From Polaromonas sp. (GTDB lineage Bacteria > Pseudomonadota > Gammaproteobacteria > Burkholderiales > Burkholderiaceae_C), in assembly GCF_030682935.1 (NCBI RefSeq), contig NZ_JAUXNA010000347.1, positions 1-62,642 of the forward strand: a stretch of 62,642 nt of DNA, read 5' to 3'. Positions 1 through 62,642 of this stretch are shown here, piece after piece. Below the pieces are notes generated by a model. That model was not told the origin of the DNA and did not search any database. It saw nothing but the letters and a program-made list of their open reading frames with translations. Position numbers and translations under genes: made by a program. How positions within the stretch are numbered: position 1 is the stretch's first letter; every line of letters starts with the position of its first letter.

Positions 1-653
1 GCGGCAGGGTCCAAAAAATCGACCGCCACCAGGGCCTGTTCCAGGTGGTTGAGCATGCCCGCCAGCGCGTGTGCATCGGCGGCGGGCCGGGTGGGTGCGG
101 CGGGTGGCAAGGCAAAACCGCCAAGGGCCTGGCGCCAGTCATAGGCAATCAGCTGCACCGCAGCGGCCAGGTTGAGCGAGCCAAACTTCGGATCACTCGG
201 AATGCTCAAGGCGACGTGGCAGCGGTACACATCGTCGTTTTGCATGCCAAAACGCTCGGAGCCGAACAAAAAAGCAATCGAATCGGGCCTTGGCCCGCGT
301 TCTACGGTCGCAGTCAGCTCCGTTTTTGATAGCACATCAGGGGTCCCGAGCAGCTCGGCAAAATGGGCGCGCGGCGACCGGGTAGGCGGGCCAAAGTCGC
401 GCGGCGTCATGGCCGTGGCGCACAGATGCGCCACGCCGTCCAGCGCTTCATCCAGCGTCGCCACAATGCGCGCGTTGTTCAGCACATCCAGGGCGCCACT
501 GGCGCGCTGGATGGTTTCTTCGCGCCGCAGCACATTGGCCCAGCGCGGCGCGACCAGCACCAGGTCGTCAAAGCCCATGGTTTTCATGGCGCGTGCGGTG
601 CCGCCCACATTGCCAGCGTGACTGGTGTTGATCAGGATAAAACGGGTTTTCAT
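1..653 (-). CDS. trmJ: tRNA (cytidine/uridine-32-2'-O)-methyltransferase TrmJ, partial
   Basis: Reading leftwards from the ATG complement at 651-653, the frame stays open to the window edge, so the C-terminus is missing. The protein opens with MKTRFILINTSHAGNVGGTA and GFDDLVLVAPRW, the typical N-terminus of SPOUT-fold RNA methyltransferases of the TrmJ family. It later has FLFGSERFGM and IPSDPKFGSLNLAAAVQL, matching SPOUT knot motifs that bind S-adenosylmethionine. TrmJ 2'-O-methylates position 32 of tRNAs in the cytoplasm. The gene is divergent from suhB, an arrangement common in proteobacteria. Family is confident; the exact substrate is inferred from the family. Confidence 0.9.
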   Translation of the reverse strand, partial: MKTRFILINTSHAGNVGGTARAMKTMGFDDLVLVAPRWANVLRREETIQRASGALDVLNNARIVATLDEALDGVAHLCATAMTPRDFGPPTRSPRAHFAELLGTPDVLSKTELTATVERGPRPDSIAFLFGSERFGMQNDDVYRCHVALSIPSDPKFGSLNLAAAVQLIAYDWRQALGGFALPPAAPTRPAADAHALAGMLNHLEQALVAVDFLDPA

Positions 654-707
654 GGATAAAAGAAGCCTCAGGCGGTGCCCGGGCCCCAAGTTTCGCAGCG
701 ATTGCGC

Positions 708-734
708 TTGACTCGGAGGGGAAGCCGGTAAAAT
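708..734 (+). promoter_or_regulatory. candidate sigma-70 promoter for suhB
   Basis: TTGACT at 708-713 and TAAAAT at 729-734 are separated by 15 bases, slightly short of the ideal 17. Transcription would begin near 741, downstream of the first in-frame ATG (733). This supports an SuhB start at 799 rather than 733. Seen by eye only. Confidence 0.4.
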
Positions 735-798
735 GAATCTATTGTCGCCTGCCCCCGGTTACCGGTTTGCAGCCCCTGCCCGCTCTTTCATACCCTCT

Positions 799-1791
799 AT
801 GTCCAGCAATCTACACCCCATGCTCAACGTGGCCGTCAAGGCTGCGCGCGCCGCCGGCGCCCTCATCAACCGCGCCGCACTTGATGTCGAAGCGGTCCGC
901 GTTTCAGCCAAGCAGACCAACGACTTCGTCACCGAAGTGGACCATGCCGCCGAGGCCGCGATCATCGAAACGCTGCTCACCGCCTACCCCGGCCACGGCA
1001 TTCTGGCCGAAGAGTCGGGCTCCGAGCATGGCGCCAAAGACTCCGAATTCGTGTGGATCATCGACCCGCTGGACGGCACCACCAACTTCATCCACGGCTT
1101 TCCGTTTTACTGCGTCAGCATTGCGCTGGCCGTGCGCGGCAAGGTCGAGCAGGCCGTGGTGTACGACCCCACCCGCAACGACATCTACAGCGCCAGCAAA
1201 GGCCGCGGCGCCTACGTCAACGACCGCCGCATCCGCGTCGGCAAGCGCGCCCGCCTGCAGGAATGCCTGATTTCCACCGGCTTTCCCTACCGCCCAGGCG
1301 ACAAGCTCAAACCCTACCTCAACATGCTCGGCGAAGTCATGAGCCAGTGCGCGGGCGTACGCCGCCCCGGCGCGGCGGCGCTCGACCTGGCCTATGTGGC
1401 GGCAGGCCACAGCGACGGCTTTTTTGAAACCGGGCTCCAGCCCTGGGACGTGGCTGCGGGCTCGCTGCTGATCACCGAGGCGGGTGGCCTGATCGGCAAC
1501 TTCACCGGCGAGTCTGAATTCCTGGACCAGGGCGAATGCGTGGCCGGCAACCCGCGCATTTACGGCCAGCTGGTGGCGACGCTGGGCAAATACAGCAAGT
1601 TTGCGGGCGCGGGCGACAAAGCCACGGTGCGCCAGGCCTTGCAGGACTCAAGGACCGAAGCCAGCGCGGACGAAAGCACCGACGGCAGCGAAAAAACGGT
1701 CTCCGCCGTGAGCGAAAAACCCACGCTCAAGGCCAAAAGAATCAAGCCCCCGGTTGCCCGCGATACCAGCACGCCAGACGCCCCCTTCTAA
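799..1791 (+). CDS. suhB: inositol-1-monophosphatase family protein SuhB
   Basis: This is a 330-residue Mg-dependent inositol monophosphatase. In the E. coli family SuhB also associates with the transcription antitermination machinery. The metal-binding EESG (about 71-74), DPLDGTTNF (about 89-97) and C-terminal WDVAAG motifs are all present. I chose the ATG at 799 because family members start just before [15 protein letters not shown] and because the promoter-like element lies over the earlier ATG at 733. The C-terminus carries about 55 extra low-complexity Ser/Glu/Lys/Pro residues beyond the usual roughly 267-residue length. It is divergent from trmJ. Confidence 0.93.
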
Positions 1792-1846
1792 GCGGGCATT
1801 GGCGCTTGCCTTCTCTTTACGAGCGCAGTCCCGGAGACGCCTCAGC

Positions 1847-1852
1847 TAAAAT
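1847..1852 (+). promoter_or_regulatory. candidate -10 element upstream of the aryl-polyene-like operon
   Basis: TAAAAT sits 70 bp upstream of the ACP gene, in the 131-bp gap after suhB. No good -35 hexamer is visible at 16-18 bp. It is the best candidate for the start of the long overlapping operon that follows, and is weak on its own. Confidence 0.25.
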
Positions 1853-1922
1853 CGGAATCTCCGGCGCGCCTGCGCCGGCGCCGGGCAATCTGCCATTCAC
1901 CCCTATTGATTGATCCTCTTTT

Positions 1923-2219
1923 ATGTCCGAACCGACCCTTCAGACTTCATCCACACCGGCTGATGCAGCCCTGCTGCTTGAAGTCGCCGAACTGGTGGTG
2001 AGCGCCTTGAATCTCGAAGTGGCTGCAGCCGACGTGCAAGCGGACGAGCCGCTGTATGGCGACGGACTGGGTCTGGACTCCATCGATATCCTTGAAATCG
2101 CGCTCGTGGTCTCCAAGCGCTATGGCCTGCAGCTGCGCGCCGACCAGGAGGACAACCACGCCATCTTCCATTCGCTACGCAGCCTGAGCGACCATATCGC
2201 CGCCCAGCGAACCCAGTGA
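1923..2219 (+). CDS. acyl carrier protein of the aryl-polyene-like cluster
   Basis: A 98-residue acidic acyl carrier protein. The DGLGLDSIDILEIA motif places the phosphopantetheine-carrying serine at about residue 53. It would carry the growing polyene chain for the ketosynthase, ketoreductase and dehydratases downstream. It is the first gene of a run in which each stop overlaps the next start (GTGA at 2216). Described aryl-polyene clusters usually have two ACPs; only this one is evident here. I found no dedicated phosphopantetheinyl transferase in the window. Confidence 0.9.
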   Translation: MSEPTLQTSSTPADAALLLEVAELVVSALNLEVAAADVQADEPLYGDGLGLDSIDILEIALVVSKRYGLQLRADQEDNHAIFHSLRSLSDHIAAQRTQ

Positions 2220-2887
2220 AAGTCGAGCTGAGGACACAGCTAAAACAAGCCTGCCGCTGGGGCGCTGTCCTCATGCTGGGCACGGCCTATGCAGTGCTCT
2301 CCCATTGGGCGGCCGCGTCAGCAGAGCCCGATCTGCTCGACGCCCTGGTCGCCATCGTTCCGCCGCTCGGGCTGGGCTTTGTGATGGCCTGGCGTTCGCC
2401 GCGGCGCGCCGTCGGGCTGGCTTTGTTCCTTGCGGCCTGCGCCGCGCTCTATGGCATCAGTGGCTGGCTGGTAGCACATTACAACTGGGTCTTTTTGCTG
2501 CAGCATGCAGGCGTGTATGCATTGCTCTGCGTGGCCTTCGGCCGGACCCTGCAGGGCGGCCAGACGCCGATGATTTCGCGCTTTGCCCGCATCGTGCACG
2601 GCGAGCTTTCGCCTTCGCTCATCCGCTACACGCGGTCCGCCACCTGGGCTTGGGCCTTTTATTTTGGCGGCATTGCAGGACTTTCGCTGCTGCTGTTCTG
2701 GCTCGCACCCGTCCCCCTCTGGTCGGCATTTGCCAACCTTCTGGGCATTCCCCTGCTGGTGCTGATGTTCGCCGGCGAGTATGCCGTGCGCTGCTACGTG
2801 CTACCGGCCGCTGAGCGGGCCGGCCCACTTGACGCCATCCGCGCTTACCGGCAAGCCTCCGCAGAGGGTGCTGCGCGCCGGCCATGA
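2216..2887 (+). CDS. multi-pass membrane protein (COG4648-like) of the pigment cluster
   Basis: A 223-residue hydrophobic protein with about six predicted membrane segments, such as those around GAVLMLGTAYAVLSHW, VAIVPPLGLGFVMAW and YFGGIAGLSLLLFWLAPV. It starts at GTG, overlapping the ACP stop by four bases (GTGA), and ends overlapping the ligase start (ATGA), so the three are probably translationally coupled. Similar small integral membrane proteins sit next to the ACP and acyl-ACP ligase in aryl-polyene and xanthomonadin-type clusters. Their biochemical role is unknown. Assignment rests on context and topology. Confidence 0.75.
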   Translation: MKVELRTQLKQACRWGAVLMLGTAYAVLSHWAAASAEPDLLDALVAIVPPLGLGFVMAWRSPRRAVGLALFLAACAALYGISGWLVAHYNWVFLLQHAGVYALLCVAFGRTLQGGQTPMISRFARIVHGELSPSLIRYTRSATWAWAFYFGGIAGLSLLLFWLAPVPLWSAFANLLGIPLLVLMFAGEYAVRCYVLPAAERAGPLDAIRAYRQASAEGAARRP

Positions 2888-4263
2888 CCACTTTTCCGCT
2901 CGTCACGCATCCCCATGCTGAAGACGTCCTGGCCTGGAGCCATGGCAAGCCCATCACCGTCGCGCATTTTCTGGCCGACGTCAGGCAGCTGGCCGCCGCC
3001 TTGCCTGCGGGCCGTCATGTCCTCAACGCCTGCGGCGACCGCTACCGGTTTGCGGTCGGCATGGCCGCCGCCCTGCTGGCCGACAAGATCAGCCTGCTGC
3101 CGCCCACGCTGACGCCCGAGATGGTGCGCCAGGTCAAGGATTTTGCACCTGACGTGTTTTGCCTGACGGACCAGCCGCAGTCCATCGCTCTGCCTCGGCT
3201 TGCATGGGCAGATGCCGTGACAGCGCGCGTGCCGGCCGGGGCTGGCACGCAAACTGGCAAGCACGACATTCCGGAGATTCCCGCCTCGCGAACGGCAGCC
3301 ATCGTGTTCACCTCGGGCTCGACCGGCGCGCCTGTTGCGCACCGCAAAAGCTGGGGCGGACTGGTGAGCAGCGTGCGCGCCGAAGCCGCCCGGCTCGGTT
3401 TGCTTGACGGGCGGCGCCACAGCATTGTGGCCACGGTCCCGCCGCAGCACATGTTTGGCTTTGAGTCCAGCATGCTGGTCGCGCTGCAAAGCGGTGCCGC
3501 GATGAGCGCCGCCCGGCCGTTTTACCCGGCCGACATCTGCTCGGCACTGGCAGCGGCGACGCGCCCCTGCATGCTGGTCACCACGCCCGTGCACTTGAAG
3601 GTACTGTTGGCGTCGGGCCTGGACATTCCCTTGCCCGATCTCGTGCTGTCGGCGACCGCGCCCATGCCGCCGCAGTTGGCGCTGGCAACCGAGGCCCGCC
3701 TGCAGGCGCCCCTGCTCGAAATCTACGGCTCGACCGAGACCGGCCAGATCGCCTCCCGCCGCACAACCGAAACCGCTGAGTGGACGCTTTTCCCGGACGT
3801 CCTGCTCAGCGCTGCGCAGGGGCGCATCTGGGCCTCGGGCGGGCATGTCGGGCAGGCCACGCCCATGGCCGATGAGCTCGAACTGGTCAATTCCGAGCGC
3901 TTTTTGCTGCACGGCCGCACCGCCGACCTCATCAACATCGCAGGCAAACGCAGCTCGCTCGACTACCTGAACCACCAGCTCAATGCCGTTCCGGGCGTGC
4001 TCGACGGCGCATTTTTCATGCCCGATGAGGCTGATGACGATGGCGACACCGTGACCCGCCTGATGGCCTTTGTGGTGGCACCCGGCATGACGGCCTCCAC
4101 CCTGCTGACTGCCTTGCGGGAACGTATTGATGCCATTTTCATCCCGAGACCGCTGGTGCTGCTGGATGGCCTGCCTCGCAACAGCACCGGCAAGTTGCCG
4201 CGCGGCACGCTGGTCGCGCTGGCGCACGAGCACCAGCGAAAAGGCGCAGTCCATGCACGCTGA
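2884..4263 (+). CDS. AMP-dependent acyl/aryl-ACP ligase
   Basis: This 459-residue protein is an ANL-superfamily adenylating enzyme. The phosphate-binding TSGSTGAP (143-150), the YGSTETGQ core motif and the C-terminal LPRNSTGKLPRG with its catalytic lysine are all visible. In aryl-polyene pathways this enzyme activates the starter acid and loads it onto the ACP. At 459 residues it is shorter than standard acyl-CoA synthetases, as is usual for these cluster ligases. It overlaps the upstream gene by ATGA and the downstream hotdog gene by 11 bases. The starter acid is not identifiable from sequence. Confidence 0.87.
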   Translation: MTTFPLVTHPHAEDVLAWSHGKPITVAHFLADVRQLAAALPAGRHVLNACGDRYRFAVGMAAALLADKISLLPPTLTPEMVRQVKDFAPDVFCLTDQPQSIALPRLAWADAVTARVPAGAGTQTGKHDIPEIPASRTAAIVFTSGSTGAPVAHRKSWGGLVSSVRAEAARLGLLDGRRHSIVATVPPQHMFGFESSMLVALQSGAAMSAARPFYPADICSALAAATRPCMLVTTPVHLKVLLASGLDIPLPDLVLSATAPMPPQLALATEARLQAPLLEIYGSTETGQIASRRTTETAEWTLFPDVLLSAAQGRIWASGGHVGQATPMADELELVNSERFLLHGRTADLINIAGKRSSLDYLNHQLNAVPGVLDGAFFMPDEADDDGDTVTRLMAFVVAPGMTASTLLTALRERIDAIFIPRPLVLLDGLPRNSTGKLPRGTLVALAHEHQRKGAVHAR

Positions 4264-4582
4264 AACCACGCTCCGCATTTCGCCAGACCACCCGGCTTTT
4301 GCCGGTCATTTTCCGGGCGCGCCCATTGTGCCGGGGGTGGTGTTGCTCGACGCCGCTGTACACGCCGTGCTGCAGACATTGCGCCCCGCGGCATCAGGGG
4401 ACGGCGATCGGCCCGGCACCGCCTGCCAGATCAGCGCTGCCAAATTCCTCAGCCCGGTCGGCCCGGGCGAGACGCTGACCATTTCCTGCACCACCTCCGC
4501 CTCGGGCAGCACGCGCTTTGACATTTCAAGCGGCAGCCGCAAAGTAGCCACGGGCACGCTGGTGTTGCCGCCAGGGTCATGA
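4253..4582 (+). CDS. hotdog-fold 3-hydroxyacyl-ACP dehydratase (ApeI-like)
   Basis: A 109-residue FabZ/FabA-type hotdog protein. The start at 4253 (MHAETTLRIS) lies inside the ligase end and gives the expected N-terminus; the longer frame upstream is not conserved-looking. The motif HFPGAPIVPGVVLLD at about 19-33 matches the dehydratase substrate-binding strand and helix. It is expected to dehydrate 3-hydroxyacyl-ACP to the trans-enoyl form during polyene building, together with the second dehydratase at 12191. Overlaps of 11 bases upstream and ATGA downstream mark it as operonic. Confidence 0.85.
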   Translation: MHAETTLRISPDHPAFAGHFPGAPIVPGVVLLDAAVHAVLQTLRPAASGDGDRPGTACQISAAKFLSPVGPGETLTISCTTSASGSTRFDISSGSRKVATGTLVLPPGS

Positions 4583-5550
4583 ACAAAGCGTGCAAGGCCG
4601 ATCGATCAGGCAGCGCTGGATGGAAGCACCGTCCCGAGCGCAGCAGCCTGTTGATGCTGCGCCTGATGACCTGGATTTCGCTGCGGCTGGGCAGAGGAAC
4701 CAGCCGCCTCGTCCTTTACGGAATCGCGGCTTACTTTTTGGCGTTTGCCCCGGCGGCGCGGCGCATGTCGCGCGCTTATTTGCGGCGCGTGCTCAAGCTG
4801 CCATCGCCCGCGGCAGTTGGCTGGCGACATCTGTTCCGGCATTTCCTGAGTTTCGCGTCGGTGATCCACGACCGTGTCTATCTGCTCAACGAGCGCTTCG
4901 ATCTGTTTGATATTCGCGTTCACAACAAGGCGCTCATAGACGATCTCGTGGCCGATGGCCAGGGCGTGTTCCTGATAGGCGCACACATGGGAAGCTTCGA
5001 AGTGCTTCGCGCGATGGGCCGCAAGCAGCACGGCCTGCGCGTAGCGATGGTGATGTACGAAGAAAATGCGCGCAAGCTCAACGCGGCGCTAAGCGCCATC
5101 AATCCGAATGCGCAGCAAGACGTCATTGCACTCGGCCATATCAACTCGATGATCCAGGTCCATGCGCTGCTGGACCATGGCACCGTCATCGGCATGCTGG
5201 GCGACCGCTCGCTGGGCAACGACGAGACCCGTGCGCTTGATTTCCTGGGCGATCCGGCCGAGTTGCCGCTGGGCCCGTTCAGGATGGCCGCGATCCTGAA
5301 GCGCCCGGTCCTGTTCATGACGGGGCTGTACCGCGGCGGCAACCGTTACGACATCCACTTCGAACCCCTCGCCGATTTCTCAGTGCTGCCGCCGCGTGGC
5401 CGTGCGCTGGCGGTGCAGACTGCCATGACACGCTATGCTGCGCTGATGGAGCAATACTGCTACACGGCGCCCTACAACTGGTTCAATTTTTTTGACTTCT
5501 GGCGAGCGCCTGCGCCGCGTCAAGCCAAGCCTTCCACAGACATCACATGA
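4579..5550 (+). CDS. LpxL/HtrB-type lipid acyltransferase
   Basis: A 323-residue member of the lysophospholipid/lipid A acyltransferase (LABLAT) group. It has a hydrophobic N-terminal segment (LVLYGIAAYFLAFAP), then GAHMGSFEVLRA, whose H-x4-E is the catalytic pair equivalent to HX4D/E, and later GMLGDRSLGN. In aryl-polyene clusters such enzymes are thought to attach the polyene or a partner acyl chain to an outer-membrane glycolipid anchor. It starts with ATGA overlap on the hotdog gene. The acceptor is unknown. Confidence 0.85.
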   Translation: MNKACKADRSGSAGWKHRPERSSLLMLRLMTWISLRLGRGTSRLVLYGIAAYFLAFAPAARRMSRAYLRRVLKLPSPAAVGWRHLFRHFLSFASVIHDRVYLLNERFDLFDIRVHNKALIDDLVADGQGVFLIGAHMGSFEVLRAMGRKQHGLRVAMVMYEENARKLNAALSAINPNAQQDVIALGHINSMIQVHALLDHGTVIGMLGDRSLGNDETRALDFLGDPAELPLGPFRMAAILKRPVLFMTGLYRGGNRYDIHFEPLADFSVLPPRGRALAVQTAMTRYAALMEQYCYTAPYNWFNFFDFWRAPAPRQAKPSTDIT

Positions 5551-6188
5551 CACTCTCCGTTCACACCTCAACACAGGCTGTCACGCAGGCCCGCACGCTG
5601 GGCGGCCGCCTGCGAGGCCTGGCCTTCACGCTGGCCGCGGGCCTGGCGCTTGCCACGCTGAGCCCGGCAGCCTTCGCCGCCTGGGACCTCCAGCAGCTGA
5701 TGGAAACGCTTGCACAGAACAAGTCCGGCCGCGCCCGCTTTGTCGAGACAAAACACATGGCCATGCTCGACAAACCCGTCGAGTCGTCGGGAAACCTGCT
5801 CTACAGCGCGCCGGACCGGCTCGAAAAACGCACGCTCAAACCTCAAGCCGAGTCCATGATTGTGAATGGCGACGAGCTGGTCATAGAACGTGGCCGCCAA
5901 AAATACCAGCTGCAATTGCAAAGTTACCCGGAACTGGCGGCTTTCATCGACAGCATTCGCGGCACCCTCGCGGGCGACCGCAAGGCACTGGAACGCAACT
6001 ACCGGCTGAGCCTGGAGGGCACAGCCGAACGCTGGACCCTGCAACTGCTGCCGCTGGATGCAAAGATGCAGGCCGTGGTACAGCGCATTCGCATCGCGGG
6101 CATGCGCGATGACGTGCGCAGCATAGAAATTACCCAGGCCGATGGCGACAGTTCGTTGATGACCATCGAAAAACTGGCAACGCCGTGA
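5547..6188 (+). CDS. LolA-like periplasmic lipid carrier of the pigment cluster
   Basis: This 213-residue protein has an N-terminal signal sequence (hydrophobic AFTLAAGLALATLSPAAFA, likely cleavage near residue 44) followed by a LolA/LolB-like fold region: WDLQQLMETLAQNKSGRARFVETKHM, then RLEKRTLKPQAE. Cluster-encoded LolA-like proteins accompany MMPL exporters in aryl-polyene and xanthomonadin loci and presumably move the product through the periplasm. It overlaps both neighbours. It is unlikely to be the housekeeping lipoprotein carrier, given its context and divergence. Confidence 0.85.
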   Translation: MTLSVHTSTQAVTQARTLGGRLRGLAFTLAAGLALATLSPAAFAAWDLQQLMETLAQNKSGRARFVETKHMAMLDKPVESSGNLLYSAPDRLEKRTLKPQAESMIVNGDELVIERGRQKYQLQLQSYPELAAFIDSIRGTLAGDRKALERNYRLSLEGTAERWTLQLLPLDAKMQAVVQRIRIAGMRDDVRSIEITQADGDSSLMTIEKLATP

Positions 6189-8533
6189 TGACCAAGCCTC
6201 GCCGCCGTGGCATCACGGCCATCACGTTGTGGCTGGCGTTTTTGTTGACCTGCGTTGTCCTTATCAGCCGTACGCAGTTCACCACAGACTTGTCGGGATT
6301 TCTGCCGCGCACCCCCACGCCCGAGCAGCAACTGCTCATGGATCAGTTGCGTGACGGCCTGGCCTCGCGCCTGATTCTGGTTGGCATTGAAGGCGCCGAT
6401 GCGCCCACGCGAGCCCGGCTTTCCAAACAAAGCGCCCAGCGCCTGCGCGCCGACCCCGCTTTTGTCACGGTCAACAATGGCGAGCCCGTGAACACCGAGC
6501 GCGACCGGATTTTCCTGTTCAACAACCGTTACCTGCTCAGCCCTGCGGTGACACCTGCACGCTTCAGCGTGGAAGGCCTGCATGCAGCCCTGAGCGACAG
6601 TATCGACCTGCTCGCCTCGCCCGCCGGGCTGCTGGTCAAGTCCATGCTGCCACGCGACCCGAGCGGTGAAATGGTGAAATTACTTGACCAACTCAACAGC
6701 GGCACCCACCCAAAGCTGGTCGATGGTGCCTGGGCATCACGCGACGGTGCGCGCGCCTTGATGCTGATACAAACGCGCGCGGCGGGGTCCGACACCGATG
6801 CCCAACAAAGCGCCATGGCGGCCATCCGGCAAGCGTTTGACCAGGCATCCAGCGCAAGCCCTGACGCCAGGCTGGTGATGACCGGTCCCGGCGTGTTTTC
6901 CGTGACGTCACGCGACACCATCAAAAGTCAGGTCACCCGCCTGTCCCTCATCAGTGTCTTGCTCATTGCAACGCTGCTATTGCTGGTTTACCGCTCCTTC
7001 AGCGCACTGGCATTGGGTTTTTTGCCCGTCATCAGCGGTGCGCTGGCAGGCGTCGCCGCAGTCAGTCTGGGCTTTGGGGCGGTGCACGGCATCACCCTGG
7101 GGTTTGGCACCGCGCTGATCGGCGAGGCGGTGGACTATTCAATTTACCTGTTTGTGCAATCCGAACAAAGCGGTGCAGACCAGCAGAACTGGATCAAGCG
7201 CTTCTGGCCCACCATCCGCCTCGGTGTGCTGACCTCGATAGCCGGCTTTGCTTCGCTGCTGTTGTCCGGCTTTCCGGGGCTGGCGCAACTCGGTCTGTAT
7301 GCGATTGCCGGGCTGGTAGCCGCCGCCATAGTGACCCGTTTCGTCCTGCCTCATCTGCTGCCAGCGACATTTCGCATCCGTGATGTAGCGGCCATCGGCG
7401 TCGGCCTGTCCCGCCTGACACAGCGCGCCGCTGCGCTGCGCTGGCCGGCCGCGATACTGTTGCTGGCGGCCTGCGCCATCCTCATCCAGAACCGTGCCAG
7501 CTTGTTGAATGACAAGATATCGTCGTTAAGTCCGGTGTCGCAGGCCGAGGTGGCGCTCGATGAGCGTCTGCGCGCCGACATGGGCGCACCCGATGTGCGT
7601 TATCTGGTGGTGGTATCGGGCACGAGTCGGGAATCTGTATTGCGCTCGTCCGAGCAAGTTTCTGCGGTGCTGCAAACGCAAGTCGATCAGGGCGAACTCG
7701 CCAGATTTGAAAGCCCGAGCTTTTATCTGCCCAGCACTGCAACGCAGCGTGCACGCCAGGCCAGCTTGCCCATGACGGCCTTGCTGGAATCGAACCTGGC
7801 ACAAGCGGTTCAGGGCTTGCCGGTGCGCGCGCAACTGTTTACGCCGTTTCTGGCCGATGTAGCCGCTGCGCGCAGCCAGCCCTTGCTGCAGGCGGCCGAC
7901 CTGGAACAGACCTCCATGGCCATGGCGGTCGATGCGTTGCTGATTCAGCAAGACCGCCGCTGGACGGCCTTGTTGCCGCTGACCGCACCCGAGGGCGTCA
8001 GCATCAAGGCCAACAAAATTCGCGCTGCGTTGAGCGCCACGGGTTTGCCGAATGTGCTGTTTGTGGACATGAAAGCCGAGTCGGATCGCTTGTATTCCGG
8101 CTACTTGCATGAAGCCATCCTGCTGTCACTGGGCGGACTGGTCGCCATTATCGGATTGCTGCTGGTGGTTTTTCGCTCGCCGATGCGCGTGCTACGCATC
8201 ATCGCGCCGCTGGCCGCCGCGGTCATCACCGTCATGGCGGGATTGGCCTTGTTTGGCCAGCAACTGATTATTCTGCATTTGGTGGGCTTGCTGCTGGTCG
8301 TTGCGGTGGGTTCCAACTACGCCCTGTTTTTTGATCGACCTGATCCGCGCACGCCGATCTCGCCGCGCACCCTGGCCTCCATGTTGTTTGCCAACCTCAC
8401 CACCGTCGCGGGTTTTGGCCTGCTGGCGTTTTCCAAGGTGTCGATATTGCAGGCCATGGGCGTCACCGTGGCACCAGGCGTCATCCTGGCACTGATCTAT
8501 GCTGCGATTTTCGCCAGGAAAACCCATGCATAG
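6188..8533 (+). CDS. MMPL/RND-family exporter
   Basis: A 781-residue inner-membrane exporter of the MMPL/RND type. It is built as two repeats, each with a large periplasmic loop followed by a cluster of membrane helices (for example VTRLSLISVLLIATLLLLVY in the first, LGGLVAIIGLLLVVF in the second). The loci of aryl polyenes and xanthomonadins encode this exporter type to translocate the lipid-linked pigment. The ATG at 6188 shares a base with the LolA-like stop; a GTG at 6185 is an alternative start. It overlaps the deacetylase gene by eight bases. Confidence 0.9.
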   Translation: MTKPRRRGITAITLWLAFLLTCVVLISRTQFTTDLSGFLPRTPTPEQQLLMDQLRDGLASRLILVGIEGADAPTRARLSKQSAQRLRADPAFVTVNNGEPVNTERDRIFLFNNRYLLSPAVTPARFSVEGLHAALSDSIDLLASPAGLLVKSMLPRDPSGEMVKLLDQLNSGTHPKLVDGAWASRDGARALMLIQTRAAGSDTDAQQSAMAAIRQAFDQASSASPDARLVMTGPGVFSVTSRDTIKSQVTRLSLISVLLIATLLLLVYRSFSALALGFLPVISGALAGVAAVSLGFGAVHGITLGFGTALIGEAVDYSIYLFVQSEQSGADQQNWIKRFWPTIRLGVLTSIAGFASLLLSGFPGLAQLGLYAIAGLVAAAIVTRFVLPHLLPATFRIRDVAAIGVGLSRLTQRAAALRWPAAILLLAACAILIQNRASLLNDKISSLSPVSQAEVALDERLRADMGAPDVRYLVVVSGTSRESVLRSSEQVSAVLQTQVDQGELARFESPSFYLPSTATQRARQASLPMTALLESNLAQAVQGLPVRAQLFTPFLADVAAARSQPLLQAADLEQTSMAMAVDALLIQQDRRWTALLPLTAPEGVSIKANKIRAALSATGLPNVLFVDMKAESDRLYSGYLHEAILLSLGGLVAIIGLLLVVFRSPMRVLRIIAPLAAAVITVMAGLALFGQQLIILHLVGLLLVVAVGSNYALFFDRPDPRTPISPRTLASMLFANLTTVAGFGLLAFSKVSILQAMGVTVAPGVILALIYAAIFARKTHA

Positions 8534-9329
8534 TGGACGCTGGCACCCGACGCTGTTGATCCGCGCAAGCCTCGTGCTGCATCTGCTGGCCTTGCTGGCG
8601 GTGATCACTGAACCCGGGCAATGGCGTTGGGCGCTGGGCGCGGTCGTGGTCAATCACCTGCTGCTAGCCGGCATGGGCCTGTGGCCGCGCAGCCACTGGC
8701 TGGGGCCGAACTGGACACGGCTGCCCGCCGCCGCCACGGCCAGAAATGAAATTGCCCTGACCATCGACGATGGCCCCGATCCCATCGTCACCCCGCAGGT
8801 GCTGGACCTGCTGGATCGATATGCAGCCCGGGCCACCTTTTTCTGCATCGGCGAACAAGCCGCGCGCTACCCGGATTTGTGCCGCGAAATCGTGCGCCGC
8901 GGCCATGCCGTCGAAAACCATAGCCAGCATCATCGCCATCATTTTTCGCTGATGGGCCCGCGCGCCATGACGCGTGAAATACAAGCGGCACAAGACACGC
9001 TGACCACCATTACGGGCCAGCGTCCCTTGTTTTTCCGCGCGCCAGCCGGCTTGCGCAATCCTTTTCTCGACCCGGTGCTGACCCGGCTGGGGCTACAGCT
9101 TGCCAGTTGGTCGGCACGCGGTTTTGACACCCGGATTGGCGATGCAGGGCGCGTTAAAACCCAATTATTGCGTGGCCTGCGAGCGGGTGCCATTTTGCTG
9201 GTGCACGATGGCAACGCGGCGCGCACGCTGGACGGCCACCCGGTTATTCTCGATGTGTTGCCCGCCCTGCTGGCGTCCGCTGCGGCAGCCCGTCTGCGTT
9301 TTGTCACCCTGCGCCAGGCCCTTCCATGA
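8526..9329 (+). CDS. polysaccharide deacetylase (NodB-homology) family protein
   Basis: A 267-residue protein with two N-terminal hydrophobic segments and a NodB-type domain starting at about residue 75. The catalytic/metal motif TIDDGPDP is at 79-86; FFRAPAGLRNP and LLVHDGN are later family motifs, and a His-rich NHSQHHRHHF stretch sits at the H-x3-H metal site. It would remove an N- or O-acetyl group from a glycan or glycolipid. It overlaps the MMPL gene, so it belongs to the operon, yet deacetylases are not part of the classical aryl-polyene set. Its substrate is unknown. Confidence 0.85.
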   Translation: MHSGRWHPTLLIRASLVLHLLALLAVITEPGQWRWALGAVVVNHLLLAGMGLWPRSHWLGPNWTRLPAAATARNEIALTIDDGPDPIVTPQVLDLLDRYAARATFFCIGEQAARYPDLCREIVRRGHAVENHSQHHRHHFSLMGPRAMTREIQAAQDTLTTITGQRPLFFRAPAGLRNPFLDPVLTRLGLQLASWSARGFDTRIGDAGRVKTQLLRGLRAGAILLVHDGNAARTLDGHPVILDVLPALLASAAAARLRFVTLRQALP

Positions 9330-9332
9330 ATC

Positions 9333-10061
9333 GTGTCCCTATTACAGGCTCTCCATGGAGAACAAGCTTTGAACGAAAGTAGCCCCCATACGCCCTGGTA
9401 CCGCCAGGCTGCCGCAGTCATACCCCGGCATGTGATTCTGAAAAGTATCGGAACCACGCTGTTCATCAGTCTGTTTTTCGGTGCTTACTTCTATTTGCTC
9501 AATGGCCCGGCCTATCCGACCACGGTGATGCCCCTCACCTTCCTGGATAGCCTGATCAGCTTTGAGCCACTGGCCATGCCGCTGTATGTTTCATTGTGGG
9601 TCTATGTTTCCTTGCCCCCGGCATTGCTGGCGACGCGGCGCGAACTCTATGGTTATGGTGCGGCCATGGCTGGAACCTGCCTTGTGGGGCTGATCATCTT
9701 CTATTTCTGGCCCACGGCAGCCCCCGCAGCCGACATCGACTGGGCGCTGTATCCTGGCGTGGATTTCCTTAAAAGCATGGATGCCTCGGGCAATGCCTTC
9801 CCTTCCCTTCATGTCGCCACCGCCATTTTTTCAGGTGTCTGGTTACATCACCTGCTGCGTCGCTTTGGTGGGCCGCAGTGGATACTCATGCTCAATGGGA
9901 TATGGTGCATCGGCATCATCTATTCCACGCTGGCCACACGCCAGCATGTGGCCGTGGATGTGTGGGCCGGTCTCGCGCTCGGGGGGCCGGCAGCCTGGCT
10001 GTCATTGCGTCAACGCCTGAACACGGCGCTAGCCGGTAAAATCCGTCACCCCTCCATTTGA
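9333..10061 (+). CDS. PAP2 superfamily (AUR1-like) membrane phosphatase/transferase
   Basis: A 242-residue multi-pass protein of the PAP2 superfamily. The second and third catalytic motifs are visible as SGNAFPSLHVATAIF and TLATRQHVAVDVWAG, the pattern of AUR1/inositolphosphotransferase-like members. It follows the deacetylase by three bases. The listed start is GTG 9333, but TTG at 9369 has a better-placed GGAG (9357-9360) and gives a 230-residue protein. It might dephosphorylate an undecaprenyl or lipid phosphate, or transfer a phospho-head group. Exact chemistry is not determinable. Confidence 0.82.
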   Translation: MSLLQALHGEQALNESSPHTPWYRQAAAVIPRHVILKSIGTTLFISLFFGAYFYLLNGPAYPTTVMPLTFLDSLISFEPLAMPLYVSLWVYVSLPPALLATRRELYGYGAAMAGTCLVGLIIFYFWPTAAPAADIDWALYPGVDFLKSMDASGNAFPSLHVATAIFSGVWLHHLLRRFGGPQWILMLNGIWCIGIIYSTLATRQHVAVDVWAGLALGGPAAWLSLRQRLNTALAGKIRHPSI

Positions 10062-10121
10062 TCCAACCCGACCCCCTGAATTTTCCAGTATGTCACTTCC
10101 TTTAGATCGGCTTGATTTTCT

Positions 10122-11315
10122 CTGAACCCGCTCTGGCTCTCCCATTTCACCGCGACCAGCGGCATCGGTCGCGGCCTCCAACAGACCCTCGCTGCGCTAA
10201 ACCAGCAGCGTGGCGGGCTGGTTCCGTGCGCGTTTGATACGGTTGATCTGGCAACTTTTGTGGGCGAAGTCGCGGGTGTGGATGCCGTGGAGCTGCCCAC
10301 GCATCTGGCCGACTTTGACTGCCGAAACAACCGGCTCGCGCTGCTCGGATTGATGCAGGATGGCTTCGCCGATGCCGTAACAGCCGCCAGCCACAAATAC
10401 GGCGCGCAGCGCGTGGGCGTGTTTATCGGCACCAGCACCTCCGGCATCCTGCAAACCGAACTGGCTTACCGTCGGCGCGATCCGGTGAGCGGCGCCCTCC
10501 CCGCCGATTTTATTTACCGCACCACGCACAATACTTTTTCCGTCGCCGATTTCACGCGTCATTATTTTGGCCTGACCGGTCCCGCCGTCGCGGTGTCTTC
10601 AGCATGCTCATCGAGCGCCAAGGTGTTTGCCTCGGCCCGCCGCATGATGGCGGCAGGACTGATAGACGCAGCGGTGGTGGGCGGCGTGGATTCGCTCTGC
10701 CTGACGACCTTGTATGGCTTCAATTCCCTTGGCCTGATTTCCACGCAGCCATGCCGCCCCTTCGACGCCGCACGCGACGGGATTTCCATCGGTGAGGCGG
10801 CGGCATTCGCCCTGCTGGAACGCCTGCCAGCGCAACTGGATGACGATGCCGTGCTGCTGCTGGGCGTGGGCGAATCCAGCGATGCCCACCACATGTCCTC
10901 GCCCCACCCTGATGGCCTCGGCGCGCGCATGGCGATGCAGGATGCCTTGACCATGGCCCAACTCGACGCGGCCGATATTGACTACATCAACCTGCACGGC
11001 ACCGCCACGCCAAGCAACGACGCGGCCGAGGCCAAGGCAGTCGCCGCGCTGTTCGGATCCACCACGCCCTGCAGCTCCACCAAAGGCGCTACCGGACACA
11101 CGCTGGGTGCAGCAGGCGGGCTGGAAGCGGTAATCTGTGCGCTGGCACTGCAACACGGCCTGTTGCCAGGTGGCCTGAATACACAGCAGCTGGATCCGGC
11201 GCTGCCCCTCAACTACCTGCTGGACAACCGCGAGCAGCGGGTCAGTCGCGTACTGAGCAATTCTTTCGGTTTCGGCGGCACCAATTGCAGCCTGATTTTC
11301 GGCCGGGCCGGTTAA
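10122..11315 (+). CDS. beta-ketoacyl-ACP synthase, aryl-polyene type
   Basis: This is a complete ketosynthase. The nucleophile lies in SSACSSSAKV, and the two histidines in NLHGTATPSNDAAEAKA and KGATGHTLGAAGG. It condenses malonyl units onto the ACP-bound chain with the partner at 11325. The conserved N-terminus (NPLWLSHFTATSGIGRGL) extends upstream of the first canonical start (GTG 10260). The only possible starter after the in-frame stop at 10113 is CTG at 10122, which I have used. GTG 10260 would delete the first beta-strand. No clear ribosome-binding site precedes 10122. Confidence 0.9.
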   Translation: MNPLWLSHFTATSGIGRGLQQTLAALNQQRGGLVPCAFDTVDLATFVGEVAGVDAVELPTHLADFDCRNNRLALLGLMQDGFADAVTAASHKYGAQRVGVFIGTSTSGILQTELAYRRRDPVSGALPADFIYRTTHNTFSVADFTRHYFGLTGPAVAVSSACSSSAKVFASARRMMAAGLIDAAVVGGVDSLCLTTLYGFNSLGLISTQPCRPFDAARDGISIGEAAAFALLERLPAQLDDDAVLLLGVGESSDAHHMSSPHPDGLGARMAMQDALTMAQLDAADIDYINLHGTATPSNDAAEAKAVAALFGSTTPCSSTKGATGHTLGAAGGLEAVICALALQHGLLPGGLNTQQLDPALPLNYLLDNREQRVSRVLSNSFGFGGTNCSLIFGRAG

Positions 11316-11324
11316 AGACAACAA

Positions 11325-12161
11325 ATGACGCAGCATTCAGCCCATGGCGCGACGCCCCTCACGGTCTTTGTCGAAGGCATCGGCCTGCTGGGCCCCGGCC
11401 TGTCCAGCTGGGCGCAAGGCCGCCGGCACCTTGACGGTAATTTGCCCTACGAAGCCGGACGATGCGTGCTGCCATTGCCGATGGCGCTGCCGCCAGCCGA
11501 GCGGCGCCGCGCCGGCGCCGTGGTCAAGGTCTCGCTGGCCGTCGGCCAGGAAGCCGTGGCGGCTTCGGGTCTGCAGGCGAATGCCCTGCCTTCGGTTTTT
11601 TCATCGTCCAGCGGCGACGCCATCAATTGCCACGAGATCTGCAGCGCGCTGGCGTCAGGCGACCGGCTGATCTCGCCGACCCGCTTTCACAACTCGGTGC
11701 ACAACGCCTCTTCGGGTTACTGGAGCATTTCGAGTGGCGCCATGGCCTCCTCGTCGGTGCTGTGCGCGCGCGATGGAAGTTTTTCGGCCGGCCTGCTGGA
11801 AGCGATGACGCAGGTGATGGTTGAGCAGACGGCGGTCTTGCTGGTCGCCTACGACACCGATTATCCCGAGCCACTGCGCAGCGTGCGGCCCCTGCCCGAT
11901 ACCTTTGGGGTGGGTCTGGTGCTGGCCCCCCAGCGCAGCGAACGCAGCCAGGCCCAATGGACCCTGGCGCCAGCCGCCTGCTTGAGCGGCGCGGCGGCAG
12001 ACCGCCTGGACGATTGCGCCCTCGAACAGCTCCGCAAGAGCATTCCCGCCGCGCGCTGCCTGCCGCTGCTTCGCAGTGTTGCTGCGCAACGCTCGGGCGA
12101 GGTCGTGCTGGACTACCTGGAGGGCCTGCAGTTGGCCGTGCAGGTCGCGCCATGCCGCTAA
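11325..12161 (+). CDS. ketosynthase-like protein, probable chain-length-factor partner
   Basis: A 278-residue protein with a short beta-ketoacyl synthase-like N-terminal fold (VFVEGIGLLGPGLSSW; FSSSSGDAINCHEI; NSVHNASSGYWSI). No cysteine sits in the position expected for the nucleophile and no C-terminal KS histidine motifs are present, so it is probably catalytically inactive. Such half-size proteins pair with the ketosynthase in aryl-polyene and xanthomonadin systems and are compared with chain-length factors. It starts nine bases after the ketosynthase. The pairing is inferred from adjacency and length. Confidence 0.82.
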   Translation: MTQHSAHGATPLTVFVEGIGLLGPGLSSWAQGRRHLDGNLPYEAGRCVLPLPMALPPAERRRAGAVVKVSLAVGQEAVAASGLQANALPSVFSSSSGDAINCHEICSALASGDRLISPTRFHNSVHNASSGYWSISSGAMASSSVLCARDGSFSAGLLEAMTQVMVEQTAVLLVAYDTDYPEPLRSVRPLPDTFGVGLVLAPQRSERSQAQWTLAPAACLSGAAADRLDDCALEQLRKSIPAARCLPLLRSVAAQRSGEVVLDYLEGLQLAVQVAPCR

Positions 12162-12190
12162 CGTGCAGACGCTGCGACTGACTGACGTCC

Positions 12191-12733
12191 GTGCTTCCAA
12201 ACGCGCCTTCCACACTGCAGCACGACGAGATTGCCCGCCGCATTCCCCACCAGGGCAGCATGTGCCTGCTCGACCGCGTGACCGCCTGGGACACCATCCA
12301 AATCCGCTGCGAAGCCAGCAGTCACCGGGAGGCGAATAATCCCTTGCGCGCGCACGGACGGCTGGGCGCGTCTTGCGGCATTGAATACGCCGCGCAGGCG
12401 ATGGCGGTGCATGGCGCCCTGATCGCTGAAGCCCAGGCCAGCGCCGGCAAGGCGAGCCCTGCCCCGCAAATCGGCTACCTGGCCAGCGTTAGAAGCGTGA
12501 CGCTTCATGTCGAAAGGCTCGATGACCTGAGCGCTGCGCTCACCATCCATGCCGAACGCATGAGCGGTGACGACCGCACCATTCTTTACAGCTTCACGGT
12601 GCAGGCCGGGCTTGCGCTGCTTCTGTCAGGACGCGCCGTGGTCGTGCTCGATGCAGCGGGTCTGCTGCTGCCGGGCCGCACCGCCATACCCGTCGAGTCT
12701 CCGAACGGGTCAACAACTTCCGGGACCTTATGA
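12191..12733 (+). CDS. hotdog 3-hydroxyacyl-ACP dehydratase (ApeP-like)
   Basis: A 180-residue hotdog-fold dehydratase. The family signature HDEIARRIPHQGSMCLLDRV lies at the N-terminus and GIEYAAQAMAVHGAL forms the central helix. It acts with the other dehydratase (4253) to give conjugated double bonds. It begins at GTG 12191, and no upstream ATG fits the family start. The stop overlaps the fabG start (ATGA). High family confidence. Confidence 0.87.
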   Translation: MLPNAPSTLQHDEIARRIPHQGSMCLLDRVTAWDTIQIRCEASSHREANNPLRAHGRLGASCGIEYAAQAMAVHGALIAEAQASAGKASPAPQIGYLASVRSVTLHVERLDDLSAALTIHAERMSGDDRTILYSFTVQAGLALLLSGRAVVVLDAAGLLLPGRTAIPVESPNGSTTSGTL

Positions 12734-13467
12734 GCGAACCAACCCCTCGAAAGCGTGCACTGGTCACCGGCGGCAGTGGCGGCATCGGCTCGGCGATTTG
12801 CCGGCAACTGGCCGCCGACGGTTTTCATGTCATCGTGCACGCCAATCGCGGCCTTGAGGCCGCCCAAACGCTGGTGGACGCCATCAAGGCAGCGGGCGGA
12901 CAAGCACAAGCGCTGGCTTTCGACGTCACCGATGCAGCCGCGACAGCCACCGCACTGGAGGCCCTGCTGGCGGACGGACCGATCCAGGTGGTGGTGAACA
13001 ACGCCGGCATTCACGACGACGCCGTCTTTCCGGGCATGCAGCTCAGGCAATGGCAGCAAGTCATTGACGTGTCGCTGAACGGTTTTTTCCATGTCACCCA
13101 GCCTTTGATGATGCCGATGATCCGCACGCGTTGGGGACGCATCATCAACATCACGTCGGTCGCCGCCGTGGCCGGCAACCGCGGCCAGGTCAACTATTCG
13201 GCAGCCAAGGGCGCGCTGCATTCGGCCACCAAGTCGCTCGCGCTGGAGGTGGCCAGCCGCGGCATCACCGTCAATGCCGTGGCGCCCGGCATCATCGCAA
13301 CGCCCATGAGCCAGGGCACCTTTGATGCCCCCGCCATTGCCCAGCTGGTTCCGATGAAGCGCGCCGGCCGGCCCGAAGAAGTGGCGGACCTCGTCAGTTT
13401 TCTGGCCTCGGAACGCGCGGCCTACATCAGCGGCCAGATTATCTCCATCAACGGCGGCATGATTTAA
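12730..13467 (+). CDS. fabG: 3-oxoacyl-ACP reductase (FabG-like SDR)
   Basis: A 245-residue short-chain dehydrogenase. The NADPH-binding VTGGSGGIGSAI is at the N-terminus, NNAGI in the middle, and a catalytic serine (INITSVAAVAG) and Y-x3-K (YSAAKGA) follow. It ends with the usual FabG tail (SGQIISINGGMI). It reduces the 3-keto group after each condensation of the polyketide chain. Stop/start overlap couples it to the upstream dehydratase. The symbol denotes the family; this is a cluster paralogue rather than the fatty-acid synthesis copy. Confidence 0.9.
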   Translation: MSEPTPRKRALVTGGSGGIGSAICRQLAADGFHVIVHANRGLEAAQTLVDAIKAAGGQAQALAFDVTDAAATATALEALLADGPIQVVVNNAGIHDDAVFPGMQLRQWQQVIDVSLNGFFHVTQPLMMPMIRTRWGRIINITSVAAVAGNRGQVNYSAAKGALHSATKSLALEVASRGITVNAVAPGIIATPMSQGTFDAPAIAQLVPMKRAGRPEEVADLVSFLASERAAYISGQIISINGGMI

Positions 13468-13480
13468 AGGAAATACCAGC

Positions 13481-14257
13481 ATGAAAACCCCTGAACCGAC
13501 TCCCGGGGTGCATGCACCTCATGGCCCGCTCACCGATTACTACCAGACCGAGCAGGATCGGCAAGCGTATTTACGCAAGATTTTCGACAATACGGCCGCG
13601 GATTACGACCGCATCGAGGCGATGCTGGCATGGGGATCCGGCTCCCGCTATCGGCGTCAGGCGCTGGTTCGGGGCGGCTTGAAAGCGGGCATGAAAGTGC
13701 TCGATGTGGGCGTGGGAACCGGGCTGGTCGCAGCGCAAGCCTGCATTCTGACCGGCAATCCCGCCCTGGTCACCGGGGTTGACCCCAGCCCCGGCATGAT
13801 GGCTGCAAGCAAGCTGCCCAAGACCATGGTGTTGCTGGAAGGCCGGGCTGAATCATTGCCTTTCCCCGACAATCATTTTGATTTTTTGAGCATGGGCTAT
13901 GCACTGCGCCACATCAGCGATCTGGGCGTGGCGTTTGCAGAGTTTGAACGGGTCTTGAAGCCCGGTGGCCGTCTGTGCATACTCGAAATTACCCAGGCAA
14001 AAAGCCGTTTTGGGCGATGGCTGCTCAAAAGCTATATGCGCGGGGTGATACCGTTACTAACGCGATTCGTTTCCAGGCGAAAAGATACCGCCACGATCTG
14101 GCGCTATTACTGGGACAGCATAGAAGCCTGCGTCCCTCCCGAACAAGTCATGGCCACACTCAGCGCCGCGGGACTGATGCAGGTTAAGCGACATCTGGAA
14201 GTTGGCGTATTTTCGGAATACCAGGCAATCAAAACAGGCCCCGCCCAGGCTGACTGA
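13481..14257 (+). CDS. class I SAM-dependent methyltransferase (UbiE-like)
   Basis: A 258-residue methyltransferase with the Rossmann motif LDVGVGTGLVAAQA (motif I), an acidic LVTGVDPSPGM (motif II) and MGYALRHISD. A ribosome-binding site AAAGGAA lies just upstream. Methyltransferases in aryl-polyene and flexirubin clusters are thought to modify the aryl head group, which fits here. UbiE-like enzymes also C-methylate quinones, so a role outside pigment synthesis is possible, though its position between fabG and the antiporter favours the cluster. Confidence 0.85.
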   Translation: MKTPEPTPGVHAPHGPLTDYYQTEQDRQAYLRKIFDNTAADYDRIEAMLAWGSGSRYRRQALVRGGLKAGMKVLDVGVGTGLVAAQACILTGNPALVTGVDPSPGMMAASKLPKTMVLLEGRAESLPFPDNHFDFLSMGYALRHISDLGVAFAEFERVLKPGGRLCILEITQAKSRFGRWLLKSYMRGVIPLLTRFVSRRKDTATIWRYYWDSIEACVPPEQVMATLSAAGLMQVKRHLEVGVFSEYQAIKTGPAQAD

Positions 14258-14272
14258 TGGCCCGCAAAATCC

Positions 14273-15595
14273 ATGACCACAGCCATTAACAGCGCCACCC
14301 ACGCAACCGAAGCGCTGCTCTTTTTTACCCTGCTGCAACTCACCGTGATCGTGCTCGCCGCGCGTATCGGCGGCGGGATCGCGTTGCGTATGGGGCAATC
14401 GGCCGTGGTCGGTGAAATCGTGATCGGCATCCTGCTCGGGCCTTCACTGTTCGGGCTGCTGGCCCCCGATGTATTTCAATATGTGTTTCACTCCGGCGCA
14501 CCAGAGCCGATGCAGATGCTGTCGCAAATCGGCCTGGTGCTGCTGATGTTTCAGATTGGCCTGGAATTCGATTTCGCACACCTGGCCGAGCGCCGCAATC
14601 GCCGCGTCGTGATGTGGGTGGCGGGTGCCAGCCTGGTGGTGCCGTTTGCACTGGGTTTTGCCGTCGGCCAGGTCAGCGCGCCCGCGCTCTCTCCCGGCGC
14701 ACATCCGCTGGGGTCTGCGCTATTTGTGGCGACTGCCTTCTCGATTACGGCATTGCCGATACTCGGACGCATCATGATGGAATTCAACATGACACGCACA
14801 CCGATTGGCGTCATCGCCATCAGCGCGGCGGCGATCAATGACGTCATCGGCTGGCTGCTGCTGGCGCTCATCACCACACTCACCCTGTCGGCGTTCGATG
14901 CTGCCAGCTTTGCGGTCAAAGTGGTACTGGTGCTGGGGTTTTTCCTGTTCAGCTGGTTTGGCGTGCGCCCTGTCATGAAACGCATCCTGCATCGTTGCGA
15001 TGCAGGCTCGGGGGCGCTCTCGCACAACCTGCTCGGTATCGTGCTGGCGGCCATTTTCCTATCCGCCATGAGCACTTACCAGCTCGGCATTTTCGCCATC
15101 TTTGGCGGCTTCATGATGGGCGTGTTGCTGTATGACGAACATGCTTTTGTGCGCACCTGGAAGGCGCGCATCAGCCCGTTTGTCATGGTGTTTTTCCTGC
15201 CCATCTTTTTTACCTATACCGGCCTGCGCACCAATATCGGCAGCCTCGACAGTGCGGCGGCGTGGGGCTGGTGCGCGCTCATCGTCTTTCTCGCGACAGT
15301 GGGAAAGTACGGCGGCGCCTACGCGGCGGCACGTGTGGCGGGGATGAACCACTTTGAGGGCAAGGTCATGGGCATCATGATGAACACCCGCGCGCTGATG
15401 GAATTGATCGTGATCAATGTCGGCTACGACCTGGGCGTGATCTCGCAACAGATGTTCACCATCCTGGTGATCATGGCGATATTCAGTACCGTCATCACCA
15501 GCCCGCTGTTGCGGCGCTGGCTGCCGCGTATCGGTATTCCGGTGCCGCCGCGTTCAAAAGCGGCCGAGCGCGCGGCGCATGAGCAGCACGGGTAA
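14273..15595 (+). CDS. CPA2-family cation:proton antiporter
   Basis: A 440-residue integral membrane protein with about 12 helices. It has the KefB/NapA-type opening (LAARIGGGIALRMGQSAVVGEIVIGILLGPS), then IGLVLLMFQIGLEFD and a late NTRALMELIV motif, all features of monovalent cation:proton antiporters. There is no cytosolic TrkA domain, so it is the short form. Its 3' end overlaps the facing glycosyltransferase gene by 42 bases. A link to pigment export or periplasmic ion balance is conjecture. Confidence 0.85.
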   Translation: MTTAINSATHATEALLFFTLLQLTVIVLAARIGGGIALRMGQSAVVGEIVIGILLGPSLFGLLAPDVFQYVFHSGAPEPMQMLSQIGLVLLMFQIGLEFDFAHLAERRNRRVVMWVAGASLVVPFALGFAVGQVSAPALSPGAHPLGSALFVATAFSITALPILGRIMMEFNMTRTPIGVIAISAAAINDVIGWLLLALITTLTLSAFDAASFAVKVVLVLGFFLFSWFGVRPVMKRILHRCDAGSGALSHNLLGIVLAAIFLSAMSTYQLGIFAIFGGFMMGVLLYDEHAFVRTWKARISPFVMVFFLPIFFTYTGLRTNIGSLDSAAAWGWCALIVFLATVGKYGGAYAAARVAGMNHFEGKVMGIMMNTRALMELIVINVGYDLGVISQQMFTILVIMAIFSTVITSPLLRRWLPRIGIPVPPRSKAAERAAHEQHG

Positions 15596-16348
15596 GCGCA
15601 GCACAAATCCGGCCAGGAGGCGCGAATGCATCCAGGTGAGCAGCAGGTTGTCGCGCAGGTAGTTGAAATGCGAGACGCCGCCTTCATCGGCACGGAAATA
15701 GCGCACCGTCGCGGGCAGATTGACGGGTTTGACGCCGCGCCAGCACATGCGCACCACAGCCTCGGGGTCGAAATCAAAGCGGCGCATCCAGCGCTGGCCA
15801 CCCATCACCTGGCGCAGCGGCTCAATCGGGTAGACACGAAAACCGAACAGCGAATCGCCAATCCCCGCCCAGAGCGTTTCCAGATTGGCCCACCAGTTCG
15901 ACACCTTGCGGCCGTTGACACGCAGGCGCGGCGCGTCGGCCGCGAACACCGGCACACCCAGCACCATGGCAGCGGGCTGCGCGCTTGACGCGGCCATGAA
16001 GTCGGGGATCAGGTGGGCCGGATGCTGGCCATCGGAGTCCATGGTCAGCACATGCGTGAAGCCTTGCGCCGCGGCCAGATCCAGCCCGTGCAGCACGGCA
16101 GCGCCCTTGCCGACGTTGTGCGGCAGCACGAGCACCCGCAAACCTTCGTCCTGCGCCGCCATCGCCTGCAGGCCTTCGGCGCTGGCGTCGGTACTGCCGT
16201 CCACCACCACCCAGACCGGCGTCCACTGCGCGCGTGCCGAACGCACCGTTTCATACACCTTGGGGCCGGGATTGTAGCTGGGAATGAGCACAAGATGCGT
16301 GCGGGAAACGGTGGATGGGGAGCGGGACAAGGAAGCATTCATCGGCAT
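15554..16348 (-). CDS. GT2-family glycosyltransferase
   Basis: A 264-residue glycosyltransferase family 2 protein. The fold begins with LVLIPSYNPGPKVYETV, has VVVDGSTDAS for sugar-nucleotide binding, and carries the DxD-type metal motif in LTMDSDGQHPAHL. A short hydrophobic C-terminus follows. I chose the ATG at 16348 (MPMNAS), with AGG a few bases upstream; ATG 16342 is also possible. GT2 genes are standard in aryl-polyene and xanthomonadin loci, where they probably glycosylate the lipid anchor. It is tail-to-tail with, and overlaps, the antiporter gene. Confidence 0.87.
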   Translation of the reverse strand: MPMNASLSRSPSTVSRTHLVLIPSYNPGPKVYETVRSARAQWTPVWVVVDGSTDASAEGLQAMAAQDEGLRVLVLPHNVGKGAAVLHGLDLAAAQGFTHVLTMDSDGQHPAHLIPDFMAASSAQPAAMVLGVPVFAADAPRLRVNGRKVSNWWANLETLWAGIGDSLFGFRVYPIEPLRQVMGGQRWMRRFDFDPEAVVRMCWRGVKPVNLPATVRYFRADEGGVSHFNYLRDNLLLTWMHSRLLAGFVLRLPVLLMRRALGRF

Positions 16349-16382
16349 GAAACCTGAGCAGAAGAAAAAAGAAGACAGGCCG

Positions 16383-17198
16383 TCAATTCGGCGGCGCCGA
16401 AACAGGAAAGTCGGGCAATTGCGCATGTGCCAGCTCGGACTGGAAGTAGCGCTCAAGCTCAATGACAAAGCGCCCGGTATGCTGGGGCGGCTCAAACCGC
16501 TTACCGAGGCGGACTCGGTAAGTGATGGGCATTCTCGGCGTCCACAGTACCGACCAGCCTTTTCCCAGAAAACCCGAATTGGTTTCAATGAAGACCGTCT
16601 GTACCGGCACACCCGCATGTTTGGCAATCAGTCCGGCCGTCCCCTGAACCGGGCCGACAGGAAACCGGGTGGTGCGGGTGCCCTCGGGAAACAGCAGTAA
16701 ATGGCTGCCCTGGTGTAAATCGGCAACAGCCAATTGCACCATGGTGCGAAGCGGCGTGTTGCGGATGTAGCCCGCCAGCCGGGCACCTGCACCGAAAAAA
16801 ACGCTGTTGACGATGTCGGCCTTCATGATGCAGGCTGCATCGGGCAGCCGCGACAAAATCATGACAGCATCGAGCAGCGACGGATGGTTGGGCGCAATGA
16901 TCATGGCCGGGCCGCCTTGCAGCGCATCGAGCTCTTCCAGGTCGAAGCGACAGGCTCCCATGAAAACCAGCAAGCGTAAATAAGCCCGGAACGTCCTGGC
17001 GATGAGCTTGCGGCCGATCCGCTTGCTCAGCACCCGCGGCAAAATCACGCGCATCGGAATCGCCAGCAACGAGATGGTGAGGCAGATCACGCCCAGCACC
17101 ACGAAGCCCAGGTGCAGCCTGGCGGGGTCAATCAGGGCCCGGCGAACGGCGTTCAGCGTAAGGTGCTTGTTCAGAACGGTATTTCCCTTGTTTTCCAT
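16383..17198 (-). CDS. PlsC-type lysophospholipid/glycolipid acyltransferase
   Basis: A 271-residue acyltransferase. The catalytic motif NHPSLLDAV (NHx4D type) is at about residues 104-112 and the substrate-binding FPEGTRTTRF lies about 65 residues later. There are hydrophobic segments near the N-terminus. Proteins of this type sit in xanthomonadin/aryl-polyene clusters and are proposed to place acyl chains on the anchor lipid. It lies between the GT2 and flavoprotein genes on the same strand, so these three probably form one operon transcribed leftwards. Confidence 0.87.
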   Translation of the reverse strand: MENKGNTVLNKHLTLNAVRRALIDPARLHLGFVVLGVICLTISLLAIPMRVILPRVLSKRIGRKLIARTFRAYLRLLVFMGACRFDLEELDALQGGPAMIIAPNHPSLLDAVMILSRLPDAACIMKADIVNSVFFGAGARLAGYIRNTPLRTMVQLAVADLHQGSHLLLFPEGTRTTRFPVGPVQGTAGLIAKHAGVPVQTVFIETNSGFLGKGWSVLWTPRMPITYRVRLGKRFEPPQHTGRFVIELERYFQSELAHAQLPDFPVSAPPN

Positions 17199-17221
17199 AA
17201 AGTCGGTGCGTGCGGCGGCTC

Positions 17222-18574
17222 TTAACGCGCCGCCGGCTCTGAGCCCTCAACGACGCGAATGTTGGCCTTGCGCAAGCGCATGGCCTGCCACGAGCGCCTG
17301 AAGTTCCAGGCTGATGCAATGTAAAAAATACCCTTGAGCGCTGCGATCGACCGCCAGATCGGTGTTTTTCCAAAAATATCGCCGGCCAGCATCGACAGCA
17401 GCGCTTCCTTCACGCGCCACACATTGCTGGGCGCCATGAACATGTCGCGCATGGCCGGGTTCGTCACCCGGTAAATAAACCACGAAAACTCCTTGGGTCC
17501 CAGCCGTACCTGGCGGTCAAAATGCGCCAGCGCCGACACGGCTTTTGCGGGTTCGCGCAAGCAGGCATCCACCGTCTCGGCCCCGACAAAGCCGCCCTGC
17601 ATGGCCAGCATGACGCCTGACGAAAACACCGGGTCAATGAAGGTGAAGGCATCGCCAATCAGCAGGTAGTTGGGGCCGTGCGTTTGCTCGCAGGCGTACG
17701 AGAAATTGCCGGTCGCTGCCACATCGGACGACAGCGTTGCGTGGACCAGCCGCTCGGCCAGCGCAGGGCACATGGCAATCGTGTCAAGGAAAAAATCCTT
17801 GACCGGCTTGCTCCGACTCTGCAGGTAATGCGGCCACACCACGGCACCGATGCTGGTGGTGCCGTCAGCCAGCGGGATCAGCCAGAACCAGCCGTGCTCG
17901 AACCAGAAGATCGTGATGTTGCCTTCGTCCTGGCCCGGGTGCCGGACGGCTCCGGTGAAGTGGGCATACAGCGCCGAGCTGTTGTGCCTGGGGTTGCGGC
18001 GCTTGGTGTCGAACTGCTTGCCCAGCAAAGTGTCGCGGCCCGAAGCGTCCACCACAAAGCGCGCGCGCCAGCGCTGGGAGCGTCCATCGTCGTGCTCGGC
18101 ATGAACGGTGGCGCCGCTGTGGTCAGGCGCAAAAGCCACATCGCGAACCCTGCAGCCTTCAATCACTTCAGCGCCCAATCTGGCGGCATTGCGGATCAGG
18201 ATTTCGTCGAACTCGGAACGCCGCACCTGGTAGGAAAACGGCATGGATTTGTCCCAGGCGTCGCCGAACTTGAAAGTCTGGGTCTTGCTGTCATGCCAGG
18301 GCGAGACAAATTCGGCGCCCCATTTCTCCATGCCGATGGCCTTGACGGCCTCTGCCACCCCGAGTTTTTCAAGCAGCGGCAAGTTGGCCGGCAGCAGCGA
18401 CTCGCCAATGTGAAAACGCGGATGATGTTCTTTTTCAAGGACCACGACCTTGTGCCCCCGTTGCGCCAGCAGCGCCCCTACCGTGGATCCCGCCGGACCA
18501 CCGCCAATCACCAGGACATCGCACTCGCTCAGGGCGGCAGGGGATGAGAGGGTCGGTGAGCACTGCTCGGTCAT
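17222..18574 (-). CDS. FAD-dependent halogenase/oxidoreductase-like protein of the pigment cluster
   Basis: A 450-residue flavoprotein. It has a dinucleotide motif VIGGGPAGST at 22-31, GESLLP at 58-63, a lysine at about 84 in EKWGAEF, the sequence GWFWLIP at 228-234, and DAFTFIDPVFSSG in the FAD-binding end. GWxWxIP is the signature of flavin-dependent halogenases, which makes halogenation of an aryl-polyene head group plausible because xanthomonadins are brominated. Non-halogenating oxidoreductases can carry it too. The start at 18574 has AAGGA eight bases upstream. The open frame continues upstream into unrelated remnant sequence. Confidence 0.82.
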   Translation of the reverse strand: MTEQCSPTLSSPAALSECDVLVIGGGPAGSTVGALLAQRGHKVVVLEKEHHPRFHIGESLLPANLPLLEKLGVAEAVKAIGMEKWGAEFVSPWHDSKTQTFKFGDAWDKSMPFSYQVRRSEFDEILIRNAARLGAEVIEGCRVRDVAFAPDHSGATVHAEHDDGRSQRWRARFVVDASGRDTLLGKQFDTKRRNPRHNSSALYAHFTGAVRHPGQDEGNITIFWFEHGWFWLIPLADGTTSIGAVVWPHYLQSRSKPVKDFFLDTIAMCPALAERLVHATLSSDVAATGNFSYACEQTHGPNYLLIGDAFTFIDPVFSSGVMLAMQGGFVGAETVDACLREPAKAVSALAHFDRQVRLGPKEFSWFIYRVTNPAMRDMFMAPSNVWRVKEALLSMLAGDIFGKTPIWRSIAALKGIFYIASAWNFRRSWQAMRLRKANIRVVEGSEPAAR

Positions 18575-18748
18575 TAAGTGTCCTTCGCTGGGGAGTTTTT
18601 CGAGCCTGCCGCAAACCCGGGGCATCGGTCTGGGCATTGTTATCAAGCGCTTCGGGCCACAAGTCAGCGATTTTACTTCGGGGTACGACAAGTTTCGGTG
18701 AATGGGGGGGTGTCCGAATTTCTGCATGTGAGGCGCGGCAAGACTTTT

Positions 18749-18841
18749 CCATCGCTCCAGCAACTCCTGCAACTCCAGACGCTTCGGACTTGCAAACGCC
18801 TTGCCGATGCGTGCGACTTGTTCGCGCAGAAGGTCTTTCAT
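18749..18841 (-). pseudogene. truncated ArsR-family regulator N-terminus
   Basis: From an ATG at 18841 leftwards the frame encodes MKDLLREQVARIGKAF followed by ASPKRLELQELL, a convincing start of an ArsR-family winged-helix regulator. Homology then breaks off after about 30 residues, and the frame runs without a stop into the upstream region of the flavoprotein. No DNA-recognition helix is present, so it cannot be a working repressor. An intact 22-28 bp ArsR-like palindrome lies directly upstream. I read this as a deletion remnant next to a possibly still used operator. Confidence 0.6.
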
Positions 18842-18860
18842 TTCTCTTGAGTTTACAACC

Positions 18861-18888
18861 CATCATTCTAATAATGCTTAGAATGATG
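18861..18888. promoter_or_regulatory. ArsR-type operator palindrome upstream of chrA
   Basis: A perfect 11-bp inverted repeat CATCATTCTAA / TTAGAATGATG is separated by six bases (18872-18877). The size and AT-rich arms resemble ArsR/SmtB-family operators. It lies between the regulator remnant (start at 18841) and the chromate transporter (start at 18998), where it could control either direction. Confidence 0.6.
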
Positions 18889-18997
18889 ACAAGCCATCGG
18901 GTTAACCGGTGCCTTGGCCCCCTCATATAAAAGAGACAATCCTGCAGCGTGCGCTCTGCCACAGGCTTTCGCCAATCCACTGTTATCCCTCAAACTG

Positions 18998-20215
18998 ATG
19001 CCCTCAAATTCAGACTTAGCCGCAATCCCATTGGTGCCAAGCACCGCGTGGAGCGTTTTTTTGGCTTTCCTGCGTCTGGGCCTGACCTCGTTCGGGGGGC
19101 CCATCGCGCACCTGGGCTACTTTCGGGACGAATTTGTCACGCGCAGGCGCTGGCTCAGCGAACGCAGTTACGCGGATTTGGTGGCGCTTTGCCAGTTTTT
19201 ACCCGGTCCCGCCAGCAGTCAGGTGGGTATGGCGATTGGACTGTCGCGCGCCGGGCTCGGTGGCGCATTGGCGGCGTGGGTCGGGTTCACCTTGCCTTCG
19301 GCCCTCGCCCTGATTCTTTTTGCATTGGGTATGTCGGCCTGGGGTGATGTGATGCCAGCAGGGTTTTTGCACGGCCTGAAAGTGGTGGCCGTGGCTGTGG
19401 TGGCGCAAGCGGTATGGAGCATGGCACGCAACCTGTGCACGGATACGGCGCGCATCAGCATCGCGGTTGTTGCTGCCTGTGTTTCCCTGCTGCTGCCCAA
19501 CACCTGGGGCCAGCTTGGCATTATTGCGGTGGCTGCGGTGGTCGGCTTGCTGCTGTTCAAGCCGATTCAGGGCAGTGCGCATGAGGCACTGCCAATGCCT
19601 GTGACACGCCGCACCGGTCTGATTCTGTTGCTACTGTTCTTTGGATTGCTGTTCGGTTTGCCACTGCTTGCACAGGCTTGGCCAAACCAGACGCTGGCCC
19701 TGGTGGACGCCTTTTACCGTGCCGGCTCGCTGGTTTTTGGCGGCGGGCATGTGGTGCTGCCGCTGCTTCAGTTGGAGGTGGTGCCTCGTGGCTGGGTCAG
19801 CAATGACATTTTTCTGGCGGGTTATGGTGCAGCGCAAGCGGTGCCTGGCCCACTGTTTACCTTTGCTGCTTTTCTCGGCGCGTCCATGAGCACCAGTCCG
19901 AGCGGCTGGATGGGTGGGCTGGTCTGTCTACTGGCCATCTTTCTGCCCTCGTTTTTATTGGTGGCCGGTGCGCTGCCATTTTGGGAACAGCTGCGCCGTC
20001 AGGTACGCGCGCAGGCCGCGCTTGCGGGCGTCAATGCCGCCGTAGTGGGCTTGCTGCTGGCGGCGCTATACCAGCCGGTGTGGATCAGCGCCGTGTTGAA
20101 ACCCGAAGATTTTGGTCTGGCGCTGCTCGCCTTCGCCGCCCTGATGTTCTGGAAGCTGCCGCCCTGGCTGGTCGTTATCTTCAGCGGCCTGACAGGCTGG
20201 CTGCTCCTCGGTTAA
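18998..20215 (+). CDS. chrA: chromate transporter ChrA, two-domain form
   Basis: A 405-residue membrane protein with two homologous CHR halves. The first has LRLGLTSFGGPIAHLGYFRDEFV and the QFLPGPASSQ motif; the second has FGGGHVVLPLLQLEVV and AQAVPGPLFTFAAFLGA. This is the long-chain chromate/sulfate transporter type, which exports chromate through the cytoplasmic membrane. I chose ATG 18998 because the longer frame from 18914 reads across the operator region. There is no good ribosome-binding site. A palindrome at 18861-18888 suggests ArsR-type control. Confidence 0.9.
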   Translation: MPSNSDLAAIPLVPSTAWSVFLAFLRLGLTSFGGPIAHLGYFRDEFVTRRRWLSERSYADLVALCQFLPGPASSQVGMAIGLSRAGLGGALAAWVGFTLPSALALILFALGMSAWGDVMPAGFLHGLKVVAVAVVAQAVWSMARNLCTDTARISIAVVAACVSLLLPNTWGQLGIIAVAAVVGLLLFKPIQGSAHEALPMPVTRRTGLILLLLFFGLLFGLPLLAQAWPNQTLALVDAFYRAGSLVFGGGHVVLPLLQLEVVPRGWVSNDIFLAGYGAAQAVPGPLFTFAAFLGASMSTSPSGWMGGLVCLLAIFLPSFLLVAGALPFWEQLRRQVRAQAALAGVNAAVVGLLLAALYQPVWISAVLKPEDFGLALLAFAALMFWKLPPWLVVIFSGLTGWLLLG

Positions 20216-20236
20216 AAACACTTATTCATCGCCCGT

Positions 20237-21208
20237 ATGACCCTCTTCACACACCAAGCCGCCATGGTTGCCCTGCGCACCGCCCTATCGGCCACCATCG
20301 TGGGCCAGCACAAGCTGCTCGACCGCCTGATCATCGGCCTGCTGGCGGGCGGGCATATTTTGGTGGAGGGCCTGCCAGGGCTGGCCAAGACCACGGCGGT
20401 CAAGGTGCTGGCCGCTGGCTTGCAAGCCCAATTCCGGCGTATTCAGTTCACGCCCGACCTGTTGCCCGGCGATCTCACGGGCACCGACATTTACGACCCG
20501 CGCGGCGGCGCATTCCACTTTGCGCCCGGCCCGCTGTTCAACGAGATCATTCTGGCTGACGAGATCAACCGCGCACCGGCCAAGGTGCAGTCGGCTCTGC
20601 TTGAGGCCATGCAGGAGCGCCAGATCACGGTGGGCGGGGAAACGCGCGCGCTACCCGATTTGTTCATGGTGATGGCCACGCAAAACCCGATTGAGCAGGC
20701 CGGCACCTACCCCTTGCCCGAGGCCCAGCTTGACCGCTTTATGCTGCACGTCACGCTGGACTACCCGGCGGAAGACGAAGAGCGTGAAATTCTGCGACGC
20801 GACCGTGCCCTGCACTTGGGCGCAAGCAAACCCGCCGCGCCACCGGTGCTCGGTGTGGCCACCGTGCTGGCAGCGCGACAGGAAGTGCAGCAAGTGCATT
20901 TGTCCGAGCCCGTGGAAGCCTATATTGTCTCTCTGGTGCGGGCCACCCGCGAGCCGGGTCGCTGGCGCACGGAATGGGCACAGGCCATTGAGGTCGGCGC
21001 CAGCCCACGGGCCTCCATTGCACTGGCCCATGCCGCTGCCGCCCATGCCTACCTGTGCGGACGTGACTACGTGAGCCCCGACGACGTGCGCGAGATGGCG
21101 CCGGATGTGTTGCGCCACCGGCTGGCGCTGAGCCTGGATGCACGCGTACGCCAGCTCAGCCGCAGCGAATTCGTGGCCGGGTTGATTGAGGCCGTGACCG
21201 CACCGTGA
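20237..21208 (+). CDS. moxR: MoxR-family AAA+ ATPase
   Basis: A 323-residue AAA+ ATPase of the MoxR subfamily. Walker A is GLPGLAKT at 45-52, Walker B lies in IILADEINRAP, and there is an ATQNPIEQAGTYPLPEAQLDRFM sensor region. MoxR proteins act with VWA-domain proteins as chaperone-like machines. Here it heads a six-gene overlapping run with DUF58, DUF4381, two VWA proteins and BatD, the classic stress-tolerance module. The stop overlaps the next start. Confidence 0.92.
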   Translation: MTLFTHQAAMVALRTALSATIVGQHKLLDRLIIGLLAGGHILVEGLPGLAKTTAVKVLAAGLQAQFRRIQFTPDLLPGDLTGTDIYDPRGGAFHFAPGPLFNEIILADEINRAPAKVQSALLEAMQERQITVGGETRALPDLFMVMATQNPIEQAGTYPLPEAQLDRFMLHVTLDYPAEDEEREILRRDRALHLGASKPAAPPVLGVATVLAARQEVQQVHLSEPVEAYIVSLVRATREPGRWRTEWAQAIEVGASPRASIALAHAAAAHAYLCGRDYVSPDDVREMAPDVLRHRLALSLDARVRQLSRSEFVAGLIEAVTAP

Positions 21209-22122
21209 TGCTTGAGGTAGTAAACAAGCCCCTGCTGGCGGCGGATGAGGTTGCGACGCTGGCCGCACAGGCCGGCATGGCTACACGCACGCCAGTGCGT
21301 CGCGAGGTGCATGACCACCACGCGGGCGACTGGCCTTCGGCCTGGCTCGGGCGCGGCATGGACTTTGAGGAAGCCCGCCCCTACACCCCGGGCGACGATG
21401 TGCGTGACATGGACTGGCGCACCACCGCCCGCCTGGGCCACCCTTTCATCAAAACCTACCGCGAAGAACGCCAGCCGATGCTGCACCTGGTGGTGGACCG
21501 GGGGCCGAGCATGCGCTTTGGTACGCGCCGCCGCCTCAAGGTGACGCAGGCCACACGCCTGGCCGTGCTGGCGGGCTTCATGGCCACCCAAGGCAACGTG
21601 GCCGTGGGGCTGACGCTGTGGGACCGCCCGGACCAGATGCTGATGGCTAGGCACGGGCGATCGGGCTGGCTTGAGGCTGTGCAGGCCATGCTGGCGCCTT
21701 GTGCGCCACTGCCTGCTGAAGCCGGTGAGGCGCAGCATGAACTGACGCGCCTGCAAACCCTGCGCTCCGAGCTGCCACGCGGCAGCCGTTTGCTGCTACT
21801 GAGCGACTTTGCCTGGCTAACCGTGCTGCACGAACCCCTGCTGGCCAGCCTGGCCGAATGCTTTGATGTGCTGGCTGTGCGCATCAGCGATGCCGCCGAG
21901 CGCGCCCTGCCTGATGTGGGACTGGCCTGCTTTGCCGACCCGGCTGGCGGCCCCGCGCGCTGGCTCGATACCGGCAAGGCAGCGGTTCGCGCGGCGCATG
22001 CCGCCGCATTTGCAGAGCGCCAGACGCAGATAGACAAGACATTCTCACGCTGCGGTCTGCGTCACCTGCACCTCGGCTGCGAAGTGGACGACCTCTTGAC
22101 GCTGATGCACACCCATGGCTGA
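21208..22122 (+). CDS. DUF58 domain-containing protein
   Basis: A 304-residue DUF58 protein, with the signature RPYTPGDDVRDMDWRTTAR and a following VWA-like region (LHLVVDRGPSMRFG). DUF58 proteins are standard partners of MoxR. The ATG at 21208 shares its first base with the moxR stop; GTG 21205 is an alternative. It overlaps the DUF4381 gene by eight bases. Confidence 0.88.
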   Translation: MLEVVNKPLLAADEVATLAAQAGMATRTPVRREVHDHHAGDWPSAWLGRGMDFEEARPYTPGDDVRDMDWRTTARLGHPFIKTYREERQPMLHLVVDRGPSMRFGTRRRLKVTQATRLAVLAGFMATQGNVAVGLTLWDRPDQMLMARHGRSGWLEAVQAMLAPCAPLPAEAGEAQHELTRLQTLRSELPRGSRLLLLSDFAWLTVLHEPLLASLAECFDVLAVRISDAAERALPDVGLACFADPAGGPARWLDTGKAAVRAAHAAAFAERQTQIDKTFSRCGLRHLHLGCEVDDLLTLMHTHG

Positions 22123-22489
22123 TCCCCTTCAACTGCTGGCCCCCTTGATCGAGCCACCACTGCCGCCTGTGCGGGTGCCGACGGAGTCTTTGCCGGCATC
22201 GCTGTACCCGGCCATCGGTTTGGCGTGGCTGCTCGTCCTGGTGCTGGCGGCCGGATGGCTGTGGCGTCGCCGCGCACCGCAGCGCGCGCTGGGGCGCATT
22301 GCGCGCATGAGCGACCCAGCACTGGCCGCCAACCAACTGGCTGGGCTGCTGCGCCAGCAGGCGATACAGCCGCCACGGGACTGGCTTGAGGCGCTGGACC
22401 GCGTGCGCTTTGCGCCACCATCGGCTGAACATCGCGACACCATGGCGCGCCTGTGCGCGCAGGCACACTCATTCCTCAACGCAAAATGA
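22115..22489 (+). CDS. DUF4381-type membrane protein of the moxR operon
   Basis: A 124-residue protein. An N-terminal Pro-rich stretch (PLIEPPLPPVRVP) precedes a single membrane helix (YPAIGLAWLLVLVLAAGWLW), followed by a helical cytosolic tail. This matches the small DUF4381 proteins found between DUF58 and the VWA genes in MoxR operons. It overlaps its neighbours by 8 and 4 bases. Function unknown. Confidence 0.8.
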   Translation: MADPLQLLAPLIEPPLPPVRVPTESLPASLYPAIGLAWLLVLVLAAGWLWRRRAPQRALGRIARMSDPALAANQLAGLLRQQAIQPPRDWLEALDRVRFAPPSAEHRDTMARLCAQAHSFLNAK

Positions 22490-23469
22490 TCGAATTTTCC
22501 CAACCTGTCGTGTTGTGGTTCGCGGCATTGGTGCCGCTCTGGCTGATGCTGGCGTTACGGCGGCGAGGCCAGGGTGCGCCTGCCAGCTGGGTGCTGCGTC
22601 ACCCGCAGCTCGGCACGGCAACTTGGCAGGCCAGCCCCGGTCAGCGTGTGCCGCTGGTGTGGCACGCGCTGGGTTTTGTCTTGCTGATTACGGCCCTGGC
22701 CCAGCCGCGCCAGGTCGGTGCCTGGATCACACCGCCACCGCAGGGGCGCGACCTGGCGCTGGTGATTGACACCTCGCTCACCATGAGTCTGCAAGACTTT
22801 GCGCTCAACGACAAGCCCGTGAGTCGCATGGCCATGCTCAAGCAGGTGCTGGCGGACTTCGTCAAAGCGCGCACGGCGGACCGTTTTGCACTGCTGGTGT
22901 TTGGCTCGCAAGCGGCACTGCTGACGCCGCCGACCTTCGACCATGCGCATGTGCTGGCCCAGCTGCGCCGCCTGCAAGTGGGCGTGGCGGGGGACGACAC
23001 CGCGCTGGGGGATGCCTTGGGCCTGGCGCTCAAACCCTTGCGCCAGCAACAACTGCGCCCTGCCATCATTTTGGTGAGTGACGGCGAGCCGTCCAACAGC
23101 GGCGAGATGAGTCCGGCCGAAGCCGTGGCTGTGGCGCACCAACTGGGCGTGGCCATACACACACTGGAAATTGGCAGTGCTAGCCGCGCGCCTGCTGAGC
23201 CTGTTGCTCCAGATGACCGCATTGAGGCGGCAGTTGCGCAACCGGGCCTCGCAGACATCGCCCGTCTGACCGGCGGGCAGCACTGGAAAATTCGCAGCAG
23301 CGCCGATGCACAGGCCGTGATGCAGGCCATCGACCAACTGGAGCCCACGCTGGCACGCCCCGCCCAGGCGCGCGAAGTGCATGAGTGGTTCTGGATACCA
23401 CTGGTCCTGGGCATTGCCTGCCTCACCGTCGCCCAACTGTTGCTGATTCGCAGGCAGGGTCAACCATGA
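22486..23469 (+). CDS. VWA-domain membrane protein (BatA-like)
   Basis: A 327-residue protein with hydrophobic segments at both ends (LWFAALVPLWLMLAL near the start, WIPLVLGIACLTVAQLLLI at the end) around a von Willebrand factor A domain. The metal-ion site reads DTSLTMS, a DxSxT variant of the usual DxSxS. BatA-like proteins sit in the inner membrane and are thought to act with MoxR. The start at 22486 overlaps the upstream stop by ATGA; a longer frame from 22453 is not needed. Confidence 0.87.
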   Translation: MIEFSQPVVLWFAALVPLWLMLALRRRGQGAPASWVLRHPQLGTATWQASPGQRVPLVWHALGFVLLITALAQPRQVGAWITPPPQGRDLALVIDTSLTMSLQDFALNDKPVSRMAMLKQVLADFVKARTADRFALLVFGSQAALLTPPTFDHAHVLAQLRRLQVGVAGDDTALGDALGLALKPLRQQQLRPAIILVSDGEPSNSGEMSPAEAVAVAHQLGVAIHTLEIGSASRAPAEPVAPDDRIEAAVAQPGLADIARLTGGQHWKIRSSADAQAVMQAIDQLEPTLARPAQAREVHEWFWIPLVLGIACLTVAQLLLIRRQGQP

Positions 23470-25337
23470 TGCCCACTTGGTCTGAACTGCACTTGCTGCA
23501 ATGGCGCTTCCCCTGGGGCGCGCTTGTGGTCCTGCTGCCCCTGGCGCTGGCCTGGCTGGCGCACCGCCAACAACAGCGGCTGGCCGGCTACGCCGATGCG
23601 CATCTGTTGCCCTGGGCGGTGGTACAAACCGGGCCGGGGCTGGCTGTGGGTGGGCGCAAGGTGCTTGAAGTGGCGGCGTGGCTGCTGCTGGCGCTGGCCG
23701 CCACCGGGCCGCGCCTGCCTGCGGCCACAAACGATGCCGCCGCTCATCGATCGGCCCCGCCGCATGTGATGGATCTCATGGTCGTGCTGGATGTCTCGGC
23801 CTCCATGGCTGCGACCGATGTCGCGCCAGACCGCTTGAGCCGCGCCCGGCTGGAGCTGACCGATTTGCTCAAACAGCTCAACGGAGAGCGGCTGGGCCTG
23901 ATGCTCTACGCCGCTCAAGCAGGCCTGCTACTGCCACCCACTGACGATGCCGCGCTGTTTGAGCGCGCACTGAGTCAGGCCGGGGCAGACTTGCTCGATG
24001 CGCAGGGCACCGATTTGGCGCAGGCCTTGCGGCTGGCCCGCCAGACGCTGCTGGCCGAGGCTGCCAGCGTGACGGGCCTGCCGCCACGCAGCCGCGCCGT
24101 GCTGCTGGTCACCGATGCCGACACCTCCAGCCTTGACGGTGCAGCAGGCGAGGCCGCACAACAAGCCGCACAAACCCTGCGCGCCGACGATATCCCCCTC
24201 TTTGTGCTGACAGTTGCCAGCACGGACGGTGCGCCCGTGCCGCTGGCGGGTGGCGGGCAGGCCACGCAAAACGGCACCCCCATGATCAGCCGCCCCGATG
24301 TGCGCACCTACCGCCGGCTGGCCCAAGACAGCGGCGGCGAACTGGCCCTGGTGAGCAATGGCGATGCCGATTGGAACGCGCTGTATGACAGCGGCATCGC
24401 CCGGCTACGCGGCGCAGCCGTGAACACTGCGACAGCGCAGGCCTGGCACGAGTTGTTTGCGTGGCCGCTGGGCCTGGCGCTGGTCTTGCTGCTCGGGGTG
24501 TATCTCCCCCCTCCGGAAAAGCGCGCTTTGGCGCAAGCCGGTGTGTGGCTGGCCGTGCTGGTCGGCAGTGCAGGCATGCCACCGCCCGCTCAGGCGCAGG
24601 ACGCACCCAACAAATCAACGCCAAGCGCCACGACCAATGCCACGTCCACCGCGCAAGCCGCAGCGCAGGCCTACCGCAACGCACAGTGGCGCCAGGCACA
24701 AACACTTTTTACACGCCAAGGTGGCTACGCGGGCCACATGGGTGGCGGAGCCGCCGCCTGGAAGCTGCGCGACTACACAGCAGCTTCGCGCCACTTCAGC
24801 ACGGCACTGCTGCTGGCCCGAACCGACAGTGAACGCGACGATGCACTCTACAACCTGGGTAACGCCTATTTCGGGCAAGCGCAGTGGGACCGTGCAGCGC
24901 AGGCCTGGCGCGCCGTGCTGCTGTCGCGGCCCGGTGATGCCGCCGCAGCAACCAACCTGGTCCAGGCCGAAGCCCAACTGGCCAAGCGTGCCGGGAATGT
25001 GCCAATGAAGAGCGATTTGCGCGGTCGGCGCGGCTTTTTGGCAGAAGGCCAGGTCAGCATAGATGGCGCAGTGGACGCGCAAGACGAGTCATTGGACCTG
25101 CCGGAATTGCCGCAAGGCCCACGCAGTGCGGGGGCTGCCGATGCCGCAGGTGCCCGCCTGAGCCCGCAAGCCGATGCGGCCGGCATGCCGTCGGTACAGC
25201 TCGACCCGCAGCGGCTGCAGTCCGGACTGGTCAAGCTGGAGCGGCTTGAAGAGCGCCAGCGCGACCTGCTGCGCGGCCTGCTCAAGCAGGACCGTGTGCC
25301 CGCGCCGCCCTCTGCCAGTGCGGGTGTGCCATGGTGA
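23466..25337 (+). CDS. VWA plus TPR membrane protein (BatB/BatC fusion-like)
   Basis: A 623-residue protein combining a VWA domain (VVLDVSASMAATDV gives the DxSxS metal motif) with membrane segments and C-terminal tetratricopeptide-like repeats (NLGNAYFGQAQWDRAAQAWR), which in some Bat operons are separate BatB and BatC proteins. The Ser/Asn/Gln-rich linker after the VWA part fits a flexible periplasmic stretch. It overlaps the BatA-like gene by four bases and batD by seven. A scaffold role is inferred. Confidence 0.85.
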   Translation: MMPTWSELHLLQWRFPWGALVVLLPLALAWLAHRQQQRLAGYADAHLLPWAVVQTGPGLAVGGRKVLEVAAWLLLALAATGPRLPAATNDAAAHRSAPPHVMDLMVVLDVSASMAATDVAPDRLSRARLELTDLLKQLNGERLGLMLYAAQAGLLLPPTDDAALFERALSQAGADLLDAQGTDLAQALRLARQTLLAEAASVTGLPPRSRAVLLVTDADTSSLDGAAGEAAQQAAQTLRADDIPLFVLTVASTDGAPVPLAGGGQATQNGTPMISRPDVRTYRRLAQDSGGELALVSNGDADWNALYDSGIARLRGAAVNTATAQAWHELFAWPLGLALVLLLGVYLPPPEKRALAQAGVWLAVLVGSAGMPPPAQAQDAPNKSTPSATTNATSTAQAAAQAYRNAQWRQAQTLFTRQGGYAGHMGGGAAAWKLRDYTAASRHFSTALLLARTDSERDDALYNLGNAYFGQAQWDRAAQAWRAVLLSRPGDAAAATNLVQAEAQLAKRAGNVPMKSDLRGRRGFLAEGQVSIDGAVDAQDESLDLPELPQGPRSAGAADAAGARLSPQADAAGMPSVQLDPQRLQSGLVKLERLEERQRDLLRGLLKQDRVPAPPSASAGVPW

Positions 25338-26869
25338 AGTTGTCAGGCAGCTGGTCAAAGGTGCTTGCAGGGTTGCTGCTGGGCACCACCTGCCTGCTTG
25401 TCGTGGCAGCGCCTCCCGAACGTAAGGCACCCTATCAGATCGACCGCCCAACGCTGGCCCTCGGTGAGCCCCTGACGCTGAGCATCACCCGCGCCATGGA
25501 TGGCGCAGACACCCCGCTGGAGGCCCTGGACCTGGCACCGCTGCGTCTGGACTTCGATATTCTGGAGCGCACGCTGGGACGCGACAGTCTGGAAGAAAAA
25601 CTGCTGCTCACGCTTTACCCACGTCGCACAGGGCGCCTTGAACTGCCCACGCTGGGCCGACCCGGACACCCCTTGAGCGTGACCGTCACGGAAAGCTCGG
25701 ACACCGTGCCCCGCGTGTACTGGAAGCTCAGCCTTGACCCCGCCGAGCCGCTGGTGCGCCAGGCCACCACCTTCACACTCGAAGCCTGCGACGATGGAAC
25801 CTTGCTGTGGAAGCGTCCGTCATTGCCCTCCAGCGAGGGCTTACTGCTGCGCCCGCTCAACGAGACTGAAATCATCACCCAGCGGGAAGGCCAGCGCTGC
25901 ACCGCGCACCGCTGGCATTGGGCGTTACTGCCTACGGCTGCCGGTCAGGCTGCGGTGCAACTGCCCGTGATGCAAGCAAGCAAGTTCGGCCAGCGCTTGC
26001 GTTTTACACCACCCGCCCTGACCCTTGCCACCCAAGCCCTGCCCGCCTGGTTGCCCACCGAGACCGCCGTGGGCAAACCCGAGATCGCGGCGGAGCCGCT
26101 GCCTGCACAAGCGGTGCTGAACCAGCCGCTGGCCTGGCGCATCCGCGTAACGGGCACCTACAGCGCCCAAGCTTTGCAAACGCTTCTGAACCTTCAGATG
26201 GGCCAGGACGATGGATCGTCCGAACTGGCAGCATACGCGCCAAGCGTGGAAACCCAAAGTACGATGACCCCGGCACCGCAGCACCTGGTCACGCTTTATT
26301 TGCTGCCGCAAGCGCGCGGCAGCTGGCAAGTGCCGGGCCTGCAACTGCCCTGGTACGACCCGCAAAGCGGCCGCCTGCTGCAGGCAACCATACCGGGCGC
26401 GCGCATTGAGGTGCTTGACCCGGTGCGCCAGCGCTGGCTGACGGCTGGCGCGGCGTTGGCGGGCCTGGCGGCGGCGGCCTGGGTGGGCCTCTGGCTCTGG
26501 AAAATCATGGGCTGGCGGCTTTATCGGCGCCGTGTGCTCAGGCGCCTGCGCCAATCCCGCACGCCCGATGCGGTGTACCAGCAGTTGCTGGCCTTCAGGC
26601 TGCAGCGCAATGCCAAGCCCGCCGCCACCCTGCGCACATGGCAGACCCGCACGCAGACGCAGTGCACGTCTATTGGCCTGGATGAACTCATTGGCGCGCT
26701 GGAGCGCAGCCGCTACGGCATATCACAAGACATGACCCCCTCGGAAAACCCATTCCACGCGGCGGATGAAACGAAGCGCATGACGACGACATCTGGCGCC
26801 GATTTGGAGAATTTGGTTCGACTGGCGTGCGCCTGGCTGATGTCAGTCAAAGTCCGTCAAAAAATTTAG
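25331..26869 (+). CDS. BatD-like periplasmic/membrane protein
   Basis: A 512-residue protein with an N-terminal signal segment (LAGLLLGTTCLLVVAAP), a long beta-rich region containing repeated NxPLxLxI-type strands, and a C-terminal membrane helix (WLTAGAALAGLAAAAWVGLWLW) with a basic tail. This matches BatD (oxygen-tolerance) proteins. It is the last member of the moxR operon. Its molecular role is unknown. Confidence 0.82.
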   Translation: MVKLSGSWSKVLAGLLLGTTCLLVVAAPPERKAPYQIDRPTLALGEPLTLSITRAMDGADTPLEALDLAPLRLDFDILERTLGRDSLEEKLLLTLYPRRTGRLELPTLGRPGHPLSVTVTESSDTVPRVYWKLSLDPAEPLVRQATTFTLEACDDGTLLWKRPSLPSSEGLLLRPLNETEIITQREGQRCTAHRWHWALLPTAAGQAAVQLPVMQASKFGQRLRFTPPALTLATQALPAWLPTETAVGKPEIAAEPLPAQAVLNQPLAWRIRVTGTYSAQALQTLLNLQMGQDDGSSELAAYAPSVETQSTMTPAPQHLVTLYLLPQARGSWQVPGLQLPWYDPQSGRLLQATIPGARIEVLDPVRQRWLTAGAALAGLAAAAWVGLWLWKIMGWRLYRRRVLRRLRQSRTPDAVYQQLLAFRLQRNAKPAATLRTWQTRTQTQCTSIGLDELIGALERSRYGISQDMTPSENPFHAADETKRMTTTSGADLENLVRLACAWLMSVKVRQKI

Positions 26870-26963
26870 TCCAGTCACTTTTGTGCAATTCGCTGAGCTA
26901 AAGACTAGCCAGCGCCAATCGTAATATGCTCAGCATCTTCAACCATCCAAGGAGGTAATTTTC

Positions 26964-28133
26964 ATGCAGCTCACTGCCCAGGCCTGTCTTCCACACGACG
27001 GCACATCCGGTGCCTTGGCGGCGCGTGTCTGGCGCCCCGATGTTGACGGCCCCTCCATAGTTGCCCTCCGTGGCGATGATGTAATCGACATCACACACAT
27101 CTTCGCCACCATGCGGGATCTTTGCGAAGCGCCAGATCCTGCAAGCGCTTTGAAAGAAGCCAATGGCGAGCGGATCGGTTCACTTGCCGAACTGTTTGGC
27201 AATACACCACCCGACACGCGCAATCCGGCACGGCCTTGGCTGCTGGCACCGGTTGACTTGCAGGTTATCAAGGCGGCGGGCGTCACGTTCGCAGTGTCGA
27301 TGCTTGAACGGGTGATTGAAGAAAAGGCACGTGGTAACCCGGCCGCTGCCGCGACCATTCGCCAGGAGATCGTGGCGCTGGTCGGAGATGATTTGTCCAA
27401 ATTGAAGCCTGGGTCGTCGCAGGCCATGGCGCTCAAAAAGGTGTTGATTGCCCAGGGGGCCTGGAGCCAGTATCTGGAGGTTGGTATCGGGCCAGACGCA
27501 GAAATTTTTACCAAGGCGCCGCCCATGGCCGCAGTGGGCACGGGTTCTGATGCCGGCCTGCATCCCTCTTCTTCATGGAACAACCCCGAGCCCGAGCTTG
27601 TGTTAGCGGTGAACTCTCGTGGCCAAATCGTGGCGGCTACCTTGGGCAACGATGTCAACCTGCGCGATGTGGAAGGTCGCTCGGCTTTGTTGCTGGGCAA
27701 GGCCAAAGACAACAACGCGTCAGCGACTATCGGTCCCTGTTTGCGGTTTTTTGACCCCACTTTCTCGCTTGATGACGTGCGTCAAACTACCATCTCATTG
27801 ACAGTTGTGGGCGAAGACGGCTTCACGCTCGAAGGATTTTCATCCATGTCACAGATCAGTCGCGACCCCATCGATCTGGTTGGACAGATGATGGGCCCGC
27901 ATCACCAGTACCCCGATGGCGCCATGCTCTTTCTGGGTTGCATGTTCGCGCCGGTGAAGGACAGGGATGCCGTGGGAGGCGGCTTTACTCACAAGGAAGG
28001 AGATATCGTCACCATCTCGGCCCCAAAACTTGGCACACTCGTCAACCGGATGAAGCGCACTGATAGGTGTCCGCCATGGACATTTGGCAACTCCCATTTG
28101 ATGCGCAATCTGGCTAAACGAGGTTTGCTCTAG
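26964..28133 (+). CDS. fumarylacetoacetate hydrolase (FAH) family protein
   Basis: A 389-residue long-form FAH-family enzyme. The catalytic core shows EPELVLAVNSRG and LGNDVNLRDVEGR. A perfect AAGGAGGT ribosome-binding site (26949-26956) precedes the start, suggesting strong expression. FAH members cleave C-C bonds or hydrolyse 2,4-diketo acids. Facing a second FAH gene (28171) and two SDRs beside acid-sugar genes, it probably handles a 2-keto-3-deoxy or 2,4-diketo sugar-acid intermediate. Exact substrate unknown; 3' end faces the next gene. Confidence 0.82.
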   Translation: MQLTAQACLPHDGTSGALAARVWRPDVDGPSIVALRGDDVIDITHIFATMRDLCEAPDPASALKEANGERIGSLAELFGNTPPDTRNPARPWLLAPVDLQVIKAAGVTFAVSMLERVIEEKARGNPAAAATIRQEIVALVGDDLSKLKPGSSQAMALKKVLIAQGAWSQYLEVGIGPDAEIFTKAPPMAAVGTGSDAGLHPSSSWNNPEPELVLAVNSRGQIVAATLGNDVNLRDVEGRSALLLGKAKDNNASATIGPCLRFFDPTFSLDDVRQTTISLTVVGEDGFTLEGFSSMSQISRDPIDLVGQMMGPHHQYPDGAMLFLGCMFAPVKDRDAVGGGFTHKEGDIVTISAPKLGTLVNRMKRTDRCPPWTFGNSHLMRNLAKRGLL

Positions 28134-28170
28134 CTGGCCACCGGGCAGCAACTGCTGCCACACGAAGACC

Positions 28171-29019
28171 TCAGCGTGTGAACGGCACGACCAACTGGCG
28201 CTGCTCGCCCAAGCCCTCGATGCCCAAAGCCATCACATCCCCCTTCTTCAGGTAGAGCGGCGGCTTCATGCCCATGCCGACGCCGGGGGGCGTGCCGGTG
28301 GTGATCACATCGCCCGGCATCAACGTCATGAACTGGCTCACGTAGCTGACAATCTTGGCCACGCTGAAAATCATGGTTCTGGTGTTGCCTGTCTGTGTGC
28401 GCTGACCGTTGAGGTCCAGCCACATGCTCAGTTTTTGCGGATTTGGCACCTCATCGCGCGTCACCAGCCAGGGACCGAGCGGGCCGAAGGTGTCGCAGCC
28501 CTTGCCCTTGTCCCAGGTACCGCCGCGCTCGATCTGGTACTCACGCTCGCTGACATCGTTGATGGTGCAGTAACCCGCAACAAAACTCAAGGCATCCTTT
28601 TGCGACACGTACTGTGCTTTGGCACCAATCACCACCCCCAGCTCCACCTCCCAATCCGTCTTTTTGGAGCCCTTGGGCAGCATCACCGGGTCATTGGGTC
28701 CCTGGATGCAGCTGGTGGCTTTCATGAACACAATCGGCTCTTTCGGAATCGGCAGCCCCGATTCGGCCGCATGGTCGGCGTAGTTCAGGCCAATGGCAAT
28801 GAACTTGCCGACGCCGCTGACCGGGCTGCCCATGCGCGGCGCGCCCTTGACCAGCGGCAGATTCGCGGTCTTGAGCTTGCGCAGCTTGGCGAGTGCGGCA
28901 TCCCCGAGCTGATCAGGGCTTATGTCCTTGATCACGCCGCTCAAGTCGCGCAGCTTGCCCTCTGCATCGATGAGTCCGGGTTTTTCTTTGCCCGGGTTGC
29001 CATAACGAACGAGTTTCAT
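28171..29019 (-). CDS. FAH-family 2,4-diketo-3-deoxy sugar-acid hydrolase-like protein
   Basis: A 282-residue short-form FAH-family protein. The fold signature IGLNYADHAAE is followed by metal-binding glutamates in DWEVELGVVIG and by TGTPPGVGMG. This subgroup includes hydrolases of 2,4-diketo-3-deoxy-L-fuconate and -rhamnonate, giving pyruvate plus L-lactate. The two SDR genes upstream on the same strand (29063 and 29806) would supply the 4-keto group by oxidising 2-keto-3-deoxy acids, so a three-step route is coherent. Substrate is inferred from context. Confidence 0.8.
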   Translation of the reverse strand: MKLVRYGNPGKEKPGLIDAEGKLRDLSGVIKDISPDQLGDAALAKLRKLKTANLPLVKGAPRMGSPVSGVGKFIAIGLNYADHAAESGLPIPKEPIVFMKATSCIQGPNDPVMLPKGSKKTDWEVELGVVIGAKAQYVSQKDALSFVAGYCTINDVSEREYQIERGGTWDKGKGCDTFGPLGPWLVTRDEVPNPQKLSMWLDLNGQRTQTGNTRTMIFSVAKIVSYVSQFMTLMPGDVITTGTPPGVGMGMKPPLYLKKGDVMALGIEGLGEQRQLVVPFTR

Positions 29020-29062
29020 GGTTTTTTCCTTCTGGTTAAATCAAAGTCATCGCGACAAGAAA

Positions 29063-29809
29063 TCAATAGGTCGAACGCCCACCCGACAGATCAAACACGG
29101 CGCCGGTAGAGAAAGAGCATTCTTCGGTACACAGCCAGCCCACCATCGCGGCCACCTCTTCGGGCGTGCCGAATCGGCCCATCGGGATTTTCGACAGCAT
29201 GAAGGCAATATGCCCGGGCGTCATCTGCTCGAAGATCGCGGTTTTCACGGCTGCAGGCGTCACACAATTGACGCGCACGCCAGTATCGGCGAGTTCCTTG
29301 CCCAGCGATTTGGTCAGCGCAATCACCGCCGCCTTGCTGGCGCTGTAGGCGCTGGCGTTCGGGTTGCCATCTTTTCCCGCCACCGAGGCGATATTGACAA
29401 TGCGGCCATAGTTGCGCTCGCGCATCAGCGGCACGACTTCGCGGCAGCAGTGAAACAGGCCCGTGAGGTTGACCTGTATGACCTGCTGCCACTGCTCGGG
29501 CGGATAGTCCCAGACCTTCACATTCGGTCCGGTGATGCCGGCACAGTTGACCAGTACATCGATCGCAGGCGCATGCGCCACGGTCTGCTGCACCGCACGA
29601 ACAACGCTGGCGTGGTCGCAGACATCGACCGCCACCGTATGCACGCCTGCACCGAGCTCGCCGGCCGCACGCACCAGTGGCTGGCCATCCAGATCCCACA
29701 GCGTGACGCTGGCACCCGACGCCAGCAGGCGCCGCGCAATGGCGAATCCCAGGCCCGCCGCGCCGCCGGTAATCACCGCATGGCGGCCGGCCAGATCGAG
29801 CTGGTTCAT
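29063..29809 (-). CDS. short-chain dehydrogenase (acid-sugar SDR)
   Basis: A 248-residue SDR: ITGGAAGLGFAIAR cofactor site, NCAGI, catalytic serine in NIASVAGKDG and Y-x3-K in YSASKAAV, SxGAVFDLSGG near the end. It overlaps the upstream SDR by four bases and leads into the FAH hydrolase, as in the L-rhamnonate/L-fuconate route where an NAD-dependent SDR oxidises 2-keto-3-deoxy acids. Stereospecificity is not predictable from sequence. Confidence 0.82.
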   Translation of the reverse strand: MNQLDLAGRHAVITGGAAGLGFAIARRLLASGASVTLWDLDGQPLVRAAGELGAGVHTVAVDVCDHASVVRAVQQTVAHAPAIDVLVNCAGITGPNVKVWDYPPEQWQQVIQVNLTGLFHCCREVVPLMRERNYGRIVNIASVAGKDGNPNASAYSASKAAVIALTKSLGKELADTGVRVNCVTPAAVKTAIFEQMTPGHIAFMLSKIPMGRFGTPEEVAAMVGWLCTEECSFSTGAVFDLSGGRSTY

Positions 29810-30537
29810 ATGGTCATGCCGCCGTCGATGGCATAGGATTGGCCGGTGACAAAGGCCGATTCGTCGCTGGCCAGAAACACCACCAGCGGCGCAATTTCGT
29901 GGGCCTGCGCGAGCCGTCCCATCGGTTGGCGTGCCACGAAGTTTTTCCGCGCTTCAGCCGGGTCTTCAAACACATTGATGCGGTCCTGCAGCGAGGGGGT
30001 ATCGACCGTGCCGGGGCAAATGGCATTGCAGCGCACGCCCTGCATCACGAAGTCAGCGGCAACACTTTTGGTCAGGCCGATGACCGCCGCCTTGGATGCG
30101 CCGTAGATGAAGCGGTTCGGCAAACCCTTGACGCTGACGACACTGGCCATGTTGATGATGCTGCCGCCGCCGTTGGCCAGCATCTTGGGCAGCGCCGCCT
30201 GGATGGCCCAGAACTGCGAGCGCACATTGAGGTTGAAGGCAAAGTCCCATTCTTCATCGGTGGCTTGCAAGACCGAGCCGGCATGGACAAATCCCGCACA
30301 GTTGAACAGCACATTGAGCGCCGGCAAGTCCGCCATCAGTGTCTGGATCGCGGCCTTGTCGAGCACATCGAGCGCCACGGTCTGGATATTGGGCACACCG
30401 GCGTAGCTGGCCAGCAGTTTCTCATTGACGTCGGTCGCCCAGACTTGGGCGCCCTGTGCCGCCATGGCCAGCGCGCTGGCTTTGCCGATGCCCTGCCCGG
30501 CAGCCGTGACCAGTACGGTTTTTCCTTTGAGTCTCAT
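29806..30537 (-). CDS. short-chain dehydrogenase, 2-keto-3-deoxy-fuconate dehydrogenase-like
   Basis: A 243-residue SDR starting MRLKGKTVLVTAAGQGIGKA, a start typical of 2-keto-3-deoxy-L-fuconate dehydrogenases. NCAGFVH, NMASVVSVKG and YGASKAAV supply the catalytic core; FVTGQSYAIDGGMT closes it. The start at 30537 has AAGGA about 7 bases upstream; the longer frame to 30582 is unlikely. It is the first gene of a three-gene leftward operon, divergent from the DUF1537 kinase with a GntR operator between them. Confidence 0.82.
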   Translation of the reverse strand: MRLKGKTVLVTAAGQGIGKASALAMAAQGAQVWATDVNEKLLASYAGVPNIQTVALDVLDKAAIQTLMADLPALNVLFNCAGFVHAGSVLQATDEEWDFAFNLNVRSQFWAIQAALPKMLANGGGSIINMASVVSVKGLPNRFIYGASKAAVIGLTKSVAADFVMQGVRCNAICPGTVDTPSLQDRINVFEDPAEARKNFVARQPMGRLAQAHEIAPLVVFLASDESAFVTGQSYAIDGGMTI

Positions 30538-30636
30538 GTCTTTTCCTTGGTTTGGTTGATAGTCACATCGGCAATTTGCCACTTTTCAATTACAGGGTTT
30601 TGCCGGATGTTGCCGGCGCGATTTCGTGAGATTATT

Positions 30637-30661
30637 AATTGGTCTGACCACTTGTCCAATT
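30637..30661. promoter_or_regulatory. GntR-type operator, copy 1
   Basis: A 25-bp site with outer inverted hexamers AATTGG and CCAATT and an inner TGGTCTGACCA palindrome (the TGGTnnnACCA pattern of FadR-type GntR regulators). It lies between the leftward SDR operon and the DUF1537 kinase. It differs from copy 2 at 33838-33862 at one base. It overlaps a candidate -35 (TTGTCC, 30652-30657) spaced 16 bases from TAATAC (30674-30679). Confidence 0.72.
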
Positions 30662-30767
30662 CTGGCTAACCCTTAATACCGCTTCAAAAGCGCCCAGCAT
30701 GCCGATCTCCGGTGCCACCCGTGCAGCCAAGTGCCCCGTCAAGGCCGACTGGCGGCTGCGCATCGAC

Positions 30768-31892
30768 ATGAAACCCTGGCATATCCTGGCCGACGATCTG
30801 ACTGGGGCACTCGACAGTGCCGCGGCATGGGCCAACGCAGGCGATGTGCCGGTTTTTCTAGATCAGCCCGGCCCATCCGCACAGGGGGTCCAAGTCCTCG
30901 CCACGGGCACACGCGATGCGCCGCCCGCCAGCCTGCCGGTCCTGCTGGCGCCCAGCCTCGACTGGCTAGTCGCCACCGGCAGCGCCTTCAAGAAGATCGA
31001 CAGCCTGCTGCGCGGCAACACTTTTGCCGAAATCGCCTGGCTCATGCGCAGCGGGCGTTTTGCCGGCGTGGTGTTCGCGCCGGCATTTCCAGCGCAGGGA
31101 CGCTTCACGGCCCGGGGACGCCACTGGGTGGCGCCACCGCACCAGCCCCACGGCCCGCGCACGCACGAACACACCGGCACGCTGGTGCAGGCCTTTGCCG
31201 ATGTCGGACTAAGCGCGCACATTCCAACCCGTGTGCAGGACAGCCTGCAAAATGCGGGCCATGTCGTGATTCCAGACATCCTGAGCGACCGCGACCTGGA
31301 GCAGCTCGCGACCCTGACGACCGGTCCACAGGCGCAGCGATGGCTGTGGTGTGGCAGCGCCGGGCTGGCCTGGGCGCTGGCGCGGCAGGCCGCAGCCGCA
31401 GCACCCTTAGGCGCAAGCAGCGCCGCACCGACGGTCCCGCCAGCCCCTGCGCAGGGCTTGACCCTGGTGCTCACCGCCAGCCGCCATCCGGTGCTGCGGG
31501 AACAGTTGCGTCAACTGCCACCGCCCGAGGCGTGCACCAGGCTGCTCGATCTGGCCGAGGCGCAGCCCCTCACTGCCGCCGAGGCGCATGCCCGGCTGGC
31601 GCAACGCATGCACACCGTCGTCACCACCCAACTGCGCCCGACCACGCTGGTGGTGGTGGGTGGCGACACCTTGCTGGCCCTGTGCCGGGCTGCCGGCGTG
31701 CGCAGCCTGCAGGCCGGCCCCAGCCCTCGCGCCGGGTGGGGCCGTGCCCGTCTGGTCGGTGGGTTGTGGGATGGCCTCACCTGTTATTCCCGTTCGGGGG
31801 CCTTCGGCCCACCCGACGACCTGCGCGCGCTGCTGGCAGCGCTCACCCCTCTCACGCCACCCCGATTGACTTCCAAGGAACGCATCCCATGA
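30768..31892 (+). CDS. DUF1537 four-carbon acid-sugar kinase
   Basis: A 374-residue kinase of the DUF1537 family: ADDLTGALDSAAAW at the N-terminus, FKKIDSLLRGN and a C-terminal VVGGDTLLAL nucleotide-binding part. Such enzymes phosphorylate D-threonate, D-erythronate or related acids at O4. The start is uncertain: ATG 30768 gives MKPWHILADDLTG, while ATG 30699 adds 23 residues and sits in a duplicated promoter copy. It overlaps pdxA2 by ATGA, the usual kinase/dehydrogenase pairing. The substrate (threonate or erythronate) is inferred. Confidence 0.87.
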   Translation: MKPWHILADDLTGALDSAAAWANAGDVPVFLDQPGPSAQGVQVLATGTRDAPPASLPVLLAPSLDWLVATGSAFKKIDSLLRGNTFAEIAWLMRSGRFAGVVFAPAFPAQGRFTARGRHWVAPPHQPHGPRTHEHTGTLVQAFADVGLSAHIPTRVQDSLQNAGHVVIPDILSDRDLEQLATLTTGPQAQRWLWCGSAGLAWALARQAAAAAPLGASSAAPTVPPAPAQGLTLVLTASRHPVLREQLRQLPPPEACTRLLDLAEAQPLTAAEAHARLAQRMHTVVTTQLRPTTLVVVGGDTLLALCRAAGVRSLQAGPSPRAGWGRARLVGGLWDGLTCYSRSGAFGPPDDLRALLAALTPLTPPRLTSKERIP

Positions 31893-32902
31893 ACACACCC
31901 ATCCGACTGGCCCTGACCATGGGCGACCCGGCCGGCATCGGCCCCGAGATCATCGTCAAGGCCGCGCACCAGATGCGCGATCTCATCGCGCAGGGCCGCA
32001 TCGAACTCAAGGTACTGGGCAGTGCCCGGGCACTGGCGCGGGCCGCTCGCCTGCTCCAGCTCGACACCACTGCGGCGCTGGACATGATCGACGTCGGGCC
32101 CGTGGCACAGCCGCTGACCACCGGTGAAATTTCCGAAGCCGGCGGTCACTGGGCCTACCGGGCCGTGGAACGCGCGGTGCAGCTCTGCCAGAGCGGCGAA
32201 GCCGACGCCATCGTGACGGCGCCTTTATGCAAGGAGGCGCTCCATATGGCGGGCTATCCGTTCGAAGGCCACACCGAAATGCTGGCTCATTTGACCGGCA
32301 TGCGCGATGGCGTGATGATGCTGGCCCATGGCCCGATGCGCGTGTCCCACGTCACCACCCACTGCGCCCTGGCCGAAGTGCCGGCCCGGCTCACGCCGCA
32401 GCGCCTGCGCCGCGTGCTCGACGTGACGCTCGAAGCCCTGCAGACCCTGGGCATCCGTCAGCCGCGCGTGGCCGTGGCCGGACTCAACCCGCATGCCGGC
32501 GAAGGCGGCATTCTGGGCAAGGAAGATGGCGTCGTTATCGCCCCCCTGGTGGCCGAATACGCCAACGCCGGCCACGCCGTCACCGGCCCCTGGCCCGGCG
32601 ATACGGTGTTCATCAAGCTGCGCGCCGGGCAGTTTGATGCGGTGGTGGCGATGTACCACGACCAGGGCCACATCCCGGTCAAGTTGCTGGGCTTCAGCAT
32701 CGACCCCGCCACCGGTGTATGGCAGGCGGTCAGCGGCGTCAACATCACGCTGGGCCTGCCAATCCTGCGCACGTCGGTGGACCACGGCACGGCGTTCGAC
32801 ATCGCCGGCACGGGCCGCGCCAGCGCCGAGAGCATGGTCGATGCCATCCAGTACGCCATGACGCTGGTCGAAGGCCAGCGTGCAGCGCGTGCGGCAGTCT
32901 GA
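31889..32902 (+). CDS. pdxA2: PdxA2-family 4-phospho acid-sugar dehydrogenase
   Basis: A 337-residue member of the PdxA family, starting TMGDPAGIGPEI, with metal-binding histidines in FEGHTEMLAHLTG and YHDQGHIPVKLL. In this gene pairing it is not the vitamin B6 enzyme: PdxA2 oxidises and decarboxylates the 4-phosphate made by the DUF1537 kinase, giving dihydroxyacetone phosphate. Four-base overlap with the kinase confirms coupling. The housekeeping pdxA would be elsewhere. The assignment to threonate follows the known family pathway. Confidence 0.87.
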   Translation: MNTPIRLALTMGDPAGIGPEIIVKAAHQMRDLIAQGRIELKVLGSARALARAARLLQLDTTAALDMIDVGPVAQPLTTGEISEAGGHWAYRAVERAVQLCQSGEADAIVTAPLCKEALHMAGYPFEGHTEMLAHLTGMRDGVMMLAHGPMRVSHVTTHCALAEVPARLTPQRLRRVLDVTLEALQTLGIRQPRVAVAGLNPHAGEGGILGKEDGVVIAPLVAEYANAGHAVTGPWPGDTVFIKLRAGQFDAVVAMYHDQGHIPVKLLGFSIDPATGVWQAVSGVNITLGLPILRTSVDHGTAFDIAGTGRASAESMVDAIQYAMTLVEGQRAARAAV

Positions 32903-32952
32903 CTCCGCTGCCCCAACCCGATCAATTTCTACACACCACAGGAAAACACAAC

Positions 32953-33732
32953 ATGATCAACCCCTCCCACGCCCTCCAGTTTGCGGATAAGTCTGTTCTG
33001 GTCACGGGCGGCGGCTCCGGCATCGGTGCTGCCGTGGCGCAATCTTTCGGCGCGGCGGGCGCGCGCGTGGCCGTGCATTACTCGCGCAACCGCGAGGGTG
33101 CGGAGGCGGTGGCCAGCATCATCCGGCAGGCCGGCGGCCAGGCCATCACACTGGCCGGCGACATGCTGGACCGCAGCGTGTCTGACCAACTGGTGGCGCA
33201 GACCGTCCAGGCCTTCGGCGGCCTGGACATACTGATCAACAACGCGGGCGACATGTTTGGCCGCCGCCCGCTGGATCAGGCCAGCGACGAGGACTTTGAC
33301 CGCGTGATCGGCCTCAACACCCATGCGGCCTTCGCCCTCTGTCGCGCTTGCGCGCCCGTGATGCGCAAGGCCGGGCGCGGCAGCATGATCAACACCACCT
33401 CGATTGCCGCGCGCACCGGCGGCGGTGAAGGCGCGGGCCTGTACGGCGCGGCCAAGGCCTTTGTCAGCACCATGACCCGCGTGTTCGCGCGCGAGATGGC
33501 GCCGCACGGCATACGCGTCAATGGCGTGGCCCCGGGTGTCATCCTGACCGACTTCCATGCACGCAACTCCACGCCGGAGCAGCTCGAAGGCGCGCGCCGC
33601 GGTATCCCGATGGGCCGACTGGGAACAGCCGACGAATGTGTGGGGGCCTACCTGTTCCTGGCCGACGATGTGCTCTCGAGCTACATCACCGGCCAGATCA
33701 TCGAGGTCAACGGCGGCCAGCTCATGCCGTGA
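32953..33732 (+). CDS. short-chain dehydrogenase of the acid-sugar operon
   Basis: A 259-residue SDR: VTGGGSGIGAAVAQ at the N-terminus, NNAGD, INTTSIAARTG (catalytic serine) and YGAAKAF (Y-x3-K). AGGA lies upstream at 32940-32943, nine bases before ATG 32953; the longer frame from 32719 lies inside pdxA2 and is spurious. It follows pdxA2 by 50 bases and likely oxidises a sugar or sugar acid feeding the threonate/erythronate branch. Substrate unknown. Confidence 0.82.
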   Translation: MINPSHALQFADKSVLVTGGGSGIGAAVAQSFGAAGARVAVHYSRNREGAEAVASIIRQAGGQAITLAGDMLDRSVSDQLVAQTVQAFGGLDILINNAGDMFGRRPLDQASDEDFDRVIGLNTHAAFALCRACAPVMRKAGRGSMINTTSIAARTGGGEGAGLYGAAKAFVSTMTRVFAREMAPHGIRVNGVAPGVILTDFHARNSTPEQLEGARRGIPMGRLGTADECVGAYLFLADDVLSSYITGQIIEVNGGQLMP

Positions 33733-33790
33733 GCATCGCCGACGAATTGACCCCATGCTGGCTTGCGGTTTCATGAGGCTATTAGAGGCA

Positions 33791-33907
33791 TTACAGGGTT
33801 TAACCGGATGCCCGGCAGATGGAATCATGGGATTATCAATTGGTCTTACCACTTGTCCAATTTTTTAACGAACCCTTGAGCCCGCCTCAACAGCACCCCG
33901 CATGCCG
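33791..33907. repeat. duplicated promoter/operator segment (second copy)
   Basis: The stretch upstream of the GntR gene resembles 30590-30704 upstream of the kinase: both start TTACAGGGTTT, have CCGGATG, the 25-bp operator and end at GCATGCCGAT, with a few indels between. This indicates an ancient duplication of about 115 bp containing promoter, operator and the first codons of the regulator. Confidence 0.65.
33838..33862. promoter_or_regulatory. GntR-type operator, copy 2
   Basis: A 25-bp site with outer AATTGG and CCAATT and inner TGGTCTTACCA. It is 39 bases upstream of the GntR start, a position suited to autoregulation. It matches copy 1 (30637-30661) at 24 of 25 positions. Confidence 0.72.
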
Positions 33908-34618
33908 ATAAAAACCATCGAAACGCAACGCCTGTACCGCAAGATTGCCGAGCAACTGCGCTCGCTGATCAGCACAGGCGAGTTCGCCGTGGGCTCGCGC
34001 CTGCCGGCCGAGCGCGAGCTGGCCAAGCAACTGGGCGTGAGCCGCCCTTCGGTACGCGAAGCCCTGATTGCGCTGGAGGTGGAACACGTGATCGAAGTGC
34101 GCACCGGCTCGGGCATCTATGTGCTCAAGCCCAAAGCCCGCCCGCCCTCGCGCAAAAAAGCCGACGACGATGCCCAGTGGGGCCCGCTGGAGCTGATGCG
34201 GGCGCGCGAGCTGGTGGAGAGTGAGGTGGCGGCACTGGCCGCGCGCAACGCCAAAAAAGCCGACCTGCAGCTGATCGACCAGGCACTGCAACAAATGCGC
34301 GACGAAGTTGCCAAAGGCAAGATACCGCGCGAAGGCGACGAAGCTTTTCACAACGCCATTGCCCAGGCCTGCGGCAACGAGGTATTGCGCGACACCATCC
34401 GTGGTTACTGGCAAGCCCGGCACGGCACGCTGTTCGAGCGGCTGGGCGACTATTTTGAAAACCAGACCTCCTGGGACGCCGCCCTGATCGAGCACGCCGC
34501 GGTGCTGGAAGCGATCCGGGCCCACGATGCCGGCGCCGCACGCAGCGCGATGCAACGCCACCTGAAAAAAGCCCATACCCGTTACAGCGCGAGCTGGCGC
34601 CGCGCAAAGCCGTCTTAA
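33902..34618 (+). CDS. FadR-type GntR transcriptional regulator
   Basis: A 238-residue regulator. The winged-helix domain has the GntR signature (RLPAERELAKQLGVSRPSVREAL) and a C-terminal FCD all-helical ligand domain (FHNAIAQACGN; HAAVLEAIRAHD) typical of acid-sensing FadR-family members. It lies directly downstream of operator copy 2 and upstream of the first TRAP transporter, so it probably represses the threonate-type branch and itself, with a sugar acid as inducer. Confidence 0.87.
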   Translation: MPIKTIETQRLYRKIAEQLRSLISTGEFAVGSRLPAERELAKQLGVSRPSVREALIALEVEHVIEVRTGSGIYVLKPKARPPSRKKADDDAQWGPLELMRARELVESEVAALAARNAKKADLQLIDQALQQMRDEVAKGKIPREGDEAFHNAIAQACGNEVLRDTIRGYWQARHGTLFERLGDYFENQTSWDAALIEHAAVLEAIRAHDAGAARSAMQRHLKKAHTRYSASWRRAKPS

Positions 34619-34656
34619 CGCCCAGCAACTTCAACACCACCAACCGAGGAGACATC

Positions 34657-35661
34657 ATGAAAAAACGTGAATTAACCAAACTTGCCGTTAAAGCAATCGC
34701 TGCCTGTGCCCTATTCACAGGGGCCGCCGGCACCTTTGGCATTGCCAGTGCGCAGACCAAACTGAAGTGGGCACACGTCTACGAGACTTCCGAGCCTTTC
34801 CACAAGTGGTCGGTCTGGGCCGGTGACGAGATCAAGAAACGCACCAACGGCAAATACGAAGTCCAGGTATTTCCGGCCTCGACGCTGGGCAAGGAATCGG
34901 ATATCAACCAAGGCCTGACACTCGGCACGGTGGACATCATCCTGACCGGCGCCAGCTTTGCCGGCAACACCTACAAGCCGCTGGCCGTCACCTACTTCCC
35001 CTTCATCTTCCGCGATTCCGACCATCTGCTGAAGTACGCCAAGAGCGACGTTTTCAAGGAGCTGTCCAAGGGCTACGACGACAAGAGCGGCAACCACATC
35101 ACGGCGCTCAACTACTACGGCGCCCGCCATGTGACATCGAGCGCGGCCAAGCCTGTCACCAAGCCCGAGGACATGAAGGGCCTGAAGATCCGCGTGCCCG
35201 ACGCGCCGGCCTACATGGCTTTCCCCAAGGCGCTGGGCGCCAATGCCACGCCGATTGCCTTTGCCGAGGTGTACCTGGCGCTGCAGAACAACACAGTCGA
35301 CGCGCAGGAAAATCCGCTGCCGACCATTGAAGCCAAGAAGTTCTTCGAGGTGCAGAAAAACATCTCGCTGACCGGCCACATCATCGACTCGCTGCTGACG
35401 GTGACCTCGGGCCAGCTCTGGGCCAAGCTCTCGGCCGACGAGAAAAAGATCTTCTCCGACGTAATGCAGGAAGCTGCCGAGAAAACCGGGCGCGAAATCA
35501 TCGCCTCGGAAATCCGCTTGGCTGAAGAGTTCAAGAAAAGGGGCAACAACGTGATCACGGTTGACAAAAACGCCTTCCGTGAAGCGGTGCTGAAAAACAC
35601 CAAGCCAACCGACCACGGCTACCGCCAGCAAGACTACGACCGCATCACTGCCATCAAGTGA
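34657..35661 (+). CDS. dctP: TRAP transporter substrate-binding protein DctP (system 1)
   Basis: A 334-residue periplasmic binding protein. A signal peptide (AIAACALFTGAAGTFGIASA) is followed by a DctP-type domain with the arginine-bearing LKIRVPDAPAYM, typical of carboxylate-binding TRAP receptors. It starts with GAGGAG upstream (34646-34651). It precedes dctQ and dctM, separated from them by an intrinsic terminator. The ligand is probably a sugar acid, based on neighbours. Confidence 0.92.
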   Translation: MKKRELTKLAVKAIAACALFTGAAGTFGIASAQTKLKWAHVYETSEPFHKWSVWAGDEIKKRTNGKYEVQVFPASTLGKESDINQGLTLGTVDIILTGASFAGNTYKPLAVTYFPFIFRDSDHLLKYAKSDVFKELSKGYDDKSGNHITALNYYGARHVTSSAAKPVTKPEDMKGLKIRVPDAPAYMAFPKALGANATPIAFAEVYLALQNNTVDAQENPLPTIEAKKFFEVQKNISLTGHIIDSLLTVTSGQLWAKLSADEKKIFSDVMQEAAEKTGREIIASEIRLAEEFKKRGNNVITVDKNAFREAVLKNTKPTDHGYRQQDYDRITAIK

Positions 35662-35669
35662 GCCACGCC

Positions 35670-35711
35670 GCTGCCCGCGTTGCCAGCCGGCACCGCGGGC
35701 AGCCTTTTTTT
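35670..35711 (+). terminator. intrinsic terminator after dctP (attenuates dctQM)
   Basis: A perfect 10-bp stem GCTGCCCGCG (35670-35679) / CGCGGGCAGC (35694-35703), a 14-base loop and a seven-T run (35705-35711). It lies between dctP and dctQ and would give more binding protein than membrane subunits. Confidence 0.8.
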
Positions 35712-35737
35712 GACAGCTGCCTGCAAGCGGAGCCTTC

Positions 35738-36292
35738 ATGAGCGAAAAAATCATCAGTGATGACGGCGAGTTCCACGCCGAAGACGAGGTCGTGGACCTG
35801 TCGCACACCACGCCTGAGGCGTGGCTGGCCCTGGGCCTTTTCTGGGTGCTGGGTCTGACCGTACTCTACCAGTTCATCACGCGCTACGTGCTCAACGATT
35901 CAGCCGCCTGGACCGAGGAAATAGCGCGCTACCAGCTGATTGCGGTGGTGTTCATCGGCGCGGCCATTGGCGTGGCCAAGAACAACCACATTCAGGTCGA
36001 TTTCTTTTACCGCCATATGCCCGCGCGGATGAGCCGGCTCATGTCGGGCCTGGTCGATGTGGTGCGCATCAGCTTTTTCGCCGCTGCCGTTGCCATGACC
36101 ATCCAGATGATGCTCAAGATCGGCAACCAGACGCGCATGACCGTGGTCGATCTGCCAATGAACGTGGTGTATGCGCTGTGCCTGCTCGGCTTTGCCGTCA
36201 TGCTGCTGCGCTCGCTCCAGGTCGCACTGATTCATTACCGCCGCGGCTACAGTGTGCTTGAGCGGCCCGACACCACGATGGAAGATCGCTGA
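35738..36292 (+). CDS. dctQ: TRAP transporter small membrane subunit DctQ (system 1)
   Basis: A 184-residue four-helix membrane protein. The DctQ hallmark (TRYVLNDSAAWTEEIARYQLIAVVFIGAAIGVAKNNHIQVDFF) is recognisable, with conserved E-x5-Y and H-I-x-V-D. It partners DctM in the inner membrane. It starts 26 bases after the terminator hairpin. The N-terminus carries an extra acidic cytosolic stretch (EDEVVDLSHTTPEAW). Confidence 0.88.
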   Translation: MSEKIISDDGEFHAEDEVVDLSHTTPEAWLALGLFWVLGLTVLYQFITRYVLNDSAAWTEEIARYQLIAVVFIGAAIGVAKNNHIQVDFFYRHMPARMSRLMSGLVDVVRISFFAAAVAMTIQMMLKIGNQTRMTVVDLPMNVVYALCLLGFAVMLLRSLQVALIHYRRGYSVLERPDTTMEDR

Positions 36293-36307
36293 ACGCGCAA
36301 CAAACCC

Positions 36308-37699
36308 ATGCTTAAAATATTCTTCCTGATCTTCATGGGTGCCGGCGTTCCGGTGGCCATCGCCATGGCGGGCGCCTCGCTCGTCTACATCCTCTTTACC
36401 GACAACCTGCCGCCTTTTGTGGTGATCCACCGCATGGTGTCGGGCATCGACAGCTTTCCACTGCTGGCCGTGCCCTTTTTCATCCTGGCCGGCAACCTGA
36501 TGAACAACGCCGGCATCACCACCCGCATCTACAACTTTGCGCTGGCGCTGGTGGGCTGGCTCAAGGGCGGACTCGGCCACGTCAACATTGTGGGCTCGGT
36601 GATTTTTGCCGGCATGAGCGGCACCGCAATTGCTGACGCGGCTGGGCTGGGCACCATCGAGATCAAGGCCATGAAGGAACACGGCTACTCGTCGGAGTTT
36701 GCCGTCGGCGTGACGGCTGCGTCGGCGACGCTGGGGCCCATCATTCCGCCCAGCCTGCCCTTTGTGATCTACGGCATGATGGCCAACGTCTCCATCGGCG
36801 CGCTGTTTCTGGCCGGCCTGCTGCCGGGCTTGCTGCTGGCTGTGCTGATGATGCTCACCGTCGCTTACTTCGCCCACAAAAACAAATGGGGCGGTGACAT
36901 CCGGTTTTCGGGCAGCCGCTTTGCCAAGGCCATGCTGGAACTCGCCGTGGTAGCGGCCTGGCCGCTGGTCATGTGGGGCCTGATCCATCTGGGCTCACCC
37001 GCCCAGGCCACTGTTGTCGCTGGCCTGATTGCACTGTTTGTGCTCGACAAGCTCTGCAAGTTTGAGGCAGTGCTGCCCATCATGACGCCGGTGCTGCTGA
37101 TAGGCGGCATGACGACCGGCATCTTCACGCCCACCGAGGGCGCGATTGCGGCCTGCGTCTGGGCCATGGTGCTGGGTTTTGCCTGGTACCGGTCGCTCAA
37201 ATTCAAGATGTTCGTCAAGGTCTGCCTGGACACGGTGGAAACCACCTCGACGGTGCTGTTCATCGTGGCCGCAGCGTCGATCTTTGGCTGGATGCTGACC
37301 GCCACCGGTGTCACCACTGCCATCGCATCCTGGGTGCTGGCTTTCACCCAGGAAGCCTGGGTGTTTTTGCTGCTGGCCAACCTGCTGATGCTGTTTGTCG
37401 GCTGCTTCCTGGAGCCCACCGCCGCCATCACCATCCTGGTGCCGATTCTGTTGCCGATCACGCAGCAGTTGGGCATCGACCCGGTCCACTTCGGGCTGGT
37501 GATGGTGCTCAACCTGATGATCGGCCTGCTGCATCCGCCCATGGGCATGGTGCTGTTTGTGCTGGCGCGGGTGGCCAAGCTGTCGGTCGAGCGCACCACC
37601 ATGGCTATCCTGCCGTGGCTGATACCGCTGCTGGTCAGCCTGGGCCTGATCACCTACTTTCCCAAGGCGGTGCTCTGGTTGCCGAAAATGTTTTATTGA
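36308..37699 (+). CDS. dctM: TRAP transporter large permease DctM (system 1)
   Basis: A 463-residue permease with 12 or more hydrophobic segments. The DctM signatures SFPLLAVPFFILAGNLMNNAGITTR and SGTAIADAAGLGTIEI are clear, followed by GPIIPPSLPFVIYG. It carries out Na-driven import with DctQ and DctP. It is in the same operon as dctQ. Confidence 0.92.
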   Translation: MLKIFFLIFMGAGVPVAIAMAGASLVYILFTDNLPPFVVIHRMVSGIDSFPLLAVPFFILAGNLMNNAGITTRIYNFALALVGWLKGGLGHVNIVGSVIFAGMSGTAIADAAGLGTIEIKAMKEHGYSSEFAVGVTAASATLGPIIPPSLPFVIYGMMANVSIGALFLAGLLPGLLLAVLMMLTVAYFAHKNKWGGDIRFSGSRFAKAMLELAVVAAWPLVMWGLIHLGSPAQATVVAGLIALFVLDKLCKFEAVLPIMTPVLLIGGMTTGIFTPTEGAIAACVWAMVLGFAWYRSLKFKMFVKVCLDTVETTSTVLFIVAAASIFGWMLTATGVTTAIASWVLAFTQEAWVFLLLANLLMLFVGCFLEPTAAITILVPILLPITQQLGIDPVHFGLVMVLNLMIGLLHPPMGMVLFVLARVAKLSVERTTMAILPWLIPLLVSLGLITYFPKAVLWLPKMFY

Positions 37700-37725
37700 C
37701 ATTGTTTTATTGAAGAAAAACACGC

Positions 37726-39252
37726 ATGACTCCATTCATTCGCCTTCACCCTGACGACGATGTGCTGATCGCCCGCCAGCAATTGCTCAGCGGCACCAGC
37801 GTCGAAGGCATTCCGATCAAGGGCCTGATCCCGGCCGGTCACAAAATTTCCACCCATGCCATCGCGCCGGGCGAGGCGGTGCGGCGCTACAACCAGGTCA
37901 TCGGTTTTGCCAGCAAACCGATTGCTGCCGGCGAGCACATTCACACCCACAACCTGGACATGGGCCCGAACAAGGGCGACTTTGCGCGCGACTACGCCAT
38001 TGGTGCCGACGTCAAACCCGAGCCGGCCCGGCGCGAAGCCACCTTCATGGGCATCAAACGCGCTGACGGCCGCGTCGCGACGCGCAACTACATCGGCATC
38101 CTGTCCAGCGTCAATTGCTCGGCCACGGCCGCCCGCGCCATTGCAGACCACTTCTCGCGACAGAACCATCCTGCCGCATTGGCGAATTTCCCCAACGTTG
38201 ACGGCGTGGTCGCGCTGACCCACGGCACCGGTTGCGGCATGGACACCGACGGCCTGGGCATGCAGATTTTGCAGCGCACCCTGGCCGGTTATGCGACGCA
38301 CGCCAACTTCGCCGCCGTGCTGGTGGTGGGCCTGGGCTGCGAGTCGAATCAGATCAATGCCTGGCTGGCCAACAGCAGCCTGCGCGAGGGCGACACCTTG
38401 CGCGTGTTCAGCATTCAGGACACCGGTGGCACGGCCAAGACAGTCGCCAAAGGCATTGCACTCATCAACGACATGCTGCCCCAGGCCAACGCGGTCAAGC
38501 GCGAGCCTTGCAGCGCCGCCCACATCGCCATCGGCCTGCAATGCGGCGGCTCGGACGGCTACTCGGGCATCAGCGCCAACCCGGCACTGGGTGCGGCGGT
38601 CGATCTGCTGGTGGCGCACGGCGGGACCGCCATCCTGAGCGAGACGCCTGAAATTTACGGCGCGGAACACCTGCTGACGCGCCGGGCGGTGAAACCCGAT
38701 GTGGCTGAAAAGCTGATAAAGCGCATCAAGTGGTGGGAGCACTACACCCAGATCAACGACGGCGAGATGAACAACAACCCCTCGCCCGGCAACAAGGCCG
38801 GCGGGCTGACCACCATTCTCGAAAAATCACTGGGCGCCGTTGCCAAAGGCGGCACCACCAACCTGCAGGCGGTCTATGAATATGCCGAGCAGGTGGTGGC
38901 CCATGGCTTTGTCTACATGGACACCCCCGGCTACGACCCGGTCAGCGCGACCGGCCAGGTGGCGGGGGGCGCCAACCTGATCTGCTTTACCACCGGCCGT
39001 GGTTCGGCCTACGGCTGCGCGCCCTCGCCCTCGCTCAAGCTGTCCACCAACTCGGCGCTGTGGCGCAAGCAGGAAGACGACATGGACATCAACTGCGGCG
39101 AGATCATCGACGGCAGCAGCACGGTGGCCGAGATGGGGCAGCGCATTTTTGAGCGGGTGCTGGCCACAGCCTCAGGCGAAAAAAGCAAGAGCGAATCGCA
39201 CGGCTACGGACAAAACGAGTTTGTGCCATGGCAAGTCGGCGCCGTGATGTAA
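37726..39252 (+). CDS. altronate/galactarate dehydratase-family enzyme (UxaA type)
   Basis: A 508-residue protein uniting a short N-terminal SAF domain (about residues 1-95; LHPDDDVLIARQQLL, AIAPGEAVRRYN) with the dehydratase body (GYDPVSATGQVAGGANLICFTTGRGSAYGCAP, GYSGISANPALGAAVDLL). Family members eliminate water from altronate, galactarate or related acids to give 2-keto-3-deoxy acids, with a metal cofactor. It starts 26 bases after the TRAP genes, which suggests its substrate is what they import. Confidence 0.88.
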   Translation: MTPFIRLHPDDDVLIARQQLLSGTSVEGIPIKGLIPAGHKISTHAIAPGEAVRRYNQVIGFASKPIAAGEHIHTHNLDMGPNKGDFARDYAIGADVKPEPARREATFMGIKRADGRVATRNYIGILSSVNCSATAARAIADHFSRQNHPAALANFPNVDGVVALTHGTGCGMDTDGLGMQILQRTLAGYATHANFAAVLVVGLGCESNQINAWLANSSLREGDTLRVFSIQDTGGTAKTVAKGIALINDMLPQANAVKREPCSAAHIAIGLQCGGSDGYSGISANPALGAAVDLLVAHGGTAILSETPEIYGAEHLLTRRAVKPDVAEKLIKRIKWWEHYTQINDGEMNNNPSPGNKAGGLTTILEKSLGAVAKGGTTNLQAVYEYAEQVVAHGFVYMDTPGYDPVSATGQVAGGANLICFTTGRGSAYGCAPSPSLKLSTNSALWRKQEDDMDINCGEIIDGSSTVAEMGQRIFERVLATASGEKSKSESHGYGQNEFVPWQVGAVM

Positions 39253-39258
39253 TTTTTT

Positions 39259-40413
39259 ATGCAAAAAACATTCCAAGCCCCCGAATTACAAGCGCAAGTA
39301 GCTACTATTTTAGTAGCAGCCGGCAGTTCCCCCGAAGAAGCTGCAACCGTCGCGGCCAACCTGGTGCAGGCCAACCTGAGCGGCCACGACTCGCACGGCG
39401 TGGGCATGCTGCCGCGTTATGTGGATGCAGTGCTCGAAGGCGGCCTCAAACCGAACACCAGCGTGCGCGTGGTCCTCGACACCGGTTCGCTGCTGACGCT
39501 GGACGGCCAGCGCGGCTACGGCCAGGTCGTCGGCGAGCAGGCCATGGCACTCGGCATCAGCCGCGCCCAAACCCACGGCAGCTGCATCATGACCTTGGGC
39601 AATGCGCACCACTTGGGCCGCATCGGGCACTTTGCCGAAATGGCCGTGGCCCAAGACCTGGTGTCCCTGCATTTTGTCAATGTTCTGTCGCGCCCGGTGG
39701 TGGCGCCCTTTGGCGGCGCCGACGGGCGCTATGGCACCAACCCCTGCTGCATTGGCATTCCGCTGAAGGGGCATCGCGTCGCGAGCGAACGCAGCGAAGG
39801 GCCGCCCCGAGCAAGTTCAGCCCCCCCGGGGGGCAGCGAACCACACGCAGTGGGGAGCGTGGGGGCCCATTTCCTGCTCGACTTTGCCACCAGCCGCGTG
39901 GCCCAGGGCAAGATGCGTGTGGCGCACAACGAAGGCCGGCGCGTCGAGCCCGGCACGCTGATTGACGAATACGGCCACCCCAGCACCGATCCAGGCGTGG
40001 TGGTGGTGCCGCAAAGCAATGGTTTGTTTGGTGCGCTGCTGGCCTTTGGCGAGCACAAGGGTTACGGCCTGGCCGTGGCCTGCGAACTGCTGGGCGGCGC
40101 CTTGACCGGCGGCGGCACCTGGCATCGGCCGACCGACCCCGCCGTGCGCGCCGTCATCAACGGCATGCTCACCATCCTGATCGACCCGGCCCGGCTCGGC
40201 ACCCAGGCCGTTTTTGAGCAGGAAGCTATGGCTTTTGTCGACTGGCTCACGGCCGGGCCGGTCGCCCCCGGCTTTGACGCGGTGCAGATTGCCGGCGACC
40301 CGGAGCGCGCCAGTCGCGCGCAGCGCGCAGTCGATGGCATCGCGGTCGATCTCCAGACCTGGCAAGAGATTGTTGCGGCGGGCCACAGGGTCGGCGTCAC
40401 TTTGCCAAGCTGA
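39259..40413 (+). CDS. Ldh2-type malate/lactate/ureidoglycolate dehydrogenase with REP-like in-frame insert
   Basis: A 384-residue NAD(P)-dependent oxidoreductase of the malate/L-lactate/sulfolactate dehydrogenase (Ldh2) family: ANLSGHDSHGVGMLPRYVDA, GNAHHLGRIGHFAE, FLLDFATSRVAQGK, HKGYGLAVACELLGGALTG. Between IGIPL (residue 169) and HFLLDF (204), where relatives have just a few residues, about 33 residues of low complexity (ASERSEGPPRASSAPPGGS) are inserted in frame. The enzyme presumably oxidises a hydroxy acid from the imported sugar acid. The insert could impair or merely decorate the surface. Confidence 0.85.
   Translation: MQKTFQAPELQAQVATILVAAGSSPEEAATVAANLVQANLSGHDSHGVGMLPRYVDAVLEGGLKPNTSVRVVLDTGSLLTLDGQRGYGQVVGEQAMALGISRAQTHGSCIMTLGNAHHLGRIGHFAEMAVAQDLVSLHFVNVLSRPVVAPFGGADGRYGTNPCCIGIPLKGHRVASERSEGPPRASSAPPGGSEPHAVGSVGAHFLLDFATSRVAQGKMRVAHNEGRRVEPGTLIDEYGHPSTDPGVVVVPQSNGLFGALLAFGEHKGYGLAVACELLGGALTGGGTWHRPTDPAVRAVINGMLTILIDPARLGTQAVFEQEAMAFVDWLTAGPVAPGFDAVQIAGDPERASRAQRAVDGIAVDLQTWQEIVAAGHRVGVTLPS
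39769..39867. repeat. REP-like palindromic element inserted inside a coding sequence
   Basis: About 99 bp (33 codons) of GC-rich sequence with internal palindromes, notably CAGCCCCCCCGGGGGGCAG (39818-39836) and GGGCCGCCCC. It interrupts the conserved IGIPL...HFLLDF run of the Ldh2-type gene without breaking the frame. Its style resembles dispersed intergenic palindromes of Comamonadaceae genomes. Boundaries are approximate. Confidence 0.7.
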
Positions 40414-40432
40414 CGGCCTCAGGTGCGCGCAT

Positions 40433-40984
40433 TCAGGATGCAGATTGGCTGGCATCATGGGATGGCCACCGGGCAGCCACGGCGGCCACGATGGCCTCGG
40501 GCCGGCTCGCCATATCAAAGCTTTGTGCATCTTCCCCCACGCCCGGCACTTCCAGCGTGGCGAGCTGGCTGGCCAGCAGCGACAGCGGCATGTAATGGCC
40601 GGTCCGCGCTGCCATGCGCGCTGCCATGCGCGCTGCCAGCAACTCGTAATCGCCATGCAGGTAGAGAAAATGCAGCTCGGGCGCACCCTGGCGCAGGATG
40701 TCCCGGTAAGAACACTTGAGCGCCGAGCACGACAGCACCAGGCCCTGCCCGGTCCGGCGTGCTGCGCCGATCCGCTCGGCCAGGGTCTGCAGCCAACCGG
40801 CACGATCCGCATCGCTCAAGGCGAAACCGGCTGCCATCCGGGCCACGTTGCCGGCCGGATGCAAGGTATCGCCTTCGAGAAATGGCAGGCCCAGCGCGGC
40901 GGCCAGCTGGGCGCCCACCGTGCTTTTGCCGCAGCCGCTGACACCCATCACGACAAAAATATCGGAACGCTTACTTTGATACAT
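40433..40984 (-). CDS. gntK: gluconokinase
   Basis: A 183-residue thermoresistant-type gluconokinase. Walker A is MGVSGCGKST; EGDTLHP, CSALKCSYRDILR and RTGHYMPLSLLASQLATLE are the family motifs. It converts gluconate to 6-phosphogluconate in the cytoplasm. A small 12-bp tandem repeat duplicates the residues MAAR (40614-40646), an extension relative to usual family members. It lies on the minus strand, downstream of the two enolase-superfamily genes. Confidence 0.92.
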   Translation of the reverse strand: MYQSKRSDIFVVMGVSGCGKSTVGAQLAAALGLPFLEGDTLHPAGNVARMAAGFALSDADRAGWLQTLAERIGAARRTGQGLVLSCSALKCSYRDILRQGAPELHFLYLHGDYELLAARMAARMAARTGHYMPLSLLASQLATLEVPGVGEDAQSFDMASRPEAIVAAVAARWPSHDASQSAS

Positions 40985-41026
40985 GACAGGGCGTTCGCGC
41001 CAGCAGGAGAGGCATGAGACACCGAC

Positions 41027-42139
41027 TCAGGCGGTGGCTTGCCGGTATTGCGCCCACGCCGCTGGCGTGGGCGTGGTGCCGGCGCCGGGCAGTTCGGGCC
41101 GACGGAAATAACCATCAACCACCTCGGCCGGGTCGGTGAAGCAGGCCTTGATCCACGGAATGTATTCCAGCACCGCGCAGGCGGGATGGGCGAACGACAA
41201 GTGCACATGCACCTGACTCATGTCGCCCGCGTGCGGTGCCACCGGCAGACGAAAGGCGTGTGCCGTCTCGCACACGCGCAGCACCTCGGTCAAACCGGCC
41301 ATGCGCGTCACGTCGGGCTGCACCCAGTGGATCGCCTGCTGATGGAAGAACTCGGCAAACGCATCGGAACTGTACAACTGCTCGCCCAGCGCCACCGGAA
41401 TCGGGGTGGCGCGCGCAAGCTGCGCGTGGCCCTTGACGTCGTCGTACCACAGTGGCTCTTCAAACCAGTACACATCAAATGCCTCCGCCGCGCGGCAAAA
41501 GCGCTGACAGGTGGGCAAGTCCCATTTGCCGTTGCCATCAATCGCCAGCGTGACGTCGGGGCCGATCGCCTGGCGCACGGCGGCCAGACGCCGCAAATCA
41601 CGCTCTACGGTGGAGCCGACCTTGATCTTGATGCCGGTAAAGCCCTGCGCCACCGCACGCTGAGCGCCTTCGACCAGCTGGTCATCGGCCAGGCTGAGCC
41701 AGCCAATATCGGTGTTGTAGGCGCGAACCTTGCCACGCACCTGGCCACCGAGCAATTGCCACAGGGGTTGCTGCGCCGCCTTGGCTTTCAGGTCCCACAG
41801 GGCCACATCAATCGCCGCATGCGCCAGCGTCGTGATACCGGCGCGCCCGACCCACTGCAGTGCCGGGTTGCGGGCTATTTTGTGCCACAAACGGTTGATG
41901 TCACTGGCGTCTTCTCCCAGCAGCAGCGGGGCATGGCAGGTTTCAATACAGCGCGTGATGAGCTGATCGCTGGGCAAATGGGCATGCGTGCCCGTAAAGC
42001 CGTAGCCCGTCAGGCCGTCTTCAGTTTCAATCTGTGCACCCACCACACCCCAGTGCGAGATGGTGTGGGTGCTGTCGGCAATCTGCGCTCCGGTGACCGG
42101 AACATGCAGGATGAAAGGCTTGACCGATTTGATTTTCAT
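41027..42139 (-). CDS. enolase-superfamily acid-sugar dehydratase (MR/MLE type), first copy
   Basis: A 370-residue mandelate racemase/muconate lactonizing-type enzyme. The KxK base lies in GIKIKVG, metal ligands in [14 protein letters not shown] and LGEQLY, and a histidine in VAPHAGDM. That constellation fits a MR-subgroup dehydratase or racemase of sugar acids. The start at 42139 ([11 protein letters not shown]) is preferred over the longer frame to 42259, which runs into the neighbouring gene. Substrate is unknown. Confidence 0.82.
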
Positions 42140-42173
42140 GGAAAAACTCAGGTTTTTGTTTGACTGGGACGCT

Positions 42174-43373
42174 TCAATCCGGCACCGAGACCCGCACCGT
42201 CGCATCCGCGCGCTGGTGCAGGTCTGGCAACAGCTCCAACCCGAGTCCGGGCTTGTCATTAAGACTGATCATGCCGTTTTGTACCGTCGGCAATTCGGTC
42301 ACCAACTCCTGGTACCAGCCGCTGTAAAAGGCGCGCACGCTTTCCTGGATCAGCGCATTGGGCGCATGCAATGACAGATGGGTGGACGCAGTCCACACCA
42401 CCGGCCCGGTGCAATCGTGCGGCGCCACCGGCAGTTGCCAGGCGTCGGCCATGGCGGCAATCTTACGCGCCTCGGTCAGGCCGCCGCACCAGCTCAGGTC
42501 CAGCATCGCCACCCCGGCCACGCCGGTTTGCAGATAGTCCTTGAAACCCCATTTGTAGCTCAGCGTCTCGCTGGCGCAGATCAGGGCGTCGCAGTCCTTC
42601 GCATACTGCTTGAGCAGATCAAGACTGTCCATGCGAATGGCGTCCTCATGCCAGAAGGTGTTGAAGGGCTTGAGCGCGCGCGCGATCTTCTGCGCCATCG
42701 GCAGCCGCCACAGGCTGTGAAACTCGACCATGATGTCCATTTTTTGGCCGACCGCCTGGCGAATTTTTCGGAACGGCTCCAGTGCCAGATCGAGGTCGAC
42801 GTTGCTGATGTACTGGCCATCGCTTTTTTCTGCGGCCGGGTCAAAGGGCCAGATTTTCATCGCGGTGATGCCTTCGCTGAGCAAGGACTCCGCCAGTTCG
42901 TCGGCCCGGTGCAAAAAACCTTCCAGGTCTTCGTAGGGCCCGGCATGCTGCCCCAGCCCCCAATTGGCCGTGCTCTGGTTGACCGTGTTGCGCACATACT
43001 GGTAGCCGGCGCAGGTGTTGTAAATGCGGATGGCATCGCGGCTCTTGCCACCGAGCGCGGTATGCACCGGCATGTTGGCGGCCTTGCCGAAGATGTCCCA
43101 CAGCGCAATGTCCACGGCCGAGTTGCCGCGCGTCTCGACGCCCGAGCCACGCCAGCCCAGATACCCCATCATGTCCTTGTTGCGCGCCTCAATCGCCAGC
43201 GGGTTCTTGCCCAACAGTTTGGGCGCGACCCACTCATGCAGATAGGACTCCACCGCTTGCGCCCCCATGAACGTTTCCCCCAAGCCCACCAGGCCTTCAT
43301 CGGTATGAATGCGGACCCAGATGATGTTGGGAAATTCGCCCAGACGAATGGTTTCGACTTTGCTGATTTTCAA
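42174..43373 (-). CDS. enolase-superfamily acid-sugar dehydratase, DgoD-like, second copy
   Basis: A 399-residue MR/MLE-family protein. Metal-binding residues lie in [10 protein letters not shown] (E rather than the usual D, with the paired H), HEDAIR and [14 protein letters not shown] closes the active site. This resembles galactonate/mannonate-type dehydratases. With dgoK and dgoA nearby it might make 2-keto-3-deoxy-D-galactonate, but L-sugar-acid substrates are equally possible. It follows the TRAP operon terminator and precedes the other enolase-superfamily gene by 34 bases. Confidence 0.82.
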
Positions 43374-43383
43374 TTGAAACTCC

Positions 43384-43419
43384 GTAAAAAAGGCCGCGAG
43401 GGTTACCCCTGGCGGCCTT
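43384..43419 (-). terminator. intrinsic terminator after dctP (system 2)
   Basis: On the minus strand AAGGCCGC (43419-43412) pairs with GCGGCCTT (43397-43390), with an inner AGGG/CCCT, followed by a T-run (43390-43385). It lies between the system-2 dctP stop and the DgoD-like gene, reducing transcription of the enzymes after the transporter. Confidence 0.75.
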
Positions 43420-43434
43420 CACTGATGCCAGGAA

Positions 43435-44445
43435 TCAACCGCCGCGGGCCTTCTTCAAGGCATCGAGCACAGTCGTCACCGCCTCAGCACCGATGGTCGG
43501 CACGTTGCGCTCATACACCGGCTTGACTTTGTCGAACATGCGGCGTTGCTCGGCCGCAGTGACCTCGTTAACCTGCATGCCTTTGGCTTTAAGGCTGCTC
43601 AGGGATTTTTCATTCAAGGTGCGATTCGCCGCACGTTGAACTTTCTGGCCCTCCATGGCCGCCTCACGCAATACCGCCTGCTCCTGCGGGTTCAGCTGAT
43701 CCCACAGTTTCTTGCTGTACAGCACCAGGAACGGTGTGTAGGCGTGGCGCGTAACGCTGAGGTACTTCTGCACTTCATTGAACTTGGAGGTCTCGATGGT
43801 CACAAAAGGGTTTTCCTGGCCATCGATGGTCTTGGTTTCGAGCGCCGTGAATACTTCGCCAAAGGCCATCGGCACCGCGTTGGTACCCAGCGTCTTGAAG
43901 GTGTCGAGGAAAATATTGTTCTGCATCACGCGCACCTTGACGCCGTCAAAATCTTCCGCCTTCGCCACCGGGCGCTTGCTGTTGGTCAGATTGCGAAAGC
44001 CGTTTTCCCAGTAGGCCAGATTGACCAGACCGGCGTCTTCGAGCTTCTTGTTGAAGTAGGCACCGGCCGGGCCATCGAGCACGGCATCGGCTTCTTTTTC
44101 ATTGGCGAACAGGAACGGCAGGTCAAACGCGCCGAGTTCCTTGACGATGCCCACCAGCGGCGAACTCGAGGTGCACACCATCTCCTGCGTACCGGCACGC
44201 AGCGCCTGGGTGGCCGGCAGGTCGCCGCCGGCGGCACCGCCCCAGAAGGCGTTGATCTTGATCTTGCCGCCGGTCTTGGCATTGAGCACTTCCTGCATCT
44301 TCTTGACGCCGACGCCCACCGGATGGTCCTCGTTCACGCCGTTGGTGAATTTGATGGTGCGCTCGGCAAATTGCGCGAAGGCTGAAGTCGCCACCAGCAA
44401 TGCGGTAGCGGCCAGGGCTGAGGCCAGGGTTCTGCGTTTGAACAT
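43435..44445 (-). CDS. dctP: TRAP transporter substrate-binding protein DctP (system 2)
   Basis: A 336-residue DctP-family receptor with an N-terminal signal peptide (LASALAATALLVATSAFAQ). Typical segments include DFDGVKVRVMQNNIF (the ligand-binding arginine region) and AMAFGEVFTALETKTIDGQENP-like sequence near the middle. It is the last of the DctQ-DctM-DctP series on the minus strand. Two TRAP systems in one region imply at least two classes of organic acid are taken up. Confidence 0.92.
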   Translation of the reverse strand: MFKRRTLASALAATALLVATSAFAQFAERTIKFTNGVNEDHPVGVGVKKMQEVLNAKTGGKIKINAFWGGAAGGDLPATQALRAGTQEMVCTSSSPLVGIVKELGAFDLPFLFANEKEADAVLDGPAGAYFNKKLEDAGLVNLAYWENGFRNLTNSKRPVAKAEDFDGVKVRVMQNNIFLDTFKTLGTNAVPMAFGEVFTALETKTIDGQENPFVTIETSKFNEVQKYLSVTRHAYTPFLVLYSKKLWDQLNPQEQAVLREAAMEGQKVQRAANRTLNEKSLSSLKAKGMQVNEVTAAEQRRMFDKVKPVYERNVPTIGAEAVTTVLDALKKARGG

Positions 44446-44489
44446 GCTTGTCTCCTTTTATATGAAAGACGGGGGTTGGGGAAAAATTG

Positions 44490-45788
44490 TCAGCGCATCC
44501 ACCACTGAAGCGGCACGGTGACGATGGCAGGAAAAAGAACCAGCAGGAAAAGCACGGCCAATTGGGCGATCAGGAACGGCAGCACGCCCTTGAAGGCATC
44601 GTCCATGCTGATTTTGGCAACACCGCACACGACGTTGAGCACCGTGCCCACCGGTGGCGTGATCAGGCCGATGGCGTTGTTCATGATGAACATGATGCCG
44701 AAGTAGACCGGATCAATGCCGGCCTTGAGCACCACGGGCATCAGCACCGGCGTCAGAATCAGCACCGTCGGCGTGAAATCAAGTGCTGTGCCGACGACCA
44801 CGATCAGCACCATCATGACCAACATCAGCAGTATCTTGTTACCCATAAAGGGCTCCATCAGATTGGCGACTTCGGTTGGAATATTGGCCACCGTGATCAG
44901 CCAGGCGCTGACCATGGCGGCGGCGACCAGGAACATCACAACGGCCGTCGTCTTGCCGGCGGTCAGCGTCAGCTGGTAGAGCGCCGACCATTTGAGTTCG
45001 CGGTAGATGAACATGCCCACCACAAAGCTGTAAACCGCCGCCACGACCGCAGCCTCGGTCGGCGTGAACACACCGAATTTCATGCCACCGATAATGACCA
45101 CCGGCAAGGCCAGCGCGAAGCCACCTTCCGCCGTAATACGCAGGCGCTCGGGTAGCGCCAGACGGGGAGCAGGAAGTATGTTTTCACGCTTTGCCAGCCA
45201 CCACCAGGTCATGCCGATCGCCAGACCCATCAGCAAACCTGGCACGATGCCGGCGAGAAACAGCTTGGTGATGGACACATTGCCGGCCACGCCGAAAATA
45301 ATCAACCCTATCGACGGCGGGATCACCGGTGCAATGATGCCGCCCGAGGCGATCAGCCCCGAGGCCCGGCCCACGTTGTAACCGGCCGCCCGCATCATGG
45401 GGATCAGCAGCGCGGCCAGTGCGGCCGTGTCGGCGACCGCCGAGCCCGACAGCGAGGCCATGATCACCGCGGCAATGACCGTGACATAACCGAGGCCGCC
45501 GCGAAAGTGCCCAACCCACGCCATCGCCAGATTGACAATGCGGCGGCTCAGGCCGCCGGCGTTCATGAACTCGCCCGCCAGCAAAAAGAACGGTACCGCC
45601 AGCAGCGGGAAGTTGTCAGCACCATCGACAAAGCGCTGCGCCAGTATCTGGCTGTCAAACGTCACCAGGCCACTGGTGGCGGCCAGAAAGCCCATCAGAG
45701 CCACACCGCAGACCAGCAACGCATACGCGATCGGCATGCCGATGGCCATGGCGGCCAGCAGGCTCAGGATAAAAACACCAACCGTCAT
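44490..45788 (-). CDS. dctM: TRAP transporter large permease DctM (system 2)
   Basis: A 432-residue multi-pass permease: FPLLAVPFFLLAGEFMNAGGLSRR and SGSAVADTAALAALLIP are the DctM signatures, then APVIPPSIGLIIFG. It overlaps dctQ by four bases and leads to dctP after 44 bases. Confidence 0.92.
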   Translation of the reverse strand: MTVGVFILSLLAAMAIGMPIAYALLVCGVALMGFLAATSGLVTFDSQILAQRFVDGADNFPLLAVPFFLLAGEFMNAGGLSRRIVNLAMAWVGHFRGGLGYVTVIAAVIMASLSGSAVADTAALAALLIPMMRAAGYNVGRASGLIASGGIIAPVIPPSIGLIIFGVAGNVSITKLFLAGIVPGLLMGLAIGMTWWWLAKRENILPAPRLALPERLRITAEGGFALALPVVIIGGMKFGVFTPTEAAVVAAVYSFVVGMFIYRELKWSALYQLTLTAGKTTAVVMFLVAAAMVSAWLITVANIPTEVANLMEPFMGNKILLMLVMMVLIVVVGTALDFTPTVLILTPVLMPVVLKAGIDPVYFGIMFIMNNAIGLITPPVGTVLNVVCGVAKISMDDAFKGVLPFLIAQLAVLFLLVLFPAIVTVPLQWWMR

Positions 45789-46330
45789 GCCTTGCCCTCC
45801 TGAAATTGTTTTTCGCCAGCGGCCAGGCCTTCGGTCTCGACCACCTGCACCAGCTCATCCTCACTGATCTGCCCGGTCAGCAGGCGGTACAGCACATTGA
45901 GATTGATGATGCCCATCACCACACCGACGACATAGCCAATGCCGTAAATCCAGATCATGGAGATGCCGACCACCGGTGACACGTTGCTCACCTGCAGGTC
46001 GTGCATCTTGTAGGTCCCCATCAGGAAAAGCACATTGCAAAACAACATGAGCGACTCGCTCAGGAACAGGCACACTTTCTTGCCAACCAGCGGCAGGTGC
46101 TTGACCAGCGTATCCACGCCCAGATGCCCGCCTTCGCGCATGGCCACCATCGCACCCAGATAAATCAACCAGATGAAGCAGTAGCGCGACATTTCATCCG
46201 ACACCGTCAGTCCGGAGTTGAAGGCATAACGCAGCACCACATTACCGAACACCATGACAACCATGGCCACCATGCACACGACCACCAGAAATTCAAGCAA
46301 CTTGAAGAAAAGATTGATGATTTTTTGCAA
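45785..46330 (-). CDS. dctQ: TRAP transporter small membrane subunit DctQ (system 2)
   Basis: A 181-residue four-helix protein (NVVLRYAFNSGLTVSDEMSRYCFIWLIYLGAMVAMREGGHLGVDTL is the DctQ core, with E-M-S-R-Y and H-L-G-V-D). The C-terminal cytosolic tail is longer than usual (about 25 residues, acidic). It starts 25 bases after the FadR-type regulator. Confidence 0.87.
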   Translation of the reverse strand: MQKIINLFFKLLEFLVVVCMVAMVVMVFGNVVLRYAFNSGLTVSDEMSRYCFIWLIYLGAMVAMREGGHLGVDTLVKHLPLVGKKVCLFLSESLMLFCNVLFLMGTYKMHDLQVSNVSPVVGISMIWIYGIGYVVGVVMGIINLNVLYRLLTGQISEDELVQVVETEGLAAGEKQFQEGKA

Positions 46331-46355
46331 CGCAGACTCCAGAAAAGTCAGTACT

Positions 46356-47108
46356 TCAGGCGGCCTTGAGCACCGATGCTGGCGTGTTCAGTCGCGGCAG
46401 ACGGCGACGCGAGGCCAACACCTGCTCGATATCTTCATGCGCGCCGTCGATCAAGATCAATATCGCCTTTTCGGCCTGGTCGGGGTTGCGGGCCTTCACG
46501 GCATCGAGCACCGAGCGATGCAGCGCCAGGGAACTCGCCGCCCCCCCTTTTTTACTGGTTGACAACTCAAAGCTGGTGCGCAGCAGGGCCCCCAGTGCCT
46601 TGCTCATCTGGATCAGCATGCGGTTGCGACAGGCACGCAGCAGACCCAGGTGAAAGCGCAGGTCATAGGTGACGTAGTCGCCGCCCTCTTCAACTGCGCG
46701 CTTCATGCCAGCGAAGGCGGCCTCGACTTCGGCAATATCCTGCGCCGTTGCACGCTGGGCCGCCAGCCGCACAGCAGCCGGTTCAACAACCCGGCGCAAG
46801 TCCTGCAAATCACGCAGAAATTCAGGCGTCAAGCCGGCTTTGGTTTGCCAGGCAATCACATCGGGATCGAACCAGTTCCAGTGATCTTCCGACAGCACCC
46901 GCGCGCCGACTTTGGGACCGGTGGTCATCAGGCCTTTGGCGATCAGCGACTTCACCGCTTCGCGCACCACCGTGCGGCTGACACCCAACTCCTGGCACAG
47001 CACAGGCTCGGGCGGAATGGAGGCGCCCACGGCATAACGCCCTGCGACGATGGCTTCGCCAAGGTGATCAACTGTATTGCCGTGTACGTTTTTTATCATG
47101 GTTTTCAC
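46356..47108 (-). CDS. FadR-type GntR transcriptional regulator (system 2)
   Basis: A 250-residue regulator with GntR helix-turn-helix (GASIPPEPVLCQELGVSRTVVREAVKSL) and an FCD domain whose metal/ligand residues lie in YVTYDLRFHLGLLRACRN. It is first in the leftward operon with the second TRAP system and is divergent from the IlvD/Edd-family gene. An 8-bp-arm palindrome (47123-47145) in the shared gap is a natural operator. Effector is presumably a sugar acid. Confidence 0.88.
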   Translation of the reverse strand: MKTMIKNVHGNTVDHLGEAIVAGRYAVGASIPPEPVLCQELGVSRTVVREAVKSLIAKGLMTTGPKVGARVLSEDHWNWFDPDVIAWQTKAGLTPEFLRDLQDLRRVVEPAAVRLAAQRATAQDIAEVEAAFAGMKRAVEEGGDYVTYDLRFHLGLLRACRNRMLIQMSKALGALLRTSFELSTSKKGGAASSLALHRSVLDAVKARNPDQAEKAILILIDGAHEDIEQVLASRRRLPRLNTPASVLKAA

Positions 47109-47122
47109 TAGGACCGTTTTTC

Positions 47123-47145
47123 AATCATATGACGATAATATGATT
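47123..47145. promoter_or_regulatory. candidate operator between FadR-type regulator and IlvD-family gene
   Basis: An inverted repeat AATCATAT / ATATGATT with a seven-base spacer lies in the 57-bp gap between the divergent starts at 47108 and 47166. It differs clearly from the GntR operators at 30637 and 33838, suggesting separate regulons. Confidence 0.6.
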
Positions 47146-47165
47146 ACAAATTCAGGTTTTACCCT

Positions 47166-48908
47166 ATGACCGACTCCAACAAACCCAAAAAGAAGCCCGA
47201 AGAACTCCGCAGCCAGCAATGGTTTGGCCGGCAGGACCGCGACGGTTTTGCCTACCGCAGCTGGGTCAAGGGCAAAGGCGTGCCGCATGACCAGTTTGAC
47301 GGCCGCCCGGTCATTGGTATTTGCAACACCTTCAGTGAATTCACGCCCTGCAATTCGCACTTCCGCACGCTGGCCGAGCAGGTCAAGATCGGGGTCTACG
47401 AGGCCGGCGGTTTCCCGCTGGAGTTCCCGGTCATGTCCTTGGGTGAGACCTTGCTGCGCCCCACCGCCATGCTGTATCGCAACCTGTCCAGCATGGACGT
47501 GGAGGAAAGCATTCGCGGCAACCCGATGGACGGTGTCGTGCTGCTGATGGGCTGCGACAAGACCACGCCGTCGCTGGTGATGGGCGCCGCCAGCGTGGAC
47601 TTGCCCACCATCGGCGTGAGCGGTGGCCCGATGCTCAACGGCAAGTGGCGCGGCCAGGAGCTGGGCTCGGGCACCGGGGTATGGAGCATGAGCGAGCAGG
47701 TCCGCGCTGGCACGCTCAAGCTGGAGGAATTTTTCGAAGCCGAGAGCTGCATGCACCGCAGCCACGGCCACTGCATGACCATGGGCACCGCCAGCACCAT
47801 GGCCTGCATGGTGGAAGCCCTGGGCCTCGGCCTGCCTGGCAATGCCGCGTATCCGGCGGTGGATGGCCGGCGCAATGTGCTGGCGCGCATGGCCGGACGG
47901 CGCGCGGTGGCCATGGTGCATGAAGACCAGAAGCTCTCCAAAATTCTCACGCGCGAGGCGTTTGAGAATGCCATCAAGATATTGGCTGCCATTGGCGGCT
48001 CGACCAATGCCGTGATTCACCTGATCGCGATGGCCGGCCGGATCGGCATCAAGCTGAGCATCGAGGATTTCGACCGGCTGGCCAGCGAACTGCCTTGTCT
48101 GGTCAACCTGCAACCCTCGGGCAAGTACCTGATGGAAGACTTCTGCTACGCCGGCGGCCTGCCGGTGGTGATGAAAGAGATGGCGCAGCACCTGCACACC
48201 CAGGCCGTCACCGCCAACGGCAAAACCGTGGCCGAGAACTTTGCCGACGCGCAAAACTACAACACCGAAGTGATCAAGCCGCTGGGCACGCCGTTCAAGG
48301 ACAAGGCGGGCATTGCCGTGCTGCGCGGCAACCTGGCGCCTCGGGGTGCCGTCATCAAGCCCAGCGCCGCCACCCCGGAGCTGATGGTGCACAAAGGCCG
48401 GGCCGTGGTGTTCGAGAACATCGAGGATTTCCACGCCCGCATTGATGACGAGAATCTCGACATTGACGAAACCTGCGTCATGGTGCTCAAGAACTGCGGC
48501 CCCAAGGGCTACCCCGGCATGGCGGAGGTGAGCAACATGCCCTTGCCGCCCAAGATTCTGCGCCGCGGCATTACCGACATGGTGCGCATCTGCGACGGCC
48601 GCATGAGCGGCACGGCCTACGGCACCGTGGTGCTGCACACGGCGCCCGAAGCGGCCGCGGGCGGGCCGCTGGCGGTGGTGCAAAACGGCGACCTCATCGA
48701 GCTCGATGTGCCTCAACGCAAAATTCATCTGCATGTAACGGACGAGGAGCTGGCCCGCCGTCTGGCCAACTGGAAAGCGTCTGAGCCGCCCATGACATCG
48801 GGCTACTGGAAGCTCTACATCGACCATGTGCTGCAAGCCGATGAAGGCGCCGATCTGGACTTCCTGGTGGGCAAGCGGGGCGCGTTTGTGCCGCGTGACA
48901 ACCACTGA
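47166..48908 (+). CDS. IlvD/Edd-family dehydratase, probable pentonate (arabinonate/xylonate) dehydratase
   Basis: A 580-residue Fe-S dehydratase. Cluster cysteines are visible in ICNTFSEFTPCNSH and LMGCDKTTPS, with another in MHRSHGHCMTMG. The FSE and HCMTMGTA motifs fit the sugar-acid branch of the IlvD/Edd family more than branched-chain synthesis. It probably converts L-arabinonate, D-xylonate or a relative to a 2-keto-3-deoxy acid. It is divergent from the FadR-type regulator and upstream of a DenD-like gene, dgoK and dgoA, which would continue the route. Confidence 0.87.
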   Translation: MTDSNKPKKKPEELRSQQWFGRQDRDGFAYRSWVKGKGVPHDQFDGRPVIGICNTFSEFTPCNSHFRTLAEQVKIGVYEAGGFPLEFPVMSLGETLLRPTAMLYRNLSSMDVEESIRGNPMDGVVLLMGCDKTTPSLVMGAASVDLPTIGVSGGPMLNGKWRGQELGSGTGVWSMSEQVRAGTLKLEEFFEAESCMHRSHGHCMTMGTASTMACMVEALGLGLPGNAAYPAVDGRRNVLARMAGRRAVAMVHEDQKLSKILTREAFENAIKILAAIGGSTNAVIHLIAMAGRIGIKLSIEDFDRLASELPCLVNLQPSGKYLMEDFCYAGGLPVVMKEMAQHLHTQAVTANGKTVAENFADAQNYNTEVIKPLGTPFKDKAGIAVLRGNLAPRGAVIKPSAATPELMVHKGRAVVFENIEDFHARIDDENLDIDETCVMVLKNCGPKGYPGMAEVSNMPLPPKILRRGITDMVRICDGRMSGTAYGTVVLHTAPEAAAGGPLAVVQNGDLIELDVPQRKIHLHVTDEELARRLANWKASEPPMTSGYWKLYIDHVLQADEGADLDFLVGKRGAFVPRDNH

Positions 48909-48923
48909 CCCGAAAGCTCACTC

Positions 48924-49928
48924 ATGAAAATACTCGTCACCGGTGGCGCCGGTTTTGTCGGCGCCCGGCTGGCCCGCGAACTGCTCAGACAAGGCCAGCT
49001 TAATGGCCGCACCATCACCGAACTCGGCATCGCCGATCTGTCCCCCCCTCCCGCCGACCTGAGCGCGGACCCGCGGGTGCGGGTACACACCGGGCCCCTG
49101 CTGAATCAAGCCGAACTGTTTGCGAGCGGTTTCGACGCTGTGTTCCACCTGGCCTCGGCCGTCTCGGGCGAATGCGAACTGGACTTTGACCTGGGCCTGC
49201 ATTCCAACCTCGACAGCACCCGTGCCCTGCTGGATGGCCTGCGCAAGGCCGGCAATACCCCCCGCCTGGTGTTCGCCAGTTCGGTCGCGGTGTTCGGGCC
49301 GGACGCCGCCAACCCGCTGCCCGACCTGGTGACCGACAACACCTTGCCGTCGCCACAAACCTCGTACGGCACGCACAAGCTGATGTGCGAGCACCTGATT
49401 GCCGACTACACGCGCAAGGGCTTCATCGATGGCCGGTCCGCGCGCCTGATGACCGTCACCGTGCGCCCGGGCAAGCCCAATGGCGCCGCGTCGTCGTTTT
49501 TCAGCGGCATCATCCGCGAGCCTCTGGCGGGCGTCGAAACCACCTGCCCGGTCGATCCCGATGTCATGCACCCCGTGTCATCCCCATCCAACACCGTGCA
49601 GGGGCTGCTGACCGTGTTCGAGGCCAGCCGGGAAGCCATGGGCGGTCGCCTCGCGCTGAATCTGCCGGGGCTCAATGTGCACGTGGGCGACATGCTGCAG
49701 GCCCTGGAGGAAGTGGCCGGCCCCCAGGTTCGCCAGCGGGTGCGTTTCGAACGCGACGACCGCATCGCCGGCATCGTCGCCAACTGGGCCCGGGGCGCGA
49801 CCGCCGATCGCGCGCTGGCGCTGGGCTTGCGTCCGGATGCATCGTTCAAGGCCATCATCGAGCAGTACATCGAGGATTGCCGGCAGCCCACCTATCCGGC
49901 AGACGCTCTGCGGGGCCTGAACCGCTGA
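48924..49928 (+). CDS. denD: DenD-like D-erythronate dehydrogenase family protein
   Basis: A 334-residue NAD-dependent epimerase/dehydratase-fold oxidoreductase: VTGGAGFVGARLAREL cofactor motif, VFASSVAVFGPD, catalytic SYGTHKLMCEHL (Y-x3-K), and RLMTVTVRPGKPN in the substrate lobe, the pattern of DenD-type enzymes that oxidise D-erythronate (or related acids) at C2. It follows the dehydratase by 15 bases. Its classic partners OtnI and OtnC are not in the window, so it may serve a different acid here. Confidence 0.82.
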   Translation: MKILVTGGAGFVGARLARELLRQGQLNGRTITELGIADLSPPPADLSADPRVRVHTGPLLNQAELFASGFDAVFHLASAVSGECELDFDLGLHSNLDSTRALLDGLRKAGNTPRLVFASSVAVFGPDAANPLPDLVTDNTLPSPQTSYGTHKLMCEHLIADYTRKGFIDGRSARLMTVTVRPGKPNGAASSFFSGIIREPLAGVETTCPVDPDVMHPVSSPSNTVQGLLTVFEASREAMGGRLALNLPGLNVHVGDMLQALEEVAGPQVRQRVRFERDDRIAGIVANWARGATADRALALGLRPDASFKAIIEQYIEDCRQPTYPADALRGLNR

Positions 49929-49976
49929 GCGGGACCAAACGGGCATGAATCGGCCATCCGGCGACAAAGGGACAGC

Positions 49977-50888
49977 ATGAACGTTCGCACCTTGCTGGCG
50001 GTCGACTGGGGCACCTCATCGCTGCGTGGTGCCTGGCTCGACGCCCGGGGCCAGGCCGTGGAAGAGCGGTCTTTTGCCCGGGGCATCCTGACGGTGGCGC
50101 CCGGTGAATTTGCCCCGGCGTTTGAGAGCTGCTTTGGCGACTGGATGCAAAGGCCTGATGCTTTATGCCTGATGTCTGGCATGGTCGGCAGCAAGCAGGG
50201 CTGGCTGGAAGCACCCTATTGCACCTGTCCGGCCGGGTTCGAAGAAGTCGCCGCCAACCTGGCATGGGTGAAACCGGGTCGCGTGGCCATCGTGCCGGGG
50301 TTAGTCTGCGAACACGATGGTCTTCCTGACGTCATGCGGGGCGAAGAAACCCAGGTCTTCGGCGCCCTGCAGCTGCTCGGCCTGCAAGACGCCCTGCTGG
50401 TGCTGCCCGGTACGCACAGCAAATGGGTGCGGGTGCAAGCCGGTCGTATCCAGTCGTTTGCCACCTTCATGACGGGCGAGTTCTTCGCGCTGCTGCGCCA
50501 GCACTCCATTTTGTCGCGCACCTTGCCCGCCAGCGATGGCGCATTCGACAGCGAAGCTTTCGACCAGGGCGTGACACTGGCGCTGCGCGGCAACAGCCTG
50601 CTGCACACCGCCTTCAGCACGCGCACCCTGTCGCTGTTCGATCGCCTGCCGGCCGCCGCGCTGCCCAGCTATCTGTCGGGCCTGGTCATTGGCGAAGAAT
50701 TGCGTGCCCAGACATTGCAGGCCAATACCCACGTGGTCATCATCGGCTCCGCGGCATTGACTCAGCGCTACCAAAACGCATTGGCCCTGCGGGGCGTACC
50801 CGCGCAGCGGATAGGCTCGGAGGCGACTTGGGCCGGTCTGTGGGCGATTGCCCAAACCATCCATCCCAGCTTGTTAAAAACAGTATGA
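49977..50888 (+). CDS. dgoK: 2-dehydro-3-deoxygalactonokinase
   Basis: A 303-residue sugar kinase of the DgoK family. ASKHA motifs VDWGTSSLRGAW and the family sequence LPGTHSKWVRV are present, with FMTGEFFALLRQHS. It phosphorylates 2-keto-3-deoxy-D-galactonate to the 6-phosphate. Its stop overlaps the dgoA start (ATGA), pairing it with the aldolase. Confidence 0.92.
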   Translation: MNVRTLLAVDWGTSSLRGAWLDARGQAVEERSFARGILTVAPGEFAPAFESCFGDWMQRPDALCLMSGMVGSKQGWLEAPYCTCPAGFEEVAANLAWVKPGRVAIVPGLVCEHDGLPDVMRGEETQVFGALQLLGLQDALLVLPGTHSKWVRVQAGRIQSFATFMTGEFFALLRQHSILSRTLPASDGAFDSEAFDQGVTLALRGNSLLHTAFSTRTLSLFDRLPAAALPSYLSGLVIGEELRAQTLQANTHVVIIGSAALTQRYQNALALRGVPAQRIGSEATWAGLWAIAQTIHPSLLKTV

Positions 50889-51532
50889 ACGCACACCAAA
50901 AATTTGAAGCCGCACTGAGCCACATCCCCCTCGTCGGCATCCTGCGCGGCCTGCAAGCCCACGAGGCGCTGACGATGGGCGAAGCCCTGACCAGCACGGA
51001 CTGGACCCTGATTGAAGTCCCCCTTAACTCACCTGATCCGCTCCAAAGTATTGCCACACTGGCCAGCCAATTTCCGCAGGCGTTGATCGGCGCCGGCACG
51101 GTGCTCACGCCGGACGATGTGCGCAACGTTCATGCCGCAGGTGGCCAATTGATCGTGTCGCCCAATTTCAATCCGGCGGTGGTGCGCGAAGCTGTGCGCT
51201 TGGGGCTGGTGTGCCTGCCCGGCGTGATGACTGCCACAGAAGCCTTTGCCGCACTGGAGGCTGGCGCCACCGGACTCAAACTGTTTCCGGCAGAGATGAT
51301 CACCCCGGCGGTGGTTCGGGCTCTACGCGCCGTGCTACCTGCAGACACACGACTGCTGCCGGTGGGGGGCATCACGCCAGAAAATATGAGTAGCTACCTT
51401 GCCGCCGGTGCCAACGGTTTTGGCATTGGGTCGGCCCTCTACAAGCCCGGCATGAAGGCAACGCAGGTACAGGCCCATGCCATGAACTTCATCGCCTCCT
51501 GCCGTGAGCCATCCACAACACGGCGTTGTTGA
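50885..51532 (+). CDS. dgoA: 2-dehydro-3-deoxy-6-phosphogalactonate aldolase, C-terminus ending in an IS-like repeat
   Basis: A 215-residue class I KDPG/KDPGal aldolase: LVGILRGLQAHEAL, LIEVPLNSP (catalytic glutamate), GAGTVLTP, and the Schiff-base lysine in GLKLFPAEM. It cleaves the dgoK product to pyruvate and glyceraldehyde 3-phosphate. The stop codon (51530-51532) lies inside the terminal repeat GGCGTTGTTGAA of a 159-bp element, so the last few residues are element-derived. The core enzyme appears intact. Confidence 0.92.
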   Translation: MNAHQKFEAALSHIPLVGILRGLQAHEALTMGEALTSTDWTLIEVPLNSPDPLQSIATLASQFPQALIGAGTVLTPDDVRNVHAAGGQLIVSPNFNPAVVREAVRLGLVCLPGVMTATEAFAALEAGATGLKLFPAEMITPAVVRALRAVLPADTRLLPVGGITPENMSSYLAAGANGFGIGSALYKPGMKATQVQAHAMNFIASCREPSTTRRC

Positions 51533-51680
51533 ACAACTCCTTTGTAACGAGCTTTTTTGATCTTGTGACGGCGACTCTCGTTATGCTTGTAGGGCACTGG
51601 CTATTCTGAAGGTGAAACCGAGCTGCGTCATGCAAGTTCGTCGACCTGGTTGCCGGGATTTTGATTTATTCAACAACGCC
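51522..51680. mobile_element. 159-bp IS5/IS903-like element remnant or MITE
   Basis: Perfect 12-bp terminal inverted repeats GGCGTTGTTGAA (51522-51533) and TTCAACAACGCC (51669-51680) flank 135 bp with no transposase frame. Read from the right end, GGCGTTGTTGAATAAATC resembles IS903-group ends. There is no evident target-site duplication, consistent with an old, internally deleted copy. It supplies the stop codon of dgoA. Confidence 0.72.
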
Positions 51681-51689
51681 CATGGAGGG

Positions 51690-51708
51690 GCAGCATTGAT
51701 AATGCTGC
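51690..51708. other. inverted repeat in the mutS leader
   Basis: GCAGCATT / AATGCTGC with a three-base loop, 36 bases upstream of the mutS start. Not followed by T's, so not a terminator; it may be a weak RNA structure or protein site. Confidence 0.4.
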
Positions 51709-51743
51709 ATTGCGCAACGCCCCGCGCGCCTTCTATCTGATTC

Positions 51744-54356
51744 ATGAGTGACACCACACCGCTGACCCCCGAGCGCCCCACCCCGGCCCAGCCGCACACC
51801 CCCATGATGGCCCAGTACTGGGGCATCAAGGCCGAGTACCCCGACACGCTGGTGTTTTACCGCATGGGCGACTTCTATGAGGTCTTTTTTGCCGACGCCG
51901 AAAAAGCCGCGCGCCTGCTCGACATCACGCTGACCCGGCGCGGCCAGTCGGCGGGCGAGCCGGTGGTGATGGCGGGCGTGCCGTTCCATTCGCTCGAAGG
52001 CTACCTGGCCAAGCTGATCAAGCTCGGTGAATCGGTGGCCATTTGCGAGCAGGTCGGCGATGTGGCGACAAGCAAGGGGCCGGTCGAGAGAAAAGTGGTG
52101 CGCGTGGTCACGCCCGGCACGCTGACCGACACCGCACTGCTGAGCGACAAGACCGAATCCATCCTGCTGGCCGTGCACCAGGGCGCCCGCAACACCTGCG
52201 GCCTGGCCTGGCTCAGCGTCACCCAGGGCGAGATCCACCTGGCCCATTGCGCCAACGGCGAGCTGGAAACCTGGCTGGCCCGCATTGCACCCAGCGAACT
52301 GCTGTACAACGTCGACGTCACGCCTGCTTTTGAGCAGCGCCTTAAAACCTTGCGCTGCGCCGCCAGCGCCCGCCCCGCCTGGCAGTTTGATGCGGCGCTG
52401 GGCGCTCGGCGACTGCTGGAGCAGCTCCAGGTCGCCTCACTGGCCGCGTGGAATGCCGAAGGCCTGAATGAAGCGCATGCCGCTGCGTCGGCGCTGCTCG
52501 GTTATGCCGAACACACGCAAGGCCGCGCCCTGCCCCATGTGCAGGGCCTGCAGGTGGTGCGCTCGGGCGAACTGATCGAGCTGCCTTTGAGCACGCGGCG
52601 CAACCTCGAACTCACGCAGACCCTGCGCGGCGAAGATTCACCCACGCTGTTTTCACTGTTAGATACCTGCACCACCGGCATGGGCAGCCGGGCGCTGAAA
52701 AGCTGGCTGCTGAGCCCGCGCCGCGACCGCGCCCAAGCCGCCGCCCGGCTGGAAGCGATTACGCAGCTGCGCCAGGGCTCCCAGCAAACCTTGCGCGCCC
52801 GCCTCAAGGGCTGCAGTGATGTGGAGCGCATCACGGCCCGCATCGCATTGCGCCAGGTCAGGCCGCGCGAGCTGGTGGCCTTGCAATTAACGCTACAAAA
52901 AGCAGAGCTGCTTACGCCCGTGGACAATGGGCTAGCGGCACTTTTGACCACTATTTTTGAAGATTTGCAGCCCCCGCCCGGCTGCGCCGAACTACTGGGC
53001 CGTTATGTGCTGGACGAGCCGGCCGCGCTGATTCGCGACGGCGGCGTCATCAACCACGGCTGCGATGCTGACCTGGACGAGCTTCGTGCGATCCAGACCA
53101 ACTGCGATGAATTCCTGCTCGACCTGGAAGGCCGCGAAAAAGCCCGCACCGGCATTGCCAATCTGCGCGTGCAGTTCAACAAGGTGCATGGTTTTTACAT
53201 CGAGGTCACACAGGGCCAACTCGACAAGGTGCCCGACAACTACCGGCGCCGCCAGACCCTGAAAAACGCCGAACGCTACATCACGCCCGAGCTCAAGGCC
53301 TTTGAGGACAAGGCCCTGTCGGCGCAGGAACGGGCGCTGGCGCGCGAAAAATGGCTGTACGAGCAGTTGCTTGACCAGTTGCAGGACTTCATTCCCGCGC
53401 TCAGCCGCCTGGCGCGCGCGCTCGCCTCGCTCGATGCGCTCTGCGCGCTGGCCGAGCGCTCGCTCACGCTGAACTGGTGCGCGCCTGTGTTCGTTACGGC
53501 GCCGTGCATAGACATCGCCCAGGGCCGGCATCCGGTGGTGGAAGCCCGGCTGGCCGAGCTAGGTGCCGGCGCCTTCATTGCCAACGACTGCCAGCTCACC
53601 GGCAAAAGCCGCATGCAGGTGATCACCGGCCCCAACATGGGCGGCAAATCGACCTACATGCGCCAGGTCGCGCTCATTGTGCTGCTGGCCAGCGTGGGCT
53701 CTTACGTGCCCGCCAGCAGCTGCCGGCTCGGGCCGATCGACGCCATCCACACCCGCATCGGCGCGGCCGACGATGTGGCCAACGCGCAGTCGACCTTCAT
53801 GCTTGAAATGCTGGAGGCCGCGCAGATTTTGCACGCGGCCACCCCTTATTCGCTGGTGCTGATGGACGAAATCGGGCGCGGCACCTCCACCTTCGACGGC
53901 CTGGCGCTGGCCGGCGGCATAGCCGCCTACCTGCACAACAAGTCGCAGGCCTTCACGCTGTTTGCCACCCATTACTTTGAACTGACCGAGTTTCCGGCCC
54001 AGCACCATGGGGCGATCAATGTGCATGTCAGCGCGGTCGAGTCCGGTGCAAACATTGTTTTCCTGCACCACATCGAGCCCGGCCCCGCCAGCAAGAGCTA
54101 CGGCATTGCGGTGGCCAAGCTGGCCGGCGTGCCGGCTGCCGTGGTCAACCATGCCCGGCATGCACTGAATGCGCTGGAAACCCAGCAGAACGAAACGCGG
54201 TCCCAGATCGACCTATTTGCCGCCCCGCCGCAGGCAACCGAGCCCGACGAGAGCGCCGCCCTTCAGGCATTGGGTACGATAGACCCCGATGCGCTGACCC
54301 CGCGTGAAGCGCTGGAGGCGCTCTACCGGCTGAAAAAGCTGGCGGCCGCCGCCTGA
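51744..54356 (+). CDS. mutS: DNA mismatch repair protein MutS
   Basis: A full-length 870-residue MutS. The mismatch-binding phenylalanine region is visible in [17 protein letters not shown] near residue 40, the Walker A in [13 protein letters not shown] and the Walker B area in [20 protein letters not shown]. It recognises mismatches and recruits MutL. It lies downstream of the IS-like remnant. The C-terminal tetramerisation part is near the usual length. Confidence 0.97.
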
Positions 54357-54403
54357 AACGGAAATCCCTGAATTCCCATTCTTCAACATTCCCGAGTCCC
54401 CTC

Positions 54404-55231
54404 ATGACCTATTGCGTCGCCGCCAAACTCAATGCCGGCCTGGTGTTTTTGTCAGACTCCCGCACCAATGCGGGCCTGGACAACATCAGCACCTTTCGCA
54501 AAATGATCGTCTACGAAAAGGCCGGCGACCGCTTCATGGTGCTGCTGTCAGCGGGCAACCTGTCGATTTCGCAATCGGTGCGCGAAATTTTGCAGATTGA
54601 ACAACTCAAGGACCATGAAGGCGACGATCCGATCACGATCTGGAATGCCAAAAGCATGTTTGACGCTGCCCGCGTGCTGGGCTCGGCGATTCGCCGTGTC
54701 CACGCGCGCGACGGCGAGGCACTCAGAAAGGCCGATCTCGATTTCAATGTGGCGCTGGTGCTGGGCGGCCAAATCCGCGGCGAAGCCATGCGCCTGTTTC
54801 AGGTCTACTCCGCCGGCAACTTCATTGAGGCCACCGACGAGACACCCTACTTCCAGCTTGGCGAATCCAAGTACGGCAAGCCGGTGCTGGACCGCGTGCT
54901 GACGCCCGAAACGCCGCTGGCCGAAGCCGCCAAATGCGTGCTGGTGTCCATGGACTCGACCATCAAGTCCAACCTGTCGGTCGGCCTGCCGCTGGACCTC
55001 GCGGTCTATGAAGCGGACAGCTTCAAGAGCGACAAGATCGTCTGCATTGACCACGACAACCCCTACTACCGGATGATGCACAACAGCTGGGGCCAAAAGC
55101 TGCGCGAGGTGTTCGACAGCATTGAGGACCCGGTGTGGGACGATGCGCACACCGACATTCCGATCAAAATGCCCACGGCCCGCCACGAAACGCTCAAAAA
55201 AATCAGCACGCCGCACGAAAAACTGATTTAA
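54404..55231 (+). CDS. Anbu family (ancestral beta-subunit) proteasome-like peptidase
   Basis: A 275-residue Ntn-hydrolase of the Anbu type. The initiator methionine is followed by Thr (MTYCVAAKL), the expected N-terminal nucleophile, and then VFLSDSRTNAGLDNISTFRKM and a C-terminal conserved PYYRMMHNSWG. Unlike many Anbu loci, no ATP-grasp, alpha-E or transglutaminase genes adjoin it. An alpha/beta hydrolase gene follows. It may process or bind proteins under stress; activity has been hard to show in the family. Confidence 0.87.
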   Translation: MTYCVAAKLNAGLVFLSDSRTNAGLDNISTFRKMIVYEKAGDRFMVLLSAGNLSISQSVREILQIEQLKDHEGDDPITIWNAKSMFDAARVLGSAIRRVHARDGEALRKADLDFNVALVLGGQIRGEAMRLFQVYSAGNFIEATDETPYFQLGESKYGKPVLDRVLTPETPLAEAAKCVLVSMDSTIKSNLSVGLPLDLAVYEADSFKSDKIVCIDHDNPYYRMMHNSWGQKLREVFDSIEDPVWDDAHTDIPIKMPTARHETLKKISTPHEKLI

Positions 55232-55305
55232 ACCCTTCACCGCCTCACCGACATCACCACCAGGGCCCAACCGGCAGCCAGCGCGCTGCGGCGCCCACAA
55301 AGCCT

Positions 55306-56148
55306 GTGCCCTCCAGCTCCAAACCCCTCATCATTTTTTCCCACGGCAACAGCTTTCCGGCCAGCACCTACGGCGTGCTGTTCCAGAGCCTCAAGGCCAG
55401 GGGCTTTCAGGTCAAGGCCATCGAAAAATTTGGCCACGACCCGCGCTACCCGGTCACCAGCAACTGGCCCAATCTGGTGCAGCAACTGGCTGACTTCGCC
55501 AGCAAGGAAGTCGAGAAATCCGGCCAGCCGGCTTTTCTGGTCGGCCATTCGCTGGGCGGCTTTTTAAGCCTCATGTGCGCCGCCCAGCACCCGGTGCTGG
55601 GCGGCAAACCCGTGCGCGGCGTGCTGCTGATTGATTCGCCGATTCTGGGCGGCTGGCGTGCCACCGCGCTCAGCATGGCCAAGCGCGCGCAGCTGGTGGG
55701 GTCGATCTCGCCCGGCGCCATCAGCCGCAAGCGCAGGCAGCAGTGGCTGGGCCGTGATGAAGTGCTCGCGCATTTCCGCAGCAAAAAAGCCTTTGCCCGC
55801 TGGGACGAGCAGGTGCTGCGCGACTACATCGATCATGGCACGCACGACGAAACCAGCTCGGGCCAGGGCCAGCGCCTGCTGAGCTTTGACCGCGACGTGG
55901 AAACCGCCATTTACAACACCCTGCCCGACAACCTGGAACGCCTGCTAAAAGCAAACCCGCTCAAATGCCCCGCCACCTTCATTGGCGGGCGGCAGTCGGT
56001 CGAGATGAAACAGGTGGGCATGGCGATGACCGAAAAAGTCACCAAAGGCCGCATCATGATGCTCGATGGCAGCCACCTGTTTCCCATGGAAAAGCCGCTG
56101 GCCACGGCGGCCGCCATTGAAGCGGCGCTGCTGAACATGATGGGCTGA
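55306..56148 (+). CDS. alpha/beta-hydrolase fold protein
   Basis: A 280-residue hydrolase: IIFSHGNSFPAS (oxyanion strand), VGHSLGGFLSL with the GxSxG nucleophile elbow, and LDGSHLFPMEKP holding the catalytic histidine. GTG 55306 is preferred; the open frame extends upstream to 55135 but overlaps the Anbu gene. Substrate is unknown; probably a small ester. A loose operonic partner of Anbu (74-bp gap). Confidence 0.82.
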   Translation: MPSSSKPLIIFSHGNSFPASTYGVLFQSLKARGFQVKAIEKFGHDPRYPVTSNWPNLVQQLADFASKEVEKSGQPAFLVGHSLGGFLSLMCAAQHPVLGGKPVRGVLLIDSPILGGWRATALSMAKRAQLVGSISPGAISRKRRQQWLGRDEVLAHFRSKKAFARWDEQVLRDYIDHGTHDETSSGQGQRLLSFDRDVETAIYNTLPDNLERLLKANPLKCPATFIGGRQSVEMKQVGMAMTEKVTKGRIMMLDGSHLFPMEKPLATAAAIEAALLNMMG

Positions 56149-56192
56149 GCCGCCCCAGCCCGGCGCCGGTCAGTTCAACCGATTCAACCGGC

Positions 56193-57026
56193 TCAAGCCG
56201 CCCACGTCACCAGGCCGCTCCAGGCCGTGGCCAGCACCACGATGCCAAATGCAATGCGGTACCAGGCAAAGGGCACAAAACTGTGGGTGGCGATGTAGCG
56301 CAGCAACCAGCGAATGCACAGCCAGGCGCTGACAAAGGCAAACAGCAGCCCGACGCCAAACAGCGGCAGGTCGGCCAGGGACAGCAGGGCGCGGTCCTTG
56401 AACAGGCTGTAAGCCCCGGCACCCATCAGCGTGGGAATCGCCAGGTAGAACGAAAAATCAATCGCCGCCTGGCGCGACAGCCCCAGCAGCATGCCGCCAA
56501 TGATGGTGGCGCCGCTGCGACTGGTGCCCGGCACCATGGCCAGGCACTGCACCAGCCCCACCTTGAGCGCGTCCATGGTGCTCATGGCCTCGACTGTGTG
56601 AATGCGCGTGACAGCCGGGTTGCGCAGTTGCCGCCGTTCAGCCCACAAAATAATCAGGCCGCCAATGATGAAACTGCTGGCCACCACCACCGGCGTGAAC
56701 AGGTGCTCCTTGATGGCCTTGCCAAACAGCAAGCCCAGCACCACGGCCGGCACAAAAGCCACCAGCACATTGAGCGAAAACTGCTGCGCCTGCTTCTCGT
56801 TGGGCAAGGCGATCAGCGTGGTACGGATTTTTTGCCAATACACCAGGATCACCGCAAAGATGGCGCCGGTCTGGATGGCAATGTCAAACACCTTAGCCTT
56901 GTCATCGTCAAAACCCAGCAGCGCGCCCGCCAAAATCAAATGCCCGGTCGAGGAAATCGGAAGAAACTCGGTCAGACCCTCCACAATGCCCATGATGGCG
57001 GCTTTGATCAACAGTGCAATATCCAC
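56193..57026 (-). CDS. uppP: undecaprenyl-diphosphatase UppP (BacA)
   Basis: A 277-residue membrane protein. Family motifs: [20 protein letters not shown] near the N-terminus with the catalytic E-x3-E/PISSTGH, and [21 protein letters not shown]. It recycles undecaprenyl diphosphate for cell-wall synthesis. It faces the hydrolase gene and is divergent from the lipoprotein gene at 57487. Confidence 0.97.
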
Positions 57027-57486
57027 GCTGGCTCCTTAAATTGGACTTGATTATCGTTGCTCGGCTGTCGCCTTTTTTGTGAGGCAGGCAGCCGATCAGG
57101 ACCGGCAGCCATTCAATACAGGGGGCGATCCGCAAGCTCTTTTTTGTCCGCCGCGCATTTTTGTTGAATCCAGTAGCGCACCACGCGCCGTACTGTTCTC
57201 AAGACGCGACAGCCCGGACGGTCAGCCCACTGGCCACGAACGTCTTGCCCATGCCAGCCCACCGACCCCACCATTTTCTGAGTGAATCACCAGCACTGAT
57301 ACCGGGGTGGCGCTGGTTTCAAGGCCCACAGGCCCAGCCACAAACTGGGTACTGGGGCCTTTTTTCTGCTCGATGCAACGGCCCCCGTCACCGGGTCTGC
57401 GCTTGCAACAACTGAGTCTGGCGTCCTACAGCGGCATTTGCAGTGCCGGGTTGTAATAAAAATGCAACAACAACCTCAGGAACCGC
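57027..57486. other. 460-bp intergenic region with a terminator but no convincing gene
   Basis: The region between divergent uppP and the DUF3455 lipoprotein gene has only short, atypical open frames. A strong rho-independent hairpin on the plus strand (57322-57365) has no plus-strand gene before it, so a small RNA ending there is possible. The remainder is the leader of the 57487 gene. I recognise no tRNA, 6S or SRP RNA. Confidence 0.4.
57322..57365 (+). terminator. rho-independent terminator-like hairpin without an upstream gene
   Basis: AGGCCCACAGGCCCAG and CTGGGTACTGGGGCCT pair imperfectly around a short CCACAAA loop, followed by six T's (57360-57365). Upstream on this strand there is only the intergenic region. 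Confidence 0.6.
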
Positions 57487-58077
57487 ATGAAAACCACACA
57501 CAACACCCTATGGGCTTACGGCAAAAGCGCAGCCGTCACGCTGGCCGTCGTCACTGGCACAGTCGGCCTGATGGCTGCCTGCTCCACTGTTAAGCCACCG
57601 CCCAAGGAATACTCGCAGGTAACGCTCGACGCTCAAATCCAGGTACCCGCAGGCCACGTTGTGGCGCTTGAAACCACCGCCACCGGCCTGCTCACCTACG
57701 AATGCAAGGCCAATGCCACCGCCGCCGGCGCCGTGGGCTGGGTCCTGGTGACGCCGCAGGCTGACCTGCTTGACCGCACCGGCAAGCTGGTCGTGAAATA
57801 TTCGGGCCCACCCGCCACCTGGAGCCATGTTGATGGCTCCCGCGTGGTCGGCACACAGGTTGCCGTTGCGCCGCGTGTGGGCGACACCAATCTGGCCTAC
57901 CAGTTGTCCAAGGGCACACCCGATGCGGCCCCCGGCATTCTGCAAAACGTCACCTACATCCAGCGCATCAAAACCAAGGGTGGCCAGGACCTGAGCAAGG
58001 CCTGCAACCAAATCGACATTGGCGACAAGCTGACCCGGCCTTACCAGGCTGACTACATTTTCTGGAAGGCCGCTTAA
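57487..58077 (+). CDS. DUF3455-family putative lipoprotein
   Basis: A 196-residue secreted protein. A hydrophobic signal segment (AAVTLAVVTGTVGLMAAC) ends in the lipobox LMAAC, so the mature protein is probably lipid-anchored. The remainder is DUF3455-like: VPAGHVVALETTATGLLTYEC and a C-terminal YQADYIFWKA. CAGGA lies just upstream. Family function is unknown. A perfect terminator follows at 58104. Confidence 0.82.
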   Translation: MKTTHNTLWAYGKSAAVTLAVVTGTVGLMAACSTVKPPPKEYSQVTLDAQIQVPAGHVVALETTATGLLTYECKANATAAGAVGWVLVTPQADLLDRTGKLVVKYSGPPATWSHVDGSRVVGTQVAVAPRVGDTNLAYQLSKGTPDAAPGILQNVTYIQRIKTKGGQDLSKACNQIDIGDKLTRPYQADYIFWKAA

Positions 58078-58103
58078 GGTCACGCAATGCAGCCATAGGA
58101 CCC

Positions 58104-58136
58104 AGGCCCGCAAACCACGGTTTGCGGGCCTTTCTT
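58104..58136 (+). terminator. intrinsic terminator after the DUF3455 gene
   Basis: AGGCCCGCAAACC (58104-58116) pairs with GGTTTGCGGGCCT (58119-58131) around a two-base loop, then TTTCTTCTTTT. Confidence 0.88.
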
Positions 58137-58169
58137 CTTTTCCGCTCAGCGTTCAGCCATGCCGAGGCC

Positions 58170-58200
58170 AAAAAAAACCTGCATGAAGCAGGTTTTTTTT
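58170..58200. terminator. bidirectional intrinsic terminator
   Basis: CCTGC / GCAGG with a five-base loop, flanked by an A-run (58170-58177) and an eight-T run (58193-58200), able to end transcription in both directions, including the leftward gene at 58213. Confidence 0.75.
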
Positions 58201-58212
58201 GTTCAGGCCCGC

Positions 58213-58680
58213 TTAACGCCGGTCGCCGTGTCGGCCACCCCGGTCATCGCGGTCATACCGATCATTCCGCTCGTAACCCACCTGCGACACCGGCCCATAA
58301 CCGGGGCCGTAATAACCCGGGCCGTAACCCTGTTGGGGTGCCTGCATATAGTTGCCGCCATGGCCATGACGCCTGTGGCCACGACCCGGATTTCCGTAGT
58401 AAACCGGCTGTGGCGCGAAATATACGGGCGCAGGCCTGACATACACAGGGCGCGGCTGGTAGTAAACCGGCGCGGGTTGCACATACACCGGCTGCGGTTG
58501 CACATATACAGGCTGCGCATTGCCCACATTCAGGGACACCGCGGGAGCGCCCACGCCCACCGACCAGTACACGTCGTCCCTTGCCTGGGCAGCACCTGCA
58601 AAGCCCATCGCAGCCACTGCCAATGCGGCGGTGGCACTGGCCAGGATGATCGAGCGGTTGGCCTTGATAGCTGTCTTCAT
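58213..58680 (-). CDS. secreted Pro-Tyr-Val repeat protein of unknown function
   Basis: A 155-residue exported protein. A signal peptide (IILASATAALAVAAMGFAGAAQA, cleavage near residue 33) is followed by residues 57-95 made of about eight-residue PVYVQP-type repeats, then a GHRRHGHGG stretch, a Gly/Tyr/Pro-rich segment and a charged RYDRDDRGGR tail. AGGAG precedes the ATG. It might be a cell-surface or metal-binding protein, given its His/Tyr content, but no function is assigned. Confidence 0.75.
   Translation of the reverse strand: MKTAIKANRSIILASATAALAVAAMGFAGAAQARDDVYWSVGVGAPAVSLNVGNAQPVYVQPQPVYVQPAPVYYQPRPVYVRPAPVYFAPQPVYYGNPGRGHRRHGHGGNYMQAPQQGYGPGYYGPGYGPVSQVGYERNDRYDRDDRGGRHGDRR
58396..58512 (-). 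repeat. in-frame PVYVQP-type coding repeat
   Basis: About five imperfect units of roughly 24 bases encode PVYVQP/PVYYQP/PVYVRP variants inside the 58213 gene. They are degenerate at DNA level, as expected for a selected peptide repeat. Confidence 0.65.
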
Positions 58681-58800
58681 GTGTTTCTCCTAAACTGGGC
58701 AGGAAGCGCCCGTACAGGCATTAAACGCGGGACAGCGGTAACCGCCTACCGCATGCACAGTTAAGAGCGTAGCCAAACGTAACCCAGCCCTACTACGGCC

Positions 58801-58806
58801 TAGAAT
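58801..58806 (+). promoter_or_regulatory. candidate -10 element close to glnS start
   Basis: TAGAAT lies six bases before the glnS ATG. If used, the message would be almost leaderless. No matching -35 is visible. Weak evidence. Confidence 0.25.
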
Positions 58807-58812
58807 CACAAC

Positions 58813-60648
58813 ATGACCTCCCCCGCCCCCTCCAAAGCCACTCACCCTGCCGACAAAGAAGCCCACAAGCCCAGCAACTTTTTACGACAAATCATCGAAA
58901 AAGACCTGGCCGAAGGCACCTACGCCAGCAGGCGCTGGGGCGGCAGCCCGGGCGATGCCGCCCACCACGCGGCCGGCCAGCCCGACCCGGCCAAAATCCG
59001 CACCCGCTTTCCGCCCGAGCCCAATGGCTACCTGCATGTGGGCCATGCCAAAAGCATCTGCATCAATTTTGGCCTGGCGCGCGACTACGGCGGCGTCTGC
59101 CACCTGCGCTTTGACGACACCAACCCCGAGAAGGAAGAGCTTGAGTACGTCAACAGCATCAAGGACGCCGTGAAGTGGCTGGGCTTCGGCTGGGAAAACG
59201 GTGGCGAAAGCAACCTCTACCAGGCCAGCGACTACTTTGATTTCATGTACCGCGCCGCCGAGCACCTGATTGAAGCCGGCCACGCCTATGTGGACGAACA
59301 AACCGTGGAGCAGATGCGCATCAATCGCGGCGACTTTGGCCACCCCGGCACCAACAGCCCCTTCAGGAGCCGCACCGCAGCAGAAAACCTGGCCCGCTTT
59401 CACGAAATGAAGGCCGGCCTGCATGAAGACGGCTCCATGGTGCTGCGCGCCAAAATCGACATGGCCAGCCCCAACATCAACCTGCGCGACCCGGCCATCT
59501 ACCGCATTCGCCGCGCCACGCACCACAACACCGGCGACAAATGGTGCATCTACCCGATGTACACCTTTGCACACCCGATTGAGGACGCGCTGGAGAACAT
59601 CACCCACAGCCTGTGCACGCTGGAATTTGAAGACCAGCGCCCGTTTTACGACTGGCTGCTGGAGCGCCTGACCGAAACCACGACCCTGCCCGACGGGCGC
59701 GTGCTGGGCGGCCTGATCAGCGCCCCGCCCCCCAGGCAGTACGAATTTGCCCGCCTCAACCTCACCTACGTGGTCACCAGCAAACGCAAGCTCGCGCAAC
59801 TGGTGTACGACCACAAAGTTTCAGGCTGGGACGACCCGCGCATGCCCACCCTCGTCGGCCTGCGCCGCCGCGGCTACACGCCCGAAGCGATTCAGCTGTT
59901 TGCCGAACGCATTGGCGTGACCAAGAGCGACAGCTGGATTGACTACAGCACCCTCGAAGGCTGCCTGCGCGAAACACTGGACGGCAGCGCCGCTCGCGCC
60001 ATGGCCGTGCTGGACCCGGTCAAACTGGTGCTGACCAACTGGGACGAGGTCATGGGCGCAGGCAAGCTCGACGACTGCAGCGCCCCGATTCACCCCCATC
60101 ACCCCGAGCTGGGCAAGCGCAACTTCAAGATCGGCAAAGAGGTGTGGATTGAGCGTGGCGACTTTGAAGAGACGCCGCCCAAAGGTTTCTTCCGCCTGTT
60201 CCCCGGCAACAAGGTGCGTCTGAAATACGGCCACGTCATCGAGTGCACCGGCTGCACCAAAGACGCGGAAGGCAAGATCACCGAAGTGCAGGCCACGCTG
60301 ATTCCCGACACCAAGAGCGGCACGCCGGGCTCTGACAGCGTCAAGGTCAAGGGCGTCATCACCTGGGTGGCCGTGGCCGACGGCCTGAGCGCCGAAGTGC
60401 GCATGTACGACCGACTGTTTCTGGAGGCCCAGCCCGACGCTGGCGGCAAGGACTTCATCGAGAGCCTGAATCCGAACAGCCTGAAAGTGGTGACGGCGAT
60501 GGTTGAGCCGTCACTGGCGAGCGCAAAGGCCGATGACAAGTTCCAGTTTGAGCGGCATGGCTACTTTGTGGCGGACCGGGTGGATCACGCGGCTGGGAGG
60601 CCAGTATTTAACCTGGCGGTGGGGTTGAAGGATAGTTGGGGGAAGTAA
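58813..60648 (+). CDS. glnS: glutaminyl-tRNA synthetase GlnS
   Basis: A 611-residue class I aminoacyl-tRNA synthetase. The HIGH signature is FPPEPNGYLHVGHAKS near residue 72, the KMSKS equivalent is VVTSKRKL, and RFDDTNPEKEELEY is family specific. It charges tRNA-Gln. It is longer than E. coli GlnS (554 residues), with an N-terminal extension and a longer C-terminal region. It is the last typical high-GC gene before the AT-rich segment. Confidence 0.97.
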   Translation: MTSPAPSKATHPADKEAHKPSNFLRQIIEKDLAEGTYASRRWGGSPGDAAHHAAGQPDPAKIRTRFPPEPNGYLHVGHAKSICINFGLARDYGGVCHLRFDDTNPEKEELEYVNSIKDAVKWLGFGWENGGESNLYQASDYFDFMYRAAEHLIEAGHAYVDEQTVEQMRINRGDFGHPGTNSPFRSRTAAENLARFHEMKAGLHEDGSMVLRAKIDMASPNINLRDPAIYRIRRATHHNTGDKWCIYPMYTFAHPIEDALENITHSLCTLEFEDQRPFYDWLLERLTETTTLPDGRVLGGLISAPPPRQYEFARLNLTYVVTSKRKLAQLVYDHKVSGWDDPRMPTLVGLRRRGYTPEAIQLFAERIGVTKSDSWIDYSTLEGCLRETLDGSAARAMAVLDPVKLVLTNWDEVMGAGKLDDCSAPIHPHHPELGKRNFKIGKEVWIERGDFEETPPKGFFRLFPGNKVRLKYGHVIECTGCTKDAEGKITEVQATLIPDTKSGTPGSDSVKVKGVITWVAVADGLSAEVRMYDRLFLEAQPDAGGKDFIESLNPNSLKVVTAMVEPSLASAKADDKFQFERHGYFVADRVDHAAGRPVFNLAVGLKDSWGK

Positions 60649-60711
60649 TATAAAAATATTACCCTGATTATTTAAGTTACTAAATTAGCAACTGAACGGG
60701 CAACAATTAAT

Positions 60712-62511
60712 ATGCAACAAACAATCGAAGATATTCAATCCCAAGAACTAGAAGCGTCATGGAGAACTGCCCTTGACGAGCACGATGATCTCAAAAAGTT
60801 CGGGGCAAATGCCATAGGTCTATTTGCATTAGCACTCAGGTTTGATTTAGAGGATTTAGAAGGCGTCGGCGTATCATCCATAGTTGATGGCAGCAGCGAC
60901 AAAAAAAACGATTTAATTTTCATAGATGAAGAAATCGGAACAGCTGTAATAATACAAGCTTACGTCTCAAAATCAAAAAAATCAATCGCACCAGCAAATA
61001 AAGCAAGTGATTTAAATACAGCAATAGCATGGCTAATTACCATGCCAGCTGAAAATCTACCTCAAGGCATTAGATCTCATGCAATACGCATCAGAGATGG
61101 AGTTAACTCAGGAACAATCACCAAGATTCACGTATGGTACGTACACAACTGCACGGAGTCAAAAAATGTTGCTGATGAACTTGAAGCAGTTAAACAAACG
61201 CTAAGTTCAGCTCTTGCAAAGCACCACAAGAATGCCAACGTCAAGCAATTCGTCACAGAAATAGGAAACTCCACTCTAACCGAATGGTATAACGAAACAC
61301 AATCGCCTATTGCTGTAAACGAAAACATTTCATTTAACTGTACTGATGGATTTGAAGTAAAGACCAATGACTGGACAGCATTCATTACAACAATTTCCGC
61401 AAGAGATCTTTATGATGCTTACAAAACCCATTCTGTAAAATTATTTTCTGCCAATATAAGAGACTATCTTGGCGCCCGCTCAAGCCAATCCAATATAAAT
61501 AACGGCATACGGCAAACAATTTCTCAAACACCTGAAAACTTCTGGGTATTCAATAACGGATTGACGGCTCTCACGCATCGAATTGAATTCGATAAAGAGC
61601 AAAAAACAATCAAGGCGAAGGGACTGGCAATAGTCAACGGCGCTCAGACTACAGGAGCCATTGGCAGCATGGACGAAAAACCTGCTGATAATGCAATGGT
61701 TCCAATTCGATTTGTATCAGTTAATAATGGGGATAGGGACCTAGTAAGAGATATTGTTCGCTACAACAATAGTCAAAATCAAGTAACTGCAGCAGACTTT
61801 CGAAGTACAGATGCTATTCAAAAAAGACTTCGTCAGGAAGTGGCAAAAATAAAAGATGCCGAATACGAAGGAGGAAGACGTGGCGGGTTTGGTAGCGCAA
61901 TAAAGAGAAAGCCAAAGCTTATGCCATCTTTTACCGTCGGACAAGCGCTCGCAGCATTTCACGGTCAACCCAGCACTGCATACAATAAAAAATCAGACAT
62001 CTGGAATAATGATGCATTGTATTCTGAATTTTTTAATGAAAAAACCACGGGACCGCATTTGGTTTTTGTCTTCTCTCTACTGAAAAGTATAGAAAGCAGC
62101 AAGTCAAATCTTATAGAAAAATCCAAATCAGAGATAGAGCTAACCACTTTAGAAAAGCAGAGACTTGAGTTCTTTCGCTTACCCGCATCAATATTTGTTT
62201 ATATTCATGCTATTGCCAGTGCCCTAGAAACCATCATAAGCCGACCAATAAGCGATTATTTCACCCTTTCATTTGGAAATCAAACCGCTCCAAAAACCGC
62301 AATAAAAAATTGGTCGCCAATTATTTCTGCAACGGCTCCATTTACCCGCCTACTTGCAAAATCTATTTCAGAGGGTTTATCAAAAACCTCTATTGAGGAA
62401 GGAATACAGAATTTCACTCAACAGGTTGAAGTTGCTGCAGAAAGTCAAACTGTCGCTTTTAATAGATTTCTAAAACAACTTCGAAACCCATCTTCTACAA
62501 AAACTTCCTAA
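60712..62511 (+). CDS. AIPR-family (abortive infection phage resistance) protein
   Basis: A 599-residue AIPR protein. Key motifs: LFSANIRDYLG (244-254), FNNGLTAL (280-287) and IVNGAQTTGA (307-316). The N-terminus (DGSSDKKNDLIFIDEE, VIIQAYVSK, 59-87) resembles the PD-(D/E)xK nuclease-like domain of these proteins, though the usual Q-x-K is Q-x-Y here. Base composition is strikingly AT-rich compared with every neighbour, suggesting horizontal gain. AIPR genes cause abortive infection or regulate restriction; no other defence gene is visible before the window ends. Confidence 0.85.
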   Translation: MQQTIEDIQSQELEASWRTALDEHDDLKKFGANAIGLFALALRFDLEDLEGVGVSSIVDGSSDKKNDLIFIDEEIGTAVIIQAYVSKSKKSIAPANKASDLNTAIAWLITMPAENLPQGIRSHAIRIRDGVNSGTITKIHVWYVHNCTESKNVADELEAVKQTLSSALAKHHKNANVKQFVTEIGNSTLTEWYNETQSPIAVNENISFNCTDGFEVKTNDWTAFITTISARDLYDAYKTHSVKLFSANIRDYLGARSSQSNINNGIRQTISQTPENFWVFNNGLTALTHRIEFDKEQKTIKAKGLAIVNGAQTTGAIGSMDEKPADNAMVPIRFVSVNNGDRDLVRDIVRYNNSQNQVTAADFRSTDAIQKRLRQEVAKIKDAEYEGGRRGGFGSAIKRKPKLMPSFTVGQALAAFHGQPSTAYNKKSDIWNNDALYSEFFNEKTTGPHLVFVFSLLKSIESSKSNLIEKSKSEIELTTLEKQRLEFFRLPASIFVYIHAIASALETIISRPISDYFTLSFGNQTAPKTAIKNWSPIISATAPFTRLLAKSISEGLSKTSIEEGIQNFTQQVEVAAESQTVAFNRFLKQLRNPSSTKTS

Positions 62512-62642
62512 GTTCGAGAGGAAAGCCAACCGGACAAAGATGCCAAGATGTCCAAGGGAAATTGGGGTCAGATTCCAATTGTTTGATGTTCTCGCCATGA
62601 AAATTTCATACGCCCAAGCAACCTGCTGCCGCTTGAGTTCAG
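62512..62642. other. window right end; no callable gene
   Basis: After the AIPR stop the last 131 bases contain an inverted hexamer AATTGG/CCAATT (62560-62580) around GGTCAGATT, in the sequence style near REP-associated transposase genes. Nothing more can be supported before the edge. Confidence 0.3.

What the first reader, a model, noticed from the sequence alone, without database searches (positions are those of the whole stretch)
1923..18574. Aryl-polyene/xanthomonadin-like cluster with extra deacetylase and AUR1-like PAP2 genes
Seen: ACP, ligase, two hotdog dehydratases, ketosynthase pair, FabG, MMPL exporter, LolA-like carrier, two acyltransferases, GT2, methyltransferase and a halogenase-like flavoprotein, mostly overlapping. 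Known: this gene set makes outer-membrane-anchored aryl polyenes or xanthomonadins. Unusual: a NodB-type deacetylase and a PAP2/AUR1-like protein sit in the operon, there is only one ACP, and no ammonia-lyase or chorismatase is present. Inference: the product may be a polyene attached to a novel aminoglycan or phospholipid-type head group.
Basis: partly seen in the sequence, partly recalled or inferred. Interest (0 to 1): 0.72.

Follow-up and report, generated by a model that had tools for sequence, protein, structure and literature searches.

The report
Pigment-lipid cluster with finishing enzymes
This looks like a real gene cluster for a yellow membrane pigment lipid in a Polaromonas-type bacterium; its deacetylase was already in print, but the membrane phospho-lipid enzyme beside it seems to be a widespread part of the pathway that we did not find described.

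Summary
Window 1923-18574 carries an aryl-polyene/xanthomonadin cluster of the type published as arc (arcuflavin) in Azoarcus. The deacetylase is not new: Table 1 of PMC3949708 lists arcN, a polysaccharide deacetylase, there. The PAP2/AUR1-like protein is the new element.

Neither gene is a bystander. Of 14 genus genomes with KS2, 14 have a close deacetylase and 13 PAP2; of 22 genus genomes without the cluster none has a close copy of either. Of 370 class genomes, all 11 with strong PAP2 and all 14 with strong deacetylase are among the 86 with KS2. In 68 of 80 loci PAP2 lies directly behind the deacetylase. The 7 loci with PAP2 alone lie in genomes with a cluster-type ketosynthase elsewhere.

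The PAP2 model (pLDDT 89.8) aligns with Aur1, SMSr and an inositol-phosphorylceramide synthase over 192-201 of 242 residues, with lipid phosphatases over 149-186 at slightly lower Z. I read both proteins as finishing enzymes of the pigment's lipid anchor. Whether PAP2 removes a phosphate or transfers a phospho-head group is open; no chemistry could be tested. New variant of a known kind.

The parts
1923..2219 (+). acyl carrier protein
   Evidence: PF00550 1.7e-6; NF006617 133 bits, over its cut-off of 70
2216..2887 (+). membrane protein (arcU position; relative of hypothetical protein WP_001350104.1 in the E. coli Ape cluster)
   Evidence: no Pfam or NCBIfam match; 26% over 121 aa to E. coli CFT073, E 1e-9; found in relatives whose locus reaches that far
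2884..4263 (+). AMP-dependent acyl/aryl ligase
   Evidence: PF00501 3.5e-23
4253..4582 (+). hotdog dehydratase 1 (FabA/ApeI-like)
   Evidence: PF07977 2e-10, PF22818 1.2e-4 but below its cut-off
4579..5550 (+). LpxL-type acyltransferase
   Evidence: PF03279 2.5e-12; 31% to part of the E. coli GT2/acyltransferase protein
5547..6188 (+). LolA-like carrier
   Evidence: PF19574 7.6e-29; nearest NCBIfam LolA2_flexi, below its cut-off
6185..8533 (+). MMPL/RND exporter
   Evidence: PF03176 8.5e-16
8499..9329 (+). NodB-type (CE4) deacetylase with N-terminal hydrophobic segment; overlaps the MMPL gene (start ATG 8499, or ATG 8526)
   Evidence: PF01522 1.6e-29; D90, D91, H141, H145, R180, H236 invariant in 17 of 17; solved relatives are mostly GlcNAc-type deacetylases; start codons
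9333..10061 (+). PAP2/AUR1-like membrane protein
   Evidence: PF01569 and PF14378 over cut-off; 59 of 59 aligned relatives match both at E 0.001; S158, H160, H205, D209 invariant in 59 of 59; fold
10122..11315 (+). ketosynthase; probable CTG start at 10122
   Evidence: PF00109/PF02801; N-terminus aligned with relatives
11325..12161 (+). KS2, chain-length-factor-like
   Evidence: PF13723 4e-27; the only such hit in the assembly
12191..12733 (+). probable second dehydratase
   Evidence: below-cut-off ApeP-like match, E 0.064; conserved position
12730..13467 (+). FabG-like ketoreductase
   Evidence: PF00106 3.7e-55
13481..14257 (+). UbiE-like methyltransferase
   Evidence: PF01209 6.2e-28; below the cut-off of every UbiE-type NCBIfam model shown (25 of 29 shown); often, not always, in the cluster
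14273..15595 (+). Na+/H+ antiporter (arcG in the arc cluster)
   Evidence: PF00999 6.2e-50; optional in relatives
15554..16348 (-). GT2 glycosyltransferase
   Evidence: PF00535 4.7e-21; start by first plausible ATG
16383..17198 (-). PlsC-type acyltransferase
   Evidence: PF01553 1e-12; 29% over 148 aa to the E. coli Ape lysophospholipid acyltransferase
17222..18574 (-). flavin halogenase-like protein
   Evidence: PF04820 1.9e-30, PF01494 3.4e-22; best NCBIfam model CmlS halogenase, 191 bits against a cut-off of 900, so the reaction is not settled

Best explanation
An arc-type aryl-polyene lipid cluster. Ligase and ACP load an aryl starter; KS/KS2, FabG and the dehydratases extend it to a polyene; GT2, PlsC and the LpxL-type acyltransferase attach it to a lipid anchor; MMPL and LolA move it to the outer membrane. 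The deacetylase and PAP2 are dedicated finishing enzymes of that anchor. I propose that GT2 adds an N-acetylhexosamine to a lipid, the NodB-type deacetylase frees the amine, and PAP2, an AUR1/sphingomyelin-synthase-like membrane enzyme, acts on a phosphate of the lipid: either transferring a phospho-head group or removing a phosphate. Shown here: the gene set, the conserved catalytic residues, the co-occurrence and the predicted fold. Inferred: every substrate, the order of steps, and the side of the membrane.
For: Gene set. Genus, 37 genomes: 14 of 14 KS2 genomes with a close deacetylase, 13 of 14 with PAP2; 0 of 22 cluster-less genomes with a close copy of either; G035's contig ends behind PAP2. 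Class, 370 genomes, the window's own included: 11 of 11 strong PAP2 and 14 of 14 strong deacetylase genomes are among the 86 with KS2 (hypergeometric 6e-8 and 6e-10). 68 of 80 PAP2 loci have the deacetylase directly upstream. All 7 PAP2-only loci lie in genomes with a cluster-type ketosynthase. Rearranged clusters keep PAP2 (L058, L168-L174). Pairwise distances of MMPL, deacetylase and PAP2 correlate at 0.76-0.86 over 46 loci, against 0.46-0.53 with KS and 0.60-0.69 with the ligase. Deacetylase residues conserved; solved relatives are mostly GlcNAc-type deacetylases. PAP2 model aligns with SMSr, an IPC synthase and Aur1 over 192-201 residues. Precedent: HexD, a polysaccharide deacetylase, appears needed to deacetylate an N-acetylhexosyl glycolipid (PMC10128005 passages).
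Confidence: 0.6

Rival explanations
1. PAP2 is an ordinary lipid phosphatase (PgpB/LpxE-like): it removes the phosphate from a PlsC-made phosphatidate-like anchor so that GT2 can glycosylate the diacylglycerol.
Against: The KxxxxxxRP motif of canonical PAP2 phosphatases (recalled) is absent from the alignments; the longest and best fold matches are head-group transferases.
Confidence: 0.4
2. PAP2 is a head-group phosphotransferase (AUR1/SMS-like): it moves a phospho-alcohol from a phospholipid to the pigment glycolipid, so the product is a phosphoglycolipid.
For: Top three fold matches are Aur1-Kei1, SMSr and an IPC synthase, aligned over 192-201 residues at 11-22% identity; PF14378 over cut-off; H160, H205 and D209 invariant in 59 of 59.
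Against: Fold does not prove function; Z differs from bacterial phosphatases by about 1; donor and acceptor unknown.
Confidence: 0.4
3. The deacetylase acts on peptidoglycan or a separate polysaccharide and is only co-regulated with pigment synthesis.
For: Solved relatives include peptidoglycan and chitin deacetylases; in 6 of 11 class genomes without PAP2 it stands without core cluster genes.
Against: All 14 class genomes with strong hits carry KS2; in the window it overlaps the exporter gene; listed in the arc cluster; HexD precedent on a glycolipid.
Confidence: 0.15
4. Deacetylase and PAP2 are chance or housekeeping neighbours of the cluster.
For: PAP2 stands without cluster genes in 7 of 80 loci.
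Against: Those 7 genomes all carry a cluster-type ketosynthase; co-occurrence in genus and class.
Confidence: 0.03

Closest known systems
Arcuflavin (arc) cluster of Azoarcus sp. BH72 (PMC3949708: section 18 with Table 1 and passages seen)
   Same: ketosynthase pair, dehydratases, reductase, Na+/H+ antiporter, GT, acyltransferases, halogenase, a methyltransferase, deacetylase (arcN), exporter, LolA, ligase, single ACP arcV
   Different: arc lies in two loci, has a chorismatase (arcB), and dialkylresorcinol genes are part of the pathway; no PAP2 is listed; in the window PAP2 stands where some relatives have a second methyltransferase
Xanthomonadin clusters (Xanthomonas, in PMC3949708 passages; Lysobacter, PMC3691225 passages)
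   Same: type II synthase with unusual KS/CLF-like pair; halogenase in Xanthomonas
   Different: the passages I saw name no deacetylase or PAP2; the xanthomonadin cluster has a chorismate-utilizing enzyme, which the window lacks
E. coli CFT073 Ape cluster
   Same: relatives of ACP, membrane protein, ligase, dehydratase 1, LpxL-type and PlsC acyltransferases, LolA, MMPL, KS, KS2 and FabG
   Different: two ACPs, a thioesterase, glycosyltransferase and acyltransferase in one protein; no NodB-type deacetylase or PAP2 annotated there, and tblastn found none
HexSDF glycolipid system (PMC10128005 passages)
   Same: polysaccharide deacetylase that appears to N-deacetylate a hexosamine on a membrane glycolipid
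   Different: three-gene operon without polyene genes; Gram-positive
Aur1 / SMSr / IPC synthase (9ivc, 8ijq, 9vj4)
   Same: fold over most of the PAP2 model; H/H/D residues (recalled for Aur1)
   Different: no sequence relation found by profile search of solved structures at E up to 10; substrates of the window protein unknown

Membership tests
Aryl-polyene / xanthomonadin-type cluster | ketosynthase with KS2/chain-length-like partner side by side | tested here: met
   10122-11315 and 11325-12161
Aryl-polyene / xanthomonadin-type cluster | ACP, ligase, dehydratase, FabG, MMPL exporter and LolA carrier together | tested here: met
   the second dehydratase is only weakly supported
Aryl-polyene / xanthomonadin-type cluster | aryl polyene product | not testable with these tools
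   needs extraction, UV-vis and mass spectrometry
arc/xan subtype | chorismatase (XanB2/ArcB) supplying the starter | tested here: not met
   PF21168 (silent in all controls, but 134.6 bits for the sister-cluster enzyme) and that enzyme itself find nothing in the 89%-complete assembly; 4 of 60 relatives have a strong copy, two of them in the genus
arc subtype | NodB-type deacetylase in the cluster (arcN) | tested here: met
   8499-9329; Table 1 of PMC3949708
CE4/NodB deacetylase | DD, HxxxH, RxPxG and final H motifs (recalled names) | tested here: met
   D90 D91, H141 H145, R180, G184, H236 invariant in 17 of 17
NodB proper (TIGR04243) | score over the equivalog cut-off | tested here: not met
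   115 bits against 240
PAP2 superfamily | curated Pfam cut-off | tested here: met
   39.1 bits against 27.2; 59 of 59 aligned relatives match at E 0.001
Canonical PAP2 phosphatase | KxxxxxxRP motif (recalled) | tested here: not met
   no such invariant pair in A1 or A3
AUR1/SMS-like phosphotransferase | shared fold over the transmembrane domain, apart from phosphatases | tested here: inconclusive
AUR1/SMS-like phosphotransferase | head-group transfer activity | not testable with these tools
   needs enzymology

The most novel reading that the evidence does not exclude
Many Betaproteobacteria and Acidithiobacillus make a second class of aryl-polyene lipid: a pigmented amino-sugar phosphoglycolipid whose phospho-head group is installed by a dedicated AUR1/sphingomyelin-synthase-like transferase working with a glycolipid deacetylase as one envelope-side module (MMPL-deacetylase-PAP2), the two together giving a zwitterionic outer-membrane pigment lipid.
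Probability: 0.25. Interest if true: 0.65.

Novelty: new variant of a known kind. Interest (0 to 1): 0.45.

Why it matters
The anchor and its assembly are a poorly understood part of a widespread family of bacterial pigments. A PAP2/AUR1-like enzyme that follows the pathway through many genera, even when unlinked from it, gives a concrete gene to delete and a concrete prediction about phosphorus in the pigment lipid. The window's assembly also shows no recognised source of the aryl starter, a second testable gap.

Tried and rejected
Bystander neighbours: rejected on co-occurrence. A phosphoinositol head group suggested by the IMPase gene at 733-1791 next to an AUR1-like protein: set aside, because IMPase adjoins the cluster only in Polaromonas-type loci and is not found beside it in L043. 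A strict either-or rule between PAP2 and a second methyltransferase (MT2, L044:9377-10117): MT2 lies between deacetylase and ketosynthase in L044, L058, L194, L196 and L197 and beside the deacetylase in L046, L048, L049, L063 and L192, but 5 of 80 PAP2 loci also hold MT2, L058 has both, and of 11 class genomes with strong deacetylase and no PAP2 only 4 show a clear MT2, 3 a weak one (26-34%) and 4 none; so it is a tendency only. First PAP2 structure job, on 13 sequences, gave pLDDT 52.6 and was not searched. Profile searches of solved structures with PAP2 found nothing at E up to 1 and up to 10. A plain hydropathy scan of the deacetylase gave one clear N-terminal segment (18-36) and one inside the catalytic domain, not enough to place the active site. 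Literature: 'aryl polyene' with 'PAP2' gave 0 papers, 'aryl-polyene' with 'PAP2' 0, 'aryl polyene' with 'polysaccharide deacetylase' 1, seen as listing; this last search missed PMC3949708, whose abstract prints 'aryl-polyene', so such searches can miss things. A four-term search (arylpolyene, PAP2, polysaccharide deacetylase, phosphatase PAP2; two required) gave 33 papers, and none of the 20 listed holds both arylpolyene and PAP2. 'Polaromonas' with 'aryl polyene' gave 3, listing only. PMC11547657 and PMC9177418 were seen as passages only and gave no structure. bioRxiv and most subscription journals are not held; the structure preprint of aryl-polyene lipids (10.1101/2020.12.19.423268) was not held and I saw only that PMC8253772 and PMC9177418 cite it.


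Full report
What is there. The window lies in an assembly of 3.59 Mb in 403 contigs, 89% complete. Several same-genus genomes have contigs of the same length and place as named Polaromonas records (for example G025:C34, 192,427 bases, and L119; G028:C7, 134,617 bases, and L069), so I call it Polaromonas-type. From ACP to deacetylase neighbours overlap by 4 to 35 bases; deacetylase to PAP2 is 3 bases apart, PAP2 to the ketosynthase 60. GT2, PlsC and the flavoprotein run the other way. A membrane protein (2216-2887) and a Na+/H+ antiporter (14273-15595) complete the set.

Is it known? The gene set matches the arcuflavin cluster of Azoarcus sp. BH72. Table 1 of PMC3949708 (section 18 read) lists arcN as a polysaccharide deacetylase, arcM as a methyltransferase, arcG as a Na+/H+ antiporter and, in the arc loci, a single ACP, arcV. 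So the deacetylase and the single ACP are in print. PAP2 is not in that table. The annotated E. coli CFT073 Ape cluster has neither a NodB-type deacetylase nor PAP2; tblastn found a 12-residue chance match for the deacetylase and none for PAP2 at E up to 1.

Are the two genes part of the system? Genus level: of 37 genomes including the window's own, 14 have KS2. All 14 have a close deacetylase (53% identity or more) and 13 have PAP2; the exception, G016, carries a methyltransferase (MT2) in the same slot. G035 has deacetylase and PAP2 on a contig that ends there. None of the other 22 has a close copy of either, though several have distant deacetylase relatives. Outside the genus, G046, G059 and G060 have KS2 and deacetylase without PAP2; G058 has KS2 without either; G040, G043, G045 and G049 have weak KS2 hits. 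Gene order is the same in the genus loci as far as they reach, apart from G002, which is rearranged but keeps PAP2, and a second locus of G034 without PAP2.

Named genomes. One scan with the PAP2 alignment found 234 stretches encoding a relative, of which the best 80 were kept: Polaromonas, Rhodoferax, Gallionella, Thiobacillus, Sulfuriferula, Acidithiobacillus, a Zetaproteobacterium and others; L098 and L110 come from one assembly. In 68 of 80 the deacetylase is directly upstream; 78 have at least 900 bases there. KS follows within 500 bases in 50 of the 73 loci with room for it. 64 of 80 hold at least five of ten further cluster genes and 7 hold none. Those 7 (six Acidithiobacillus and L109) all lie in genomes with a ketosynthase 64-71% identical to the window's; for 6 of the 7 I fetched that place and it is a polyene cluster (the seventh, G063, was not fetched).

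Class level. In 370 genomes KS2 (PF13723) occurs in 86. PAP2 at 200 bits or more occurs in 11, all among the 86; a further 12 have hits of 59 bits or less, 3 of them with KS2. Deacetylase at 200 bits or more occurs in 14, all among the 86; at about 90 bits or more, 22 of 46 are. Hypergeometric chances are 6e-8 and 6e-10, too small because the genomes are related. Of the 11 PAP2 genomes, 8 have it within 15 kb of KS2 and 3 on another contig. In L168 and L169 PAP2 sits beside KS2, in L170-L172 just before KS, in L173 and L174 near the deacetylase and a methyltransferase. So PAP2 has been kept through several rearrangements. The deacetylase is less tightly placed: of 11 class genomes with a strong copy and no PAP2, 6 show no core cluster gene in the fetched stretch.

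Co-inheritance inside the cluster. Over 46 loci with all five proteins tested, pairwise distances correlate at 0.86 (MMPL-deacetylase), 0.76 (deacetylase-PAP2) and 0.76 (MMPL-PAP2), against 0.46-0.53 with KS and 0.60-0.69 with the ligase; no permutation of 500 reached any value. I read MMPL-deacetylase-PAP2 as one module concerned with the finished lipid.

What the deacetylase looks like. The CE4 residues are invariant in 17 of 17. It is not NodB itself (115 bits against 240). Solved relatives are mostly GlcNAc-type or chitin deacetylases. HexD of C. difficile suggests that such a protein can deacetylate a glycolipid: overproducing HexSF without HexD gave the acetylated lipid and no detectable deacetylated one (PMC10128005 passages).

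The starter. Some sister clusters carry a chorismatase between PlsC and the flavoprotein (L070:9132-10193, PF21168 134.6 bits; 17 of 80 loci hold one). The window has 23 bases there. No chorismatase, UbiC or aromatic ammonia-lyase was found in the assembly, which is 89% complete. Of 60 relatives, strong chorismatases occur in G002, G027, G059 and G060, with a 53-residue match holding one stop in G008 and a weak second match in G059. So 11 of the 14 genus genomes with KS2 show none at all.

Model. As in Best explanation: GT2 plus acyltransferases build the anchor, the deacetylase frees an amine, PAP2 acts on a phosphate. The first part follows from published proposals for ApeD and ApeJ (PMC8253772 passages) and from precedent; the PAP2 step is inference from fold and context. 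I hold phosphatase and transferase about equally likely.

Verdict. A known kind of cluster with one conserved component that I did not find described. Interest is moderate: the gene is well tied to the pathway and makes a sharp prediction, but the chemistry is untested.

Noticed in passing
window 10122: The ketosynthase has no ATG, GTG or TTG start: the aligned start codon is CTG. Over 63 N-termini (window and named loci) it is TTG 38, CTG 21, GTG 3, CTA 1, ATG 0; in 13 of the 21 CTG cases no usual start lies upstream in frame. ATG appears in the six Acidithiobacillus-type places and in G016 and G002.
   Followed up: partly
upstream of the ketosynthase in relatives of window 10062-10121: A conserved TTTGCTA stretch about 30 bases before the start (22 of 63 loci, at most 2 in 200 shuffles) resembles an extended -10 promoter element; the Azoarcus cluster is split into two loci near this point.
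   Followed up: partly
L073, L075, L086, L100, L106, L114, L109: PAP2 stands alone here, mostly with different neighbours in different species, though the genome has a cluster-type ketosynthase elsewhere.
   Followed up: partly
L044:9377-10117, L058, L194, L196, L197: A second methyltransferase occupies the PAP2 slot between deacetylase and ketosynthase.
   Followed up: partly
window 733-1791: An inositol monophosphatase-family gene adjoins the cluster in Polaromonas-type loci only.
   Followed up: no
L072:10869-12938: A 689-residue protein, ATPase-like by eye, is inserted between PAP2 and KS; eleven other loci also have PAP2 and KS 1 to 5.1 kb apart.
   Followed up: no
L113, L128: Two PAP2 matches in one cluster.
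   Followed up: no
L036 and L063 (genome G034): One genome with two different deacetylase-bearing polyene loci, one with PAP2 and one with MT2; contamination is possible (6%).
   Followed up: no
window 60001-62000: G+C drops to 0.47 against 0.59-0.67 elsewhere.
   Followed up: no
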